A DNA stretch of 64,000 nucleotides from Neovahlkampfia damariscottae (taxonomy: Eukaryota > Heterolobosea > Selenaionea > Neovahlkampfiida > Neovahlkampfiidae). The stretch spans positions 29,241-93,240 of the forward strand of contig JABLTG010000076.1 in assembly GCA_016618085.1 (NCBI GenBank). Reading direction: 5' to 3'. Made by a program: the position numbers and the translations under genes. This document shows, piece after piece, positions 1 to 64,000 of this stretch (positions within the stretch are counted from its first letter, which is position 1; each line of letters begins with the position of its first letter). The notes below the pieces were generated by a model that saw only the letters and a program-made list of their open reading frames with translations, did not search any database and was not told where the DNA came from.

Positions 1-919
1 TATAAAAACCTTACATGTTCAGATATTGATTGTTTGAGAAATAAACCAATGGATGCTATTTTAGATGCTCAAATTGAAGCTGGAAAACAAGTAAACATTT
101 CAGAATTCCTTCATACTTTTATGGCTTGGACTCCTGTTATTGATGGTGAAGATATCAAAACTGATCTCATGGATGCAATGGAAAAAGGTCAATTTAAAAA
201 AATGCCAATGATTTTTGGTGTCACAGCAGATGAATCAATCATTTTTATTAGAAGAGGTTTTCAAGATAAATTGAATGATGTTAAATATCTTGGATTATTG
301 TACTCCATTTTTGGTCGTTTTGCTTTTAATGTTGTTCAAAAATATCCACCTTTTCCAGTTGGAGGTGATAAAAGACTGGTTTTAGATAGATTGGCAAATG
401 ACTATGTATTCTTTGGACCAAACCGTTATTTAATGAAAAATATCAACAAACATAATCCTCATGGCGTTTACTATTGGTACTTCAATAGACCAATGAGCTT
501 CGATGGTATGATATTAATTAATTTTATTTTTAGGATGGGGTCCAATATTTCATTTCTGTAAACCACTTGCTTGTCATGGTATTAATGTTTTATATTTATT
601 TCAATCTATTCCAAAATTCACTCCTGATGAATTGGAAACATCAAATCAAATGATTCAATATTATGCAAATTTTATTCATAATGATAATCCAAGTGTAACA
701 ACATTTGGAAAGAAACCAAAAGTTGAATGGCCAAAATTCAATATGGAAACAAAATTACATCTTCAATTTGATAAAACTGAAGTGAAAGTTGGAAAGAATT
801 TACATGAAAAAAAATGTGATTTCTGGGATCGTATGGGTTATAAATTTGGTACTCCATTTGAATTGGAAATGAAATTAAAAAGATTTTATGCAAAACTTCA
901 TGAAAATGATGCAAAATAA
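1..919 (+). CDS. Carboxylesterase / cholinesterase-like protein, C-terminal part
   Basis: The frame is open from the first base, so the 5' end lies outside the window. Exons are 1-505 and 534-919, with a 28-nt GT-AG intron at 506-533 that restores the read-through FDGWGPIF. The product matches the C-terminal half of the alpha/beta-hydrolase carboxylesterase family: a TADES segment carries the expected catalytic acid, KPLACHGINVLYLF carries the expected catalytic His, and the end has the family pattern of a WPKF block followed by CDFWDRMG. The Ser nucleophile would be upstream of the window. These enzymes hydrolyse ester bonds and are usually secreted or lumenal. The substrate cannot be read from this fragment. 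Confidence 0.85.
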
Positions 920-976
920 AAATTTTTTTCATGGAACCGAACTTCAAAAATTAAAATAAATTCTCTTTCACCTCAA

Positions 977-1229
977 ATGAATGAAACAGAGGAAGAATCA
1001 TCTTTGGAATATATTTTATTTTTCAAATCAAATTATTTGAAATATCAGGTTTTTTCAATCATAAATCAAATCAAACCTTTTGATTCATTTTATGATGTGA
1101 ATCATAAATTCATTGGTTGAAATCCGCTCAATTAGTCTTCCAGATATCAATGCTGATGCTCTTAATAATTTCACTTCAAACAAAGATATTGAAAAATTAA
1201 TCATACCACCTTTGTTCTCATTGCACTAA
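977..1229 (+). pseudogene. Coding-like remnant, unidentified
   Basis: In the 340-bp gap between the esterase and the kelch-kinase gene, an ATG at 977 opens a 47-codon frame ending near 1120. A second frame, offset by one base, continues with amino-acid-like composition (EIRSISLPDINADALNNF) to a TAA at 1229. An undetected intron or one indel would join them. The first part (LEYILFFKSNYLKYQVF) resembles the start of ankyrin- or FNIP-type proteins of amoebae, but this is only an impression. I see no usual promoter motif just upstream. Confidence 0.3.
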
Positions 1230-1258
1230 AAGAAGTATTGAACAAATATATTTTGAAA

Positions 1259-3934
1259 TTATTTTAATTCTTCCAATTTGATTTTTAATTTCCTTCTATG
1301 TCCTGGTAATTCAATCCCAATTTCTTCCAGATTTTGATTCGTCAATCCATACTCCCTCAAAAACTCAAAATCATCATATCCATTTTCAATAAAATTTTTT
1401 TCGTATTCAGACATTCCAATCTCCTTGAGAAAACTCTTTAAATCATTCAATTTTTCATTCAGAGGAATTGGTGTATTATTTTCCATTGATGAATAAATTG
1501 AAGTTGAGTTTTGAGTAAAACTTGTTGAATTGGATGATGAAGATGACAAAGGTGTAATTTCTTCTTCATTTTCATATTTTCTCTTCAGTTTTTGAAATTT
1601 TTGCAGTAAATTTTCTGAAGCAATTCTTTCACTTGGTTCTTTTTCAATACACGATTCTATGATTTTTATGTATTCATTTTTGAACTTAAATTCTGTCGAT
1701 GATAATATTTTTGGAATTAACAGTCTATTTTCTTCAATTTTGAAATCATAAAAATTCTTTGATTCCAATTCCAATTCCAAACTTTTGTATCTAGTCAAAA
1801 GCAAATAGAAGACAATTCCAAAGGACCAGATATCAATAGAATAGTCATATTCTGTTTTTTCAAACAGTTCTGGAGCCATAAATTTTATAGTTCCAACTAA
1901 GGATTTTGCAATTGTAGTTTCAAGATTTTTTGAAAAACCGAAATCACCAATTTTGATGGAAAATTCATTGTCATTTTTTTTGACTAAAAAAATGTTTTCA
2001 GGTTTTAAATCACGATGGATTATTTTTTTTGAATGACAATATGACAATCCTTCTAATATTTCTATTGAAATTTCAATGATTTGAATTTCACTTATTTCTT
2101 TGATTTTAATAAACTTTGAGAGGTCCCCTGAGTTAAATTATTAAAAATCAATTTATAAAATACCTTTAAAAATGTTAAAAATAATATTATGGAGAAACCT
2201 TTTGATTAAAATGTTAAAAATTGTGTTGAGTTATTCTTACCTAAGTCACAATAAGAAAAGAGAAAACAAAGTTCTATTGAATCGTTTTTCTTTCTAATGA
2301 AATGTTCTTTTAACTCTAATATATTTTTATGATTCAATTTTTCATAAATATTCAACTCCTTGAAATTCAAAATTTTCAAAATTTCTTCTTCACTCTTTCC
2401 ATCGAAGAAATCTTCATCAAACTCATCTTGACTTAAAAAATTATACAATTCTATTATTTTAATTGCAAAATATTCATCATTTTTTTTGACTAAATGGACA
2501 ACACCTTGTGAACCATTTCCTAATCTGATTGGTTAGAATTTTCTAAAAAGAACAATTAAAAACCTTTTGATAATTTCGTAATCTCTTATAAACTGTTTTT
2601 TCTTTTTAATTTTCTTTCCTTTGACCAAATTTGAGTCAAATATCCACATTATTGACATATTTACATACTCATCATCAATGGTATTATATTGTGAACCTCC
2701 ATAGATTAAAATTCTGTCGATTTCATGAACCAAACTACAAGCCCCAACTAAAATCAATGAATCATCAATATCTTCTACATGATTCCAAACTTCATCGTAA
2801 GTATCAAATGAATAGATATTATCCATTGAAAAATTATTTTCATATTTTGTGTTATTTCCAATCCCAAACAGAATAAATATGAAATTTCCTATTGAACACA
2901 TTGAGTGGCCGTACCTTGCTGTTGGTGAATTTTTGTTGGTGGAAATTTGTTTCCATTTTTGTTTTTCCAAATCAAAATACCATAAATCATTCAATACCTT
3001 GGAACCACAATTGCCTCCAAAAACATATAATTTTGAATCAACAATTGCTGATGCATGTTCTGCTCTTTTCTTTGGAACCAAATTTTCTTCACCTTCTATT
3101 GTCTGTTGTAGCTCTTCAAATTTAGATTTTCCAGAAATACTCCCTTCATGTAAGCAAGACCATTCGAAATAATGAATTGAATATTTATCTTTTCTTTTCT
3201 TTTTGTACTCTAGCATCCAAACATCATTTAAGTATTTATTCATTGATTGATTTCCTCCAAAAATGATGAGTTTATTTGATTCATATACAGATGCAGAATG
3301 ATAAAATCTTGGTTTTGGTTTCTGTCCTGACTCTATCTGAGGTTGATACCACTTATATTTATCACCAGGTAAAATTGAAAAAATCCATAAATCGTTGAAT
3401 GGATTTGACTTAAAAAACTTTTCTTCCATGCCACCAAATAAAATCAATGTATCATCTTGTAATGTTGAAAAGGTATGGCCATATCTAGAAGCTAAAAATT
3501 TAAAATTTGTGAAAAAAATTACCTGGTAATTTCTTGAAAGATAAAAGATTTGGTAGTGATGATTTAACATTCGGATATGAATCAAAAAAACTTTTTTTTT
3601 GTACATCATAAATCCATGTCTTATTGGAATTTCCTAAATCTTGATTCTTTCCACCAAAAATAAAAATCTTCGAATTTTTTTCTGATTTTGTCATCGAGTG
3701 ACCGGTCAAACTTGGATTTTTGTGATGTGATAGTATATTTTCATTATATATTTTCAAAGGTGAATTTGGTGATGAAATTTTTTGGTTGTGGAGAATAAAA
3801 GATGTTCTTAAAACTTTGTTGTTTAATAAATGAGTTTCTGCTGATGGTAATCGTGAAATTTTAGTTTCCAAAAGTTCCTCTGTTTTCTTTTGTTGTACAT
3901 TGAACGAGCCAGAACGGTTTTTCCTCCGACTCAT
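1259..3934 (-). CDS. Kelch-repeat / protein kinase / SAM fusion protein
   Basis: Exons on the minus strand are 3523-3934, 2564-3491, 2241-2524 and 1259-2127 (830 aa; introns of 31, 39 and 113 nt). About six kelch repeats occupy residues 80-430, each with the pattern GH..(hydrophobic)..GG. The third splice joins DYEIIKR to LGNGSQGVVHLV, creating a complete kinase glycine loop, followed by AIKII (catalytic Lys), HRDLKPEN near residue 578, DFGFSK and MAPE, so the kinase looks catalytically complete. Residues from about 765 to the end form a SAM domain. A likely role is a signalling kinase whose propeller and SAM domain supply protein contacts. ACCAAT lies about 42 nt before the ATG. The 39-nt intron has an unusual GTTTTT donor. 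Substrate unknown. Confidence 0.85.
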
Positions 3935-4267
3935 TATTTATGAGAACCACCAACTATTTTTAAAAACAGAATCTGATTGGTAGACTTTTTTTTTGTAAAA
4001 CTTGATTCATCTGAGCTCTAATTCAAGTTGTTCTTTTTCTGATTCAATGAATATTTCTTTGATTGTTTTAATGTCGTAGTATTTCATCAGACTTTGGGTC
4101 TTCTTTGTTGAATTGCATTTCTGAATTTATTGATTATTATTGATCATCGTAAGTGGTATTGAAATTGATGTTGCTTTTTTATATTTGTCCCATAGGAACT
4201 GCCATGTGAAAATAAGTTTGATATCCATTCTAAAAATATGATTTGGCTGTGGAAAATACACAAGAAT
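3935..4267. other. Intergenic region with no supported gene
   Basis: This stretch holds the promoter of the kelch-kinase gene (ATTGGT at 3976-3981). The minus strand has a few short open stretches that start with ATG but end within 35 codons. I find no consistent splicing that links them. Confidence 0.4.
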
Positions 4268-4517
4268 TTATTTTAAAAGGAATAAGATGAAAAAAATTAC
4301 ACTGAGAGAAAATAAAATGTGGTGTTGATTTTTTTCGTATTGATCACACGTTTTGCCTTGTTTTTTAATTTCAACTTCCAAATGTTGAATTCTTTTTTCC
4401 TGAGAGATTGTTTCTTCTTTAAAAATTATATTCTTCCCTTGTTGCAGGATCTTTTGAATAACTTGAAAATGTTCGAGATCTCATCTTATTAAATCTTAAT
4501 TTTATTGTTTTTATCAT
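4268..4517 (-). CDS. Small tail-anchored coiled-coil protein (tentative)
   Basis: With a 25-nt intron (4438-4462) the minus strand encodes 74 aa from the ATG at 4517, or 63 aa from the ATG at 4484, which lies at a more usual distance from the promoter motif (ACCAAT at 4521-4526). The middle is a charged helix with coiled-coil character (QEKRIQHLEVEIKKQ). The last 20 residues are a hydrophobic span (ILFSLSVIFFILFLLK) directly before the stop. That layout is typical of tail-anchored membrane proteins such as SNAREs, but no SNARE consensus is evident. The intron is at the short end for this genome. Confidence 0.4.
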
Positions 4518-4551
4518 TGAACCAATCAAAATTCTGTTTGTCAGAATATAT

Positions 4552-4926
4552 TCATTGTTCTGATTTGACTTCTGGTAATTCTTTTGATCTCCAATTTTGC
4601 ATTCCTTTTTCTAAATGATTCAATTTTTCAAAACCTAAATCTCTTAATGCTTTTACTCCAGCAATTGAACGATGAGCACTCAAGCAAATACAAGTAATTT
4701 GAATATTTGGGTCTAAGTTTAATTTTTTTAATCTTTCATGAAAATTCCAAGGTTGGAATAGTGAACAACTTATAGCTCCTTCAATATGTCCATGTTTATA
4801 TTCTGATTCTGTTCTCACATCAACAATTTGGATTTCTTTTGGTTTTTTTTTCACTATTTCCAAAAGGTCTTCTGGTGTGATAGTTGGTATTTCACCATGA
4901 GGATCAAATGTCCACATCCATGACAT
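4552..4926 (-). CDS. Single-domain rhodanese-like sulfurtransferase
   Basis: The 124-residue protein is one rhodanese domain without introns. It has the conserved IVDVRTESEYKHGHIEGA segment and the active-site loop CLSAHRS, with Cys in the position that carries the persulfide. Family members move sulfane sulfur or act in sulfide and cyanide metabolism; single-domain forms also serve as generic sulfur carriers. No targeting peptide is obvious. ACCAAT lies about 28 nt upstream of the ATG. The acceptor substrate cannot be inferred. Confidence 0.85.
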   Translation of the reverse strand: MSWMWTFDPHGEIPTITPEDLLEIVKKKPKEIQIVDVRTESEYKHGHIEGAISCSLFQPWNFHERLKKLNLDPNIQITCICLSAHRSIAGVKALRDLGFEKLNHLEKGMQNWRSKELPEVKSEQ

Positions 4927-5069
4927 TTGAGAAATTTGAGCAATGAACAGATGATTGGTTTAAAAAATTACCAATTATAGAAATTTGCTTTCAAAAAAAG
5001 TTTCATTCAAGAATATAATTGTAACATTTCTTTTGAATCATGCACTAAACTCCAAAAATTGGTATTCCT

Positions 5070-6466
5070 TCAAAAAAATGTTGAATTTGAGGAGAAATTT
5101 CTGATTTGATAAATCCCATCTTTCACTTCTGCTTCGTCAATGTACTTCAAAAAATATTCATGCCATATTTTACTTCTATTTGCACCAAAAGCTTCAGTAA
5201 TTTGAATATCCAACCTATACATATCACCTGAATCAAAATCTGCGCAATCTAAACCAATTACATTTTTCTTAAATTGAACTACTTCACATAGAGTCAATAA
5301 AAAATAAGTTTTGAAGACAATATGAGTATCATTCAATTTATCAAAATGAACCTTTCTTGTTGATGTTTTGTTTGGTATTAAACCTAAACTTATTCTTTTT
5401 GGCTTTTTTGTTTTTTCAAAAATGAGAAATTGATCAGAGAACAAAAAAATAACAACATTCTTTTCTTCAATCATTTGGTTCTTTTTTTTGATTTTGACAA
5501 TAGCAGAAGTTTCATCAATATAATTTGTATAATCAATAACCACTAAATCAATATCTGCTACAAATTGTTGAATTCGTGCAATGGCTTTAGCAAATTCGTA
5601 TTTTTTCTTCTTGTCATTCAATGTTTCAAGAATAGAGTCAATTTTTTGTTTTGACAAAACGAAATGGTTATAATCCACATGATAAGTAGATGTATTTTTT
5701 ATCAATTCTTTCAATAATAGAGAGTATCTTGGCAGTCTTTGAATTGGTTGGATATAAAGTGATTGAATTGTGTGACCTCCAGGTATTTCTGTGTTTTCAA
5801 ACTCTTTGTAGTTCTTTGTTAGTTTCATTATATCTTCTAAACAATCATCAAATGTGTTACAAAATTTTGCATAAATGCAGAAAGAAGGAATTTGTGAATA
5901 AAATATTTCTCCAAAATTGGTAATAGGAAAGTGCTCTAAAACTGCATGGAGTTTTGATAAAAATGAAGAATGGACAGCTATAATTTCATCTAAATTTGAA
6001 AATGTATTCACCACTTCAATTTCTTTGATAATTTTTTTTTTCAACATTGGTTCTTTGTAGTACTTTTTTATGTAAATTTTTTTTTTTGTTTTACTTGGAT
6101 TATATAAATTAAGCACCTCAGATATTCTTCTTCAGTTGTAATTATTTCTTTTAAAATGTTGTTTCGTTCTCTAAGCCCTTTTGAAATTGTTGATTTTTGA
6201 AATTGCTCCACTTTAAAATTGGTGAGAAAAAATGTTCTTTTTTTACCTAAATTTAAAAATTTATCTGTTTGTTTTTTTCTTTTAAAAGCTCTTTGAATAA
6301 AATTTATGTGTGTTTCAGCGTCAGTTGGTTTAATATATTTCAACTGGTTTTTTGGAATAAGTTTTTCATAAATTTTCAATAAACGTTCAAGTTTCTTGTT
6401 TTTCTCTCTTTCTATTAACAGTTCTTCCCTCAGTTTTTCAAAACCAGAAATTGTTTCAATGTTCAT
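5070..6466 (-). CDS. RhoGEF (DH-PH) protein, copy 1 of tandem array
   Basis: Exons are 6247-6466, 6095-6210 and 5070-6062 (442 aa). The 36-nt first intron (6211-6246) is a multiple of three without a stop, but comparison with the two paralogues shows it is removed; the second intron (6063-6094) is 32 nt. An N-terminal coiled coil precedes a DH domain (IIIEEEY-like start near residue 100, and the diagnostic QRLPRYSLLL helix), followed by a PH-like domain. DH domains catalyse GDP release from Rho-family GTPases at membranes. The start is the ATG at 6466, 17 nt downstream of ATTGGT, because the upstream codons lack an ATG. Confidence 0.88.
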
Positions 6467-6575
6467 TGTTGCCGGAAAATAAACCAATGAAAATCATCAG
6501 AAAGAATCTGGCTTTTTGAAAGTTGGTGGATCATTCTGACTTTAAATTTTTCTTTTTCAAATCAAAAATTTATTT

Positions 6576-7994
6576 TCAAAAAAATGTGCTGGATGGATTG
6601 ATGTGATAGATATCATTATTTTTATCTGCTTCATCAATATATCTCAATAAATTCTCATGCCAAAATTCAGAACGATTTGTTCCTCTTTTTTCATTTAATT
6701 GAAATTCTAATTTGACTTTCTGATTGATTTCATGATCAACTGAAATTAAACCAAGACATTTTTGTTGGAATCTAACTACAGATGTATCTGATAAATAATA
6801 ATAGTTTTTGAAACAAACATAAATTTCATTGTCTTTGTCAAAATGAACTTTAGAACGTGGTGATCTTGGAAGTAATCCTCCAAATGTAACTTTTCTCGGT
6901 TTTTTTGTTTTTTCAAAAACTAAAATGATATCTTTGAACAAAAATAAAAGACATTCAATTCCCAAAATTTCTTCTTCTTCTTTAGTTTTCATTGGAAGAA
7001 ATTTGACCATTGCGAGATCTTCTGTGACGAATTTTGTGTAATCTAAAGTAAAACGCATCAAATCTTTTGTAAAAGCATCAATTTTTTCAATAGTTCTTTC
7101 GATGTCGTATTTTCTTTTGGTTTCATTGACCAATTGAAGAATTTCATCAACTTTTTTTTTTGCTGATACAAAATGAGAGTATTCTTGATGTTCTTCATCA
7201 GTGTTTTTAATAACTTCTCTTAGTAACAAAGAATATCTTGGTAAGCGTTGAATTGGTTGGATGAATAATGATTGAAAAGGATGATTTCCAGGAATCAATT
7301 TTCTTTGTTCTTCTAATAGAACATTGAACCATTCTTTTGAATTTTTAAGATCATTGAATTTATCCATTGCTTCATTATACTTATTGCAATACCCAATATA
7401 GTGCATAAAAGTAGGTGCAAAGTCTAAAATAATTGAACCAAAATCTGAAAGGGGAAAATTGGACATTTTCCATTTTAATTTTTCCAATAAAGTTGTGTGT
7501 ATAGCGATTAAATCATCTAAATTCAAAAAAATCTCCGAGATTTGATTTGGCTTCAATATTTTTTTGTTAATGATGGGTTCTTTGTAATACTATTTTTAAG
7601 AAAAAATTAAGAAAATTTTTTTGATAATACGATGTTCAAATAGTTCAAACTATTCACGTAATCAGATTCTGTTTTTATAATTTCCTTCAAAATGTTATTT
7701 CTTTCTTTCAATCCTTGTGATAATTTTGAAGTGGAAAATTTTTTCACTATTTGAATTTTTTAGTTAATTTGGATTTTATATACTAAATTTCAATAGATTT
7801 TGAGTGTTTTGTTTTCTTTTGAATGACTGTTGAATTATTGTCAAATGAGTTTGTTCTTCTGTTGCTCTAAGGTATTTTAACTTCTCTTTTGGTACATACT
7901 CGGAGTATACCTTGAGCAATTTTTCAAGTTCCTCAATTTTCTTTTTACTCTCTTTCAGTTCTTTCCGAGCTTGTGCAAGTGTTTCTTCGCTCAT
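6576..7994 (-). CDS. RhoGEF (DH-PH) protein, copy 2 of tandem array
   Basis: Exons are 7784-7994, 7631-7746 and 6576-7589 (446 aa; introns of 37 and 41 nt). The domain order is that of copy 1: N-terminal coiled coil (KIEELEKLLKVYSEYVPK), DH domain with IQRLPRYSLLL, then PH. The middle exon is 116 nt in all three copies and the intron positions are identical, so the array arose by duplication of an already split gene. The start is the ATG at 7994 (MSEETLA), with ACCAAT about 27 nt upstream. Its likely target is a Rho/Rac GTPase, possibly the Rac-like protein at 24.0-24.6 kb, but specificity is not visible. Confidence 0.88.
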
Positions 7995-8130
7995 TTGTTG
8001 TTTTTTAAAATACCTATTTGATTGGTCAAATTTGTACAACAAATACCAAGTGGGAAACAAGTTAATTTCAAAGAAAAATTGTTAATTTAATTATTTCAAG
8101 AATTTATTTTGAAAGACTATTTTTGATGCC

Positions 8131-9553
8131 TTAAAAAAATGCACTTGATGGATTAATATGATAAACATCATTGTTTTTCTCAGCTGCGTCAATGTATTTC
8201 AATAAATTTTCATGCCAAAAGTCACAACGATTACATCCTAATGTATCTTTAATTGCAATTTCAATCATCACTTTTTGATTGGTCTCAAAATCAACAGAAC
8301 ACAATCCGATGACTTTATTTTTATATTTGACCACAGCACTTTCAGATAAGTAAAAATATTTCTTGAAAGTGATGTACATTTCATTTTGTTTGTCGTAATG
8401 AACTTTTCTTGATTGTGGTTTGCTCCCCAAGACAAAAGATACCTTTCTTGGTTTTCTTGTTTTTTCAAACATCAAAATAATATCCTGAAACAAAAAAAGA
8501 AGAGATTCAATTTCTATTGGATCAGTTTGGTCAACCTTTTGTTTCATTGGAAGAAATTTGACCATTGCTAATTCTTCACTTAAGAATTTTTCATAGTTCA
8601 ACTTAAAGTACATTATATCAGCTGTAAATTGCTCAATTCTTTTGATTTTCTTTTCAATTTCATATTTTTTTTTGTTTTCATCAACCAATTGGAGAATTTC
8701 ATCAAGTTTTTCTTTTGCATGTACGAAATTTGGATATTCTAGATGATTCACGTCAGTTTTTTTGATAACTTCAGCTAACAGTAATGAATATCTTGGCAAG
8801 CGTTGGATTGGTTGAATGAATAATGATTGAAGTGGATGGCCACTGGGAACATATTTTCTTTGTTCATCAAGGAAACTTGAAAATTCTTTTGATGATTTTT
8901 TCAAATCATTAATTCTATTCATAGCTTCGTTGTATTTATTGCAATAGTGAATGTAAAGCAAGAAATCTGGTGTTGTTTCCAAAAATAAATTTCCAAAATC
9001 TGATTTAGGAAAGGCGTCCATTTTCAATTGTAACTTGTTCAAGAAGGATGTATGAATCTTAATCAAATCATCCAGATTCAAAAAAATCTCAGAGATTTCT
9101 GTATCTTTGAAGAACTTCTTTTTAACAATTGGATCTTTATAAAACTAGTGGTAAAAAAATTAGGAATTTTTTTTTGTAATTACAGTGAGCAAATGAATCA
9201 AAGAGGTAACGTAGTCATTCTCCGTCTTCACAATTTCTTTAAGTATGTTGTTTTTTTCTTTCAATCCTTGTGCTTCTTTTGAACTTGAAAATCTTGTCAC
9301 TTTGAGGTTCTTTTTTAGTTTTTTTTTGACTTTTACAGAGATTTAATAAATTTTGAGTGTTTTTTTTTCGTTTGAATGTCTTTTGAAGATAGTTTATGTG
9401 AGTTTCTTCTTCTGTTCCTTTTAAATATTTCAATTTTTCTTTTGGAACGTATCCTGAATAAACTTTTAAAAGCCTCTGTAATTCTTCAATTTTGGAATCC
9501 TTTTCTTGAATTTCTTTTGTTAGTGACAGTATTTTTTCTTCCTGTGAAGTCAT
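8131..9553 (-). CDS. RhoGEF (DH-PH) protein, copy 3 of tandem array
   Basis: Exons are 9337-9553, 9184-9299 and 8131-9144 (448 aa; introns of 37 and 39 nt). It is closest to copy 2: the last exon is 1014 nt in both, and both end with a ...YHINPSS(T/A)FF tail. DH motif IQRLPRYSLLL is present and a PH-like domain follows. An ATG at 9568 is also in frame but lies only a few nt from the ATTGGT site; the ATG at 9553 aligns with copy 2 and was chosen. All three copies point the same way with short spacers that each contain a prom-type CCAAT site. Confidence 0.88.
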
Positions 9554-9721
9554 TTTTCTGTGTAACATCTGATTGGTTCATTCAAATTTGGCAATTTAAA
9601 CCTCCCAAAGAAATCATGATACTCTGACCAAGAATTTACGAAATTTTGATGTTTCAGATGAAAGTTCAAATCCACGTGTTTTGATTGGCAGATTAAAAAA
9701 AAAAAAGACGTTGAACAAACA

Positions 9722-10478
9722 ATGTGGAATAAACAACTCTTTGCATTAATACTCGCTGTCATTTTATCAACAGTCGTGTCGGTGCCTGCTGACTGTGTGT
9801 CAACAAATATTATGTCAGTGGGAGAATAAGAAACACAAGTCCTTGACGAAATTGCCGAAGAATTCCAAATCCAAGGGTTTTATGGACATGATGGATGTGA
9901 TCCAACTTATACATGCTGTAATAAAACAAAAAAAATTAACATTCTCCAAAGCTTACAAATGTCCTTGTGGTGAAAGAATCTTCTATGACTTGAGAACTTT
10001 TCCAAATTGGAGCGTCATCAGAAAAGTGTGGAAGAAAAAAGTCTGTAAAAGAATCAACTTAAAAAAATGGCTGGAACGTCAAGTCAATATTTACACTCAA
10101 CAAGTTGATAAAGTTGGTTTGAGACATGCCTTCAGAAATACAATGTTAAAAAAGTTCAAAAAGATTGTCAGCAAATATAAAAAGATTTGTAAAGATGATA
10201 ATGTCAAAGTACAACTTTCACAAGGTATCCGTTCAGTTTCATTTTTCCTTAGAAATGCTTTTTATTTTCTTGCTTCAATTAAACATGGAAAAAAATACAG
10301 ATCACTTGCTAAACAAAGGGCTGATGATGTTTTTAAATTATTTAAAAAAAAAGCTAAAAAAAATGAATTTAGATTTTGTCGTTGTGTTAAGTTTGAAAGA
10401 TTTTTAACATCATCACAAAAAACTCATTTTCAAAATGAAGTGAATGACTTATGCAATGAAAAATGTGGAAACCAATAA
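9722..10478 (+). CDS. Secreted, very basic cysteine-containing protein, unknown
   Basis: A 20-residue signal peptide (MWNKQLFALILAVILSTVVS) is followed by an intron and one long exon (9819-10478). The intron is best read as 9782-9818 (37 nt; protein 239 aa). A 22-nt alternative at 9797-9818 also keeps the frame and adds VPADC. The mature part is exceptionally lysine-rich, appears helical, and has Cys in the pairs CPCGE, KVCK, KICK, CRCVK and LCNEKC. I recognise no family. Composition would fit a cationic secreted or granule protein, but no activity can be claimed. It diverges from RhoGEF copy 3. Confidence 0.65.
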
Positions 10479-10536
10479 AAAAACAATTGCTTTTTCTTCA
10501 ACCAGTTTTCTTTTTTTTTAAACCAACAACTAGATG

Positions 10537-10542
10537 ATTGGT
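10537..10542 (+). promoter_or_regulatory. ATTGGT promoter element of kelch gene
   Basis: Perfect ATTGGT 22 nt before the kelch ATG at 10565. It is a representative of the motif found before most genes here. Confidence 0.55.
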
Positions 10543-10564
10543 CAAATTTTTTGAATTAGAAGAG

Positions 10565-11596
10565 ATGTGGAAAGAGGTTCAACAAAAAAACACAGTAGAA
10601 CCAAAAAAGGTGGTAAGACACATAGGGTTTACACACAATGACAAATTATTCATTCAAGCTGGAACAACACTTTTGTCAAATTCAACTTTAGATCCAATTG
10701 ATGTATTAAAAGTGTTTGATTTTCAAACCAAAAAATGGACACAAATATTAGATATAAATCTTCCTTCAAAACGAACAGGACACTCATTTGTAAAATATAA
10801 AAACAAAATTTTCATTTATGGAGGAACAACTGGAAGCAGGGTTTACTTGAATGATTTGCATGAATTTGATTTACAAACATCAACTTTTTCAAAGGAAATT
10901 TACAGATTTAAAGGTATTTCAGATCGATTTGGACAAACTGCTGCACGAATAAATGAAAAAATGATCATCTTTGGAGGCATGTTATTTAGTTTTCAAACAT
11001 TCAATTGGAAATATTATAATGATTTTTATGAAATCAATTTAGACACAAAAGATTATAAAAGAATTATATTACATCCTGAGAGTGATGAAATTGAAGCAGT
11101 TGGAGCTCATTCGTCGATTGAAAATGAAAAAACAAATGAAATTTATATTTTTGGTGGTTTGAATTCAAAAGGAAGATATAATTTATTTTACTGTTTGAGT
11201 TTGAAAGATAATCAATATTTTTTAAAGGAAATTAAACCAAAAGGTGAAGTTCCTTCAGTTAGAGCTGGATCAGGGATTTCATTTTTTTCACAAAGCGTTT
11301 ATATTACTGGTGGTTATGATGGAAATGAAGCTTTAAATGATACTTATAGGTATGATATCAATAGTAATATGTGGTATAAATTTATATATCAACTTCCTTT
11401 TGGAATCCGATTGCACTCTATGAATATAAGACAATTTAGAGAAGGATATTCTTTAGTGATTTTTGGAGGTGTTGGAAAAGATGACAATGAACATCATGGA
11501 GATATTTTAGAATTAGTTATTGACTGTAATAATTTCATGAAGAGTTTATTTCAAAATTCAAATTACTTAGATGTGAATTTAATGTTTCATTCTTAA
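10565..11596 (+). CDS. Kelch-repeat beta-propeller protein
   Basis: This intronless gene encodes 343 aa with about six kelch repeats covering nearly the whole length (for example GHSFVKYKNKIFIYGG and GSGISFFSQSVYITGG). Kelch propellers are protein-interaction platforms, commonly for actin or ubiquitin-ligase complexes. The C-terminus (MKSLFQNSNYLDVNLMF) looks like the very beginning of a BTB domain, which then stops after two residues, so the gene may be a truncated kelch-BTB protein. The real start is the ATG at 10565; upstream codons in frame contain no ATG. Confidence 0.85.
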   Translation: MWKEVQQKNTVEPKKVVRHIGFTHNDKLFIQAGTTLLSNSTLDPIDVLKVFDFQTKKWTQILDINLPSKRTGHSFVKYKNKIFIYGGTTGSRVYLNDLHEFDLQTSTFSKEIYRFKGISDRFGQTAARINEKMIIFGGMLFSFQTFNWKYYNDFYEINLDTKDYKRIILHPESDEIEAVGAHSSIENEKTNEIYIFGGLNSKGRYNLFYCLSLKDNQYFLKEIKPKGEVPSVRAGSGISFFSQSVYITGGYDGNEALNDTYRYDINSNMWYKFIYQLPFGIRLHSMNIRQFREGYSLVIFGGVGKDDNEHHGDILELVIDCNNFMKSLFQNSNYLDVNLMFHS

Positions 11597-11731
11597 ATCA
11601 ACAAAAAGTAAGGAGAACTATATGAAACAAAATTTCTATTAATAATTTCTATCAACTCTTCGTTAATACTTCCAAAAACAATCTCATGCAAACGGTTCAA
11701 AAAAATTTACATTTTAATATTTTATTTTACA

Positions 11732-12892
11732 TTATTTTTGATTCTCATTTGATAATTTAAGCATCGATTTTACGTGTCCATTATTGCCCAATTTTTGAAA
11801 AATTTCCAAGGCTTTTTGTGAATTTTTTTCAAAACCAATTCCTTGTTCATAACAGATTCCTAATTGATATTGTGATTCCACATGTCCTTTATTTCCAATT
11901 TCTGTTAAAATTCTTAATCCTGTTCTTGAATCCTTTTCAACACCTTGTCCACTTAACAAATTCTTTGATAATTCATGTAATGAATCTAAGTATCCTCTTT
12001 TTCCAGATTTCATAAACCATTGATTTGCTTCTTTTTTGTTTTCTTTTACTCCACAACCGTTTTGATAACACATTCCAATTTCATATTGAGCTTGATGAAA
12101 ACCTGAAGCACCTGCTTTCAAAAACCATTTAAAAGCTATTTTTTCATCTTTTTCTACACCATAACCATTTTGATAGCAAACACCAAGTTTATGTTGTGAA
12201 GGAAAATTATCTTGTTCAGCAGATGTTATGAAATATTGAACTGCTTCTTTATATTCTTCTTTATCAAAATAATGTTCACCAACTTCATATTGTGCTTTTG
12301 GATGTCCATTTTTAGCAGCCAGTTTGAAAAAGTACAAAGCATGACTTGAGCTTTTTTCAACACCAATTCCATCTCTATAGTTTATAGCTATATTGTATTG
12401 TGATTTTACATGATTTTGTTCAGCTGCTTTATAATACCATTTCATAGCTTCTTCAAGATTTTTTTCAACTCCAACTCCTCTTTCAAAGCTAATTGCGAGG
12501 TTATATTGGGCTGTAGCATAGCCTTTGAAAGCAGATTTTAAATACCACTTAAAAGATTCTATTTTGTTTTTTGGTGTTCCAACAGCTGTTTCATAACATA
12601 GAGCCACTTTGTTTTGAGATATTTCGTTTCCATTTTTGGCTGAAAGTAAAAACCACTTAAAGGCTTCTTTATCATTTTTTTTTTCTTGATAATAAATACC
12701 CACTTGGTATTGTGCTGTTGCATCTCCTCTTTTTGCTTTTATAAATAATTCGTCGGTTGAAGTGTCTTTGTTGTAAAGGTCTGGAGTACTTATTGATTTT
12801 CTGTTTTTTGAAAGTTGTTTTTTATCTTTGAATGAACGGTAAGAATTGGATTTGAATGCTTCTTCCATTACTGCATTTTGTCTATTGCCCAT
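11732..12892 (-). CDS. Sel1-like repeat protein
   Basis: This single exon encodes 386 aa. After a 45-residue basic, Ser-rich head, about nine Sel1-like repeats of 36 residues follow, each with the pattern A.(Y/S)Q...Y..G.GV.K....A..W. Sel1 repeats form alpha-solenoids that scaffold protein complexes. The N-terminus MGNRQN puts Gly at position 2, so myristoylation is possible but position 6 is not ideal. An ATTGGT site (12906-12911) sits 14 nt upstream and a second ACCAAT overlaps the ATG. The substrate complex is unknown. Confidence 0.88.
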   Translation of the reverse strand: MGNRQNAVMEEAFKSNSYRSFKDKKQLSKNRKSISTPDLYNKDTSTDELFIKAKRGDATAQYQVGIYYQEKKNDKEAFKWFLLSAKNGNEISQNKVALCYETAVGTPKNKIESFKWYLKSAFKGYATAQYNLAISFERGVGVEKNLEEAMKWYYKAAEQNHVKSQYNIAINYRDGIGVEKSSSHALYFFKLAAKNGHPKAQYEVGEHYFDKEEYKEAVQYFITSAEQDNFPSQHKLGVCYQNGYGVEKDEKIAFKWFLKAGASGFHQAQYEIGMCYQNGCGVKENKKEANQWFMKSGKRGYLDSLHELSKNLLSGQGVEKDSRTGLRILTEIGNKGHVESQYQLGICYEQGIGFEKNSQKALEIFQKLGNNGHVKSMLKLSNENQK

Positions 12893-13160
12893 TGGTTATG
12901 ATTTGACCAATCATTGGATTCTTTGAAACGTTAAATCTTTTTTAAATATTTTTCTAATCTTTTATTTGTAGAATTGAAAAAATTAACAAAAGATGGAATA
13001 GTTGATTTTGATTGAAAAAAATATTATTGTGTCATATGAACAGGAAATAGATCAAGAAAAAATTTTAATTCCAAGTGAAGTTCAATCGTTTCAGAGACTG
13101 ATTCCATTATATACAATATGCATTGTCAATTTGGAAAAGTTGAATCTTTGAATAGTTCTT
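12893..13160. other. Spacer with coding-like fragment
   Basis: This contains the Sel1 gene promoter. On the plus strand an open stretch without ATG (about 13004-13151) encodes roughly 48 residues of ordinary composition ending in TGA, with a stop in the same frame just before it. It may be a gene relic, and I cannot identify it. Confidence 0.25.
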
Positions 13161-14323
13161 TTATTTCTTTTTCTCAAAAAATATTGAACCTGTTTCAGAT
13201 GGATCTGAAAATGGACATAAACTCTCATGTTTTCCTTCATCTTCATTGAATTTCAAATCCAATGGTTGATAAATTTCATTTTCATTTTTGGCATAATGTC
13301 TCAACCAAAAAGCTCTATCGAACCCTTTCAACAATTCATATTCACTCTTATACTGTATATCAAAGTCCATATCTTTTGAAATTAATTTCAAGACGAACTC
13401 ATCCAGTTGTTTGTGTGTTTGAAATTTAGTAAATTTTTTGATTTCGAATTTCTTTTCAAATTCCTTGTTTTGAGTCTCAAAAATCAATTCAGAAACACCT
13501 TTTGTTTTCATTTTTTCAATAAATAATCCTTTAAGTTTTAAAATAATGAAATTTAAGGTACCTAAAGGACCTTCAAATTTTGGAATGATATTCAATTTTA
13601 GAAGTAAATCTTCAATAAAATGTTGACAATTTCCATACACCTTTTTATCTTTTGGTGTTCTATCATATCCTTTTGTTGTATTCCATTTAACTATTACATT
13701 TGAAATGATATCCAGTGTTGTATCTGTTTTTTCAATTGAGTTTAACAAACCGATATCAACAGTGAAAAGTGCAACTTTGGATGAACATTTCCTGGGAATA
13801 CATAGTCCAGAATCATTCCATTCAAAATACCATGGACCTAAAAAATTAAAGCACAAATAGAGTCGCTACCAATCCTTGAAATAAAATTAAAAAATGAATA
13901 TTACAACAAGGATGTATGAAAAATTCCAAAAGTTGGACTTATATTCAACATATTTAGTACAGGTGAAATTATTTGTCGACCAAGATTATCCGATAAATTC
14001 TGTAATGTTTCAGTTATTATCAATTTAATTTTCAACTTTTTTTCAATCTTGTTTTCAACTTCAATTTGAATAGTTTCACCACCTGAAACTGAATAACTCA
14101 TTTTTTCTGATAAATCTTTTGTATTCAAATAGGTTTCTTTCAATAATTTTTTTTCTGAAATTATTTTTGCCAATTGTTGTAAGTCTTTCAACTCCTCTTT
14201 TGAATATTTTTCCAACGACAAAATTTTTTGTAAAACTACTTGATATTTTTGTTTCTGTGTTAGTATTACGTCATCAATTTCTTGTGGATCTTTTTTGCTT
14301 CCTCCTAACAAATACTGAAACAT
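13161..14323 (-). CDS. Putative papain-fold (LRAT/PPPDE-like) protein with a 5-nt exon
   Basis: Exons are 13905-14323, 13870-13874 and 13161-13837 (366 aa), with introns of 30 and 32 nt. The 5-nt exon (GATTG) is the only arrangement I found that keeps the frame, and it yields HTSLLIGPWYFEW, a plausible His-containing strand of a papain-like fold. NCQHFIEDLL further down matches the conserved Asn-Cys motif of LRAT/NlpC/PPPDE-like hydrolases. The N-terminal 110 residues are helical and charged. The family call rests on these two motifs only. The gene shares a 46-bp divergent promoter with triosephosphate isomerase. Confidence 0.6.
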
Positions 14324-14369
14324 CTGAATATTTGATTGGACAAGGAAAACTTGAAGAAAAAAAAACAAA
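14324..14369. promoter_or_regulatory. 46-bp divergent promoter with one TCCAAT site
   Basis: Only 46 bp separate the ATG at 14323 (minus) from the ATG at 14370 (plus). The single recognisable element is ATTGGA/TCCAAT at 14335-14340, which presumably serves both directions. Confidence 0.55.
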
Positions 14370-15201
<832 letters not shown>

Positions 15202-15341
15202 AAATTATCCGTTGAAAATTTATCCGAAAAATAAGACAGTTTTCTGTTCGCATTGTATGAACGTTTAAATCCCAATTATAAAAATAAACTGGATTAAAAC
15301 TGACCAATAGTTTCATTGATTAGAGATAATTGACAAAACAA

Positions 15342-15977
15342 ATGAAGAAATTGTTTGGAAAATCAAGTCCATCTAAAGATGAGATAAGACCTAGTTCACT
15401 TCCAAACAAAAGAAAATCAATTACTCTTGATAATATTGATCTTTTTTTAAACAGAAATAAAAGTAATAGTTTAAGTCATTCAAGACGTCTTGAAACTTCA
15501 GAAGTGGTTTCAGATGGTTCATTGACAAAAAAAAGAGCTTCAAGAAGAAAATCTTTGGCTGATATGCTTGTAAAATTAGATTATGATAATAACAACGTAC
15601 AAGTTTATTCTTTGGAAAAAGATTCACTTTTTGTTGAAGATAATCAATTAGTTATTTCTAATTTCTCCGATTTTTTGAAACCATTGGTTCCAAAAGGAGC
15701 AATTGAAGTCAAAGTTAATAAGGGATCTTACATTGTAGAAATTGCAAATCGAAATGAGTTAAAAGGAGTTTTGAGGTTTAGTGTATCAATCATAGAAGAT
15801 AAATATTCAAAAAAGGAATACATGATTCGAGCGAATGAAGTGCTTCAAAAGAATTTCCTCTTTTTTGAGGAAAAAACGATAAGGGTGTTTTTAGAACCAG
15901 ATTTGAATCATCCTGTAGAGTATTCTGGTTATATTTACAAAATTGAAAAAGAAAAAGATTTTGAATTGCAATTTTAA
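15342..15977 (+). CDS. Hypothetical protein, basic N-terminus
   Basis: The 211-residue protein runs from the ATG at 15342, 34 nt after an ACCAAT site (15303-15308), and has no intron. The first 75 residues are Ser/Lys/Arg-rich and probably disordered (several RRKS-type sites that kinases could use). The remainder is a mixed alpha/beta region without a family signature I recognise. It converges on the next gene with 43 bp between stops. Confidence 0.65.
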   Translation: MKKLFGKSSPSKDEIRPSSLPNKRKSITLDNIDLFLNRNKSNSLSHSRRLETSEVVSDGSLTKKRASRRKSLADMLVKLDYDNNNVQVYSLEKDSLFVEDNQLVISNFSDFLKPLVPKGAIEVKVNKGSYIVEIANRNELKGVLRFSVSIIEDKYSKKEYMIRANEVLQKNFLFFEEKTIRVFLEPDLNHPVEYSGYIYKIEKEKDFELQF

Positions 15978-16020
15978 ATTAAATATTTCCATTGGAAAAA
16001 AAAAGAAAATCTTTGGGACT

Positions 16021-17247
16021 TTAGTATTCAAACTTGAAGTTGAGATTGAAATATTTTTGACATTTCATAACATTTGGAATATCTATTTTGTTGATCAAAT
16101 CACTAAAGAATTCTTTGTTCAATTGTAAAAAATATTTTGTCAATCGTTTATCTTTTTTGTATGCTTTTTCAAAAATCTCTGCATCCATTTGGTCTTTCAA
16201 ATTTAATCCATAAAAACCATAAGGAAAATGTTCAACACCATGCAATAGAATTTCCTTTTTTGGTGGTAAACAACACCTACAATACACCATGAAAAATGGT
16301 GGAAAAATTTCAATCAATTTTTTAACTTCTTCCACAGTGAAATTATAAATTTTGAATTGATAGTTATGAATAACGAAAATGTAATACGGATTTTCCTCTA
16401 ACAACTCAAAAAATCTTGGTTTTAGTAGTTCTGATACTTCATCAACAAGAGGAAAAACCTCTTCAAATTCATCATATTCAAAGTCATCTTCATCATAGTC
16501 ATCTTCAGTGTATGTTGGCAATATATGAGTATATTCTTCATCTGATTCATCATTTTCGTGTAGATCGACCCAAATATTACGAAAAGCTTCTTTGAATGAA
16601 AAATCATTTGATGTATTGGTTTCAACATTTGAATTTGATCCACTTCTTGAAAATCGAAATCTAAGTGGAGCATTTGCATCATACAAGCGTCCAATAGAGG
16701 AAGGTAAAAATTCTGTGATGATACGTCTTAAAATAGAAAAATGCACTGAGTGAACGTTCACAGTTGTGAAATGATCAAGAATTCCTTTGGCTATATCTTT
16801 AGATAATGTATCATCCAAAAAGTGCCCACCATCAGAATTTCCAATGACATCCAATAAACAAAAACATTTCTCAAAATGACCAAGATGAAAATAACAAACT
16901 GCTTTAGTTAGTTTAAAAACTAAATCATTGTCAAAATATTTCAACCAATTATCACATAATTTGATGGCTCTGTGATGGCCTGCATGTTCAAATAGTTCAA
17001 ACTCTCCTAACATGGTAAAATAAACTTTTAGAAAATAGTCATCTCGGTATTTTTTGAATGTTTTTTTGAACTCTTCAGAAAATTCAATTAATTGTTCAAA
17101 ATTGAATTCTTCAACTTTTTGTATTTCTATTTTTTGTTTTTTTAAAGATAATTCGTTCAATTGTTCAAAAGTTTGTTCTTGTTCTTCTTCAATAATCTCC
17201 AGTAACTTTCGTTTTATGTTCTGTTGATAAGGAACCTCTTCTTCCAT
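16021..17247 (-). CDS. Hypothetical protein with TPR-like region and acidic stretch
   Basis: This single exon encodes 408 aa from the ATG at 17247. Residues 60-140 contain helical pairs resembling a tetratricopeptide solenoid (KLTKAVCYFHLGHFEKCF). A very acidic linker (DEEYTHILPTYTEDDYDEDDFEYDEFEE) lies near residue 235, followed by a folded C-terminal domain with a CRCCLPP motif. I do not recognise the family. The promoter is a near-palindrome, TTGGTCAAAATTGACCAA, so either orientation of the CCAAT element is present. Confidence 0.65.
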   Translation of the reverse strand: MEEEVPYQQNIKRKLLEIIEEEQEQTFEQLNELSLKKQKIEIQKVEEFNFEQLIEFSEEFKKTFKKYRDDYFLKVYFTMLGEFELFEHAGHHRAIKLCDNWLKYFDNDLVFKLTKAVCYFHLGHFEKCFCLLDVIGNSDGGHFLDDTLSKDIAKGILDHFTTVNVHSVHFSILRRIITEFLPSSIGRLYDANAPLRFRFSRSGSNSNVETNTSNDFSFKEAFRNIWVDLHENDESDEEYTHILPTYTEDDYDEDDFEYDEFEEVFPLVDEVSELLKPRFFELLEENPYYIFVIHNYQFKIYNFTVEEVKKLIEIFPPFFMVYCRCCLPPKKEILLHGVEHFPYGFYGLNLKDQMDAEIFEKAYKKDKRLTKYFLQLNKEFFSDLINKIDIPNVMKCQKYFNLNFKFEY

Positions 17248-17629
17248 CACAGATTGATTTGTTGGTCAAAATTGACCAATGAAACTCTTGAATTTCTTTT
17301 GTTGAAAAATAAAATTGAAGAATTGGGAGAAAATTGTCATTTTTTGTTTGGTAGTTTTTACTGTCATTTCATTGGTTCATGTCTTAAAAAAAAAAAAAAA
17401 TTAAAAAAAAAATCAAGCACAAGTTCTTTCAGAAAGAGATATTCTTTCTTTATCACAAGACAATCTGGTAATAGATTCTATTTTGACTTCTGTTGGGACA
17501 TAGAGATTTACTTTTATTTTTAAACCTTTGTTTTCAATGAACAAAACCGTTTTTTCACTCATTAAAAAAGAAAAAGAAAATAATTCCAACATTTTTTACA
17601 GAAATGATTGGCTCAATTTTTTTTGACAG
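17248..17629. other. 382-bp spacer with possible gene relic
   Basis: This contains the promoters of both flanking genes. On the plus strand, NETLEFLLLKNKIEEL... (from about 17278) and AQVLSERDILSLSQDN... (ending at a TAG at 17503) could be joined in frame by a roughly 66-nt intron full of A runs. No ATG opens that frame, so a relic is more likely than a gene. Confidence 0.25.
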
Positions 17630-18391
17630 ATGAAAAGAAAGAACCAAGAGGAAAACGAAACAACAAATAAAAAACTTAAAATTCCAGTGGAAGAAAATGA
17701 TGAAGAAGACATAGAAGAAGTCTATTTCAGTGAAGAATTCAGTGATGAAGAAGAAGAAGACACTCCTGAATTCAAAAAAGTTATTGATGAATATAGTGAA
17801 TGGATAAAAAAAAAAGAATTAGAACTTGGAAAGAGTTATTGTAGTCTTGATCATTTGAAAAAAAAAAAAAAAGAAATTACGTTACAAGATTTACAAGCAG
17901 TTGGTCATATTTTTCTTGAAAATTCAGTTTTTGATGAATTAGAAAAACTTGGAAAGAAGTTATTTAAACAGTTAGGTATTGATGAAGATGACAGTTTTTT
18001 CATGTCAAACTCTTCAACTTCTTATGAATATTTTGACTTTTTCTCGAAGAATTTAGGATCCAAAAAGGAATTTAAATCCATAAAAGAAGAATTTTCAAGG
18101 GTTTTTTCAATGACTTTTTTGTTTAAAAACAATACTGAATGGTACAGAGACACAGATGTACCAGAAGAATGTGAAAAAATTTTAAATGAATTAGGAGGCA
18201 GATGGTTGAAATTATTATCTCATGGAGAAACTAAATGTGGATATACAGGTGAAAATGCAGATCAAAATATTATTGATTGGTTAAATGAAATGAAATCGGA
18301 AGTTGAAGAATTTTTACCTGATTTAGAAATTGATACTTGGGTTGAATCAGAAGGTGAAACAGAAGAAGAAGATTCAGATGATGAAGAATAA
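17630..18391 (+). CDS. Acidic hypothetical protein, parent of tandem duplicate
   Basis: This intronless gene encodes 253 aa. It starts with a basic KRK cluster followed by an acidic tract (SEEFSDEEEEDTPE) and ends in EEEDSDDEE. The centre has conserved blocks shared with the decayed copy downstream: ITLQDLQAVG.IFLE, FKSIKEEFSRVFS, W..DTD.PEE and CGYTGE. No known domain is evident. The charged ends suggest a nuclear or nucleolar protein, but this is inference. The promoter has ATTGGC at 17606-17611. Confidence 0.7.
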   Translation: MKRKNQEENETTNKKLKIPVEENDEEDIEEVYFSEEFSDEEEEDTPEFKKVIDEYSEWIKKKELELGKSYCSLDHLKKKKKEITLQDLQAVGHIFLENSVFDELEKLGKKLFKQLGIDEDDSFFMSNSSTSYEYFDFFSKNLGSKKEFKSIKEEFSRVFSMTFLFKNNTEWYRDTDVPEECEKILNELGGRWLKLLSHGETKCGYTGENADQNIIDWLNEMKSEVEEFLPDLEIDTWVESEGETEEEDSDDEE

Positions 18392-18430
18392 ATTTCATTC
18401 TTATGAACCCTGAAGCATCTGCCGAATCTT

Positions 18431-18436
18431 ATTGGT
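18431..18436 (+). promoter_or_regulatory. ATTGGT retained in front of decayed duplicate
   Basis: Perfect ATTGGT 10 nt before the pseudogene ATG at 18446, so the promoter element was duplicated and kept. Confidence 0.45.
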
Positions 18437-18445
18437 CCAACAGTG

Positions 18446-19131
18446 ATGAAAAGAAAAAACAAACAACCAGAAACTACTTCAAAAAAAAAAAAGACAAAAA
18501 CACCACACGAAGAATTTGAAGAACACATTGCAAATAAAGAGAAAGAAACAGAAAGAGTATTTTTGCCTCTTGAAACCATTGACAAAGAAGAAGATGAAAT
18601 TACTTTGGAAGATTTTATGTTTTTAGGTGGAATTTATTTAGAAGACTCAATATTACAAGAATCAAATGATCTACAAGATGAAATATTTAAAAAATATGGG
18701 GGTAAAGGATGATGATTCTATTATTATGACCAATACAAGAACTTCTTATGTTTTTTTTGAAATTTTTAAAAAAAAACTTGGAAATAAGAAATTTAAATCG
18801 ATAAAAGAAGAATTTTCAAGGGTTTTCTCATTTACTTTGGTATTCAAAACACTAGAATATTGGTACGCAGATACAGATATGCCTGAAGAAGTTCAAAAAA
18901 TAATAATTGAACTTGGAAAGAGATAGGTGAAGTTATTGAACGAAAAAGAGGAAGAATGTGGTTATACAGGTGAAATGTTTCCGAATATCTTATCAATTGG
19001 TTAGATGATTTTAAGAGTGATATTGAGTGTTGAATGGAAGATTTTGATTTGAAATTGAAAACATGGCCAACAAAAAAGGAAAAGAAACCAAAAAATGATC
19101 AAACAAAAAAGAAAAATCAAAATCAAAAGTA
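18446..19131 (+). pseudogene. Decayed tandem copy of the 17630-18391 gene
   Basis: It aligns with the upstream gene over its whole length. The frame is lost near 18700 (in a G run after KKYG), recovered in another frame through KFKSIKEEFSRVFS, then meets a TAG where the parent has Trp (GGRW). Another frameshift occurs near 18980 after TGEMFP and a TGA near 19031. The tail is strongly Lys-rich instead of acidic. Two frameshifts and two internal stops make a functional full-length product unlikely, although a truncated N-terminal product of 88 aa is possible. Confidence 0.85.
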
Positions 19132-19142
19132 AAAGTAAAAGT

Positions 19143-21149
19143 TTATAAATTGTCAATTTTAATTGGTTCAATATCTTTTTCATTTAATTTGAAATTGAAA
19201 ACTTTTGAGTAGAAATATAACTCAGAGTCATATGCTTTTCTTATATTTTCACTAATTCTAAACCCATGTTGTTCACCTTCAAATAAAATCAATGATACAG
19301 GTAAACCTTTTTCTTTCACAGCTTTGTAGAACATTTCAGCTTGATTTGGTGGGACAATTTTATCTTCTAGACCTTGTAATAAAATCATTGGAGCTTCAAT
19401 TTTTTCACAATGATGAATTGGAGATCTTTCCTTGTACTTTTTATTTTCGGATTTTGGATCATAAGAATCGACCAATAAATCAAGATATCGAGCCTCAAAT
19501 TTATGAGTGTCACTTGCTAAAGCTTCTAAATCACTGACACCATAAAGAGAACAACCTGCTTTGAAAACGTTTGTGAAAGCTAAACAAGCCAAAGTGGAAA
19601 ATCCCCCTGCAGAACCTCCATCAATGCAAACTTTTTCAGAATCAACTCCCTTCTCTTTGATGCAATATTTCACAGCAGAAACACAATCCTCAACGTCAAC
19701 TATACCCCAATTTCCTCTTAATCTATTTTGATATTCTTTTCCAAAACCAGTTGATCCACCATAATTCAAATCCATCACTGCAAATCCATGAGATGTCCAA
19801 TATTGAATTGATAGATTGAGCACTGAATTTGCAGCAGCAGTTGGACCACCATGGATTTTACACAAGAGAGGTGGTTTTGATCCTTCAATTCCTTCATAAT
19901 TTGCATTTTTAGGTGGATAAAAAAATCCAAATGAAGTTGTTTCTTTTCCATTAAAAGTGGTTGGAAATTCAACTGATTCAGGTTCCGATAAATTCTCTTT
20001 GTTCAGTTTATTATTAAATTCTTCATGAATTATTTCTAATTTACTCATTGGAGTTCCATTGTTGATTGAAATGTCTAAACTATAAACAGTCCAAGATTGG
20101 TCAAATGATCCTCCAATGATTGCAACTTTAAAATCATTTCCTTTTGCAGATGTTAATTGTATCTCTGCAAAACAGCTGATTGGAACATTTAATTCAATAC
20201 TTTTAGAAGAATCAACTTCAAAAAGAGCCAACTTTGAAACTCCTTTATCAATGAAAGAAGCAAGAATATAATTACCCAAGAAAACATAAGTATTTGTCCC
20301 AAACTTCCATCCAGGTTGTGAAAAATCAACATTTTTAAATCCATGATTTAAAAATTCACATTTTTGATTTTCAAAGTTGTACCATCCAATATTGGCAAAA
20401 CCACTTTTATCTGAAATAAAAAAGAGTCTTTTATCATCCAATGAAAATTTTGGTTGTGAAACTGAAACATCCAAGTCAGAAGAAATAAGTACTTTTTCAT
20501 CTAATTTAGTACCAGTATCATTTAATTTTCCAAAATAAAGGTCAGTTTCATCCCAAGGCATATTTGGAAATTTCCATTCAATCCATGTGATTTTATCATG
20601 ATTGTTGGAAAATCTAGGAGTTGAATAAAAATCATTTCCAGATGTTAAAATATGTAATGATCCATCAATTAACGAAATTGAACCTATAAAGTTTTTTGGG
20701 TATTTTGATTGTCCGTCATGATGCTCAACAACACAAAGTATTAAATTTCTCTTTTCATCTAATTGTAAATCAGCCAAACGGTATCCTTCTTTGTTAAATA
20801 CAACTTTTGGTTCTTTAAAATCATCTGATACACAATATAAACTTTGATTTGAAAAATTGATGAAGTAAACAAATTTGCCATTTGAAGTTGAACAAACACA
20901 TGATCCTCCGTACTCATGAACTCTTGTTCTGGCATTAAATGGTGCTAGTATCAAATCAATCACTTTATTATCTACCTTTTTGACAATTGAAATTCTTCCT
21001 TTTTCTGATGGTTTTCCAACTGTCCATAAAAAGTTACCATCTGACAATTGTACGATTTGTTGACCTCTTAAAACTAACTTGTCTTGGACTAGAGTTTTGG
21101 AGTTAATTTCAGAAATCCAAGAACCAAATTCAGCTTTTGTTTTGCTCAT
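19143..21149 (-). CDS. S9-family serine peptidase (acylaminoacyl-peptidase-like)
   Basis: The uninterrupted 668-residue protein has an N-terminal beta-propeller-like half and a C-terminal alpha/beta-hydrolase peptidase. Catalytic elements are the nucleophile in GGSAGG, the Asp in GLEDKIVP and the His in GEQHGF. GGPTAAAN supplies the oxyanion region. The family removes dipeptides or acylated residues from small peptides; the propeller gates access. There is no signal peptide, so a cytosolic location is likely. ACCAAT is about 20 nt upstream of the ATG. Confidence 0.92.
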   Translation of the reverse strand: MSKTKAEFGSWISEINSKTLVQDKLVLRGQQIVQLSDGNFLWTVGKPSEKGRISIVKKVDNKVIDLILAPFNARTRVHEYGGSCVCSTSNGKFVYFINFSNQSLYCVSDDFKEPKVVFNKEGYRLADLQLDEKRNLILCVVEHHDGQSKYPKNFIGSISLIDGSLHILTSGNDFYSTPRFSNNHDKITWIEWKFPNMPWDETDLYFGKLNDTGTKLDEKVLISSDLDVSVSQPKFSLDDKRLFFISDKSGFANIGWYNFENQKCEFLNHGFKNVDFSQPGWKFGTNTYVFLGNYILASFIDKGVSKLALFEVDSSKSIELNVPISCFAEIQLTSAKGNDFKVAIIGGSFDQSWTVYSLDISINNGTPMSKLEIIHEEFNNKLNKENLSEPESVEFPTTFNGKETTSFGFFYPPKNANYEGIEGSKPPLLCKIHGGPTAAANSVLNLSIQYWTSHGFAVMDLNYGGSTGFGKEYQNRLRGNWGIVDVEDCVSAVKYCIKEKGVDSEKVCIDGGSAGGFSTLACLAFTNVFKAGCSLYGVSDLEALASDTHKFEARYLDLLVDSYDPKSENKKYKERSPIHHCEKIEAPMILLQGLEDKIVPPNQAEMFYKAVKEKGLPVSLILFEGEQHGFRISENIRKAYDSELYFYSKVFNFKLNEKDIEPIKIDNL

Positions 21150-21248
21150 GTTTTGGTGTGAGGTAATAATTGGTTTATTTTTTTAAGGTTGGTGATTGGT
21201 TCAGAATTATCCGAAAATGCAGTGGAAAAGATTCCAAAATGTTATTTA

Positions 21249-23938
21249 TTATTTGAAATATTGAACCAAATCATCATAAATTGTATCAATATATTTCATT
21301 CTACTTGCAATATTTGACAATGCCAATGAAACATAAGGAGATGTTGATCGATTTTTGAAGAATTCTTTGACATCGTTGTACTGTTTTTTATTGTCAAATT
21401 GTGCAGTAACAAATCCAACCAATCTTGTATCAATTATTGTTTGACCGTATTTAGCTAGAATTTTATCATAATTTTCTTTGAAAAAGTTCCAAACAACATT
21501 TGGTGATTGTTGATTATTCTTCACCATGTAGCCAAAATAACTTGCTCCGTCTTGGCTTCTGACAGAATTAGAAATCAATAATTCCAAAATAACTTTCATT
21601 GAATTGATATTTTTTGTTTGTGTCAAAGCTAACAAATAATTTGATTTATCATTTTCATTTGATGATTTTTTATATTTTTCCAATATTTCTTGGAAAAATT
21701 GATCATTGGATGATTTCACTACTGTGTCATAAATCAATCTTTGTAGATCTTTTGGAATATTATTTGTTGTATATCTTCTAATAGCTTCTCTGATAACATC
21801 TTCATTTTCATAATGAGATGATTCAAGTAAAAATAATTCTCTGTTCTTTGAGTCATCATGAGAATCACCTGGTTTTCTTTCCCAACCAAGTCTTTCAATA
21901 TTAAATCTAAATATCGAAGAGGCAAATCTTTGATACTTTAATTGAATATCTCTAGGTTTAAAGATCAAACGATTTGAAATTTCTCTTAATGATGAAATTA
22001 AAGTCACAAAAACGCCATGAGAAGTTGTTTTTTGACATGCCAAACTCAAGTCTAACGCTAATTTAATTGAAGTTTCGGAAGCTCCAGATAGAACAAAAAT
22101 ATCATCAGTCAATCCAAGTATATCAAGTTCAGACAATGATTTATCCTCTGATTGAATAGCTTTGATTAAATTTTTCCATCCAGTTTCTGGATAATTAACA
22201 CGAAAAACACCATATTGATTTGAATTCAATTTGAACCAATCACCTTGAATATTATAAACATTGGATTCTCTTTCAGAAAATGAGTATGAAACTTGATTTC
22301 CTTTTGATGTTTTGTATCGATCTGGAATCCACCATGTTTTATTATCAGGTCTTGAAATTTCTTCTGAATAAAATCTTTTTTGCTCAAATTTATAATTTGA
22401 GTTACCAAGTGATTTTACTGTAACCAATGGGTATCCAGCTTTATCAGTCCAAGTTCTCAGGTTTTGAACAGTCAACTCTGGATAATATTTTTGAAATGAA
22501 GTTAACAAATCATTTGTAATGGTTGCTTTGAATGAGAATTTTTTATAATGATATCTCAACATTTCCCTAAATCTCAAACCTCCCATTCTATGGTTTAACA
22601 TATCATAAAAGGCACCTCCTTTTGTGTAACTGATCACATTGAAGATTGAATGAATATCAGGAATTGATTTGATTGAATGAATTAAAGGAGGACTTGATTG
22701 AAGTGAATCACTTGTCTTGAATCGATTTTTTGAAATTTCAGCTTTGATGTCTGATTTCCATTTTGGGTAAAATGAATGAGTGATTTTAGTTGCAAAAAGA
22801 GTTGCCCATCCTTCTGTTAAGTATAATTCATTCCAATATGAATAAGAAACTAAATTTCCAAACCACATATGAGCTTTAAATGTCAAAAAAAATAATATAT
22901 GTTTTACAGATTTCATGAGCAACAATGGAAACAATATCTTCAATATCTGATTGTTTTGTATTTTCATTTCTCAATAATTTTAGTGTTCTAAACGTAATAA
23001 GACCCCAATTTTCCATTGCTCCAAAGTGAAAATCTGGGATAGCAACTAAATCCATTTTTGGGAGATGATAAGGAATTTGAAAATAATCGTTCAACCATCT
23101 TGTAACATTGACGGCGGTGTCTAAAGCAAATTTACCTTGTTCTTTCAATCCAGGTGTGGTAACAACTCGAAATTTTGTGTTAAGATCATATTTTTCAATT
23201 GTTTCGAATTCACCAACAACAAATGCCAAAAGATAAGATGGCATATTTGGTGATGGTAAAAATTTGAATACTCTTTTTCCATCTTTTCTTGTTGTTATAC
23301 TTTTAGTTGGCATATTCGAAAAAGTAGTGATTTTTGGTTCATTGGAGTTTAAAATCATTGATACTTGAAAAATTGAACGGAATAATGGTTCATCAAAACA
23401 TGGAAATGTTGAACGAGCGCCAATCGGAGCAAATTGAGTAACTGCCATATGTTTCATTTCATTATTTTCTTTATAACTTGATTGATAAAATCCTTTTAAG
23501 TCTTTTCTAATTTCTGCTTTGAATTCAATGGTCAGTTCATATTTTTTTGAAGTCAACAAAGGTTTATCAAAATGTATAACAACTTTCAATAAATCAGTTA
23601 GTTTCTCTATTCTTGTAGGTTTTGCTAATTCATCCATATTTGAGAGTAATTTTATCTTTGATTTTTTTAACTCTATTTCTTCAACATCTAGAACTATACA
23701 AGTAGTTTTTTTTGATATCTATATGTTTTTTTAGTAATTTATTATGTATTACTTTCAATCCGATGGTGACATTTCCATTGTACTTGAAAGTTTTTAAACT
23801 TGGATTTAATGTTAGTTGATAACCAGTCGGAAAAATGCTATCAGGAAGTCTTAGTGGATCTTTTGTATTTCTTATACATGTGTCCATGGACAAAGAAAAC
23901 AAAAAGAAACTGAGCAACAACAAAGCAAAAGTCTTCAT
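21249..23938 (-). CDS. Secreted M1-family zinc aminopeptidase
   Basis: Exons are 23753-23938, 22908-23718 and 21249-22873 (873 aa; both introns 34 nt). A signal peptide (MKTFALLLLSFFLFSLS) directs it to the secretory pathway. The exopeptidase motif GAMEN is intact. The second splice completes HEISH, with the third zinc ligand in NELYLTEG, and SYTKGG carries the transition-state Tyr. M1 enzymes remove N-terminal residues from peptides; a secreted or lysosomal digestive role is plausible. The C-terminal ERAP1-like helical domain is present. No transmembrane anchor beyond the signal sequence is seen. Promoter TCCAAT lies about 15 nt upstream. Confidence 0.93.
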
Positions 23939-24007
23939 GATAAAAAGTTATTGTCCAATAAAAAAGTATTGGAGGCTCCAATTTAAAAGGAAAAAAAATT
24001 TTTTTAT

Positions 24008-24601
24008 TTACAAAATTAAACATTTAGGAACTTTTTTATGATTTTCATTCTCTGCTTGAGTTGGTTGAAAAACTGATTCAATTGCACAATTAAAAGCTTC
24101 TTTTAAACCTTTTTGTGTCAGAGCACTACATTCAGCAAAAGCAACAGCACCAATTTCTTTTTGTAATTTTCTTCCTAAATCGTTTGTTATTGGACTTTGT
24201 TCTCTTTCTTTTAATCTTTTTAAACAATCAACGTTGTCTCTTAAATCTAATTTTGTTCCAATCAAAACAACTGGAGTTTCCGGGCAATGATGACGAATTT
24301 CAGGTATCCATTTAGTCTTTACATTGAAATATGAAGATGGATTGACAATTGAATAACAAACAATGAAAACATCAGTGTCTGGATAACTTAAAGGTCTTAA
24401 TCTATCATAATCTTCTTGACCAGCTGTATCCCATAAACCCATTGAAATTGTTCTTTCTTTCCACATTACATTTGCATTGTAGTTGTCAAAAACAGTTGGT
24501 ACATAATCTTCTGGAAAGGTGTTTGAAGCAAAGGAAATAAGTAAACTTGTTTTTCCAACAGCACCATCACCAATAGTAACACATTTCATTGAGGTGTCCA
24601 T
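24008..24601 (-). CDS. Rac/Rho-family small GTPase
   Basis: This 197-residue GTPase is uninterrupted. It has the P-loop GDGAVGKTS, switch [10 protein letters not shown], switch [16 protein letters not shown], base-recognition GTKLDLR and SAL, and a C-terminal CLIL box predicted to be geranylgeranylated. The insert-helix region is present, confirming a Rho-type GTPase. It would control actin at membranes and is a candidate substrate for the RhoGEFs and RhoGAPs of this window. The nearest CCAAT site is about 100 nt upstream, and a 12-codon upstream reading frame (ATG near 24682) precedes the gene, which is unusual here. Confidence 0.95.
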
Positions 24602-24855
24602 TTGTATTTGTTTTATTTTTTTAGTTGAAAAACTTCAAGAATCTCAACTATTTATTGAATGAAGTACATTGTTTGAGTTCATGTTCCAAGTACGAAATGA
24701 TTGGTGGAATTTACAAGTTCGAAAATGAATCATTTTATAGTTCTTCGTTTCCAGATTACAAATTGAGATATAATTAAACACAATCAACTGATAATAAATT
24801 AATAAAGAATTTGATTGGAGAGAATTATACCAACAAAAAAAAACCAACAGAAAAG

Positions 24856-25427
24856 ATGGACTCAAACAATAAAGTCTATGTGCATAGTTTATTCAAAAAA
24901 TATGACAATGATGGTTCAAATCAAATTTCAACAAAAGAAATTTCAACGTAAAAAAAACAATAAATTTAAAACTTAGTTTGTTCAACGATTTGGGATTTGA
25001 ACTTGAAACAGATTCAAAAAATTATCTTATTTCTTCAATAGATCAAGACAATACTGGTATTGTTTCTTTTGATGAATTCTACGCTTGGTGGTCTGATAAA
25101 AACAAGTACAAACTTGTAGAACTTGCAGAATCTTCACCAGATTTATGTGGGTATGCAATTACTCTTTTTCAATATTATGATCAAGATAAAAGTAAAAACA
25201 TTTCACATTCAGAATTTAAACAAATGTTCAATGATTTCAAAAACAGTCAATATGTAAGAAAAAAAATCACCTTGAATTAAAAGATTTTAAAATAGGATAT
25301 CTTGAAGAAAGTGGTTGAAAAAGATGGAAATAAGAACGTTGAAGATGTGATAAAAAAAATCGATTCAGACAATAGTGGAAATATCAATATTTTTGAATTC
25401 GTTTCTTGGTTACACTGGGAAATATAA
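24856..25427 (+). CDS. Four-EF-hand calcium-binding protein
   Basis: Exons are 24856-24947, 24977-25253 and 25296-25427 (166 aa; introns of 29 and 42 nt). Four EF-hand loops are visible: DNDGSNQISTKE, DQDNTGIVSFDE, DQDKSKNISHSE and DSDNSGNINIFE, all with acidic residues at positions 1, 3 and 12. The third has Lys in place of the usual Gly at position 6 and may bind weakly. The size and arrangement are those of the calmodulin/calcineurin-B superfamily. It is too divergent to be calmodulin itself. The last residues (LHWEI) follow the fourth hand directly. Confidence 0.9.
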
Positions 25428-25494
25428 AGAAAATATTCATAAAAATTTATTTTCAATTCCATTTTCATCGATAAACAATTTTTTTTTTCAACAA

Positions 25495-25500
25495 ACCAAT
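25495..25500 (+). promoter_or_regulatory. ACCAAT promoter element of G-alpha gene
   Basis: Perfect ACCAAT 8 nt before the ATG at 25508; the opposite orientation to the site at 10537. Confidence 0.5.
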
Positions 25501-25507
25501 CAGCAAG

Positions 25508-26816
25508 ATGGGAAACGAATCTTCAACACCAATCGCAAGTTACTCAAAGCAAACTGTACCATTTACTTCTGATAATAAAAAATCAAAAAAAAAAAGGAAA
25601 AGTTTAATAACTTCAGTTGTGAATGATGAGGAATTCTTTGAAGCGATTTCCACAGAAAATCTTCTCAAAAGTAACGTTGATTTAACTTTGGACTTTGGTG
25701 ATTCCAAACAACTTAAAATAGAAGAACCAAAGTATTTAATCTTGATTTTAGGTTCATCTGAAGCTGGAAAATCTACACTTGTCAATCAGATCAGAAGACA
25801 TGCCACAACAGAAGGAAAATTTGATGGATCTGTATTTTATACAACATATAAAGATGGTAATTTATTATTCAATTTTTCACTTTTCAGACTTAAAATTCAA
25901 GCAGAATGAGATTGAAGCCTATAGGAAATTTATTCAAAGAAATATTTTTGAAATCACATTAGATTGTTTCAAGTTGGTAATGAAATATAAATTAAGTTTA
26001 AATGATATAAATGAAGTAAGAAATAATTTTTGTTTTATTGAAAAATGATAGAAATTCGGAAATTATATTCTTGAAAATTTACAACAATTTGTTGACAATG
26101 AAAATAATATTTCATCATTAATAATTAAAAAATTAATATTTTTATGGGAAGAAGAAAGTATGAAGAAGGTTTTTGATCAATATCAAAATCTAGAATTTCA
26201 TTACCCTGATGGTTGTTCATTGTATTATCTTTTTCTTTCTAACTAATTTTGTAGCTTTCTCCAAGAAGAAAATTTGAAAAGATTTGACACAAAAAATCAA
26301 TTAAGTATCACAGAAGAAGATTTGATCCATTGTTATCGAAAGACAAACATTATGTCTAAAACATCTTTCCAATACAAGGATGAAAAGATATCCATCATTG
26401 ATTTTGAAGGGAAAATTAAAAAAGAAAAATTTGAAAATATAATGGGAAGAACAAGACCTGATATAGTTGTTTATGTCATTTCATTGACAGAATATCAATG
26501 GATTGATGAAGCAGAAGGTGGTGAAATTTTGTTCAAAAATTCAAAAGCAAAATTTGATGCAATTACAAAACATGAAGATTTAAAATCACTTCCTTGGATA
26601 ATATTATTCAATAAAATTGATATATTGGAAGAGAAAATCAAAAAATTTCCATTGAACAATTACTTTGATGACTATGTTGATCAGGAACCTGTCGAGTTCA
26701 TTGTTGGAAAATTTATAGAAAAAATTGAAGTTATGAATGAAAAATTAGTTATTTCCATGTTCAGTCCAAATGATATAGTGCGGGCAATTGAAAAAATTGA
26801 AGCAAAAATGAAGTAA
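25508..26816 (+). CDS. Divergent heterotrimeric G-protein alpha-like subunit
   Basis: Exons are 25508-25856, 25888-26015, 26052-26221 and 26255-26816 (402 aa; introns of 31, 36 and 33 nt). MGNESS is a good N-myristoylation start. The P-loop is GSSEAGKST, the helical domain includes LWEEESMKKVFDQYQ, and NKID supplies guanine specificity. Departures from the family are large: switch I reads CYRKTNIMSK (the Arg remains, the Gly does not), the switch II DVGGQ motif is replaced by DFEGKI, and the TCAT motif is replaced by MFSPND. Hydrolysis may therefore be impaired. An RGS-START protein lies 14 kb away and a 7TM protein 3 kb away. Confidence 0.8.
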
Positions 26817-26831
26817 AGGTTTTTTGACAAA

Positions 26832-27987
26832 TCATTTATTATCAAATGAGAAAGAAATGTCTCTCAACCTTTTCATCAAATTTCTAGATTCAATTGATCT
26901 ATTTACACACCTGTATGATGTAAATATGTCCCATTTTGGTCTGGTTATTATGATATCCCCAAATTCTTCATAATTTGATTGGTCAATCCATAAATCCTTC
27001 ATATCGCAGAAATTTCCGTAACTTCTGACACCATTTTTAGATATATGTTTTTTTGAAAGTGTTAAATTTAATATTTCGTTCATTCCATAAAATATGGAAT
27101 TGCCAATGAATCTCACATTGGAAGTGAGATGATTTCGAAATTTTTCTTCTACAAATCCCAATGATTTCGTAATACCTGATTTTAAATCTATACATTCTAT
27201 CCCATTTCTTGAAGGATCAAATATAATTCTGGAGTTTTGAAAATTTCATCTTCCTCAGGCAATTTATAAAATGTAGGTGTTTTTATTGTCTCATTCATTT
27301 TGATAAAACATGATTGATTTACCATGCCATAGGCTATTTCATTTTCAAAACTCTCTTTCAAAAAAAAATGGATCTCTTTTCTTCACTAAATGTTTGAAAT
27401 ATTCCATTACATGCTAGGTATTTTCACAAAAGATTCTAAAAATTAAAAAAAATTAAAAAAACCTTCAAAAATGTACCACTAATCACTTTTGGCACTGTTA
27501 ACAACTGATATCCGAGTTGACTCATGACCAAAATCTATGATCAATTGATCATTAAAGCATCCTTCAGCCACATGAGCAAAAAAAATATTATGATTAGAAT
27601 GATATTGTTGGAACTTATATTTTTCCAAAAAAATTTCCATCATTTTTTTCTTATCAAAAAAGGTAGAATCCACAGCTGCTGATAACAAAATATTACTATT
27701 TTTTGGATTATTAACTCTATTTTTGATCATTTCGTCCCACAGAAATTCTATTTCATTCCAGTTTAAAATTCTTTCATCTTTAATGGGACGTGTAATATTT
27801 AACAGTCCTCTTTTTGTCTCTGCATTATGACCAACAAATATAGAGTTATTATCAAAATTCAAAAAACCAAAATGACTTTTTTTTGGTCTACCAATGATAG
27901 TTCGTGATATATTCCTTCTTGTTTGTATTGATCTGTATATAATTTACATTTTTTAGATCCATTATCAATGTAAAAAGTTGGTTGCAT
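26832..27987 (-). pseudogene. Actin-like (actin-related protein) pseudogene
   Basis: Pieces in different minus-strand frames line up in order with actin: DNGSKKCK near the ATG at 27987; IIGRPKKSHFGF then GHNAETKRGLLNITRPI; NILLSAAVDSTFF and LIIDFGHESTRISVV; then, after stops, ENEIAYGM and YKLPEEDEIF; and finally NVRFIGNSIFYG with DLWIDQSNYEEFGD at the C-terminus. At least three frameshifts and several stops separate them, and no small introns repair them. The motifs are too altered for a working ATPase. An ATTGGT site still lies about 40 nt upstream. Confidence 0.8.
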
Positions 27988-28031
27988 CACTTTAGAAAAT
28001 ACAGTTTTGATTCGTTGTTTATTTTCCACCA

Positions 28032-29291
28032 ATGAATTTTGTCAAACTCTCCACTTCAAAATTTTTCAAGACCAAGTTTTTTAATTTAAAGTTGATCACA
28101 TTAACAACAACTACTTCAATTTTTCTCTCAAAATTTTTGTTCAAAATTGAAAAATTCAATGCAAAAGAAAATATTGAAGAAATTCGTGAAAATTTATATT
28201 TAGAAAATATTCTTCACAATTGGGGAAAATTAAGAGAAAAATGTGAAAAACAACTCAAATTAGATCCTGAAAACATCACTTTCTTGTCATACAAATTATT
28301 TGCTTTATCTGAATTACAACTAGATGATGAAATTGAAGAATTCAATACTATCACAGAGTTTTTATTATCAAAAGAATCGGAAGATCCTTATGAATTATAT
28401 CTATTATCTCAAGTAAATTTGACTTTTGGAAGTTCTGAAAAAGGTCTGGAGATGTTGAAAAAATCTGTTGAAAAAAACTGTTCAGAAGCACTACTTCAGT
28501 ATGGCATACTCTTATTGGATGGTCATGAAGGAGTCAAAGTGAACAAAAAAGAAGGAATAAAATTACTCAAAAAAGCTAAAAATATGGGAAACAAAGAAGC
28601 TCTTTTAGCACTTTCACACTTTCATCAAGAAACTGATCCTGAAAAATCTTTTCTATTTGCAATGGAAGCAAATGAAATGAATTATCCACCAGCATTAAAA
28701 TACCTTTCAAATTATTATTTCAATGGAATTGGTATTGAACCAAATGGAAAGCTTGCTTTTGAATACCTTGAAAAGAGTGCTGAAAAAGGTGATTCACAAT
28801 CAATTCATATGTTATCAAATTACTATCTTGAACAACAAGATTTTGAAAAATCATTGATTTATTTGAATAAAGCAGCTGATAATGGATTCATTGAACCTTT
28901 GTCTGAAATTGCAAAATTTCATCTTTATGGACTTGGCACAGTTGAAAAAAATGTCAAACTTGGAATTGAATATTTAGAAAAAGCAATGAAAAAAGGAAGT
29001 CCTGATGCAATGGCGGTATACGGAGAGTTATTAATGAGTGGTGGTATTGTTGAAAAAAATGTCGAGAAAGCAAGAGAACTATTTTCAAATTGTGGAACAA
29101 AAGGATCAAATGTTTGTAATTTTTATTATGGAATTTGTTTGATTAAGGGAATCGGAGGAAAAAGTGATTTTGAATTTGGAAAAAAATTGGTTGAATTGGC
29201 TGCAGAACAAGGAAATCAAATGGCTATTTTTTTATTGCAAAATAATATTCCATTTGATCAGTATTACCCAGAAGAATGGACAACAGAATAA
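28032..29291 (+). CDS. Sel1/TPR-like repeat protein with possible mitochondrial presequence
   Basis: This intronless gene encodes 419 aa. The first 25 residues are rich in Lys, Ser, Thr and Phe without acids (MNFVKLSTSKFFKTKFFNLK), which fits a matrix-targeting sequence, and a hydrophobic stretch TTTTSIFLSKFLF follows. From residue 100 onward there are Sel1-like repeats (AL.YLSNYYFNGIGIEPNGKLAFEYL). TPR/Sel1 solenoids scaffold protein complexes. The ACCAAT element overlaps the start codon (ACCAATG), so either transcription starts upstream of it or this site serves the minus strand. Confidence 0.8.
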   Translation: MNFVKLSTSKFFKTKFFNLKLITLTTTTSIFLSKFLFKIEKFNAKENIEEIRENLYLENILHNWGKLREKCEKQLKLDPENITFLSYKLFALSELQLDDEIEEFNTITEFLLSKESEDPYELYLLSQVNLTFGSSEKGLEMLKKSVEKNCSEALLQYGILLLDGHEGVKVNKKEGIKLLKKAKNMGNKEALLALSHFHQETDPEKSFLFAMEANEMNYPPALKYLSNYYFNGIGIEPNGKLAFEYLEKSAEKGDSQSIHMLSNYYLEQQDFEKSLIYLNKAADNGFIEPLSEIAKFHLYGLGTVEKNVKLGIEYLEKAMKKGSPDAMAVYGELLMSGGIVEKNVEKARELFSNCGTKGSNVCNFYYGICLIKGIGGKSDFEFGKKLVELAAEQGNQMAIFLLQNNIPFDQYYPEEWTTE

Positions 29292-29433
29292 ATATATTCT
29301 CAAACTTCGTTTCAAAGAAATCAATCTTTTTTTTTCGAAATGAGGATAATTCAGGATTATAAAATTTTTCAAGTTCAATTCCATTGATATTAATTTTTAC
29401 AAAAAATTTGAATCTTTATCATCTGTTATACAT

Positions 29434-31228
29434 TTAAAGTTCGTCTTCTTCATTTGATGTGAATAACTTTTTCCTAAACATTGGAAGAAAACAACAATAA
29501 AGTTGAATGCATCGACCCCATTTCGTCATTGACAAAAAAATAATCATCATATGTCCTAAAATTGCAAAATACATCAAATATTGAACAAACATCGTGATTG
29601 CCCAAGAAACTACAGGCAAAACAAGAACAACACCATAAATGAACACAAACAAAATATCAATAAAAACAGCAATATTCAAGAATATTGCCATTTTAGTCAA
29701 TTTCAAATTGATGAAATAATTAGCTTTTTCTTTGGTATCTGAAGATAAATTTGACAATGCTCTGTAAACGACAAGCGTTAAAATCCAAAGAATAACGCAA
29801 ACAACAATAATGACTATTCAAGAGATGAGGTGATTTTTTGTTTACTTATCGAAACGCAAATTAACCAAAGGCCAATTAGACTTGTGAGTGTCATCATTGG
29901 AATAAAATCGTCTAAAAAAATACTTCTAAGAAGAAATAGAATTCCACCAATTATACCCAATACCAATAAAGCAATATAAGATCCAATTAAAAATGACCTG
30001 TCAAAATGTCAAAAAAAATGAAATAATACAATTGACGACCTGTCAATGTCTTTAAACTCAAATTCTTCGATTTAGCAAAGAAAAAAGCCCTAAAAACCAA
30101 ATTTAAAAAAAAATGAGTTTTTTACCATAACGTTATGATCTGAAAAAATTGCATAAAGACCATAATCTGTGAAACAATCACTCCATAAGTGTGAACTGAA
30201 GTTTTTATAAAATTTGAAATAAATCCTAAAATGGCAGGCACAATACCAGAGATCAATGCTTCAACAATTATTTGGTTCTTTATCGAGAAAATGAATCTAA
30301 TTTTATCCTTTGTCTCAAACAATCTTCTGAACCTATGAATTTGTTTATATTCTCCTGGTATTTGAATAGTCAAAACCAGAAGAGTAAATAATGAAAAATA
30401 GAACATAATAAAAAATTGATATGAATATGAAGCAATGGGTAATAATATTCTTGTTGAAAAATCATCTGAAAAAAAAAATTGGTTTTGTTTGAATGAATAA
30501 CAAAAAGCGACTAATCTATCAAGAATTTCTTCGTCTCCATAGAAACCTACATAAGGAACAATATCTTTTGATATGTCTATTTTATCACCACACTTTTTGT
30601 AAGGTTTATAAATTTCATTAGAAAGTGAACAACTTTCATTTTTAACTTTTTCAACAAATCTAAAATAAAAAATCAAAAAATTTGAAGAAAATTACATTGT
30701 ATTGTTAGACATAATATCTACACACATATGACAATACTAATAAAGTTTTTTAAGAAATTTGTGTCAAAAAAAATTACCACAAAAGTCATTCGTTGAATGT
30801 TTAATGTTTTGTTTTTCACAATTCCTGATTTTTTTTCATCACAAAATATTTCTTCACAATATTCTGAGTGCAGTTTTGGAGGTGTAATATTATAAACATT
30901 TTGAAAAATTTGAGGTGAGCACCAATTTTCTGTGTGAATTGGTTCGTAAGGTCCATAAGCTATGAAATCATTATAATGAGGCTGAGTATTTGGTGTTAAG
31001 TTAGGTCTATAAAAACTAGATTTTTTATACTTTTTTGAATTTTAATTTTGTTTATTTTTTTACTATGTAATTCGCTGACCAAAATTGTGTCAAACCTGTG
31101 ATATTGTTTTTTGTTTCTCTCCGCAGCAAAAGAGGTGAAAATAGTGCAGAAAGTTCAAAACACGAGGATATCTGCGTTATGAATAGCAGAATAAGTACTA
31201 TGTGAGCGAACTTTTTTCCTCTCACCAT
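29434..31228 (-). CDS. Seven-transmembrane receptor-like protein
   Basis: Seven exons: 31064-31228, 30778-31029, 30696-30736, 30126-30659, 30030-30089, 29846-29997 and 29434-29813 (527 aa; six introns of 34, 41, 36, 36, 32 and 32 nt, all in frame). A signal peptide (FAHIVLILLFITQISSC) leads into a 220-residue extracellular domain with several Cys and N-glycosylation sites. Seven hydrophobic spans follow, then a short acidic tail (SNEEDEL). The topology is that of a G-protein-coupled receptor with a large ectodomain, but no family signature is visible, so a transporter or other 7TM protein is not excluded. ACCAAT lies about 21 nt upstream. Confidence 0.75.
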
Positions 31229-31456
31229 TTTCCGAGAACTTTCGATTTGATTGGTTGAAAAAAACGAATAAAAAATTTATTTCAAGTTTAGAACAAAATA
31301 TTTCAGAATAATCAAAATTCTTCACTTCAAACTTAAACGAAATATGATTGGTTATGTTTTTTTCTTTAAATAATTGAAGTGAAGAAAATTGTTAGTTTTT
31401 ATGTTGGCATAGAAGCTTCTTAAAAAAATTCGTATCAAAATAATTTATTAATTAAT
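31229..31456. other. Spacer with two ATTGGT sites
   Basis: ATTGGT at 31249-31254 serves the 7TM gene. A second copy lies near 31350 without an evident gene behind it. I see no reading frame longer than a few codons. Confidence 0.4.
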
Positions 31457-31888
31457 TTACAATCCTTTCTCTCTGAAGAATTTTTGACTAAAACTTGTCA
31501 CCTGTATTGGGTTTCTAGTTTTAACATATCTTTCAGATATATCAGTCCACCGTCTACCAACTTCTTCATAGCCTTGTATAAATCGTTCTGTTTCTTCTTT
31601 TGACCATTTTCCGGTGTTATAAGTCACTGTCACTTCTGAAGAGTCTTTTTTCTTTTTCTTTTTATCACCAGAGTAAGCGTGTAGGTCTACAAACAAGTTG
31701 TATGGTCGTTTACAAGTAGTTTTACTTTTCTGGTTTTTTTTCGGAGTTGTGTGTGTGATGCTAATTGTTGGTTTAGTCTCTATTCTCTTTGTTGGAGTTT
31801 TAGGTTCTTCAATAGTAGTAAGAACCTTCTTTTTTTCTTGTGTGTTGAGAAGAAACTCAAGACTCAACTTTTTGGTTGTGTCATTCAT
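31457..31888 (-). CDS. Myb/SANT-domain protein
   Basis: The 143-residue product starts at the ATG at 31888, 22 nt after TCCAATCA. The C-terminal half is a single Myb/SANT repeat (GKWSKEETERFIQGYEEVGRRWTDISERYV...QVTSFSQKFF) with regularly spaced Trp residues and an ending like the plant/protist one-repeat SHAQKY type. The N-terminal half is basic and Thr-rich with a KKKKKK cluster, probably a nuclear localisation signal. It is likely a sequence-specific DNA-binding regulator. Confidence 0.85.
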   Translation of the reverse strand: MNDTTKKLSLEFLLNTQEKKKVLTTIEEPKTPTKRIETKPTISITHTTPKKNQKSKTTCKRPYNLFVDLHAYSGDKKKKKKDSSEVTVTYNTGKWSKEETERFIQGYEEVGRRWTDISERYVKTRNPIQVTSFSQKFFREKGL

Positions 31889-32128
31889 TTGAGAGTGGTG
31901 AAGTGGTGATTGGATAATTTTGTTACCCAAATATAGAACAAACACAAAAAAGAATTTTTCCAGTCCAAAAAAGGTGAAAAGGTTTGTTTTTCAAAAAAGG
32001 AAAATTATTTGTCATTGGCTATTTCATCCTCCAAATTTGGACATTTAAATTGCGGAAGAAAATTCCTTTTCGAGGAGAATTATTTTTTCATCCTTCGAAG
32101 TAGAAATTTTGATCATGATCAAAATTGC
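31889..32128. other. Spacer without gene
   Basis: This holds the Myb gene promoter (ATTGGA near 31911) and the region beyond the GMC oxidoreductase stop. A GATCATGATC palindrome lies near 32111. No coding frame is supported. Confidence 0.35.
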
Positions 32129-33957
32129 CTAAGAATGTTTATTTTCTGAGCGAATCATATCAGCTGCTTTTTCTCCGATCATAATCGAAGGTGCGTTTGT
32201 ATTTCCAGAAGTAACGAACGGCATAATTGAAGCATCAACAACTCTCAAATTCTTAACACCATGAACTCTTAATTTTGAATCAACCACTGATGTTCTTTCA
32301 TCTTTACCCATTGAACAACTACTTGAAGCATGATACAAATGAGAAGCAAAATGTTCGATATTCCATCTCCAATAATCATCAGAATTCTCTTTAAATGGGT
32401 TCAATTTCTGTTTTTGAAGAGAAATACCTAAAGATTGAAATGCTTTTGTTTTTGATAATTTTTCAATGATACGAACTCCTTGAATCATTTTATCAACATC
32501 CTCTTTTTCTTCAAAGAAATTAAGATTAATTATTGGAGAATCCAATGGGTTTGTTGATTTTAATTTAATAAATCCACGACTTTTTTCATGCAGTAATATA
32601 ACACCCATTAGAACACCTTGTTTAACTTCAGTACAAAATTCTTCTTTGGTTCCAAATAATTTCTTTTGAATGTGACATTCCATTGCGCCTGGCATATATT
32701 GGATTTGTATATCAGGTTTAGTACTTGATTCATTGAGTTTGATAAATGCATTGCCATTGATTGGTGATGAAGCAATGGCATTTTCTCTTTTCAAAAAATA
32801 ATCGAGAACATACATTGGATCTTCATAATCTAGGCGACCTAATGTTTTTACTTTGGTACCAAAAATGATGTTAAATACAGGGTGGTCTTGTAAATTTTGT
32901 CCGACTGGTAAATTCTTGATTTCTTTGATGTTGAATTTTTGTAATTCTTCTCTTGGACCGATACCAGATAATTGCAAAATTTGAGGTGAATTAATTGCAC
33001 CTGCAGATAAAATAACTTCTTTTTTTGCATTTACAGTGAATGGATTTAATAAATAATTAAATCTGACAAATTCAACACCTGTAGCAACTTTCATTGGATT
33101 GAAATTTATTTTTGTGACCTGTGAATGAGTCCAAATATGCAAATTTTTTCTAAGCTTTCGAATTGGATGAAGAAATGCTGATGCTGTTGAGGAACGAAAA
33201 CCATTTTTTTTTATGGTCACTTGTGATCGAGAAAAACCTTCTTGATTTTCACCATTATAATCATCATTGATTTGATATCCAATTTCTTTTCCAGCTTTGA
33301 CAAAGACAGATGACACATTTTCGTAATATGATTTAGGTGTTATGACATTCAATTCACCATCAAATGAGTGATACTTTGATTTTGAGTATAACTCCGGATT
33401 CAAATTTCCTTCACTTTTTTTAAAATATTTTAAAACATTTTCGTAACTCCAATTTTCATTTCCAAGTTTTTCCCATTCATTAAAATCATTCTTATTTCCA
33501 CGGACATAAACTAATTGATTTGTGGATGAACAACCTCCTAAAACTTTTCCACGAGGATATGTTGGATTATTGACACCTTTGAACGATTTTGAATTTGACA
33601 CTTGGTGTTTATAGATCCAATCTTGATATGAATTCGTTGTATAATGAGCTGAAGCTGGAATATGAATATAAGGATTGTAGTCTTCAGATCTAAAAAAAAT
33701 AATTTAACAAACTGATGAATTACCCAGCTTCAAGCAACAAAACTGTAATATTTGGATTTTCTATTGTTTTTTAAAGGAAAAATTTTCAATTTACCAGATA
33801 ATCTTGAAGCCAAAGTTGCTCCAGACGAACCTGCTCCTACAATAATATAATCATACTCTTTTTGCAAACCATGAGGCTCAAAATAAATTTTTTGGTTCAC
33901 AAACAGTACAACCAGTGCACAAAGAACCAACAAAAAAAATGTTTGAACTTTGTTCAT
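32129..33957 (-). CDS. Membrane-anchored GMC-family FAD oxidoreductase
   Basis: Exons are 33795-33957, 33724-33760 (37 nt) and 32129-33689 (586 aa; two introns of 34 nt). A hydrophobic N-terminal anchor (FFLLVLCALVVLFV) precedes the FAD fold (YDYIIVGAGSSGATLASRLS...VLLLEAG). GGCSSTNQLVYVRG and SAGAINSPQILQLSGIG are the two GMC signatures, and HASSSCSMG near the C-terminus holds the active-site His. These enzymes oxidise alcohols such as choline or related substrates. Its ATG lies only 38 bp after the glutamate synthase stop, and the promoter ACCAAT (33981-33986) sits inside that space. Confidence 0.92.
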
Positions 33958-33980
33958 TTTTTGTTTGAGTGAAAAAACGA

Positions 33981-33986
33981 ACCAAT
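33981..33986 (-). promoter_or_regulatory. ATTGGT element inside a 38-bp intergenic space
   Basis: The site lies 24 nt before the oxidoreductase ATG and 10 nt after the upstream stop codon, so terminator and promoter must overlap. Confidence 0.5.
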
Positions 33987-33995
33987 GAAATTTGC

Positions 33996-36900
33996 TTAAA
34001 ATTTATTTTTCCTTTGTTGATTATTCAAAAAGTTGTGAATTTTCTCTGAAACTTCTCTTCCTTCTTTGATTGCCCAAACAACCAATGATTGTCCTCTTCT
34101 GCAATCACCAGCAACAAATACTTTTTCTTGTGTTGATTTGTACTCTTTTTCTTGAATGGTCGATAACTCTCCTTTTTGTTTGATTTTGACATTCATTTTT
34201 TGAACAATTTCATCTTCAGGTCCAATATAACCCATTGCTAAAAGAACTAAATCTGCTTTGAAAATTCTTTCACTTCCTTCAATTTCTCTTTGAACTATTT
34301 TTCCATCAACTCTTGCAGATTTGATTTGAACTGTTTTGACACCTGTCAATTGACCATTTTTACCAATGAATTCTTTTGCAATTGTATTATACTTCTGTGG
34401 GGTTTTTCCCATTGTAGCAAGTACTTCTTGAGCCCCATATTCGATTTTATAAACTTTTGGGAATTCTGGCCATGGATTTGAATCAGTTCTTGTCATTGGA
34501 AGTTTATCAGATCTTGCAAAAACTGTGATTGAAGATGCTTTATGTCTAACTGAAGTTGAAAGACAATCTTCACTTGTGTCACCAGAACCAATGATAACAA
34601 CGTTCTTGTCTTTGGCATTGATGAAATCTTCAACTTTTGATCCAAGAAAACTTTTTGTACTTTTTGTCAAAAATTCCATTGCAAAATGAACACCTTTCAA
34701 ATCTCTTCCTTTGATGTCCAAATCTCTTGGTTTATTTGAACCAACAGCCATTAAAATTGCATCATATTCTTTGTTCAATTCTTCCATTGAAACATCAACA
34801 CCAACTTCAACATTAGTTTTCATTTCAATTCCTTCTTGCATCAAGATGTTAACTCTTCTTTGTACGATATCTTTTCCTAACTTCATATTTGGAATTCCAT
34901 ACATTAAAAGTCCACCAATACGATCTTCTCTCTCTAAAATAGTGACATTATGACCCATTTTATTCAATTGGTCAGCTGCTGTTAATCCAGCAGGTCCACT
35001 ACCAATTATAGCAATTTTGAATTTCGATCTTGCAGAAGGGATATTTGGTAAAATCCATCCATTTTCAAATCCTTTTTGAATGATTGCATTTTCAATATTT
35101 TTAATTGTTACAGCATCTCCAATGATTCCTAAAGTGCATGCTCCTTCACATGGCGCAGGACAAACTTTTCCAGTAAATTCTGGAAAATTATTTGTCAAAT
35201 GAAGTCTTTGTAGAGCATCTTTCCATTGATGCTTATAAATTAAATCATTCCATTCGGGTATCAAATTTGAAATTGGACATCCTTTGTTGGATTGACAAAA
35301 AGGAGTTCCACAATCCATACAACGAGAGGATTGATCTTTGATTTGTTGAACTGGTGGGTTTACAAAAATTTCTGAATAATCTTGTGATCTTTCTAATGGG
35401 TTTCTGTAAGAATCTTTTGTTCTTTCAACTGTCATAAATCCTTTGAGTTTATTTCTTAACATAGAATTGGTATGATAACTACGAACTTGATTTTTTTTTA
35501 ACTTTTCTGAAATAATTGTTTTTGTACGTGGTGATAAATTTTTCACTTTAAAATCATCTTCTGACTCAATTTTTTTCTCTAAAACTCTTCTGTATTCATG
35601 TGGAAAAATTTTTGAAAAATTCTTTAATTCGAACTCCCAATTCTCAAGTATTTCTTTTGCGAGAACAGAATTAGTATATTTAGAATGATTTGAAATCAAT
35701 TCATGAAGATATGATTGCTCTTTTGAATCAACAATTTCTTCAACATCAACCATATCTAAATTGCAATCAATTTTTTTTTCTGGATTATAAAGATAAGCAA
35801 TACCTCCTGACATTCCAGCAGCAAAATTTTTTCCTGTATTTCCAAGGTTAACAACTCTTCCTCCTGTCATGTATTCACAACCATGATCACCAATGCCTTC
35901 AACTACTAAGACAGCACCTGAATTTCTGATTGAAAATCTCTCAGCAACTTTTCCAGAGATATAACCTTCGCCTCCTGTTGCACCATAGAAACAAACATTT
36001 CCTGCAATAACATTTTCATGTGGAATAAATCCTTTTGTTTTTGGTGGTTTGATAATGACTTTTCCACCTGACAGACCTTTACCAACAAAATCGTTACTAT
36101 CACCAGTCAAGTTAAAAGTGATTCCTTTTTGAAGAAAAGCAGCAAAACTTTGACCTGCATGACCATCAAAGTTCACAGTAATATGATCATCATTCATTGG
36201 ATTGATATCTCTTGGGTAAATTTTACAAATTTGATGGCTCAACATTGCACCAACTGACCGATTTGAATTTGATATTTTTTTGTTGATTTCAACATTTCCA
36301 AATAGTAATTTAGGTAAAATTTCTGCAATTAAACTTTGGTCTAAAACATTCTCCAGTTCATGATCTTGATGTTTGTTTTGGAAAAGAACTTTGTCTGTTG
36401 GTGGTTTTTGATTGAAATATGAAAGATCAAATCCTTCATATTTTGGTTTAGTTTTCAATAATTCTTCATTGATTTCAATCAAATCTGATCTTCCAATTAT
36501 ATCTTCAAATTTTTTTGCTCCCAATAAAGATAAGAGTTTTCTGACTTCTTCAGCAAGCATAAAGAAAAAGTTGATTAAATGTTCAGGTTTTCCAGCAAAA
36601 TTCTTTCTTAATTCTGGATCTTGAGTTGCAATTCCAACTGGACAAGTATTCAAATGACATTTTCTCATCATTACACATCCAAGAGTGATCAATGGAATAG
36701 TTCCAAAACCAAATTCTTCTGAACCCAATAAACCACCTACAATGATATCTTTTGGTGTACGAATACCACCATCACATTGTAGTCTAACTTTATCCCTGAA
36801 ATCATTCTTCAAAAGCATATCTTGAACTTCGACCATACCTAATTCCCATGGTAATCCTGTATGTTTGATACCTGTCCAAGCAGCAGCTCCAGTACCACCA

Positions 36901-39900
36901 TCATGTCCAGAAATGACAATATGATCTGCTTTTGCTTTCGCCACGCCAGCAGCTACTAAACCAACACCAATTTCACTGACAAGTTTAACACTAATATATG
37001 CCTTTGGATTTGCATTTTTTAAATCAAAAATTAATTGAGAAAGATCTTCAATTGAATAAATATCATGATGAGGTGGTGGACTGATTAATCCAACTCCAGG
37101 AATTGAATGTCGAGTTTTCGCAATATTTTCTGTAACTTTTGATCCTGGTAATTCACCACCTTCTCCAGGTTTTGCTCCTTGAGCCAATTTGATTTGAATG
37201 ACATCAGCAGTTGTCAAGTATTCAATTGTAACACCAAATCTCCCAGAAGCAATTTGTTTAATTGCTGAACGTGAAGAATATCCTTCTTTTGAGATTTTAC
37301 GTGATCTATCAGGATCTTCACCACCTTCTCCAGTATTTGATTTTGCATTTAGTTTATTCATAGCTTGTGCAATAGTTTCATGTGTTTCAAGTGAAATAGA
37401 ACCATAACTCATTGCTCCAGTTGCAAATCTTTTGACAATATTTGCAGCTGATTCAACTTCTTCCAAAGGTGTTGGTTTGTTGGTGTATTTCAATTTGAAA
37501 AATCCACGAAGAAGTGATTTTTCAGTTGCTTTGTCAGCTTCTTTAACATATTCTTCAAATGTTTGTTTACTATTTGACCTAACAGAATGTTGAAGTAAAG
37601 TAACTGTATTTGGATTATGTAAATGTTCGTCACCATCATTTCTCCATTGAAATTGTCCAAAATTTGATAAATTTGGTTTATCTTCAGATCCAGATTCATA
37701 TTCCATAGATAAATTATGATACCAACGTGCATCAGCTTCAAAGAATTTGAATTTAACTCCTTGAATTCTACTCGTTGTATTTTTGAAGCATTTGTCAATA
37801 ACTGATGAATGAATTCCGATGGCTTCAAAAATTTGAGCTCCTTTATAACTTTGTAAACAAGAAACACCCATTTTTGACATCACTTTTAAAACTCCTTTGT
37901 TTACTGATTGAATATAATTGCCTTTATATTCGTTGAAATGTTTAGAATAATCTTTTTCAATAATATTGAAAACTAACCATGGATTTATTGCATCAGCTCC
38001 GTATCCTAAGAGTAAACAAAAGTGATTAACTAATCTAGCGTCTCCAGCTTCTAAAATGATTGATGTTTTTGTTCTCAATTTACATGAATTCAAATGGTGA
38101 TGAACAGCTCCTGTAATGAACAATGAAGGAATTGGAATTTGTTCTTTTGTTTCAACTTTATCTGACAGAATGATATAACCAACACCTGAATCACGGACTA
38201 ACTTTTCAGCTTTCAAACATATTTCGTCAATAGCTTCTTCCATTGTTTGTTCTCCTTTAAAACAACAAAGGATTTTTTCAATTTTGATTCCATTATAATT
38301 TTTCAAATTGTGGAGTTGTTCATTATCAAGAATTGGATGATCTAAAACAATTCTTTTACAATGATCTTCTGTTATTTCAAGAATGTTCTGTTCTGGACCG
38401 ATTGGGCATCTTAATGAAACTACAACTTTTTCGCGAATTGGATCGATAGGTGGATTTGTAACTTGAGCAAAAAGTTGTTTAAAATATTGATACGCTAATT
38501 TTGGTTCATGAGATAGACAAGCCAATGTTTGATCATTTCCCATTGATCCTAAAGCTTCGATTCCATTTGTAATCATAGGATTAAATAAAACATGAAAGAA
38601 TTCTCTACTATATCCATATTTCAAGTAATAAGATTCTAAATTTTCAATTTTGTTGTCATAAGGAATTGTTGGAATATCGTTCAAATAAACTGTATTTTTC
38701 TTTATCCAATCACCATAAGGATGAGCTGTGATATATTTTCCTTTGACTTCTTCGTCTCTTATTAATTCCTTTTTGTTGAAATCAACAAGATAAATCTTTC
38801 CAGGTTGAAGTCTTCCTTTCTTTAAAACATTTTCTTCAGGTATATCAATTAAACCAACTTCTGATCCCATAATAACAAAACCATCTTTAGTGAGATAATA
38901 TCTCGCTGGTCTTAATCCATTTCGATCCAAAATAGCACCTAAATATTCACCATCACTGAAACAAAATAAACCTGGTCCATCCCAAGGCTCCATCATCATT
39001 GCGTTGTATTCATAAAAACTCTTCTTTTCATCTGACATTAATTTATCATTTTGCCAAGCTTCTGGAACCATCATCAACAGAGATTCCATTAAACTTCTTC
39101 CAGACATCATTAACAATTCTGCAACGTTATCAAAAGCAGCAGAATCAGATCCTCCTTCTTTAACGATAGGTAATATCTTTTTCAAGTCTTGTAAAACTGT
39201 TGATTTCATTAAACCTTCGCGTGATTTTAATTGATTAATATTTCCTCTTAAAGTATTGATTTCTCCGTTATGACAAATAGCTCTCAAAGGTTGAGCACGT
39301 GACCAACTAGGGTGAGTGTTTGTTGAAAATCTTGAATGAACCATTCCATTATAACTTTGAAAATCTTCATCCAAAAGATCTTCAAAATAAACACTAAATT
39401 GAGCAGGTGTCAATAAACCTTTGTAAACACAAGTTCTGCTTGAAAAACTACAAATGTAGAATTCTTCATATTTGTCATGAAAGTGATTTTCAATAAGGTT
39501 TCTAACTACAAAAAGTGTTCTTTCGAAGTCCATTTGTGATTCATGCTCTTTAATGGGCTTAACAAATAATTGTTGAATTGAAGGTTCGAGTAATTTTGAA
39601 GCTTTTGGTAATACTTTGTTGTTTTTAGGTACTTCTCTCCACCAAAGTACTTGCAATCCACTTTCTTTTGTGATTTTTTCAATATATCTTTTATATGTTT
39701 CTGTATCATTTTGAGGTAGAAATGTCATACAAACACCATAATTTCCTTCTTCAGGAAGATCTTTGTATTGCTTCTTGAAGAATTTATGAGGAATGGCAAA
39801 GGAAATTCCAGCTCCATCTCCAATCAGTTCCTGTGAAAAAATTAATTGCAAGTTTGAAAGTCATACTCCTTCTTTACTCTTACAAAATGCAGAACGATGT

Positions 39901-40073
39901 GTTAAATTTTCTAAAGCTTCAAGTGATTTTTTTACTAAATCATGGGAAGGAACTTTGTTGAGGTTTGCAAGAAGGGCAACTCCACAATTTCCTTTTTCTT
40001 TTAAGTCAATTGAATATTTGGGCATCCATCTTGGACGTTTATTGACTTGTAGCTTGAGTAATTTTCTATTCAT
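33996..40073 (-). CDS. Glutamate synthase (NADH/NADPH-GOGAT), alpha-beta fusion
   Basis: Exons are 39867-40073 and 33996-39830 (2013 aa; 36-nt intron). It makes two glutamates from glutamine and 2-oxoglutarate. The N-terminal amidotransferase has a 29-residue propeptide and then nucleophile Cys30 (NCGVALLA). An FMN synthase domain follows with C-x5-C-x4-C for the 3Fe-4S cluster (CVMMRKCHLNTC), then the glycine-rich GXGXG domain. The last 500 residues are the beta subunit with two 4Fe-4S Cys clusters (CMDCGTPFC, CPAPCEGAC) and two dinucleotide folds (GSGPAGLTAADQL). The fusion is the standard eukaryotic form. No organelle presequence is clear. Confidence 0.97.
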
Positions 40074-40106
40074 TCAGTCTAACAAACCGATTGTGTTGTG
40101 ATTGGT

Positions 40107-40465
40107 TAATAAAAATTTTTCCGTCCATTCAAAAGGAAATTTTCCATTCTGGACAATTGGTTGTTTGTAGAACAAACATTTTGGGTATTCAATTGAAAAC
40201 TCCAAAAAAAAACAACCATTCAGAACCGAACTAAAGCTTCAAATCATCCAAAACTGTTCAAAGAAGGAATGTGAATTTTTGTTTGACGGAAAAAATTTCT
40301 TCTTAGGTTTCAAACAACCTTTGGACTCTTTTTTTTAATCCATCAATCGGATAGTTGGCTGTGTTTTGAGATCAAAATTTGCTCTTCAATTTTTTTTTGC
40401 ATTGTAGTTGTGTTAAATGTTCCACCAATCAAACCTTTTTTCAATTCTTCAACTTGAGCCAAAAA
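40107..40465. other. Spacer without gene
   Basis: About 360 bp between the glutamate synthase promoter (ATTGGT 40101-40106) and the RGS-START ATG. ACCAAT at 40424-40429 belongs to the latter. I see no other reading frame or structured RNA. Confidence 0.4.
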
Positions 40466-41891
40466 ATGACCTGCAAATTTGACATAAAACAATATGACAT
40501 CAACTTCAACTCTGTCTTTTTAAAACCAGAAATAGAAAAAGAATTTTTCTATTTTTTAGAAAAAGAGTACAACACAGAAGGATTTCTTTGTTTGAAAGAA
40601 ATTTCAAAATTCGAAGTTGAAGAAAAAATTGAACAAAGAATTTTTCAACTTGAAAATATCACAAAAACTTATTTATTAGAAGAATCAGAGTCAGAAGTTA
40701 ATATTTCTGGAAAAACAAAAAAAGAATTTTTAACCAAAATTTCAGGTCAATTAAAAAATCATGAAAAATGGACATTTGAAGAAACAGCTGTTGAATTAAT
40801 GTTACCCATAAAAAGATGTTTATTGGCAAATTTACACACGGATAGTTTTCCACGATTCATTCGGTTAAAAGATGTTGAAACTTTGTATGCTCAATACCAG
40901 AATGATACATCAGTCATGGTGCCAAGAAGTGCAATACAATTTCCTTACAAGAATAAGAAATTTGAAGAAAAATTCATAGATGATGAATGTTTTCGATTTG
41001 GTGAAGCTTTGGCCAAAGATTCATATGATTGGGATATTCTCTACAGCAAAATGGATTGTAAAATTTATCAAGCAAAAGTCAACTTTTTACCATTTGCTTC
41101 ATTTTTTGATGATTCTTATGCTATGAAGCTCGAAACTATAATTCCAATGAGCATTGAAATTTTAAGTTGTTTTTTTTTCACACGCAGTCGTTATAAAATT
41201 CCAGATCAAGGGCACTTTTCATTGAAGATTGGTGAAGTATTAACAACTGAAGATTTGAATAAACTATATCCTGAACAAAAAATGAAGCATGATAGAATCA
41301 CAGCAAGTTTTGAAATACAACTTCAAAATGTTTTTCCGATTGACAATAGAATAATATCAGTTGTTGAATCAATTGATATAAATCCAGATACTAACTCAAT
41401 TATTTATGTTCATAAATCTTATATACCAGATGAATTCCATGGAGATGAATCAATTGATTGGAAAAAACATGTTAAATTCCAAAAATCATGCAACAATAAA
41501 ATGACAAAAGGATACATGTGTCCTTCATTTTTTTACATCCATTTACAAAAAATAGATGATCATACAACAAAAGTGAACCAAATTAAAAGTAAAAAAAAAT
41601 TCAAAAATTGATCAAAAATTAGTTATGAATCCAAGAGGAAAATTTGCCAATCAACATGGAATTGTTCAACTGGCCGGAAAAATATTAGGTCATGTTTTTG
41701 CTGAAAAAATGGCTTTCAAAGAAATGAATGACGAAATACACGAGGACATTCAAAAAAAAAAGAAAAAAGATGAGAAATGCTCAGATGAATTAAAAAAAGA
41801 TCCATTGACCGGTTCATTGATAGATTTGATTGAAAAATATGGTGAGGGCATGAATTTAAAGTTTAACAAGGAATTTGGAAAAGTTATATGA
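40466..41891 (+). CDS. RGS domain plus START-like lipid-binding domain protein
   Basis: Exons are 40466-41588 and 41623-41891 (463 aa; 34-nt intron). Residues 10-140 resemble an RGS domain (FFYFLEKEYNTEGFLCLKEIS...LLANLHTDSFPRFI), which accelerates GTP hydrolysis on G-alpha subunits. The middle and C-terminal part (YSKMDCKIYQAKV...FDDSYAMKLETI...MNPRGKFANQHGIV) has the layout of a START lipid-binding domain. The last 40 residues are charged. The start is the first ATG (40466), 36 nt after ACCAAT. Coding-like sequence continues in another frame to 42141, so the 3' end might involve one more intron. Confidence 0.7.
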
Positions 41892-42239
41892 GAATCCAGA
41901 TGAATTTACAAAACAAAAATTTAATTATTCAATGTTTATTTCAATTTTTCAGAAAGAAGGTTTCCCTTCCTTCACCAACAATTCATCTTTAGCAATATTT
42001 CTGAATTTCAACACTATGGTGTATTCAATCCTAGGTTTCATACGATTCCAAAAATTATTTGTCCGAGTTAGAAGCATCATTGATGATAATTGGTTGTTAA
42101 TTTTAGAAAAAAGAAAACGTCAGAATTCTCCGGTCAATTGATATCGTGTGATTGGGTAAATATCCATCAATTCGAAGCACAGGAACCAATAAATAGGTAG
42201 GAAGCTTCCACTATTTCCTCCAAAACAATTTCTAACACA

Positions 42240-42845
42240 ATGAATTTTAACTTCGGATTCGGAAAACAAAACCAAAACCAAAACCAACAAAACCAACAAA
42301 ACCAACAAAACCAACAACAACAAAACAACCAAGGATATGGACAAAATCAAAACTTCAATCAAGGATATGGACAAAACCAACAACAACAATTGCAAGGTGG
42401 TATGAATGGTATGAATTTCTCAGTTGGATTAGATCAACAAGGACCAAACATGAGTGTGGGTTTTAACCAAAGCATGAATCCACAACAAAATTACCAACAA
42501 CAAAACTACCAACAACAATATCAACAACAACAACCAAACATGAGCATTGGATTCAATCAACAACAAGGATATCAACAAAACTATCAACAACAACAACAAA
42601 AAGAAAAATGTCCAAAATGCAATGCAAAAGGAGGTTTAGGTACATTCGGACCATGTCCAAAAGGTGATATGCATTTCAAAAGAGATTGTCCATGTTGTTC
42701 AGCAACTGGTTTTACATTAGGACCAGTTAAAAAATGTGATATTTGTAAAGGAAAAGGAGGTCAAGGTACTTTTGGACCATGTGATAAACTTGATACACAT
42801 TATAAATCAGATTGTTTAGGTTGTCAAGGAAAATGTTACATTTAA
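42240..42845 (+). CDS. Q/N-rich protein with two zinc-type cysteine modules, copy 1
   Basis: This single exon encodes 201 aa. Residues 1-120 are dominated by Gln and Asn with GYGQN and NMSIGFNQ repeats, a prion-like low-complexity domain. The C-terminal 80 residues carry two copies of a module C-x2-C-x11-C-x5-H-x4-C-x2-C (around the phrase GTFGPC), reminiscent of DnaJ-type zinc ribbons but with a different spacing. Zinc binding is inferred. Function unknown; RNA-granule or stress roles are typical of such architectures but unproven. ACCAAT is at 42185-42190. Confidence 0.75.
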   Translation: MNFNFGFGKQNQNQNQQNQQNQQNQQQQNNQGYGQNQNFNQGYGQNQQQQLQGGMNGMNFSVGLDQQGPNMSVGFNQSMNPQQNYQQQNYQQQYQQQQPNMSIGFNQQQGYQQNYQQQQQKEKCPKCNAKGGLGTFGPCPKGDMHFKRDCPCCSATGFTLGPVKKCDICKGKGGQGTFGPCDKLDTHYKSDCLGCQGKCYI

Positions 42846-43119
42846 TAAATTTCCCAAAGAAAATTCCCTTAAAAATATCAGTTTCATTTTTTTTCAATTT
42901 GGTATTGTTCCTTACCAAATTGGTTATATCTCCGACTTAGAAACACGTTTTATTGGTTGGCTAAATTTAGATAAAAAGAAAATCCAATTTTTTTCTCCGG
43001 TCAGTCTGTCATTGGTCAACTAGAAGGTTTTTGGAACCTCCTCAACCAATAAATTTGGGTACAGATTCGAATTCTTCGTCCAAAACTTATTCCAAAAACC
43101 TGACACAAACATCTCGACA

Positions 43120-43979
43120 ATGAACTTCAACTTCGGATTCGGAAACCAAAACCCAAACCAACAACAACAACAACAACAAAACCAACAACAACAAAACTAC
43201 AACCAAGGATATGGCCAAAATCAACAACAACAAAACTTTAACCAACAAGGATATGGACAAAACCCAAACCAACAACAACAAATGCAAGGAGGTATGAATG
43301 GTATGAATTTCTCAGTTGGGTTTGATCAACAAGGACCAAACATGAACGTTGGTTTCAATCAAAACATGAACCAACAACAAAACTATCAACAACAAAATTA
43401 CCAACAACAAAACTACCAACAACAATATCAACAACAACAACCAAACATGAGCATTGGATTCAATCAACAACAAGGATATCAACAAAACTATCAACAACAA
43501 CAACAAAAAGAAAAATGTCCAAAATGCAATGCAAAAGGAGGTTTAGGTACATTCGGACCATGTCCAAAAGGTGATATGCATTTCAAAAGAGATTGTCCAT
43601 GTTGTTCAGCAACTGGTTTTACATTAGGACCAGTTAAAGAATGTGATATTTGTAAAGGAAAAGGAGGTCAAGGTACTTTTGGACCATGTGATAAACTTGA
43701 TACACATTATAAATCAGATTGTTTAGGTTGTCAAGGAAAATGTTACNNNNNNNNNNNNNNNNNNNNNNNNNNNNNNNNNNNNNNNNNNNNNNNNNNNNNN
43801 NNNNNNNNNNNNNNNNNNNNNNNNNNNNNNNNNNNNNNNNNNNNNTTACATTAGGACCAGTTAAAGAATGTGATATTTGTAAAGGAAAAGGAGGTCAAGG
43901 TACTTTTGGACCATGTGATAAACTTGATACACATTATAAATCAGATTGTTTAGGTTGTCAAGGAAAATGTTACGTTTAA
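43120..43979 (+). CDS. Q/N-rich zinc-module protein, copy 2 (interrupted by assembly gap)
   Basis: It has the same architecture as the gene at 42240. The DNA for the cysteine-module half differs from copy 1 at only about one position in 240, while the Q/N half has diverged in length. A gap of 99 N lies within the second module. The 128 bp just before the gap are repeated exactly just after it, so the gap probably marks an unmerged overlap. If so, the true protein would be about 210 aa and end in QGKCYV. A real extra module cannot be excluded. Confidence 0.7.
43619..43746 (+). repeat. 128-bp direct repeat, left copy flanking the gap
   Basis: Identical by eye to 43846-43973, running from the TTACATTAGG phrase to TGTTAC. 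Confidence 0.85.
43747..43845. other. Assembly gap (99 N)
   Basis: Run of unknown bases between the two identical 128-bp copies. Confidence 0.99.
43846..43973 (+). repeat. 128-bp direct repeat, right copy flanking the gap
   Basis: Second copy of 43619-43746. It is followed directly by the in-frame GTT TAA end of the gene. Confidence 0.85.
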
Positions 43980-44739
43980 ATAAATGTTTCAATGAATATA
44001 TATTTTTGAATTTCAATTTTTTTTTTCATTTTTTAAACTGCCAGTTCCTGACAACTTTCTGCCATGGAAATTGAAAAGATTTGCTGAAAAACTGTTAATA
44101 ACTCGCGGTATTTTCAACGGTTTTTACTACCAATCAACTGCCATCAAATTAATTTTCAACTCAAACAACAGTGAATTTATGTTGAAAATTACATTTGTGA
44201 AAACAATTCTAATTGAAGCATTAAATGAATGGGATATGGTCTGAGGAAAACTAATTTTAAAACAAACTGTCAAAAGACTTACTTTTAGGAATTCAAAATT
44301 TCTGTTATTGCTTTGGCCATCTGATAAATGCTCATTTTTAAAATAACTCCTTCAAAGGATTGAAACCAAAACGAAAAAACTTTCATAGCTGCTCATAGTT
44401 TAGTTTACAGTAGTTGGTGATGGTCAAACTCAAAAAAATTACCTTTCAACCACAACAAAAAGTATTTAGAAATTTTGTTGAACGATTCACTTCTTTTGAA
44501 CAGTTTGACATTTTTCGTTGTTAGAGATGGAAGATGATGTGGATGGTGCCAAAAGTCAAAGAGGATACCAACACCAACAAATTATCATGATTATTACAGT
44601 TTTACAATTTTGATTCCAACTTTAATTGTTGTCGACAACCGGTAATTTATCACAAAATTCAATAAAAAAACCTTCCTTTGTTTAACAAAATTTTAATTAT
44701 TTTGTTTTTGTCCGTTAAATCTAAACAAATTAGTGTCTT
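43980..44739. other. Longest gene-poor stretch, with a possible split or decayed minus-strand gene
   Basis: No intact gene is visible. The minus strand has one well-formed intron-like element at 44241-44282 (42 nt, GTAAGT to CTCAG) with open frames on both sides, and further upstream an open stretch (VKLFKRSESFNKISKYFLLW) ending in a second GTAATT donor. An ORF of 33 codons (ATG near 44388) ends two bases before the first donor. I could not assemble a continuous product, so it may be a relic or a gene with introns I misread. Confidence 0.3.
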
Positions 44740-44745
44740 ATTGGT
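44740..44745 (+). promoter_or_regulatory. ATTGGT promoter element of DUF1810-like gene
   Basis: Perfect motif 28 nt before the ATG at 44774. Confidence 0.5.
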
Positions 44746-44773
44746 TGATAAAAAAAGAATACAAAGTTTAACA

Positions 44774-45526
44774 ATGAACACTTCTCAAGAAACAACACAA
44801 ACTCAACTCGCACACAATGAAATATCACCAAACTATATTGAACCAACGACAGAAGAACTAGAAACACCAAAAGAATCAACAGAAGAGACAACAGAACAAG
44901 AATCCTCAACACCTTTAGAAACTGACACAGAATCAACTCCTGTTGATAGTTTGAACATACTCTTTCAAAACAATGATCAACAAGAATCTTCAAGTGAATC
45001 AGAAGAAGAATCTTATTTCACCACAAGAAAAAAAAAAAAATTAGACAGCGACGATCCTCATGATTTAAAAAGGTATACATCTGAACAAGCATACTGTTTT
45101 ACAAGAGCTTTAAGTGAAATACAACAAGGTTCTAAACGTTCTTGTTGGATGTGGTATGTTCTTCCAACTGCTCCATGGATAGTCAATGGAGTTGAAAGAG
45201 GAAGTTGGACCAATAAAGAGTACGCTTTAAGAGGTGATGATGCTGCTGTTGCTTATTTAAAGTTTGAAAGAGATGGTGTTCATCTTGGTAAAAATTACTT
45301 CAAAATTATGTCAGCCATAGCAGAGCAATTAGAATCAGGAAATGATGTTGTTGATTTAATGGGGTTTCTTGATGCACCAAAGTTAGTTTCAAATGTTGAA
45401 TTATTTGAAAGAATAACAAGAGATTTAGAAGAACATAAAGAACTTAATTTAGTTTGTTCAAGAGCTTTGAAAGTTTTGCAAAATTTTAAAAAAAAAGAAA
45501 GAAAATCAAGGTTTTCATATTGGTAG
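44774..45526 (+). CDS. DUF1810-like protein with acidic N-terminal region
   Basis: This intronless gene encodes 250 aa. The first 100 residues are Thr/Glu/Ser-rich and end in a KKKK cluster. From residue 105 the sequence matches the DUF1810 family: DLKRYTSEQAYCFTRALSEI, then the diagnostic GSKRSCWMWYVLP, then a DDAAVAYLKF helix and a DAPKLVSNVELFERI block. The biochemical role of DUF1810 is not established. Its partner across the convergent 162-bp spacer is a NADAR protein, which may be relevant. The start is the only ATG that follows the promoter motif in frame. Confidence 0.75.
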   Translation: MNTSQETTQTQLAHNEISPNYIEPTTEELETPKESTEETTEQESSTPLETDTESTPVDSLNILFQNNDQQESSSESEEESYFTTRKKKKLDSDDPHDLKRYTSEQAYCFTRALSEIQQGSKRSCWMWYVLPTAPWIVNGVERGSWTNKEYALRGDDAAVAYLKFERDGVHLGKNYFKIMSAIAEQLESGNDVVDLMGFLDAPKLVSNVELFERITRDLEEHKELNLVCSRALKVLQNFKKKERKSRFSYW

Positions 45527-45688
45527 GAGTGACAGGAATGTTGTTGTTTCCATCTCTAAATGTTGTTAGATGTAATAAAAAATTTTTAATTTTTTTTTAT
45601 TTCATCTCTGACCTTCATGAGAACATAACCTAATCTATTCAACCCTGAACCACTTGAATCAAGTCGTTTTTTAATTTTTTTTTTAAAT

Positions 45689-46138
45689 TTACTTCATTCC
45701 ATCACCCCAGTAACTATTTTGTTTTAATTTTAAAAAATGAAACCTGTCAGGTGCTTTTTCGTTTAAATATAAATCATTTGTTTCTAATAGTATTTGTTTT
45801 AAATCTTCATGTTGAGTGAATTTTGCTAGAATAGCTTTGAACATAAAATCTTCTTTTACTTCTTCCCAGTCTTTTCTGAGTGGTAATTGTCTTGAATTTC
45901 CAAGTGATTTAGCTTCACTTGGTGTTTTTGCATTTCTCACTATTTCTTCATATTTTGTTCCTTCATACTTTTTTGCCTGAAAGTCTACGATTAATTTTCT
46001 TTTTTTTTTTTTACAATGTTCAGAAGTGGCCCATGTCTTATTTTCTATTGAGATTTGGTGGTCTGTGAAGTTTGTAAAGATTATAAATTTATCGTTTTGA
46101 TGACCAAAATTTAACGTTTTTTCTTTTTTGTTTTGCAT
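45689..46138 (-). CDS. NADAR-family (YbiA-like, DUF1768) protein
   Basis: Exons are 46015-46138 and 45689-45984 (139 aa; 30-nt intron). The splice creates TSEHYFQAKKYEG, the hallmark of the family, preceded by FTNFTDH and followed by LPLRKDWEEVK, LLETNDLYLNE and the final YWGDGM. Family members cleave N-glycosidic bonds of ADP-ribosylated or riboflavin-pathway intermediates, and some bacterial and phage forms remove ADP-ribose from guanine in DNA. The eukaryotic substrate is unknown. It shares a 47-bp divergent promoter with the next gene. Confidence 0.9.
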   Translation of the reverse strand: MQNKKEKTLNFGHQNDKFIIFTNFTDHQISIENKTWATSEHCKKKKRKLIVDFQAKKYEGTKYEEIVRNAKTPSEAKSLGNSRQLPLRKDWEEVKEDFMFKAILAKFTQHEDLKQILLETNDLYLNEKAPDRFHFLKLKQNSYWGDGMK

Positions 46139-46185
46139 TTCTGTTGGTCAATTCTTAATTTCCACCAATTAAATAGCTTTTTTCA
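46139..46185. promoter_or_regulatory. 47-bp divergent promoter
   Basis: Between the NADAR ATG (minus) and the membrane-protein ATG (plus). It contains TTGGTC at about 46144-46149 and ACCAAT at 46164-46169, one near each gene. Confidence 0.5.
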
Positions 46186-46821
46186 ATGAGTTCGTCAGAT
46201 TTGGAACTGGAGTTAGATGGAGATGAAAACTTCACTCATTCAAAAAAAAGAATCACAGATTACCACGAAACCATATTAGACAGGTGGTATCTTGAACGAA
46301 ATTCAGCCAAACAAATACTTACATCTTGTACAGTTTGCTCTACCATCATTTGTTACTTAATCCTGTTTATTTGTGGTATTCAATTAATAACTTATTCAGA
46401 AACAAACACTAAAAGATCTGCTCCATTTTTTATCGTTTTTTACATCATAGGTGGTTCTTTGTATTTCTACTCAACTTTTGTTCATTTTTTTGCTTATTGC
46501 TTACTTTTATGTTTACATGCAGCTCAGTTTATAAAATCAAAAAGAAAAAAAAAAAAATTTGGAGGTGGTTGTTCTGATGTTATTATTTTTTTCACTCAAA
46601 TTAGATATTTTATAGTTAGTTTCACAGTTTCAATTTTTACCATTTTACTTGCTGTTTTTATTGCTGGAAATGTTTTAAACACAAATACAATTGGAAAAAT
46701 ATCATTAATTTTATTTATTGTTGATTTGACCATCAGTACATTTGCTTTTTTGACTTCTAGTCCTTTAATATGTTGTTATTTTATTTTAAACTTCAAACAA
46801 ATAATGAAAGGTCGTCGATAA
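46186..46821 (+). CDS. Four-transmembrane protein, unknown
   Basis: This single exon encodes 211 aa. After a 45-residue acidic cytosolic head there are four strongly hydrophobic spans near residues 47-70, 82-115, 142-165 and 172-200, with a KSKRKKKKFGGG loop between the second and third. The positive loop and tail (KQIMKGRR) suggest both termini are cytosolic. Size and topology recall tetraspanning membrane proteins, but the CCG motif and Cys pattern of tetraspanins are absent. No family assigned. Confidence 0.7.
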   Translation: MSSSDLELELDGDENFTHSKKRITDYHETILDRWYLERNSAKQILTSCTVCSTIICYLILFICGIQLITYSETNTKRSAPFFIVFYIIGGSLYFYSTFVHFFAYCLLLCLHAAQFIKSKRKKKKFGGGCSDVIIFFTQIRYFIVSFTVSIFTILLAVFIAGNVLNTNTIGKISLILFIVDLTISTFAFLTSSPLICCYFILNFKQIMKGRR

Positions 46822-46846
46822 AAAGAAGATATTTTCACATAAATTT

Positions 46847-49038
46847 TTATTTGTAACTTTTTGGAACTGTTTTTGGAAATTTCAATTTATACTTATCACC
46901 AGAATAATTAAAGTGACAAACAGCATAATATGTTGCACTCTTATTCATTTTACCTGAAATACCAGCTGGTTTTCCATTTTTCAAAAAATAAACTTTTCCT
47001 TCATTAAAATCACAATAGACACCGACTGTATCACCTTGTTTCCAAAAAGTATTCTTTCCAGTGCACATATTTTTATAACTTCCTGCCATTTGAACAGTAA
47101 TATTTTTTCTTGATGAAGAATTTGATAAGTTATTAGTAACACCAATAAAAGTTTCAAGACCACTTGGCATTGAAACGAGTTCAACTTCAAAATAATGAAC
47201 AGGTGCTTGTAAAGGTTGATCACCAAAAACACGATCAAGTCCATTTCCACCAGATCTTGTTACAAGTTCTTTGTTGATTGTTGTTCCAGAAGATCCATTC
47301 CATAATTGCCAACCAAATTTATATTCAATTTTAATTGGTTTAGGAGGTGCTTCAATGTTTCCTTCAAGAGCATCTTTTAAAAGTTTGACGTCGTATTTTT
47401 CAGCAATGGCAATTAATGATTTTACAACTTCAGGTTTTGTTACTTTTATAATTCTCACATATGTCCATTCAATAAATAATTCAATGAGATCTGATGATTC
47501 GTCAACTTGAATTTCATTAATTTTTGAATCTAAAAATAATTGATGGAAATAAGGTGAATCACCAACAAATAAAAATTTGTGAAGTTTGAATGATTTTCCA
47601 TCTTTAGTTTTCATTACAAAATCGGAAAATTTTCCAGTTTTTAAAATATCTTGTAAATGAGTTTGAAGAGTTGATTTTTCTTTTTCTTCTTCTTCTTTTT
47701 GATCTTTTTCCACTTTGATTTTTTCAACTTTTTTTGGTTTTGAGGATTTTGTTTTAGGAGCAAAGAGATCATCTTCATCAGAAAAATCGTCTCCAAAGAG
47801 ATCATCTTCATCAGAAAAATCTTCATCATCAGAGTACAAAGATCCACTTGATAAGGATGATATTTCATCATCTTCTTCTTCTTCGTCGTCTGATGAATCA
47901 GGAAGTGGTTCATTATCATCATCATTATCCCCAGAAGAAGTTAAAAGTTCAATTTGTAAATCTTCGTCTAACTTTTGAAATTGTTGATTAAATTCTTTTG
48001 AAATTGGCCATTTATCATATAATTCCGAAAAACATTGGAAGCACATTTTTTTGATTGGATCTTCAGTTTCAAATCTATGACCTGTATTTTTTCTGATATA
48101 TTCTTCCATTCTTGATAAAACTTGAAGAACTGATTTCTCTTCAATCAATGAATCTAAACGATAATGAACCATTTTTTCAACATCATCAAGTTTATGATCT
48201 CTTAAAGTAAAAATAAGATCAACAACATCTGAAGCAGGTACTTTTCCAAAAATATCATCCATTAATTCATCATCAACATCTTCAGCTAGAAATCCTTTGT
48301 ACAATAAGCTTTTTATTGGTTTAAAACTCTCCGCAGTAAAAGCATTAATTTTGACTCTTGTTTTTTCTGTTAAATCACCACAGAGATCATTTTGAGAAAG
48401 TATACATTTATGAAGTTTAAAATCTTGACCACCAACTTCCAATGTAACATCAGAGAGAATTCCTTGTTCTAAGGGTTTTGAAAATTGATAAGGAGCAAAT
48501 TCAGTTTCACCTTCAAAAGAAGCACGTAGTTTACCTGTAAGTTGAACAGCATCAATTTCATAATATCCTGAATTTCCAGTTTGACAAATATCCAAACGAA
48601 TTTCATTGGTTTTGAATTTACATTTTTTTAGAGTTGGAGCGAATATCCTGGAAACACTTGAAGCAGTTTGTTTTGGTCCAGACCATAATTCAATCCATTG
48701 TTTGTTTTTTGGATTTCTTGCAGAAATTTTAATACAACTTCCTTTTGTTTTTTTAATTTTTACAAAACTTTACCTGGGTTATAAGTTTCATAAATTTCAA
48801 CTTTTGTTGGACAAACAGATTTTTCATATGTAAATTCTAACCATTCTTTTGCTGTAGAAGATGAAGCTGCTGACCAAGTTGTTTGTAAATCACTGTTGAA
48901 AAAATTTAATTTAATTTTTTTTTACCCATATTTTGGATAGGTGTTGCTTGCTCCTACTATATTAGAAGCAGGCCAACTATCTGATTGTGAAGAGTAGATA
49001 ACTGATTTTACCCACTGTTTTGTCTCACCTTTGGACAT
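46847..49038 (-). CDS. Discoidin-like / BTB / BTB / SPRY multidomain protein
   Basis: Exons are 48926-49038, 48774-48892 and 46847-48741 (708 aa; introns of 33 and 32 nt). Residues 1-145 resemble the discoidin-type domain of FBXL4 (EWLEFTY...VEIYETYNPG), then a BTB (LSDVTLEVGGQDFKLHKCIL) with a BACK-like region. A long acidic linker contains tandem FSDEDDLF repeats. A second BTB (FSDFVMKTKDGKSFKLHKFL) follows, and a C-terminal SPRY (YFEVELVSMPSGLETFIGV...GVYCDFNEGKVYFLKNG). BTB proteins typically dimerise and recruit cullin-3. The combination suggests a ubiquitin-ligase adaptor. TCCAAT lies about 15 nt upstream. Confidence 0.85.
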
Positions 49039-49136
49039 GAGTTTATAATTTGATTGGATGAGGTAGCGAAGGAATTTTATTGGTTATTTATAGTTAAATT
49101 TAGAATACGGATTTTGAAAGAGGTAGAAATAAACGT

Positions 49137-50673
49137 TTAATTTTCAATTTCATTTTTCCAATTTGAATAATTTTCAATCAATGAAGAGAAAATAAACGTT
49201 ATTTTTCCAGTATTTTGAAGTAGAATTAATGGATTTGGATCACTTGATCTTAACACATTCACCCCAACTACAATTGACAAATTTTCTTTTGTCATTTTAT
49301 TTTGAGTTGAATTTTGTTGAATTTTATCCATCAACATGATCAATTTGATGATCATTTTTTTTCTAGTCAATGAAATGGACTTCAACAAAATGATGAAATT
49401 TTCAATCAATTGATTTTCTTCCATCTCTTGTAGTTCAAGGAATTTGGAATACAAATCAAAAGGAATTATAGGTTCAGGCATTGATTTCAAATACAATTTG
49501 AATAATGAAGCGACTACATGAATATCATCAGCTTCGTTCAAATCAACTTTTTCACCAAAATCATATCTTTGTCTAAAATCAATAATATCTTCATTACTTC
49601 CACTGATTCTAAAAATACCTGGTATTTTATGAGAATCTTTCATGATGAGGTAATTAATCATTTGATTGAATGCCATTGGTACATCTCCCTTTTCGTTTTC
49701 TCTTTTCATTACTTCATCAGGATCAATTTCAAATTGCTAAAAATATGCATGAATAATTAATAAAATAATTACTTTTGTATTTTTAATTTTGATTTTTTGT
49801 TCTTCTGATAATCCAATATCATAACTAAATGATCCAAAATCATGAGTTTTTTCAATAAAATCAAGATATTTTGTCATCAAATTCTGTTTAAATGTAGTGT
49901 AATTATTCATATGAAAAAAAGAAAAGTTGTCTTGAAATTGCTTATTTTGATCTGAAACATGTTCAAACATCCCTATTTTTCTACAACATTCACCAAATGA
50001 CACTGAGGCCTGTTTAGATATTGAATGATAATTAGCAATCCAATTAGTGGCAATGCATGATAAAAAACAGTTCTTATAAGTTTTCCAATGATAAACTCGA
50101 TCTTGAATATCAATACCTTTTTCTTTATCAGTGAAATCTTCATAAAACGTTGAAATTGAGTCTTGATCTAAAATATTCCTTCTTATCTTGAGTAAATCTT
50201 CATAATTTTGAACCAAAATATTCTTGATTTTTTCTTGAGTTTTGGTTAAATGAGTGAACCTAAAAAACAAAAACTCGTCTTCAAATTTTTTTGAATTATG
50301 AACAACATGACGAAAAACACCTTTTGAAACAGGTTTTAAAATTAACTTGAGTACCTATTTTTCTTAGTAACTCCAATAAATTTGTCAGTTCTGTCCTTGA
50401 AAAACCACTACATTCATTATTTTTTGTTTTCAACCACTCAACAGCCTCTTTGCCAATAAAACATTTTGAATATTTTTTTAAACGGTAACTTCTATCTTTG
50501 ATAACAACACCATCTTTTGGGTCAGTGAATTTCAAGAGCAATGTGAAGATCTATTTTTGTTACGTGATTTTTTTGGTTTTTACTGATTGTGAGGTCATAT
50601 TATAAGGAAAATCATCCTTTGTTTCTTTATTTAATCTAATAACCGACGAGTTTTTAAAACTTGTCTGCTTCAT
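49137..50673 (-). CDS. RhoGAP protein with two DEP-like domains
   Basis: Exons are 50584-50673, 50355-50550, 49773-50320 and 49137-49736 (477 aa; introns of 33, 34 and 36 nt). A first DEP domain (IKDRSYRLKKYSKCFIGKEAVEWL) and a second (IDIQDRVYHWKTYKNCFLSCIATNWI) are followed by a RhoGAP domain with the arginine finger GIFRISGS and the conserved helices (LKLYLKSMPEPIIP; LSIVVGVNVL). It would switch off Rho/Rac GTPases, with the DEP domains providing membrane or receptor contacts. TCCAAT lies about 15 nt upstream. The P450 gene ends 97 bp upstream. Confidence 0.88.
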
Positions 50674-50770
50674 CTCAAACTGTTTTGTCCAATCAGATTC
50701 ACGAACTAATTTATGAGATAAAAATAAAAAAGAGTCAGTTTTTTTAAAAATAATCAAAACTTGCATTATT

Positions 50771-52424
50771 TCAATTTCTACTTGTCATTTTCAAATTCAA
50801 ATTTTCTGCTTTTAAAACAAATGTTGCATCCACCTTTACTTTATCATTTTCATTCATTAATTCAACAAAATATCGTTGTAAAATCATTGAGCAAAGTAAT
50901 GGTGCTTCAGTTTGTGCGAATAATTTTCCAACACAATCTCTACTTCCAGCAGAAAATGGGATCCAAGAAAATCTTAACATTGAAACATCTTTCAATCTCT
51001 CTGGAGACCAACGATCAGGATCAAAAATTTCAGGATTTTTCCAAACATTTGGATTATAATGAAGACCTACAATATCAATTTCCAAGTAACTCTAAACCTT
51101 TAATCTTGAATAAACGCTTACATCTGTAGGGAATGGATATCCATCAATTTCAGTTCCATATTTACATTCTTTTGCAACTGAGATAGCAGGTGGGAACATC
51201 CTCAATGTTTCATTTATTACTTGATTTAGATATTTCAATTTTTCAATATCTTTATATTCCAACTTTTCTCTGCCTTCTAAAACTTTAATTATTTCATCAT
51301 ACACTTTTTGTTGGATATTTGGGTGTTGAGCCAGTTTCCAGAACAAAAATGACAATAAACTTGATGTTCTAAAGATGTTATTCATGAAAGAAAAATTACG
51401 TATCATGCCCTGCAAAGAGAAATGTTAATGATTCGTCAATCAATCCTTGATCTGGAATTTTGTTTCCATTTTCATCTTCAGCATCCATCATAAGAGCAAG
51501 TAATTCTTTTCCTGTGCTCTTTTTATTTCCTTCCCTTCTGCGTTTTATCAATTCTTTCACCATGGAATTCATTTTTCTTTTGTTTTTCAGAAATCTCAAA
51601 TTGGAAGGTAATGGAAGGTACTGATAATAAAAACCAAAAAGAGCAATCATCATAGCTTTATATGTTATGCATTGTTTTGTACTTACTCATAAATCCAAAA
51701 TCTTCGATTATATCTTCCCATAAAGTCGACATTTCATCAAAAAAACTTTCATCTTCTGTTCCAAATGCAGCTGATGCAATTATTCTTAAAGTTAATTTTG
51801 ACAATTCTGAAGTAAAATTTTTAAGATTCATTGATTCTGATTTGTTCAATTTTTTCCATTTTTTGTCCATAAAATTTGTTGTTTCATTAGACATTATATC
51901 GAATAATTTGGACACATTTTGAGGTGCAAAAACAGGTGATATTAAAGTTCTTCTGAATTTCCATTCGGCACCCGAAGAAGCAACTAATCCATTTCCCAAC
52001 AAAGTTAGAAAAATATCAACAATCGCATCAGATTTTGGAAAATGTTTTCCTTTTGTCACCATCACCTCTTTAATGACTTGAGGATCTCGAACAAAAATTC
52101 CTTTTAAAAATTGAACAAAAAACCAAAAATGGAAATTTTACCTTCAAGAAACAAAAAATAATAAATTAAAACAGGTTCTGGTTTTTCCAATGCCAATTGT
52201 TTAAAATATTCAAAACAATTTTTTCTATCAATATAAGGAAAAAATTGACCAATTCCATAGTTAAAAGGAAGCTCTTTCATTTTTTTTAATTTTGGATTTT
52301 TTTTGTAAAGTTGTTTTCTTTTGTGTTGAAAGATTATGGTGAAAACAACCATCCTCAGAAAAAAGAAACCAAAATAGAGTATTGGTAATAAAATTAGAGT
52401 GAAAAATAACCACACTACCTTCAT
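50771..52424 (-). CDS. Cytochrome P450
   Basis: Five exons: 52142-52424, 51687-52100, 51400-51655, 51122-51368 and 50771-51091 (506 aa; introns of 41, 31, 31 and 30 nt). An N-terminal membrane anchor (MKVVWLFFTLILLPILYFGFFFL) is present. Splice three completes the I-helix AGHDTTSS. The K-helix ETLR and the haem loop FSAGSRDCVG (Cys near residue 453) are intact. It is a microsomal monooxygenase most like the CYP4/CYP3 clans. The substrate is unknown. It is divergent from the SDR gene across 37 bp, so the two oxidoreductases may be co-regulated. Confidence 0.95.
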
Positions 52425-52461
52425 GTTATAATAAACCAACCAGATTCAAGAATTTTGTCCA
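52425..52461. promoter_or_regulatory. 37-bp divergent promoter
   Basis: The shortest space between divergent start codons in the window. It contains ACCAACC rather than a perfect ACCAAT, and TCCAAT overlapping the plus-strand ATG. Confidence 0.5.
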
Positions 52462-53570
52462 ATGAATGATTATTTAGAATCAGTAACCGATTTTGTTTCA
52501 AAATCAACTCCGACAAAAATATTACTTGGTGTAGCTGCTGCTTACTCAGGATTATATGTTATTACAAATGGTGTAATTCCTTTGGTCACAAGAAATAAAA
52601 ATGGTTACAATTCAAATACAACTGCTGAACATGTTGTCAAAGATGTTGATTTAAAAGGAACGGTAATCATTGTAACAGGTTCCAATGGAGGTATTGGTAA
52701 AGAAACGGCTCGTGTTTTAGCCGCAAAAGGAGCACATGTCATCATCTCTGCAAGAAATATAAAAAAATTAAATGACACTAAAAAAGAGTTAGAAACTGAA
52801 ATAAAAGATGCCAAAATAGATGCTATTGAACTTGATCTTGGTGATAAAGATAGTGTTATCAATTTTGTAGAAACTTTTAAATTGTTAAAAGTTGGTTTAA
52901 ATTATTTAGTTCTGAATGCTGGAGTAATGACAGACTCATACGTCAAAACAAAAGATGGATTTGAATCGCATATCGGTATCAATCATATTGGACATCATAA
53001 CCTCACAATGTTATTGTTACCTTTAATGAAAGAAACAAAAGGTGAAAAAAGAATTGTTGTTTTATCATCAGCTTTACATTCTTCAGGGGAAAAGAAAATC
53101 TTATTTGATGACTTTGAAATGGAAAAATCATATGTAGGATACACTCCTAGATACTCACACAGCAAGTTAGCTAATGTTATGTTTGCAAATGAATTGAACA
53201 AAAAATTGAAAAATGACAAAATTGACATCACAGTGAACTCAGTACATCCTGGAATCATCACAACAGAGTTCGTTTCTATTTTAAATTTTTTAAAAAAAAT
53301 TCTTCAAGATTACATCGTGATGATGGTGTTGGAAAAAAAATTGCTAATGTTTTTATTGCTCCACTTTTAAATTTAGTGAAAAAAAATATTGGACAAGGTG
53401 CTGCAACATCTGTTTTTGCTGCTGTTCATCCTGAAATGGAAGGGATTGGAGGTTGTTATTTATCAAATTGTAAAATCATTGATCCTTTGAAATATGCAGA
53501 AAATGATGATAATTGTAAGCAATTATGGGAATTGACAGAAAAATTGTCAAATGAAAAATACCCTTTTTAA
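52462..53570 (+). CDS. Membrane short-chain dehydrogenase/reductase (retinol dehydrogenase-like)
   Basis: Exons are 52462-53267 and 53309-53570 (355 aa). The 41-nt intron has the rare donor GTTCGT; no other choice restores HPGIITTELHRDDG. An N-terminal hydrophobic segment (LLGVAAAYSGLYVI) precedes the Rossmann fold: TGSNGGIG cofactor loop, LNAGV, the catalytic Ser in VLSSALH and YSHSK with catalytic Tyr and Lys. The sequence style is that of RDH11-14/WW-domain oxidoreductase-like SDRs that reduce lipid aldehydes or ketones. Coenzyme preference is not clear. Confidence 0.92.
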
Positions 53571-53641
53571 ATACAATTTCAAGTTAATGAATTTAAAACT
53601 CGGATTTACTTCAATTTGAATAAATGTGTCTAAAAATACCA

Positions 53642-53647
53642 ACCAAT
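53642..53647 (+). promoter_or_regulatory. ACCAAT element of dioxygenase gene
   Basis: Perfect motif 11 nt before the ATG at 53658. Confidence 0.5.
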
Positions 53648-53657
53648 CAAATCATCA

Positions 53658-54380
53658 ATGTTCTCAAAACAAAAACAATCAGAAATAAAAATACACTCAA
53701 AAGAAAGTGGATTTCCCATATACAAAATGACAAATGAAGACAATTGTATCAAATTTTTATCAAAAAAAACTCTAATTCCAAAGGAACTCAAAGATGTGCC
53801 TGGAGCAGTTTTTGTACAAAATGTTTTGTCAGGAGAAGAATGTGATCAATTTATCAAAATCACAGAATCAATGGGATACGGAATAGCACCTATAACAACA
53901 GGAAGGGGCATGATTGTCAATAATGATATTCGAAACAACAAAAGAGTAATTTGGCAAATGGAACAAAAAAACAAAATATTGGAAACTATTTTTTGTCGAA
54001 TTAAAAAATACGTTCCAGAAGAGGTTAAATTAATGAATTCTAATATATTTGAACCTATTGGATTGAATGAGAGATTGAGATTTTATCGATACAAAGGTGA
54101 TGAAATTTTCAATCAACATTATGATGGTTGTTTCCCTCGTTCTTCAAATGAAATGTCACTTTTAACATTCATTGTTTATTTAAATGATGATTTTGAAAAG
54201 GGAGAAACTACTTTTTATGATTATAATGGAAAAATGTCTTCAAAAGTCAAACCTGTCAAAGGAAGTTGTTTGATGTTCTATCACGGTCATCATCCATGGA
54301 GCCCTTTACATGAAGGTTCAAAATGTGAAAATGGGACAAAATATGTCTTAAGATCTGATGTAATGTTCAAAAAGAAATAA
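53658..54380 (+). CDS. 2-oxoglutarate/Fe(II) dioxygenase, prolyl-4-hydroxylase-like
   Basis: The intronless gene encodes 240 aa. Iron ligands are visible as FNQHYDG (His and Asp) and HEGSKC (His), with an Arg in KYVLRSDVMF placed to bind 2-oxoglutarate. The core LLTFIVYLNDDFEKGETTFYD is typical of the P4H/EGL-9-type double-stranded helix. These enzymes hydroxylate protein prolines or other targets using oxygen. No signal peptide, so a cytosolic or nuclear role is more likely than collagen-type modification. Confidence 0.9.
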   Translation: MFSKQKQSEIKIHSKESGFPIYKMTNEDNCIKFLSKKTLIPKELKDVPGAVFVQNVLSGEECDQFIKITESMGYGIAPITTGRGMIVNNDIRNNKRVIWQMEQKNKILETIFCRIKKYVPEEVKLMNSNIFEPIGLNERLRFYRYKGDEIFNQHYDGCFPRSSNEMSLLTFIVYLNDDFEKGETTFYDYNGKMSSKVKPVKGSCLMFYHGHHPWSPLHEGSKCENGTKYVLRSDVMFKKK

Positions 54381-54463
54381 AAATTTATTTTACCAGGGTA
54401 AAATTTAACCAATCGGATGCCTTGGGAATTTTCATTGGACAACAAAGTTGAATAAAAAAAAAC

Positions 54464-55608
54464 ATGAGTAATTGGAACAACCCTTTGTTATATGGAACCG
54501 ACTGGACTTATTTATATTATAATATTGATTATGGTATGATGGATGGTTGGTGTCATGGTTTAAAAAATGGTTTTCTCAAAAAAGAAGATTATTTCAGTTT
54601 CAACCAATGTAGTAATTTAGATGGTAAAAAAAAAATATTTTTTTTGATTTTTAGAAATGAAAACAAATATGATCAGCACTGATTATGGTAATTTCCTTCA
54701 AAATGAAACAAACATTAGAGTTGATGTTATTGAAGAAAAAGCAACTGAATTTGTTGCTGGAATTTTTAATGAATTTCGTTTTCATGCAACTGAACCACTT
54801 GCTACATTCTTAGATTTTGTCACGTAAAAAAGAAAAAAAAATTTTTTTAACATTTTCAAGTTATCCTTATATGATTAACAACACATTAAAAATGATTCAA
54901 AGTGTAAGAAGTGGAAAAAGTGCTTTGGAAACATATTATAAACTACATCCACTCGGGTATTATTCTTCAATTCAATCAGTTTCTGCTGTTAGTTCAATAG
55001 ACGAATTATACTCCATTGTGCTTGTTGATTCACCAATCGGAAAATTTTTTACCAAAACTGTTAAACAAGATTTTGAAGAATTTTCAATGGAATTTATTAA
55101 GAATTTACTTTATAAAAATTGGATTGAAGCATTTTATGATTATGTTCAAAAATTAGATGATATTACAAGAGAAAATATGTCAAGAATATTAGAATTTGAA
55201 GCAGATCAAACAGTAATCACAATTACAAAGAATTCATTTAATTTAAAAACTGAATTACCACCTGATGAAAAATTATCACTTTATCCAAAAATTGGTCAAT
55301 TGACAGATTATCATGTTGAATTAAGTAAAGCAGCAGATGAAGAAAAACTCAAAGAATTATTAACACCATATCCAGAATATGCTGAAATGTTTCAAAAATC
55401 AACACAAGGTGAAGCAATTACAGATTTATTCGCAAAGAGAACTGTCATGTTAAACAAATGGTCTTTTGATGAACAATTTCATTTTGGTGTCTTTTACTCA
55501 TTTTTAAAGTTGAAAGAATATGAAATTAAGAATTTAGCTCTTGTTGCAAATTGTATTACACTTTCAACTCAAGAAAAAATCAACGAAAAAATTATTGATT
55601 TGAACTAG
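54464..55608 (+). CDS. V-type ATPase V0 subunit d
   Basis: Exons are 54464-54623, 54655-54823 and 54861-55608 (358 aa, normal for the family; introns of 31 and 37 nt). Conserved blocks include NIDYGMMDGWCHGLKNG, STDYGNFL, EPLATFLDFVTYPYMI, ILEFEADQTVITIT and EQFHFGVFYSFLKLKEYE. Subunit d caps the membrane proteolipid ring and couples it to the V1 stalk for proton pumping into acidic organelles. ACCAAT at 54408-54413. Confidence 0.96.
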
Positions 55609-55626
55609 AAAAAAAAAAATAAAATT

Positions 55627-56757
55627 TTATTTTTTTTTTGTTAAATTTATAAAAGAAGAAAATAAAGTTTGTCTTTTTTTTCTACCATCCAGTTTTCTAC
55701 TACTTTCTGCATCACTTCGTGTTCGTTTTATAGGTGCCATATTTTCAGTTTCAAAAATTGTTTGTTCTTCTATGCTCTCATAACTTTTTGATTTTTTCAC
55801 ATCAGAATTATTTGAATTTCTTGTTTTTGATTGATGAATATCTTTAGTTGAGATATAATGTACATTTGGTCTTTTTTCTTTTGGTGAATTTAAATCTTCT
55901 TCATCCACATTTACTTCTTCAATGTCTTCAAGTTTTAAATCGTTCACCATTTCATTTGTAAGGACAAAATCTTTTGGTGCTAAAGTTTCTATTCTTTCTT
56001 TATCAAAATGTGTTGTATAAATCTCTTTGATTAAATTCACATCTTCCTCTAGATTAAAAATTTCGGCATGATGTTTTATCAAATACTGAGTTGATTTTGT
56101 CAAAAGAGCACTATCTTTATAATCATCCATAGTAGGTACTTTCTTTGCGGTCATACATGGAGTCATTACTTTTGCTAAATTTTCAATCTTTTCATAAAAA
56201 AGAGTTAACAATTTTTTTTTACTTTCATTTTCTCGTTCACTGAGTCAATTTGAAGCAATAAATAAAGTAGGATATTTAATGTATTTCTTTCATGTTTGTT
56301 CATGTGTTCTACCATTGATCTGAAAATCCAAACTTTTTTATCAGAACCAATTTTATCTTCAGTTTTTGCAAGCTCCAAAAAAACTCCATAATTTTCATAA
56401 CCAAAAAAAGGAACAGGTAACTTTAATATCATTTGTCTTAATACTGAACTGACAAATATCGGTTTGCTTTTATTCAAAATAGCTTCGGTTTCATTTGCTA
56501 AACATTCAAAAACAAAAATAAAATTTACGGTCAAAGGTTTTTGAATCATATTCAGCATAGATTTCATCAAGTTTTAAAACAGAAGAACTTTCACGAAATA
56601 TACCTTTGAACTTTAAATTCTCCTCTTTTGAGCACAGATTTTGACATGTTTGTTTCAAGACGATAGGAATTTTTTCATTTGAATGATCTGGTCTGTTCAT
56701 TATTTTAGTAATAGTGCTACCTTGTACAGGACAAAACTTCTTCTTGTTTACTGACAT
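55627..56757 (-). CDS. RhoGAP-domain protein
   Basis: Exons are 56529-56757, 56223-56497 and 55627-56187 (354 aa; introns of 31 and 35 nt). A RhoGAP domain fills residues 10-190: the arginine finger is in FKGIFRESSS, followed by the FVSSVLRQMILKLPVPFF helix. The C-terminal 120 residues are charged, Ser-rich and probably disordered, ending in a basic tail (FINLTKKK). It would stimulate GTP hydrolysis by Rho/Rac. The stop is 18 bp from the V-ATPase stop (convergent). Confidence 0.87.
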
Positions 56758-56820
56758 ACCGTAGCTAAAAAAAAAATGGCCAATCAAATTGTCTGTTAAG
56801 TTGATGGAATTTTTATTGGC

Positions 56821-58831
56821 TCACAAAAAGAATTTTCTCAAATTTATTGTCATTCTGTTTGATTCAATTTCCAAAAGTTTCATAGATCCGTCTTTTGATG
56901 CGGAGAGTAAATGATTTTTTCCGTCAAATTTAATTTGGCAGATGTCAAGTGAATGAGTGTAAATTTCGTGAAGAATTTTGAATTTCATATCTTTAATTTC
57001 AACAAATTGGATTATATTTTTGGTTGAAGTGACAAATTTTGTTTGATTCAATGAAATAAGACTAGAAATTGTTTTTGGAAAAATGAGCAATTTTGTTGAT
57101 GTGTTTTCTTGAAGATTTGAAGAGAACAATTCATTTTCTTCATCTATGTAATAAATAGTTTGGTTTTCATCATTGAATGATAAAAAATTTCCTTTCAATT
57201 TTAGTTTTAATTCTTGTTTTTTCAAATCAAAACAATATGTTTCATTGAATTTTGAACAGCAAATCAACAAACTTTGATAAATTTTGAATTGAATTATAGG
57301 TGATTCTGAAATATTAATCATAGATTCATTGATGAAAATATTCCCCTTTTCATCAGAAAATATCAATTTTTCATCAAAAACAATCCAAGCATTTTTATCA
57401 AAATTTCCAAATTTCTCTTCATTTGAATCATTCAACTTGAGAATTTCTTTTCCTATTCGGATCCAAATAAATTCTTCATTACAATAAAAATAATCAACTT
57501 TTGGCTTTGAAAGTACCAAATCATGATTTTTTTCAATGAATATTTTCAAATTTCCTTCTATGTCTAATCCAATAATTTTATCTTTGAAAAAAGAGATTTT
57601 TTTCAATTCAGATGAAAATTCAAAATTATCAATTGATATTCTTGATCCTGTATTATCCTGGTTTAATGAACGTATCTTTTCTGGCTCTCTAGTGACTTCA
57701 TTAAAATTCACTAAATCAGATGCTTCTTTATCAACATAAGTAAAGAAAGTTGAATCAGAAAAACTTGAAACTCTTTCAGTATGCACTGGCGCTAAGACTT
57801 GGCTTGTTCCAGAACACCCTTGATTGAATCCTAAATTCCTTAAATCACATCTAACAATTGTAATTTTATTATCAAAAGCAACCTTTTCAAAAACACCTGA
57901 TAAACTTTTGAGCTTTATTTTCCAACTTGGGTAATCAACTTTTGTATAATTTGGAATAAATGTTGGATTGAAAATAACTTGTGGTTTATAAAGGAGTGTT
58001 TCGTTCAATAATTCGGGATTCTCAACATCATAGCAGATTAAGATTGCCATGATACCAAATTCTGTTTTGAATATCCCTGGTTTTTCCCCAATAGACATTT
58101 TTCCAGTATCATTTGGATGTTTTCTTTTTCTGTAACTACCAATCAATTCACCAAATCTATTGATGAAAAGTGAGGTGCAAAATGCTTCTTTCTGTTTGGT
58201 CAATTCTAAAATTGTTCCTAAAATTACATGAACTCTGTGTTTTTTAATTATTTCTGAAATTGATTTCAAAAGAGGATTTGTTTTGAAATTAAAATCTCCA
58301 GCATGATCAACTCTTCCAATAAAATTTTCTGGAAAAATAACAATATCAGGTTTTTTTTCTTGATGATGTAATTTTTTGTTCATTAAATCATCAAAGAAAT
58401 TGGGAAATTTGTCTGCAGGAATGAAACCACTTTTTGATTTTTAAATTTTTTTTCAATTTTTTTTACCACTGAACTACCATTATTTTGATTTTGGAATTGT
58501 GATGAGTTGGATACTTATCAAGTGAAGGATCAATTTGAATGAATTTTGGATCCATTTTCGTCCCTGGAAGTTCAACTTTCCATTTTTTATTTTTTTTAAC
58601 GGGTTTTGAAGGTAATCCAGAAGGGGCTGGAGGTGGTTTTGAAGGTACTTTAGATAATTCAGGTTCTACAACTGATAAATCAATCTGATTTTGAGTAATT
58701 CTTGTGTTTTTTGAAGTTATGTTTATTATCAAATCACCTTGTTCTTTGAATAAATCTAAACGTGTTTTTTCAACTGTTTGTGTCTTTTTCAAAGAATTAA
58801 TTCCTTTCTTTAGGTCTGAAGGGTCGAACAT
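56821..58831 (-). CDS. Nitrilase-superfamily domain fused to a beta-propeller
   Basis: Exons are 58467-58831 and 56821-58429 (657 aa; 37-nt intron). After a 100-residue Pro-rich head, residues 110-330 form a carbon-nitrogen hydrolase with the full triad: Glu in IVIFPENFIG, Lys in YRKRKHP and Cys in AILICYDVEN. The remaining 300 residues lack introns and read as degenerate WD40-like blades, the last being clear (ICQIKFDGKNHLLSASKDGSMKLLEIE). The amidase would hydrolyse C-N bonds of small amides; the propeller may recruit partners. An out-of-frame ATG precedes the chosen start by 16 nt. Confidence 0.82.
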
Positions 58832-58864
58832 TATTTTTTAGAAACTCCATGATGATTGGGTATT

Positions 58865-58960
58865 TTACAACTGTTCTTTTTTATTTTTAGATTCAATTTG
58901 AACCTTTTTCCTCAATTCTAAATTCATATTTCTAACATGTTTAACTTCCAAAATCTTCAT
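58865..58960 (-). CDS. Possible 31-residue basic peptide gene
   Basis: A short frame MKILEVKHVRNMNLELRKK... ends in TAA and lies about 23 nt after an ACCAAT (minus strand). The predicted helix is strongly basic. Length alone makes this uncertain; it could be an upstream reading frame of the nitrilase transcript. Confidence 0.3.
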   Translation of the reverse strand: MKILEVKHVRNMNLELRKKVQIESKNKKEQL

Positions 58961-58982
58961 TTTCCATCAGTTCATCATTTTT

Positions 58983-58988
58983 ATTGGT
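58983..58988 (+). promoter_or_regulatory. ATTGGT element between divergent frames
   Basis: 41 nt before the glycosyltransferase-like ATG at 59030, and also placed to serve the minus-strand 31-codon frame. Confidence 0.5.
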
Positions 58989-59029
58989 TCAAAAAAATCT
59001 GTTAACCGACTCAGCATCAATCACAATTT

Positions 59030-60352
59030 ATGAACAAACTACTTTTGTTTTTCATAATTCTACTGAGTCTGACGTTCATAGGATTCTATTTATTTCAATT
59101 TAAAAACATAAATGAGATGCTAAAAGAAAAAATAAAAAAAAACTTTAAAGAAAAACAAACATTCTTTAAAGTGAAAAAATTGAAAAAGAAATTTCCAATT
59201 GTACGAGTAGTAGTAAATGCAGAGATTAGAGACAGAACAGGTCGTTTATATTTATCTCACACATTATCCAATTTAGCAAACAATTTTGATAATTTTGGTA
59301 TGTTCTCACGTTATAAATTTTATGGTTATGAAAGAGCATCATCACATCCAAATGTAAAAACTGCTGATCCAAGATTTGAATTGATTAAATACAAACATAA
59401 TTCAAAATTAAAAACCAAAAAGAAAAATATCAATGAGGCTTTATATTACCTCAAAAAAGAGTTCAATACTGCAAAACTTGAAAATATACGAATTTTTCAT
59501 GATGAAGCTTTGGATTTTGTTGAAATCATGGAAAATTTTCATCAAAGAAAATGTGATGGATCTGAGATTTTTCTGTATCTCGAAGATGAATACAAAATGT
59601 GTGATCATGCTATTGGTCACTTTTTATCTGTGTTCCAATGGGCAGAAAGACATATTGATGAATGGTTCACAATTAGAATGTCAACAAATTTAAATGGTCT
59701 AATGTTTCAATGTAAAGATATTCCGAAACTAATTGAAGTGGTTACAAAAAATTCACTTGTTTCACATTCACTTCCTTTAGGTGATGCTTTGTCTCGATTT
59801 TGGGATCCTTTCGCACATAACATGAAAAGAAAACATTTCACATACCGATATAACTTATTTTCAAAACATATTCATGGTAAAAATGGTTGTTTTGATTTAA
59901 TGATCAACGACAAACTTCACAAAGCAGAACATTTTGATTGGAGGTGCGAAGAATATATGTTATCACCATGTCCTGTCTCAGTGAAAGATTTAACATTTAG
60001 AGAATATCCTCAGATAGATATACCACTAAATATGACAGAAAGAGAGACATTAATGAAACGATTAGGTCTTACTCTTCACATCACTGAAGATACAGAATTT
60101 GGAGAGTCCTGTGATACTCATTGCAAGAGATATAAAAAATCATGTATACGTAATGCATTTCAAGTTGTAAACAATTGCGAAATTTTAAGACATATGTTCA
60201 AAGTTGACAGATGCGTCAATTTTATTTATAGAAATGAACAATTTTATCCTGCGTATCATCAGAGAGATCAAATTATGATCACATTGTCAGAAATGATTGC
60301 TAATTGTGAATTTTCATTACCTGGATATCAAAGAGCTTGTGTTTGTGGATAA
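59030..60352 (+). CDS. Type II membrane glycosyltransferase-like protein
   Basis: This single exon encodes 440 aa. An N-terminal signal anchor (LLLFFIILLSLTFIGFYLF) and a basic stem lead to a lumenal domain. FLYLEDEYKMCDHAIG has the look of a nucleotide-sugar, metal-binding acidic motif. The C-terminus is Cys-rich (CDTHCKRYKKSC...NNCEIL...ACVCG), resembling the C-terminal Cys domains of N-acetylglucosaminyltransferases of the MGAT5/MGAT4 type. The specific family is uncertain. The expected place is the Golgi. Confidence 0.6.
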   Translation: MNKLLLFFIILLSLTFIGFYLFQFKNINEMLKEKIKKNFKEKQTFFKVKKLKKKFPIVRVVVNAEIRDRTGRLYLSHTLSNLANNFDNFGMFSRYKFYGYERASSHPNVKTADPRFELIKYKHNSKLKTKKKNINEALYYLKKEFNTAKLENIRIFHDEALDFVEIMENFHQRKCDGSEIFLYLEDEYKMCDHAIGHFLSVFQWAERHIDEWFTIRMSTNLNGLMFQCKDIPKLIEVVTKNSLVSHSLPLGDALSRFWDPFAHNMKRKHFTYRYNLFSKHIHGKNGCFDLMINDKLHKAEHFDWRCEEYMLSPCPVSVKDLTFREYPQIDIPLNMTERETLMKRLGLTLHITEDTEFGESCDTHCKRYKKSCIRNAFQVVNNCEILRHMFKVDRCVNFIYRNEQFYPAYHQRDQIMITLSEMIANCEFSLPGYQRACVCG

Positions 60353-60435
60353 TAAATATTTGAACCTTTTTTAACTGTTTTTTTTTATCCAATAGAATTA
60401 AGTTTTGTTGCACGGATAAATTCAAACGCAGCAAA

Positions 60436-60706
60436 ATGGATACGAAACAAAAAGGTGATGGTAGAGTAATTTATAAAGAAGATAGATCATATCTTCAATT
60501 ATTATGGTTACAATGGGAAATTAGAACAGTCACGTATGTTTCAAAAAAAAATTAAAAATTTAACATAGTTATATGTGTGAACCATGGGAAAAAATTATAA
60601 TTCGTATGAATTTTTAAAGAAAAAAATATTAATTCTTTGAATAGAAGGTTTTATTTTCGCAACAATATTGTTGTTCCTTGGTTTTGTAAAATTTCGTTTT
60701 TTTTAA
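60436..60706 (+). CDS. Serine palmitoyltransferase small subunit-like protein
   Basis: A 64-residue protein is encoded by three tiny exons: 60436-60533, 60569-60603 (35 nt) and 60645-60706 (introns of 35 and 41 nt). The spliced product carries LLWLQWEIRTVTYMCEPWEK followed by a single hydrophobic span (FIFATILLFLGFV). This matches the ssSPT/SPTSS family core, a Y-(Q/E)-x-x-T-x-x-Y-x-x-EPWE motif and one transmembrane helix. The subunit activates serine palmitoyltransferase in the ER and sets acyl-CoA choice in sphingolipid synthesis. TCCAAT lies about 40 nt upstream. Confidence 0.82.
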
Positions 60707-60831
60707 TGATAAAAAAAAAATTTAAATTGAAAAATTGAAATAAATTTTCATTTTGCATAAAAAAAAAATTTAAAACATCCTAGAAGTTGACCTATCAAAT
60801 CATCTTACTTTGAAAAAAAAAAAACGCAAGA

Positions 60832-61572
60832 ATGAAGTTTATTCTTTTTTGTCTTTTGACACTTTTCGTTTGTTCTCAACAACAAGTTCCATTACCATTA
60901 CCAAAGAAATATCACGGACACTCATTTGGTAACAAATTAGCAGATGTTAAACTAGAAATTTTTTTAAACATTCCATGTAGGTGAATTTAAAAAATTTTAC
61001 AAGAAATTAAACTTTTTAGGTCCTTACACAACAAAGTTCTGGGAAGGTGCTGGTCGTTTCATTCTTGAAAATTATGTCAAAACAAACAAAATTAATTTGA
61101 TAATTCATCAATTCCCACTTCCTTATATTGTAGCTTCATTTGAATCAAGTAAATCTGTTTATGTTGTTGAAAAATACCAAAAGAACAAGTTATTGGACTT
61201 TATTGATTTTGCTATTATGAATGGTCAATTAATTTCATCAAGAACTGTTTTTAACAATACAGGATCTGAAATTAGAGATTTAATTTATAACAAGCTAGTT
61301 TCTGGTTTTAGTGTATCTAAAAATGATTATAACAAAGAAATGTATGGATCTGATTTTGCAATTTTACAAAGAGATGGTTTTGAATTTTTAAATTTTTTTT
61401 TTAACTTTTTTTAGCTTGGAAATTTGGTGCAAGTCATGGAATTTCAGGAACTCCAAACTTTGTTATTAATGGTGTTTATTTCTCAGCTGAAAATTTGACC
61501 AAAGAATATTGGCAAAAAGTTATGAAAACTTTGGTTGACAAAAAAACCAATTTTCAATCAAATCAATCATAG
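60832..61572 (+). CDS. Secreted DsbA-like thioredoxin-fold protein
   Basis: Exons are 60832-60976, 61020-61376 and 61415-61572 (219 aa; introns of 43 and 38 nt, the second with a GTTTTG donor). A signal peptide (MKFILFCLLTLFVCS) is followed by the thioredoxin start VKLEIFLNIPCPYTTKFW and, near the end, the DsbA-type cis-Pro loop GISGTPNFVINGV. The active-site position reads C-P-Y-T, so only the first Cys remains and classical dithiol oxidase activity is doubtful. It may be a glutathione-transferase-like or structural member. No CCAAT site is obvious upstream, an exception in this window. Confidence 0.8.
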
Positions 61573-61807
61573 AAAGCACAATAGAGTCATAAATTGTCAT
61601 AAATACTTCGTAGTGTTTTCAAAAAGAATCTAATTCAGTGCCAGTTGAGATGCCAGCAAAATTTTTTTGTCAAAAGGAATTCTGAATCTTCAGATGGATT
61701 TACTCAAATCTCAAACAAATTTCCAAATTTGCATGAATTTATTCCAAACCTCTCTTCTAAGATTCTAACCAATTTTATTGGTAGGTCAGTTCTCTCATCC
61801 AATCAAA
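61573..61807. other. Spacer before the SH3b-M15 peptidase gene
   Basis: No reliable gene. An open frame across 61645-61854 has poor composition and overlaps the peptidase start. TCCAAT at 61799-61804 and a nearby ACCAATTTTATTGGT inverted pair form the promoter. Confidence 0.4.
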
Positions 61808-62609
61808 ATGTTATTGTACTTGCTTTTGATTGTTGCCATTGCAACTGCTCGTAAGAAAAATTAACTATATTAACCAAATAAACAAGATCCTTCAGGTACC
61901 AGACTCAGAGTAAATACAGGAGACGGACTGAACGTTAGAGTGAGTCCTTGTACGAATGCCAGAATCATCACAACCCTTGGAAATGGTGTCGTTGTGACAT
62001 CCACTGGAAATACTAAAACAGATTGTGGATATCACTGGGTTCAAGTCAAAGGTGGTTTTGCAACTGGTTGGGCTGCTTCAAAATTCTTTGTTGTTGTGAG
62101 AGGATATGACAGAGTTTATGGACCTGGAATCAATGGTTTACGTGATGTATTAATGCAAAAACTTCAAGAACTTGCTGTTTTAGTCGGTTCACGTGTTAGA
62201 GTTCATTCAGGTTGCAGACAAGGTAAGTTTATAGTTTTCAAGTTTAAAATTCCTTACAGGTGGTTCGAGATCACATGCAGAATGTAGAGCAGCTGATTTT
62301 CATGTAGACGGTCAATCAGATGTTGCTGTTTATAGAAAAGCTTTAGCTCAAAGAGGCAGATTTCGTGGTTTTCAATTCATCTATCACACACCTGGAAGAA
62401 GATCTTGTTCAACAGGAGAACATAATCACGTTGCATATGATGGAAAAGTAAATCAATTCTGTTATGAAAGAACATGTAATTGGGCCAAAGAATGTAGCTA
62501 TGTGTCAAAAAACAACAAAAAAGTTATGTTTGAATTTAAAGAAACTCCGACCTGCAAAGATTTTGGAAATATTGATTGTTGGGCTGAAAAGGAAGAAATT
62601 TCAAAATAA
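61808..62609 (+). CDS. Secreted SH3b plus M15-type zinc peptidase
   Basis: Exons are 61808-61850, 61896-62222 and 62260-62609 (239 aa; introns of 45 and 37 nt). A 14-residue signal peptide is followed by a bacterial-type SH3 domain (GDGLNVRVSP...TGWAASKFF) and then a D-Ala-D-Ala-carboxypeptidase-like M15 domain. The zinc ligands are in SHAECRAADFHV (His and Asp, six residues apart) and EHNHVAY (His). The last 40 residues are Cys-rich. The domain pair is characteristic of enzymes that bind and cut bacterial peptidoglycan, so a role in digesting or killing bacteria is plausible. The introns show it is resident in the host genome. Confidence 0.85.
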
Positions 62610-62705
62610 AACCTTTCTTTAATTCAAAAAATCCAATTTGTCTTTTCACAACATTGACCAATCATTTGCATCCTTTTTTTCCACAGAAGAAGAAACGTGT
62701 TGTCA

Positions 62706-63206
62706 ATGCCAATTATTTACAGTTGTATTTTGAAGGATGAAAAAATTCAAGGAGAGTTTCCAACAAACAAAAAAAAATTATCTCAAGTTGTCACAGAAAA
62801 AATAGTACCACGTCTTTCCAAAACAGATTTAAAAAAAACTATAAAACAAAAACAAATTGAGTTTCATTATAAAAGAGAATCAAATTAATAATATTTTGTG
62901 TGGCAACAGAAAACAGTTCAAAAAGGATCATATGGGGTTTCATTGATGAAATTCAAAAATGTAACTAAGAATTGTTATTTAAATTTGAAAGTGTTCATAC
63001 AAATGATTGAAATGGATGATCTTTCAAAGATTAAGGTTGAAAATTTCATTTCAAAATCGATGGATGATTGGAATTCGGAACCAGTTGTGTATTTAAATGA
63101 TAAAAACGAATTTGACAGTGAGACTACACACCTTGTCGCAAAAAATGAAACTCTTGATCTAAAATTGGATTTTAAAGGTTTAGGAACTAGTTTAGGAAAT
63201 AGTTAA
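62706..63206 (+). pseudogene. Longin-domain (R-SNARE-like) gene with a frameshift
   Basis: The start MPIIYSCILKDEKIQGEF and the EKIVPRL...HYKRESN segment resemble a longin domain of VAMP7/Ykt6-type proteins. The frame is broken at about 62888: a single missing T in the AAATTAATAA stretch would continue with LIIFCVATENSSKRIIWGFIDEIQK, which fits the rest of the longin fold. A 31-nt intron (62961-62991) then leads to LFIQMIEMDDLSKIKVE and a stop at 63206. No SNARE helix or membrane anchor follows, so the C-terminus is also missing or replaced. ACCAAT at 62658-62663. Confidence 0.55.
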
Positions 63207-63422
63207 GTAGTAGATGGGGAAAGTCCGGACGGCGATTTAACTTTTTTTAATTTTCACCCCCCAAGGAAGTAAAAAAAGACCATTTTCGCGGATTTTTTGT
63301 TTTTTTTGACCAAATCCCCCAACATTCAGAGCCATTTTCATGCCCTCTCACGCCTCAACTCGGCGGTTTTTTGTCATTTGAAAATTTTATTTACCTTCTT
63401 ACTTTTTTTTATCCATAATTTT
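63207..63422. other. Compositionally distinct segment, possible insertion boundary
   Basis: It is richer in G and C than any neighbouring spacer, with runs such as CACCCCCC and CTCGGCGG. The minus strand has a 34-codon frame (ATG at 63341, stop at 63237) with a basic product. No promoter motif of the usual type is present. Confidence 0.4.
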
Positions 63423-63944
63423 TCATTTTTGTTTCTGTAAATTTGTTGGTCCGTTATATTGCTTTTTGGTTGGTCTAATTTTATGGGTAATAAAACTACG
63501 AGTTGGTTTTGATTGGTTTATCCTTTGTTTTGGAGGATTTAATCCTTCTAATTGGAAGTTTACTCTATCAACTTCAATTTTATATTCTGTTGCTGAACCA
63601 TCACGATATAATATTGGCTGATTTCCGATAAAATAACCTCTATTATTTGGGTCATCGTGTGGAATATTCATATTTCCATTTAATGTGATTCCACTTGTTG
63701 ATATTGAATTAACACCAGTTATATTATTACTGTCATCTATTGATATACCTGATTGTTGAACTCCTCGACTTCCTCCATCACCTTTTATAATTGCATTATC
63801 TGTGATTGTTGAAGATGATGAAACCATATTTGGAACCGAAACAGATGTTGCTGTTAAATTAGTTATAGTTGCTGAGTTTATTGTTGCATTTTCACAAGTA
63901 AAATCTGGTAAATTGTTTATATTTCCATTTGATTTGTTAAACAT
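63423..63944 (-). CDS. Phage/giant-virus tail-fibre-like repeat protein
   Basis: This single exon encodes 173 aa. Residues 15-110 consist of Ser/Thr/Asn-rich beta-repeat sequence containing IIKGDGGSRGVQQSGISIDD, a phrase type common in phage tail fibres and in structural proteins of large DNA viruses and related elements. The C-terminal 50 residues are basic. It has no intron, no CCAAT site and an AT-only upstream region (TATATATTATA), unlike host genes here. I infer viral or mobile origin; the exact source is unknown. Confidence 0.65.
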   Translation of the reverse strand: MFNKSNGNINNLPDFTCENATINSATITNLTATSVSVPNMVSSSSTITDNAIIKGDGGSRGVQQSGISIDDSNNITGVNSISTSGITLNGNMNIPHDDPNNRGYFIGNQPILYRDGSATEYKIEVDRVNFQLEGLNPPKQRINQSKPTRSFITHKIRPTKKQYNGPTNLQKQK

Positions 63945-64000
63945 TATATAATATTCAATTCGAAATTAATTTGTGATTGTATAATATATATGTCAATTTT

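Follow-up and report, generated by a model that had tools for sequence, protein, structure and literature searches.

A predicted NF-Y-type CCAAT box close to nearly all gene starts in a 64-kb window of compact eukaryotic DNA

In the window, by which we mean the whole 64-kb stretch of compact, AT-rich eukaryotic DNA that was analysed, 40 of the 45 gene starts carry CCAAT or ATTGG within the 60 bp upstream, and 44 of 45 have such a box between −105 and +2. The nearest box is in the sense orientation in 25 cases and in the antisense orientation in 19. The claim of an earlier note on this DNA, a CCAAT-like element in either orientation before most genes, is borne out; each of the 14 coordinates it gave as examples, like position 4521, has CCAAT or ATTGG there or no more than 1 base away (15 of 15). 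We think it probable, judging from the sequence, that this is an NF-Y-type CCAAT box that acts as an orientation-free promoter element at nearly all genes. Direct observations in the window are the enrichment, the position, the occurrence in both orientations, the flanks linked to the box, its confinement to gaps with a gene start in them, and the lack of any other upstream word of like strength.

Of the 45 starts, 43 formed a first curated list, to which two genes found later were added; 36 came from open reading frame (ORF) or gene-finder output, of which 31 have a box within 60 bp, and nine were placed on frame maps with the boxes visible, of which all nine have one. Four items were omitted before counting: a truncated ORF for a carboxylesterase at 49; a kinase-SAM segment at 1259-2524, which is probably a fused part of the Kelch gene and is adjoined by CCAATCAG at 2528; an ORF at 62946 with zero Pfam matches; and an ORF at 63944, which has 56 bp of upstream sequence inside the window and no box there. 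In the first curated list, 38 of 43 starts have a box in the 60 bp upstream, compared to a mean of 8.2 (maximum 17) in 500 dinucleotide shuffles and a mean of 9.7 (maximum 20) in 2000 circular shifts; enrichment over shuffled sequence, the check attached to the earlier claim, is thus found in the 64-kb window. CCAAT ranks first of 509 strand-collapsed 5-mers upstream of the 36 ORF or gene-finder starts (31 observed vs. 8.0 expected, p = 7 × 10−16). A box is present at 38 of 43 starts in the bin from −60 to −1; the 60-bp bins farther upstream, between −300 and −60, have one at 8 to 13 of 43 each, and those within the gene at 1 to 6 of 43. Exactly one box is contained in 33 of the 45 upstream windows.

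The window as a whole holds 288 CCAAT words, compared to 192 in shuffles, of which 195, or 4.0 per kb, fall within predicted coding regions and 86, or 6.6 per kb, in intergenic DNA, and local controls were used because of this excess and these densities. The excess is what would be expected if CCAAT were simply common in AT-rich sequence and starts had been picked where boxes stood, as is the placement of 9 of 45 starts with boxes in view. The ORFs were chosen as genes after boxes had been displayed in capitals, and a motif-blind list of 40 starts, consisting of uncorrected gene-finder output with wrong starts retained (e.g., 42540, 43447 and 59117), therefore serves as a safeguard. In this list, 25 of 40 starts have a box in the 60 bp upstream, against a mean of 7.7 (maximum 16) in shuffles and a mean of 9.0 (maximum 19) in 2000 circular shifts. 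Of the ATG-ORFs of at least 50 amino acids that are not curated starts, 22 of 92 have a box in this interval. Together with the low box count in convergent gaps and the specific flanks described below, these controls refute an origin by chance or composition for the 64-kb window, and we assign it a negligible probability.

A box occurs in 26 of 27 gaps between tandem genes and in all 9 between divergent genes, compared to 3 of the 10 between convergent genes (Fisher p = 2 × 10−5), where 11.0, 4.0 and 3.7 gaps, respectively, would be expected at coding-sequence density; some of the gene ends behind these counts are approximate, and the convergent count covers the list-end gaps 920-1258 (one box) and 63207-63422 (none), without which it is 2 of 8. 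Among gaps of up to 150 bp, the corresponding counts are 23 of 24 vs. 1 of 6. All four divergent pairs less than 50 bp apart (37-47 bp) have a single box, which lies inside the gap in two cases and straddles its edge in the other two. In four of the five wider divergent pairs, each ATG has its own box at no more than 60 bp, and in the fifth (24601/24856) the boxes lie at −103 and −42. The tandem paralogues 42240 and 43120 have in common AACCAATAAAT, an ATTGG upstream of AACCAATAAAT and two other conserved blocks.

Table 1. CCAAT boxes and the gene starts they accompany; positions are those of the window, and strands of genes are given in brackets.
Feature	Position	Strand	Gene start and annotation
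single box	14335..14339	-	46-bp gap, divergent ATGs 14323(-) / 14370(+, triosephosphate isomerase)
single box	46165..46169	+	47-bp gap, ATGs 46138(-, NADAR protein) / 46186(+)
single box	52459..52463	+	edge of 37-bp gap, 52424(-, cytochrome P450) / 52462(+, short-chain dehydrogenase); overlaps + start codon
single box	28029..28033	+	edge of 44-bp gap, 27987(-, actin-like) / 28032(+, Sel1 repeats); overlaps + start codon
box	3976..3980	-	3934(-), Kelch
box	4522..4526	+	4517(-), small; mitochondrial-type N-terminus by eye
box	4954..4958	-	4926(-), rhodanese
box	6484..6488	+	6466(-), RhoGEF
box	8021..8025	-	7994(-), RhoGEF
box	9572..9576	-	9553(-), RhoGEF
box	9684..9688	-	9722(+), signal-peptide-like N-terminus by eye
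box	10537..10541	-	10565(+), Kelch
boxes	12891..12917		12892(-), Sel1 repeats; 12891-12895(-) overlapping ATG, 12907-12911(+), 12913-12917(-)
box	15304..15308	+	15342(+)
box	17276..17280	+	17247(-)
box	17607..17611	-	17630(+)
box	18431..18435	-	18446(+)
box	21169..21173	-	21149(-), prolyl oligopeptidase; second box 21195-21199
box	23955..23959	+	23938(-), M1 aminopeptidase; more boxes close by
distant box (-103)	24700..24704	-	24601(-), Rac-like GTPase
box	24814..24818	-	24856(+)
box	25496..25500	+	25508(+), weak G-alpha match under Pfam cut-off
box	31250..31254	-	31228(-), membrane protein by eye
box	31909..31913	-	31888(-), small Myb protein
box	33982..33986	+	33957(-), GMC oxidoreductase
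box	40101..40105	-	40073(-), glutamate synthase
box	40425..40429	+	40466(+), RGS
box	42186..42190	+	42240(+); within 11-base block identical in paralogue 43120
box (-74)	43046..43050	+	43120(+)
box	44740..44744	-	44774(+), DUF1810
box	49053..49057	-	49038(-), BTB/SPRY
box	50689..50693	+	50673(-), RhoGAP
box	53643..53647	+	53658(+), 2OG-Fe(II) oxygenase
box	54434..54438	-	54464(+), V-ATPase AC39 subunit; other box 54409-54413(+)
box	56780..56784	+	56757(-), RhoGAP
box	58855..58859	-	58831(-), carbon-nitrogen hydrolase
box	58983..58987	-	59030(+)
box	60389..60393	+	60436(+), small, less certain
box	61799..61803	+	61808(+)
box	62658..62662	+	62706(+), N-terminus presumably longin-like

The median distance from box to ATG is −29.5 for sense and −30 for antisense boxes (Mann-Whitney p = 0.93), with a span from −103 to overlap with the start codon. 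Five starts are missing a box in the 60 bp upstream: 24601 (box at −103), 43120 (box at −74), 28032 and 52462 (box overlapping the ATG as CCAATG), and 60832, which is without any box and carries CCTATCA. CCAAT also overlaps the ATG at 12892, and at 28032 and 52462 the overlapping box is the sole one within 60 bp; at 4517, 25508 and 61808 the box starts 9-12 bp before the ATG. Boxes so placed imply 5′ UTRs of a few bases, or transcription from upstream of the box, or another start site, and are difficult to reconcile with a factor bound ahead of the start site if 5′ UTRs are not almost lacking. The earlier contention that the 5′ UTR must be tiny agrees with these boxes but is too strong in its "must", given that transcription from upstream of the box or a different start fits them too.

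If transcription did begin upstream, the box would lie within the 5′ UTR and would either act in the RNA, on its translation or its stability, or serve as a promoter element downstream of the start. The overlap of CCAAT with the start codon at three starts is consistent with such an arrangement, as is a depletion of sense-strand ATG (10 ATG vs. 29 CAT, p = 0.003) that may extend to some 60 bp from the start, past the median box. Between box and start, sense-strand ATG is depleted (3 ATG vs. 15 CAT, p = 0.008; 5 vs. 17 without masking of coding sequence), whereas over just the 40 bp 5′ of the box the depletion falls short of significance (11 vs. 20, p = 0.15), and there is none beyond. That both orientations are used almost equally and at the same distances speaks against an element acting in RNA, and the boxes shared in divergent gaps of 37-47 bp would need overlapping transcripts; we consider a box within the 5′ UTR quite improbable. 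As a proxy for transcription start sites, ATG depletion does not decide, and A-richness, most evident over the final 10 bases ahead of the ATG, is no help in placing them.

Comparison of the 47 promoter boxes to 241 other boxes in the window shows a purine at −2 in 38 vs. 118, A at +2 in 40 vs. 94, and CA directly after the box in 22 vs. 24; A at −1 (30 of 47) and C at +1 (23 of 47) are likewise enriched in promoter boxes, and the test is conservative because the 241 control boxes include four that were later assigned to genes. NF-Y consensus sequences are of the RRCCAATSR type, with an invariant CCAAT core and preferred flanks. The promoter boxes agree with the flank consensus, the CCAAT core itself having been the search criterion; with T as the second commonest base at −1, the purine rule holds at −2 and partly at −1. 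The C after the box is rarer in antisense (6 of 20) than in sense boxes (17 of 27), so not all flanks are free of orientation, but for the most part the flanks go with the box rather than with the direction of the gene, in the manner of an NF-Y site.

After masking of the boxes, no TATA-like or initiator-like word of comparable strength was found upstream of the 43 starts. The strongest sense hexamer is then ACCAAC (7 of 43 vs. 0.8 expected); CCAAC in either direction (13 of 36 vs. 4.0 expected) is far weaker than CCAAT and, by its resemblance, may be a degraded CCAAT box. AATAAA in either direction occurs at 23 of 43 starts vs. 8.4 in the unmasked −60 window but is unremarkable once the boxes are masked and the strands scored separately. 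Scanning 44001-64000 for bacterial promoters yielded 104 sites where 105 would be expected, a result irrelevant to a eukaryote. Core elements of the TATA or initiator type stand at a fixed distance from the start site and are direction-specific. The suggestion that CCAAT is a core promoter element here stands as far as it concerns a near-universal, ATG-close, orientation-free word with NF-Y-like flanks that is the strongest upstream signal, but in the strict sense is conjectural. Direction-specificity is not seen (25 vs. 19).

In the mechanism that we consider most likely, an NF-Y-type CCAAT-binding complex would bind the box about 25-30 bp before the ATG, bend the DNA and hold a short stretch nucleosome-free, upon which RNA polymerase II would initiate shortly off the box on the gene side; in divergent genes 37-47 bp apart, one bound box would serve both. 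We tentatively suggest, as a possibility and no firmer, that such a complex is a general promoter factor and that a single orientation-free box replaces TATA and initiator at nearly all genes, working both ways from gaps of less than 50 bp. That a protein binds the box, that the binder is NF-Y, and where transcription starts are points that we infer. No NF-Y subunits are among the genes annotated in the 64-kb window. Counting against NF-Y are the start without a box (60832), the start with one only at −103 (24601), and the median of 30 bp to the ATG, compared to 94 bp to the transcription start in mouse (PMC6624317, in the part available) and 83 nt to the initiator in Phytophthora (PMC3599244, likewise).

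The binder might instead be another factor, particular to the lineage, such as a small DNA-binding protein of the Myb or some other type, that took over as initiator or general promoter factor at a site that only resembles that of NF-Y. In trichomonads, Myb-like proteins have taken over such a role. The enriched sense-strand ACCAAC, which we take to be a plant-Myb-like word, and the small Myb gene in the window (31888) point in this direction, as does a distance to the ATG shorter than the NF-Y distances in the available parts of PMC3599244 and PMC6624317. However, NF-Y is matched by the purine at −2, by the C and A that follow the box and by the occurrence in both orientations, and the weakness of CCAAC noted above does not favour a Myb site; a substitute factor seems to us rather unlikely.

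Among the products encoded in the window, P450, an oxygenase and mitochondrial-looking N-termini suggest an aerobic protist; to place it in Heterolobosea or Amoebozoa would be a guess. An Rfam scan of the window gave 0 matches, and no tRNA was found. One RhoGEF protein matched 64 stretches in genome contigs and glutamate synthase one viral contig, with 0 confirmed as relatives in either case. Among solved structures, the Rac-like protein is matched best by Rac1 and Rac2 chains, which provide little information.

CCAAT boxes in the systems compared are auxiliary and occur on a fraction of promoters. If an NF-Y-type box does define the promoters here, a histone-fold factor can do so largely alone, the 37-47 bp gaps with one box and two genes offer a minimal natural system for the setting of start site and direction by NF-Y, and the box can aid the annotation of gene starts in the source organism. 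No report of a near-universal start-proximal CCAAT was found among the matches listed in the open-licence literature.

In animals, the NF-Y/CCAAT box occurs in either orientation, and it typically stands 60-100 bp upstream of the transcription start. According to the available parts of the sources cited here and below, NF-Y in mouse embryonic stem cells maintains nucleosome depletion at the promoter and determines where transcription starts; 3191 promoters have NF-Y and 21,195 do not, and the median NF-Y site lies 94 bp upstream of the transcription start (PMC6624317). The CCAAT core and its promoter-proximal place are shared with the window, whereas mouse NF-Y serves a fraction of promoters at a distance measured to the start site, compared to 44 of 45 starts and a median of 30 bp to the ATG here (PMC6624317). 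Phytophthora infestans has 1953 CCAAT hits in all, at a median of 83 nt upstream of separate initiator elements; in the window, by contrast, the box is near-universal and is accompanied by no initiator-type word of like strength (PMC3599244). Among protists, NF-Y of Entamoeba invadens binds CCAAT in gel shifts, but CCAAT is found in 354 of the 900 genes specific to cysts, without preference for any position within 500 nt, and the core promoter has GAAC and initiator elements (PMC6581852); in the likewise AT-rich Plasmodium falciparum, CCAAT occurs in promoters of NF-YB targets (PMC5768380). Microsporidia have a CCC-like or GGG-like motif directly before most start codons and 5′ UTRs shorter than 7 nt, and the part of that source available contains no link of this motif to NF-Y (PMC2803860). 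In the window, CCC or GGG words are absent among the top 5- to 7-mers listed, save weak ones overlapping CCAAT-like words, and the enriched word is CCAAT(CA). The two systems are alike in having one short start-proximal motif whose complement is accepted and short intergenic gaps, and differ in the motif and in its orientations, GGG being rare in microsporidia and the two orientations nearly equal here (PMC2803860).

Within the 60 bp upstream of the first 43 curated start codons, a box (CCAAT or ATTGG) was present in 38 cases, compared to a mean of 8.2 (maximum 17) in 500 dinucleotide shuffles and a mean of 9.7 (maximum 20) when the start list was circularly shifted 2000 times. This bears out, for the window, the claim of the earlier note that a CCAAT-like element precedes most genes; the element was present at all 15 of its positions that we checked. 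The excess was limited to -60 to -1, with 8 to 13 of 43 in the adjoining upstream bins. With genes 4517 and 9722 (genes are named by ATG position) added, 40 of 45 starts had a box in this interval, and 44 of 45 had one between -105 and +2. The box frequency was 31/36 for starts from ORF or gene-finder output and 9/9 for starts assigned from frame maps that showed the boxes. In the uncorrected, motif-blind list, 25 of 40 starts had a box (shuffles 7.7, maximum 16; shifts 9.0, maximum 19), and comparison ORFs (ATG, at least 50 aa, outside the curated starts) had one in 22 of 92 cases. The pattern in the window is real and strong, and the element may be a core promoter element, strictly defined, as the earlier note suggested.

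All box statistics refer to this one 64-kb window, which has a GC content of 27–32% and encodes intron-bearing genes for eukaryotic proteins (RhoGEF, RhoGAP, Rac, RGS, Kelch, Sel1, BTB/SPRY, P450, glutamate synthase, V-ATPase AC39 subunit and triosephosphate isomerase); ARAGORN found no tRNA and Rfam gave 0 matches across it. Genes were predicted with a purpose-written gene finder that did not use the motif as input, and its output was corrected with ORF lists and frame maps to give the 45 start codons, 36 from ORF or gene-finder output and 9 placed on frame maps. Predicted introns are mostly 30–60 bases with GTAA at the 5' end, a type towards which the gene finder is biased. Intergenic gaps are short: the first 43 starts have a median upstream non-coding length of 99 bp, with three of them set at 0 through a faulty mask. 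The reading frame of the actin-like gene at 26832–27987 (-) is interrupted, by either pseudogenization or sequence error; the Kelch, protein kinase and SAM domains at 1259–3934 (-) may belong to one fused gene; and the 794 bp at 43980–44773, which lack a convincing ORF and carry ACCAATCA at about 44129, may contain a non-coding RNA gene. The ORF at 63423–63944 (-) has no Pfam match, and a relative is encoded in 15 of 27 pattern-matched stretches of viral contigs; it is possibly a viral insert at the window end. At 44774–46138, a DUF1810 gene adjoins the NADAR gene, both families being tied to NAD or ADP-ribose chemistry.

Boxes were found in 26/27 tandem gaps (11.0 expected if boxes were as dense as in coding sequence) and 9/9 divergent gaps (4.0 expected), edges included, but in only 3/10 convergent gaps (3.7 expected; Fisher p = 2 × 10−5). 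Because long gaps can contain chance boxes, we restricted the comparison to gaps of at most 150 bp, where the contrast was 23/24 vs. 1/6 convergent (p = 0.0002). The box is therefore tied to gene starts rather than to intergenic DNA per se.

In four divergent pairs, the ATGs are 37 to 47 bp apart and share a single box; judged from sequence, these gaps would be natural minimal promoters.

Boxes of the four closely spaced divergent gene pairs
Pair (ATG positions)	Named products	Box
14323/14370	triosephosphate isomerase (14370)	within gap
46138/46186	NADAR (46138)	within gap
27987/28032	actin-like/Sel1	across gap edge, overlapping the + gene start codon as CCAATG
52424/52462	P450/short-chain dehydrogenase	across gap edge, overlapping the + gene start codon as CCAATG

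Start 12892 is a third CCAATG case, with two additional boxes further upstream. The other five divergent gaps are wider (168–392 bp); in four of them both ATGs have a box no more than 60 bp away, and in 24601/24856 the boxes lie at -103 and -42. An identical 11-base block, AACCAATAAAT, is common to tandem paralogues 42240 and 43120, together with the preceding ATTGG, and so are the blocks TTCTCCGGTCA and TCCAAAAC, while their box-to-ATG stretches differ by 20 bases in length. Among three tandem RhoGEF paralogues at 5070–9568 (-), the boxes are unlike in orientation and distance, which suggests box turnover.

CCAAT ranked first among 509 strand-collapsed 5-mers (36 starts), and CCAATCA was the top 7-mer (23 of the first 43 starts, 0.65 expected). 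Read in the CCAAT direction, the 47 promoter boxes had T at -4 (31), purine at -2 (38), A at -1 (30), C at +1 (23) and A at +2 (40), and all five preferences differed from the 241 other CCAAT sites in the window. The preferences at -4, -2 and +2 were common to both orientations, whereas C at +1 occurred in 17/27 sense vs. 6/20 antisense boxes. Similarity was slight beyond about -4 to +9, so the boxes do not derive from a single long repeated sequence. The nearest box was sense in 25 and antisense in 19 cases (ATG-overlapping boxes included), the two lay equally far from the ATG (medians -29.5 and -30 across the 43 starts whose box precedes it), and 33 of 45 per-start windows contained exactly one box. 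Sense-strand CCAAC lies 9–26 bp before the ATGs of 17247, 18446, 24856, 46138 and 52462, where it would be either what is left of a box or a word of initiator type.

Sense ATG was scarce from the box to the start codon (3 ATG vs. 15 CAT, p = 0.008); over the 40 bp preceding the box, depletion was not significant (11 vs. 20, p = 0.15), and there was none further up. Counted from the start codon, it covers roughly the nearest 60 bp (10 vs. 29, p = 0.003). A makes up 45% and T 23% of the final 10 bases preceding the ATG, and the two are about equal further upstream. Depletion and A-richness are compatible with transcription start sites near the box, on either side, and the tiny 5' UTR proposed in the earlier note holds only if transcription begins downstream of it. 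The boxes of 4517, 25508 and 61808 begin 9–12 bp before the ATG; with a downstream start, such boxes and those overlapping the ATG imply that the 5' UTRs are at most a few bases long, or that these genes use a different start site.

The box resembles an NF-Y site in its core, its flanks and its presence in either orientation, and an NF-Y-type complex is probably what would bind it, with transcription starting somewhere near. NF-Y keeps promoters open and fixes start sites, and in mouse cells it lies near about one promoter in eight (3191 with, 21,195 without), at a median of 94 bp upstream of the transcription start site (PMC6624317). In Phytophthora infestans, the 1953 CCAAT matches are nearly equal in direction and lie a median of 83 nt upstream of the initiator where both are present (PMC3599244). 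CCAAT occurs at 140/297 NF-YB target genes of Plasmodium falciparum (PMC5768380) and at 354/900 cyst-specific genes of Entamoeba invadens, with no positional preference (PMC6581852). The start-proximal motif of microsporidia, with 5' UTRs under 7 nt (PMC2803860), is alike in position, whereas it reads CCC, rarely GGG, there and CCAAT in the window. In a combination for which we found no report among the matches listed from the open-licence literature, the promoters of the window unite a microsporidian-like position with an NF-Y motif.
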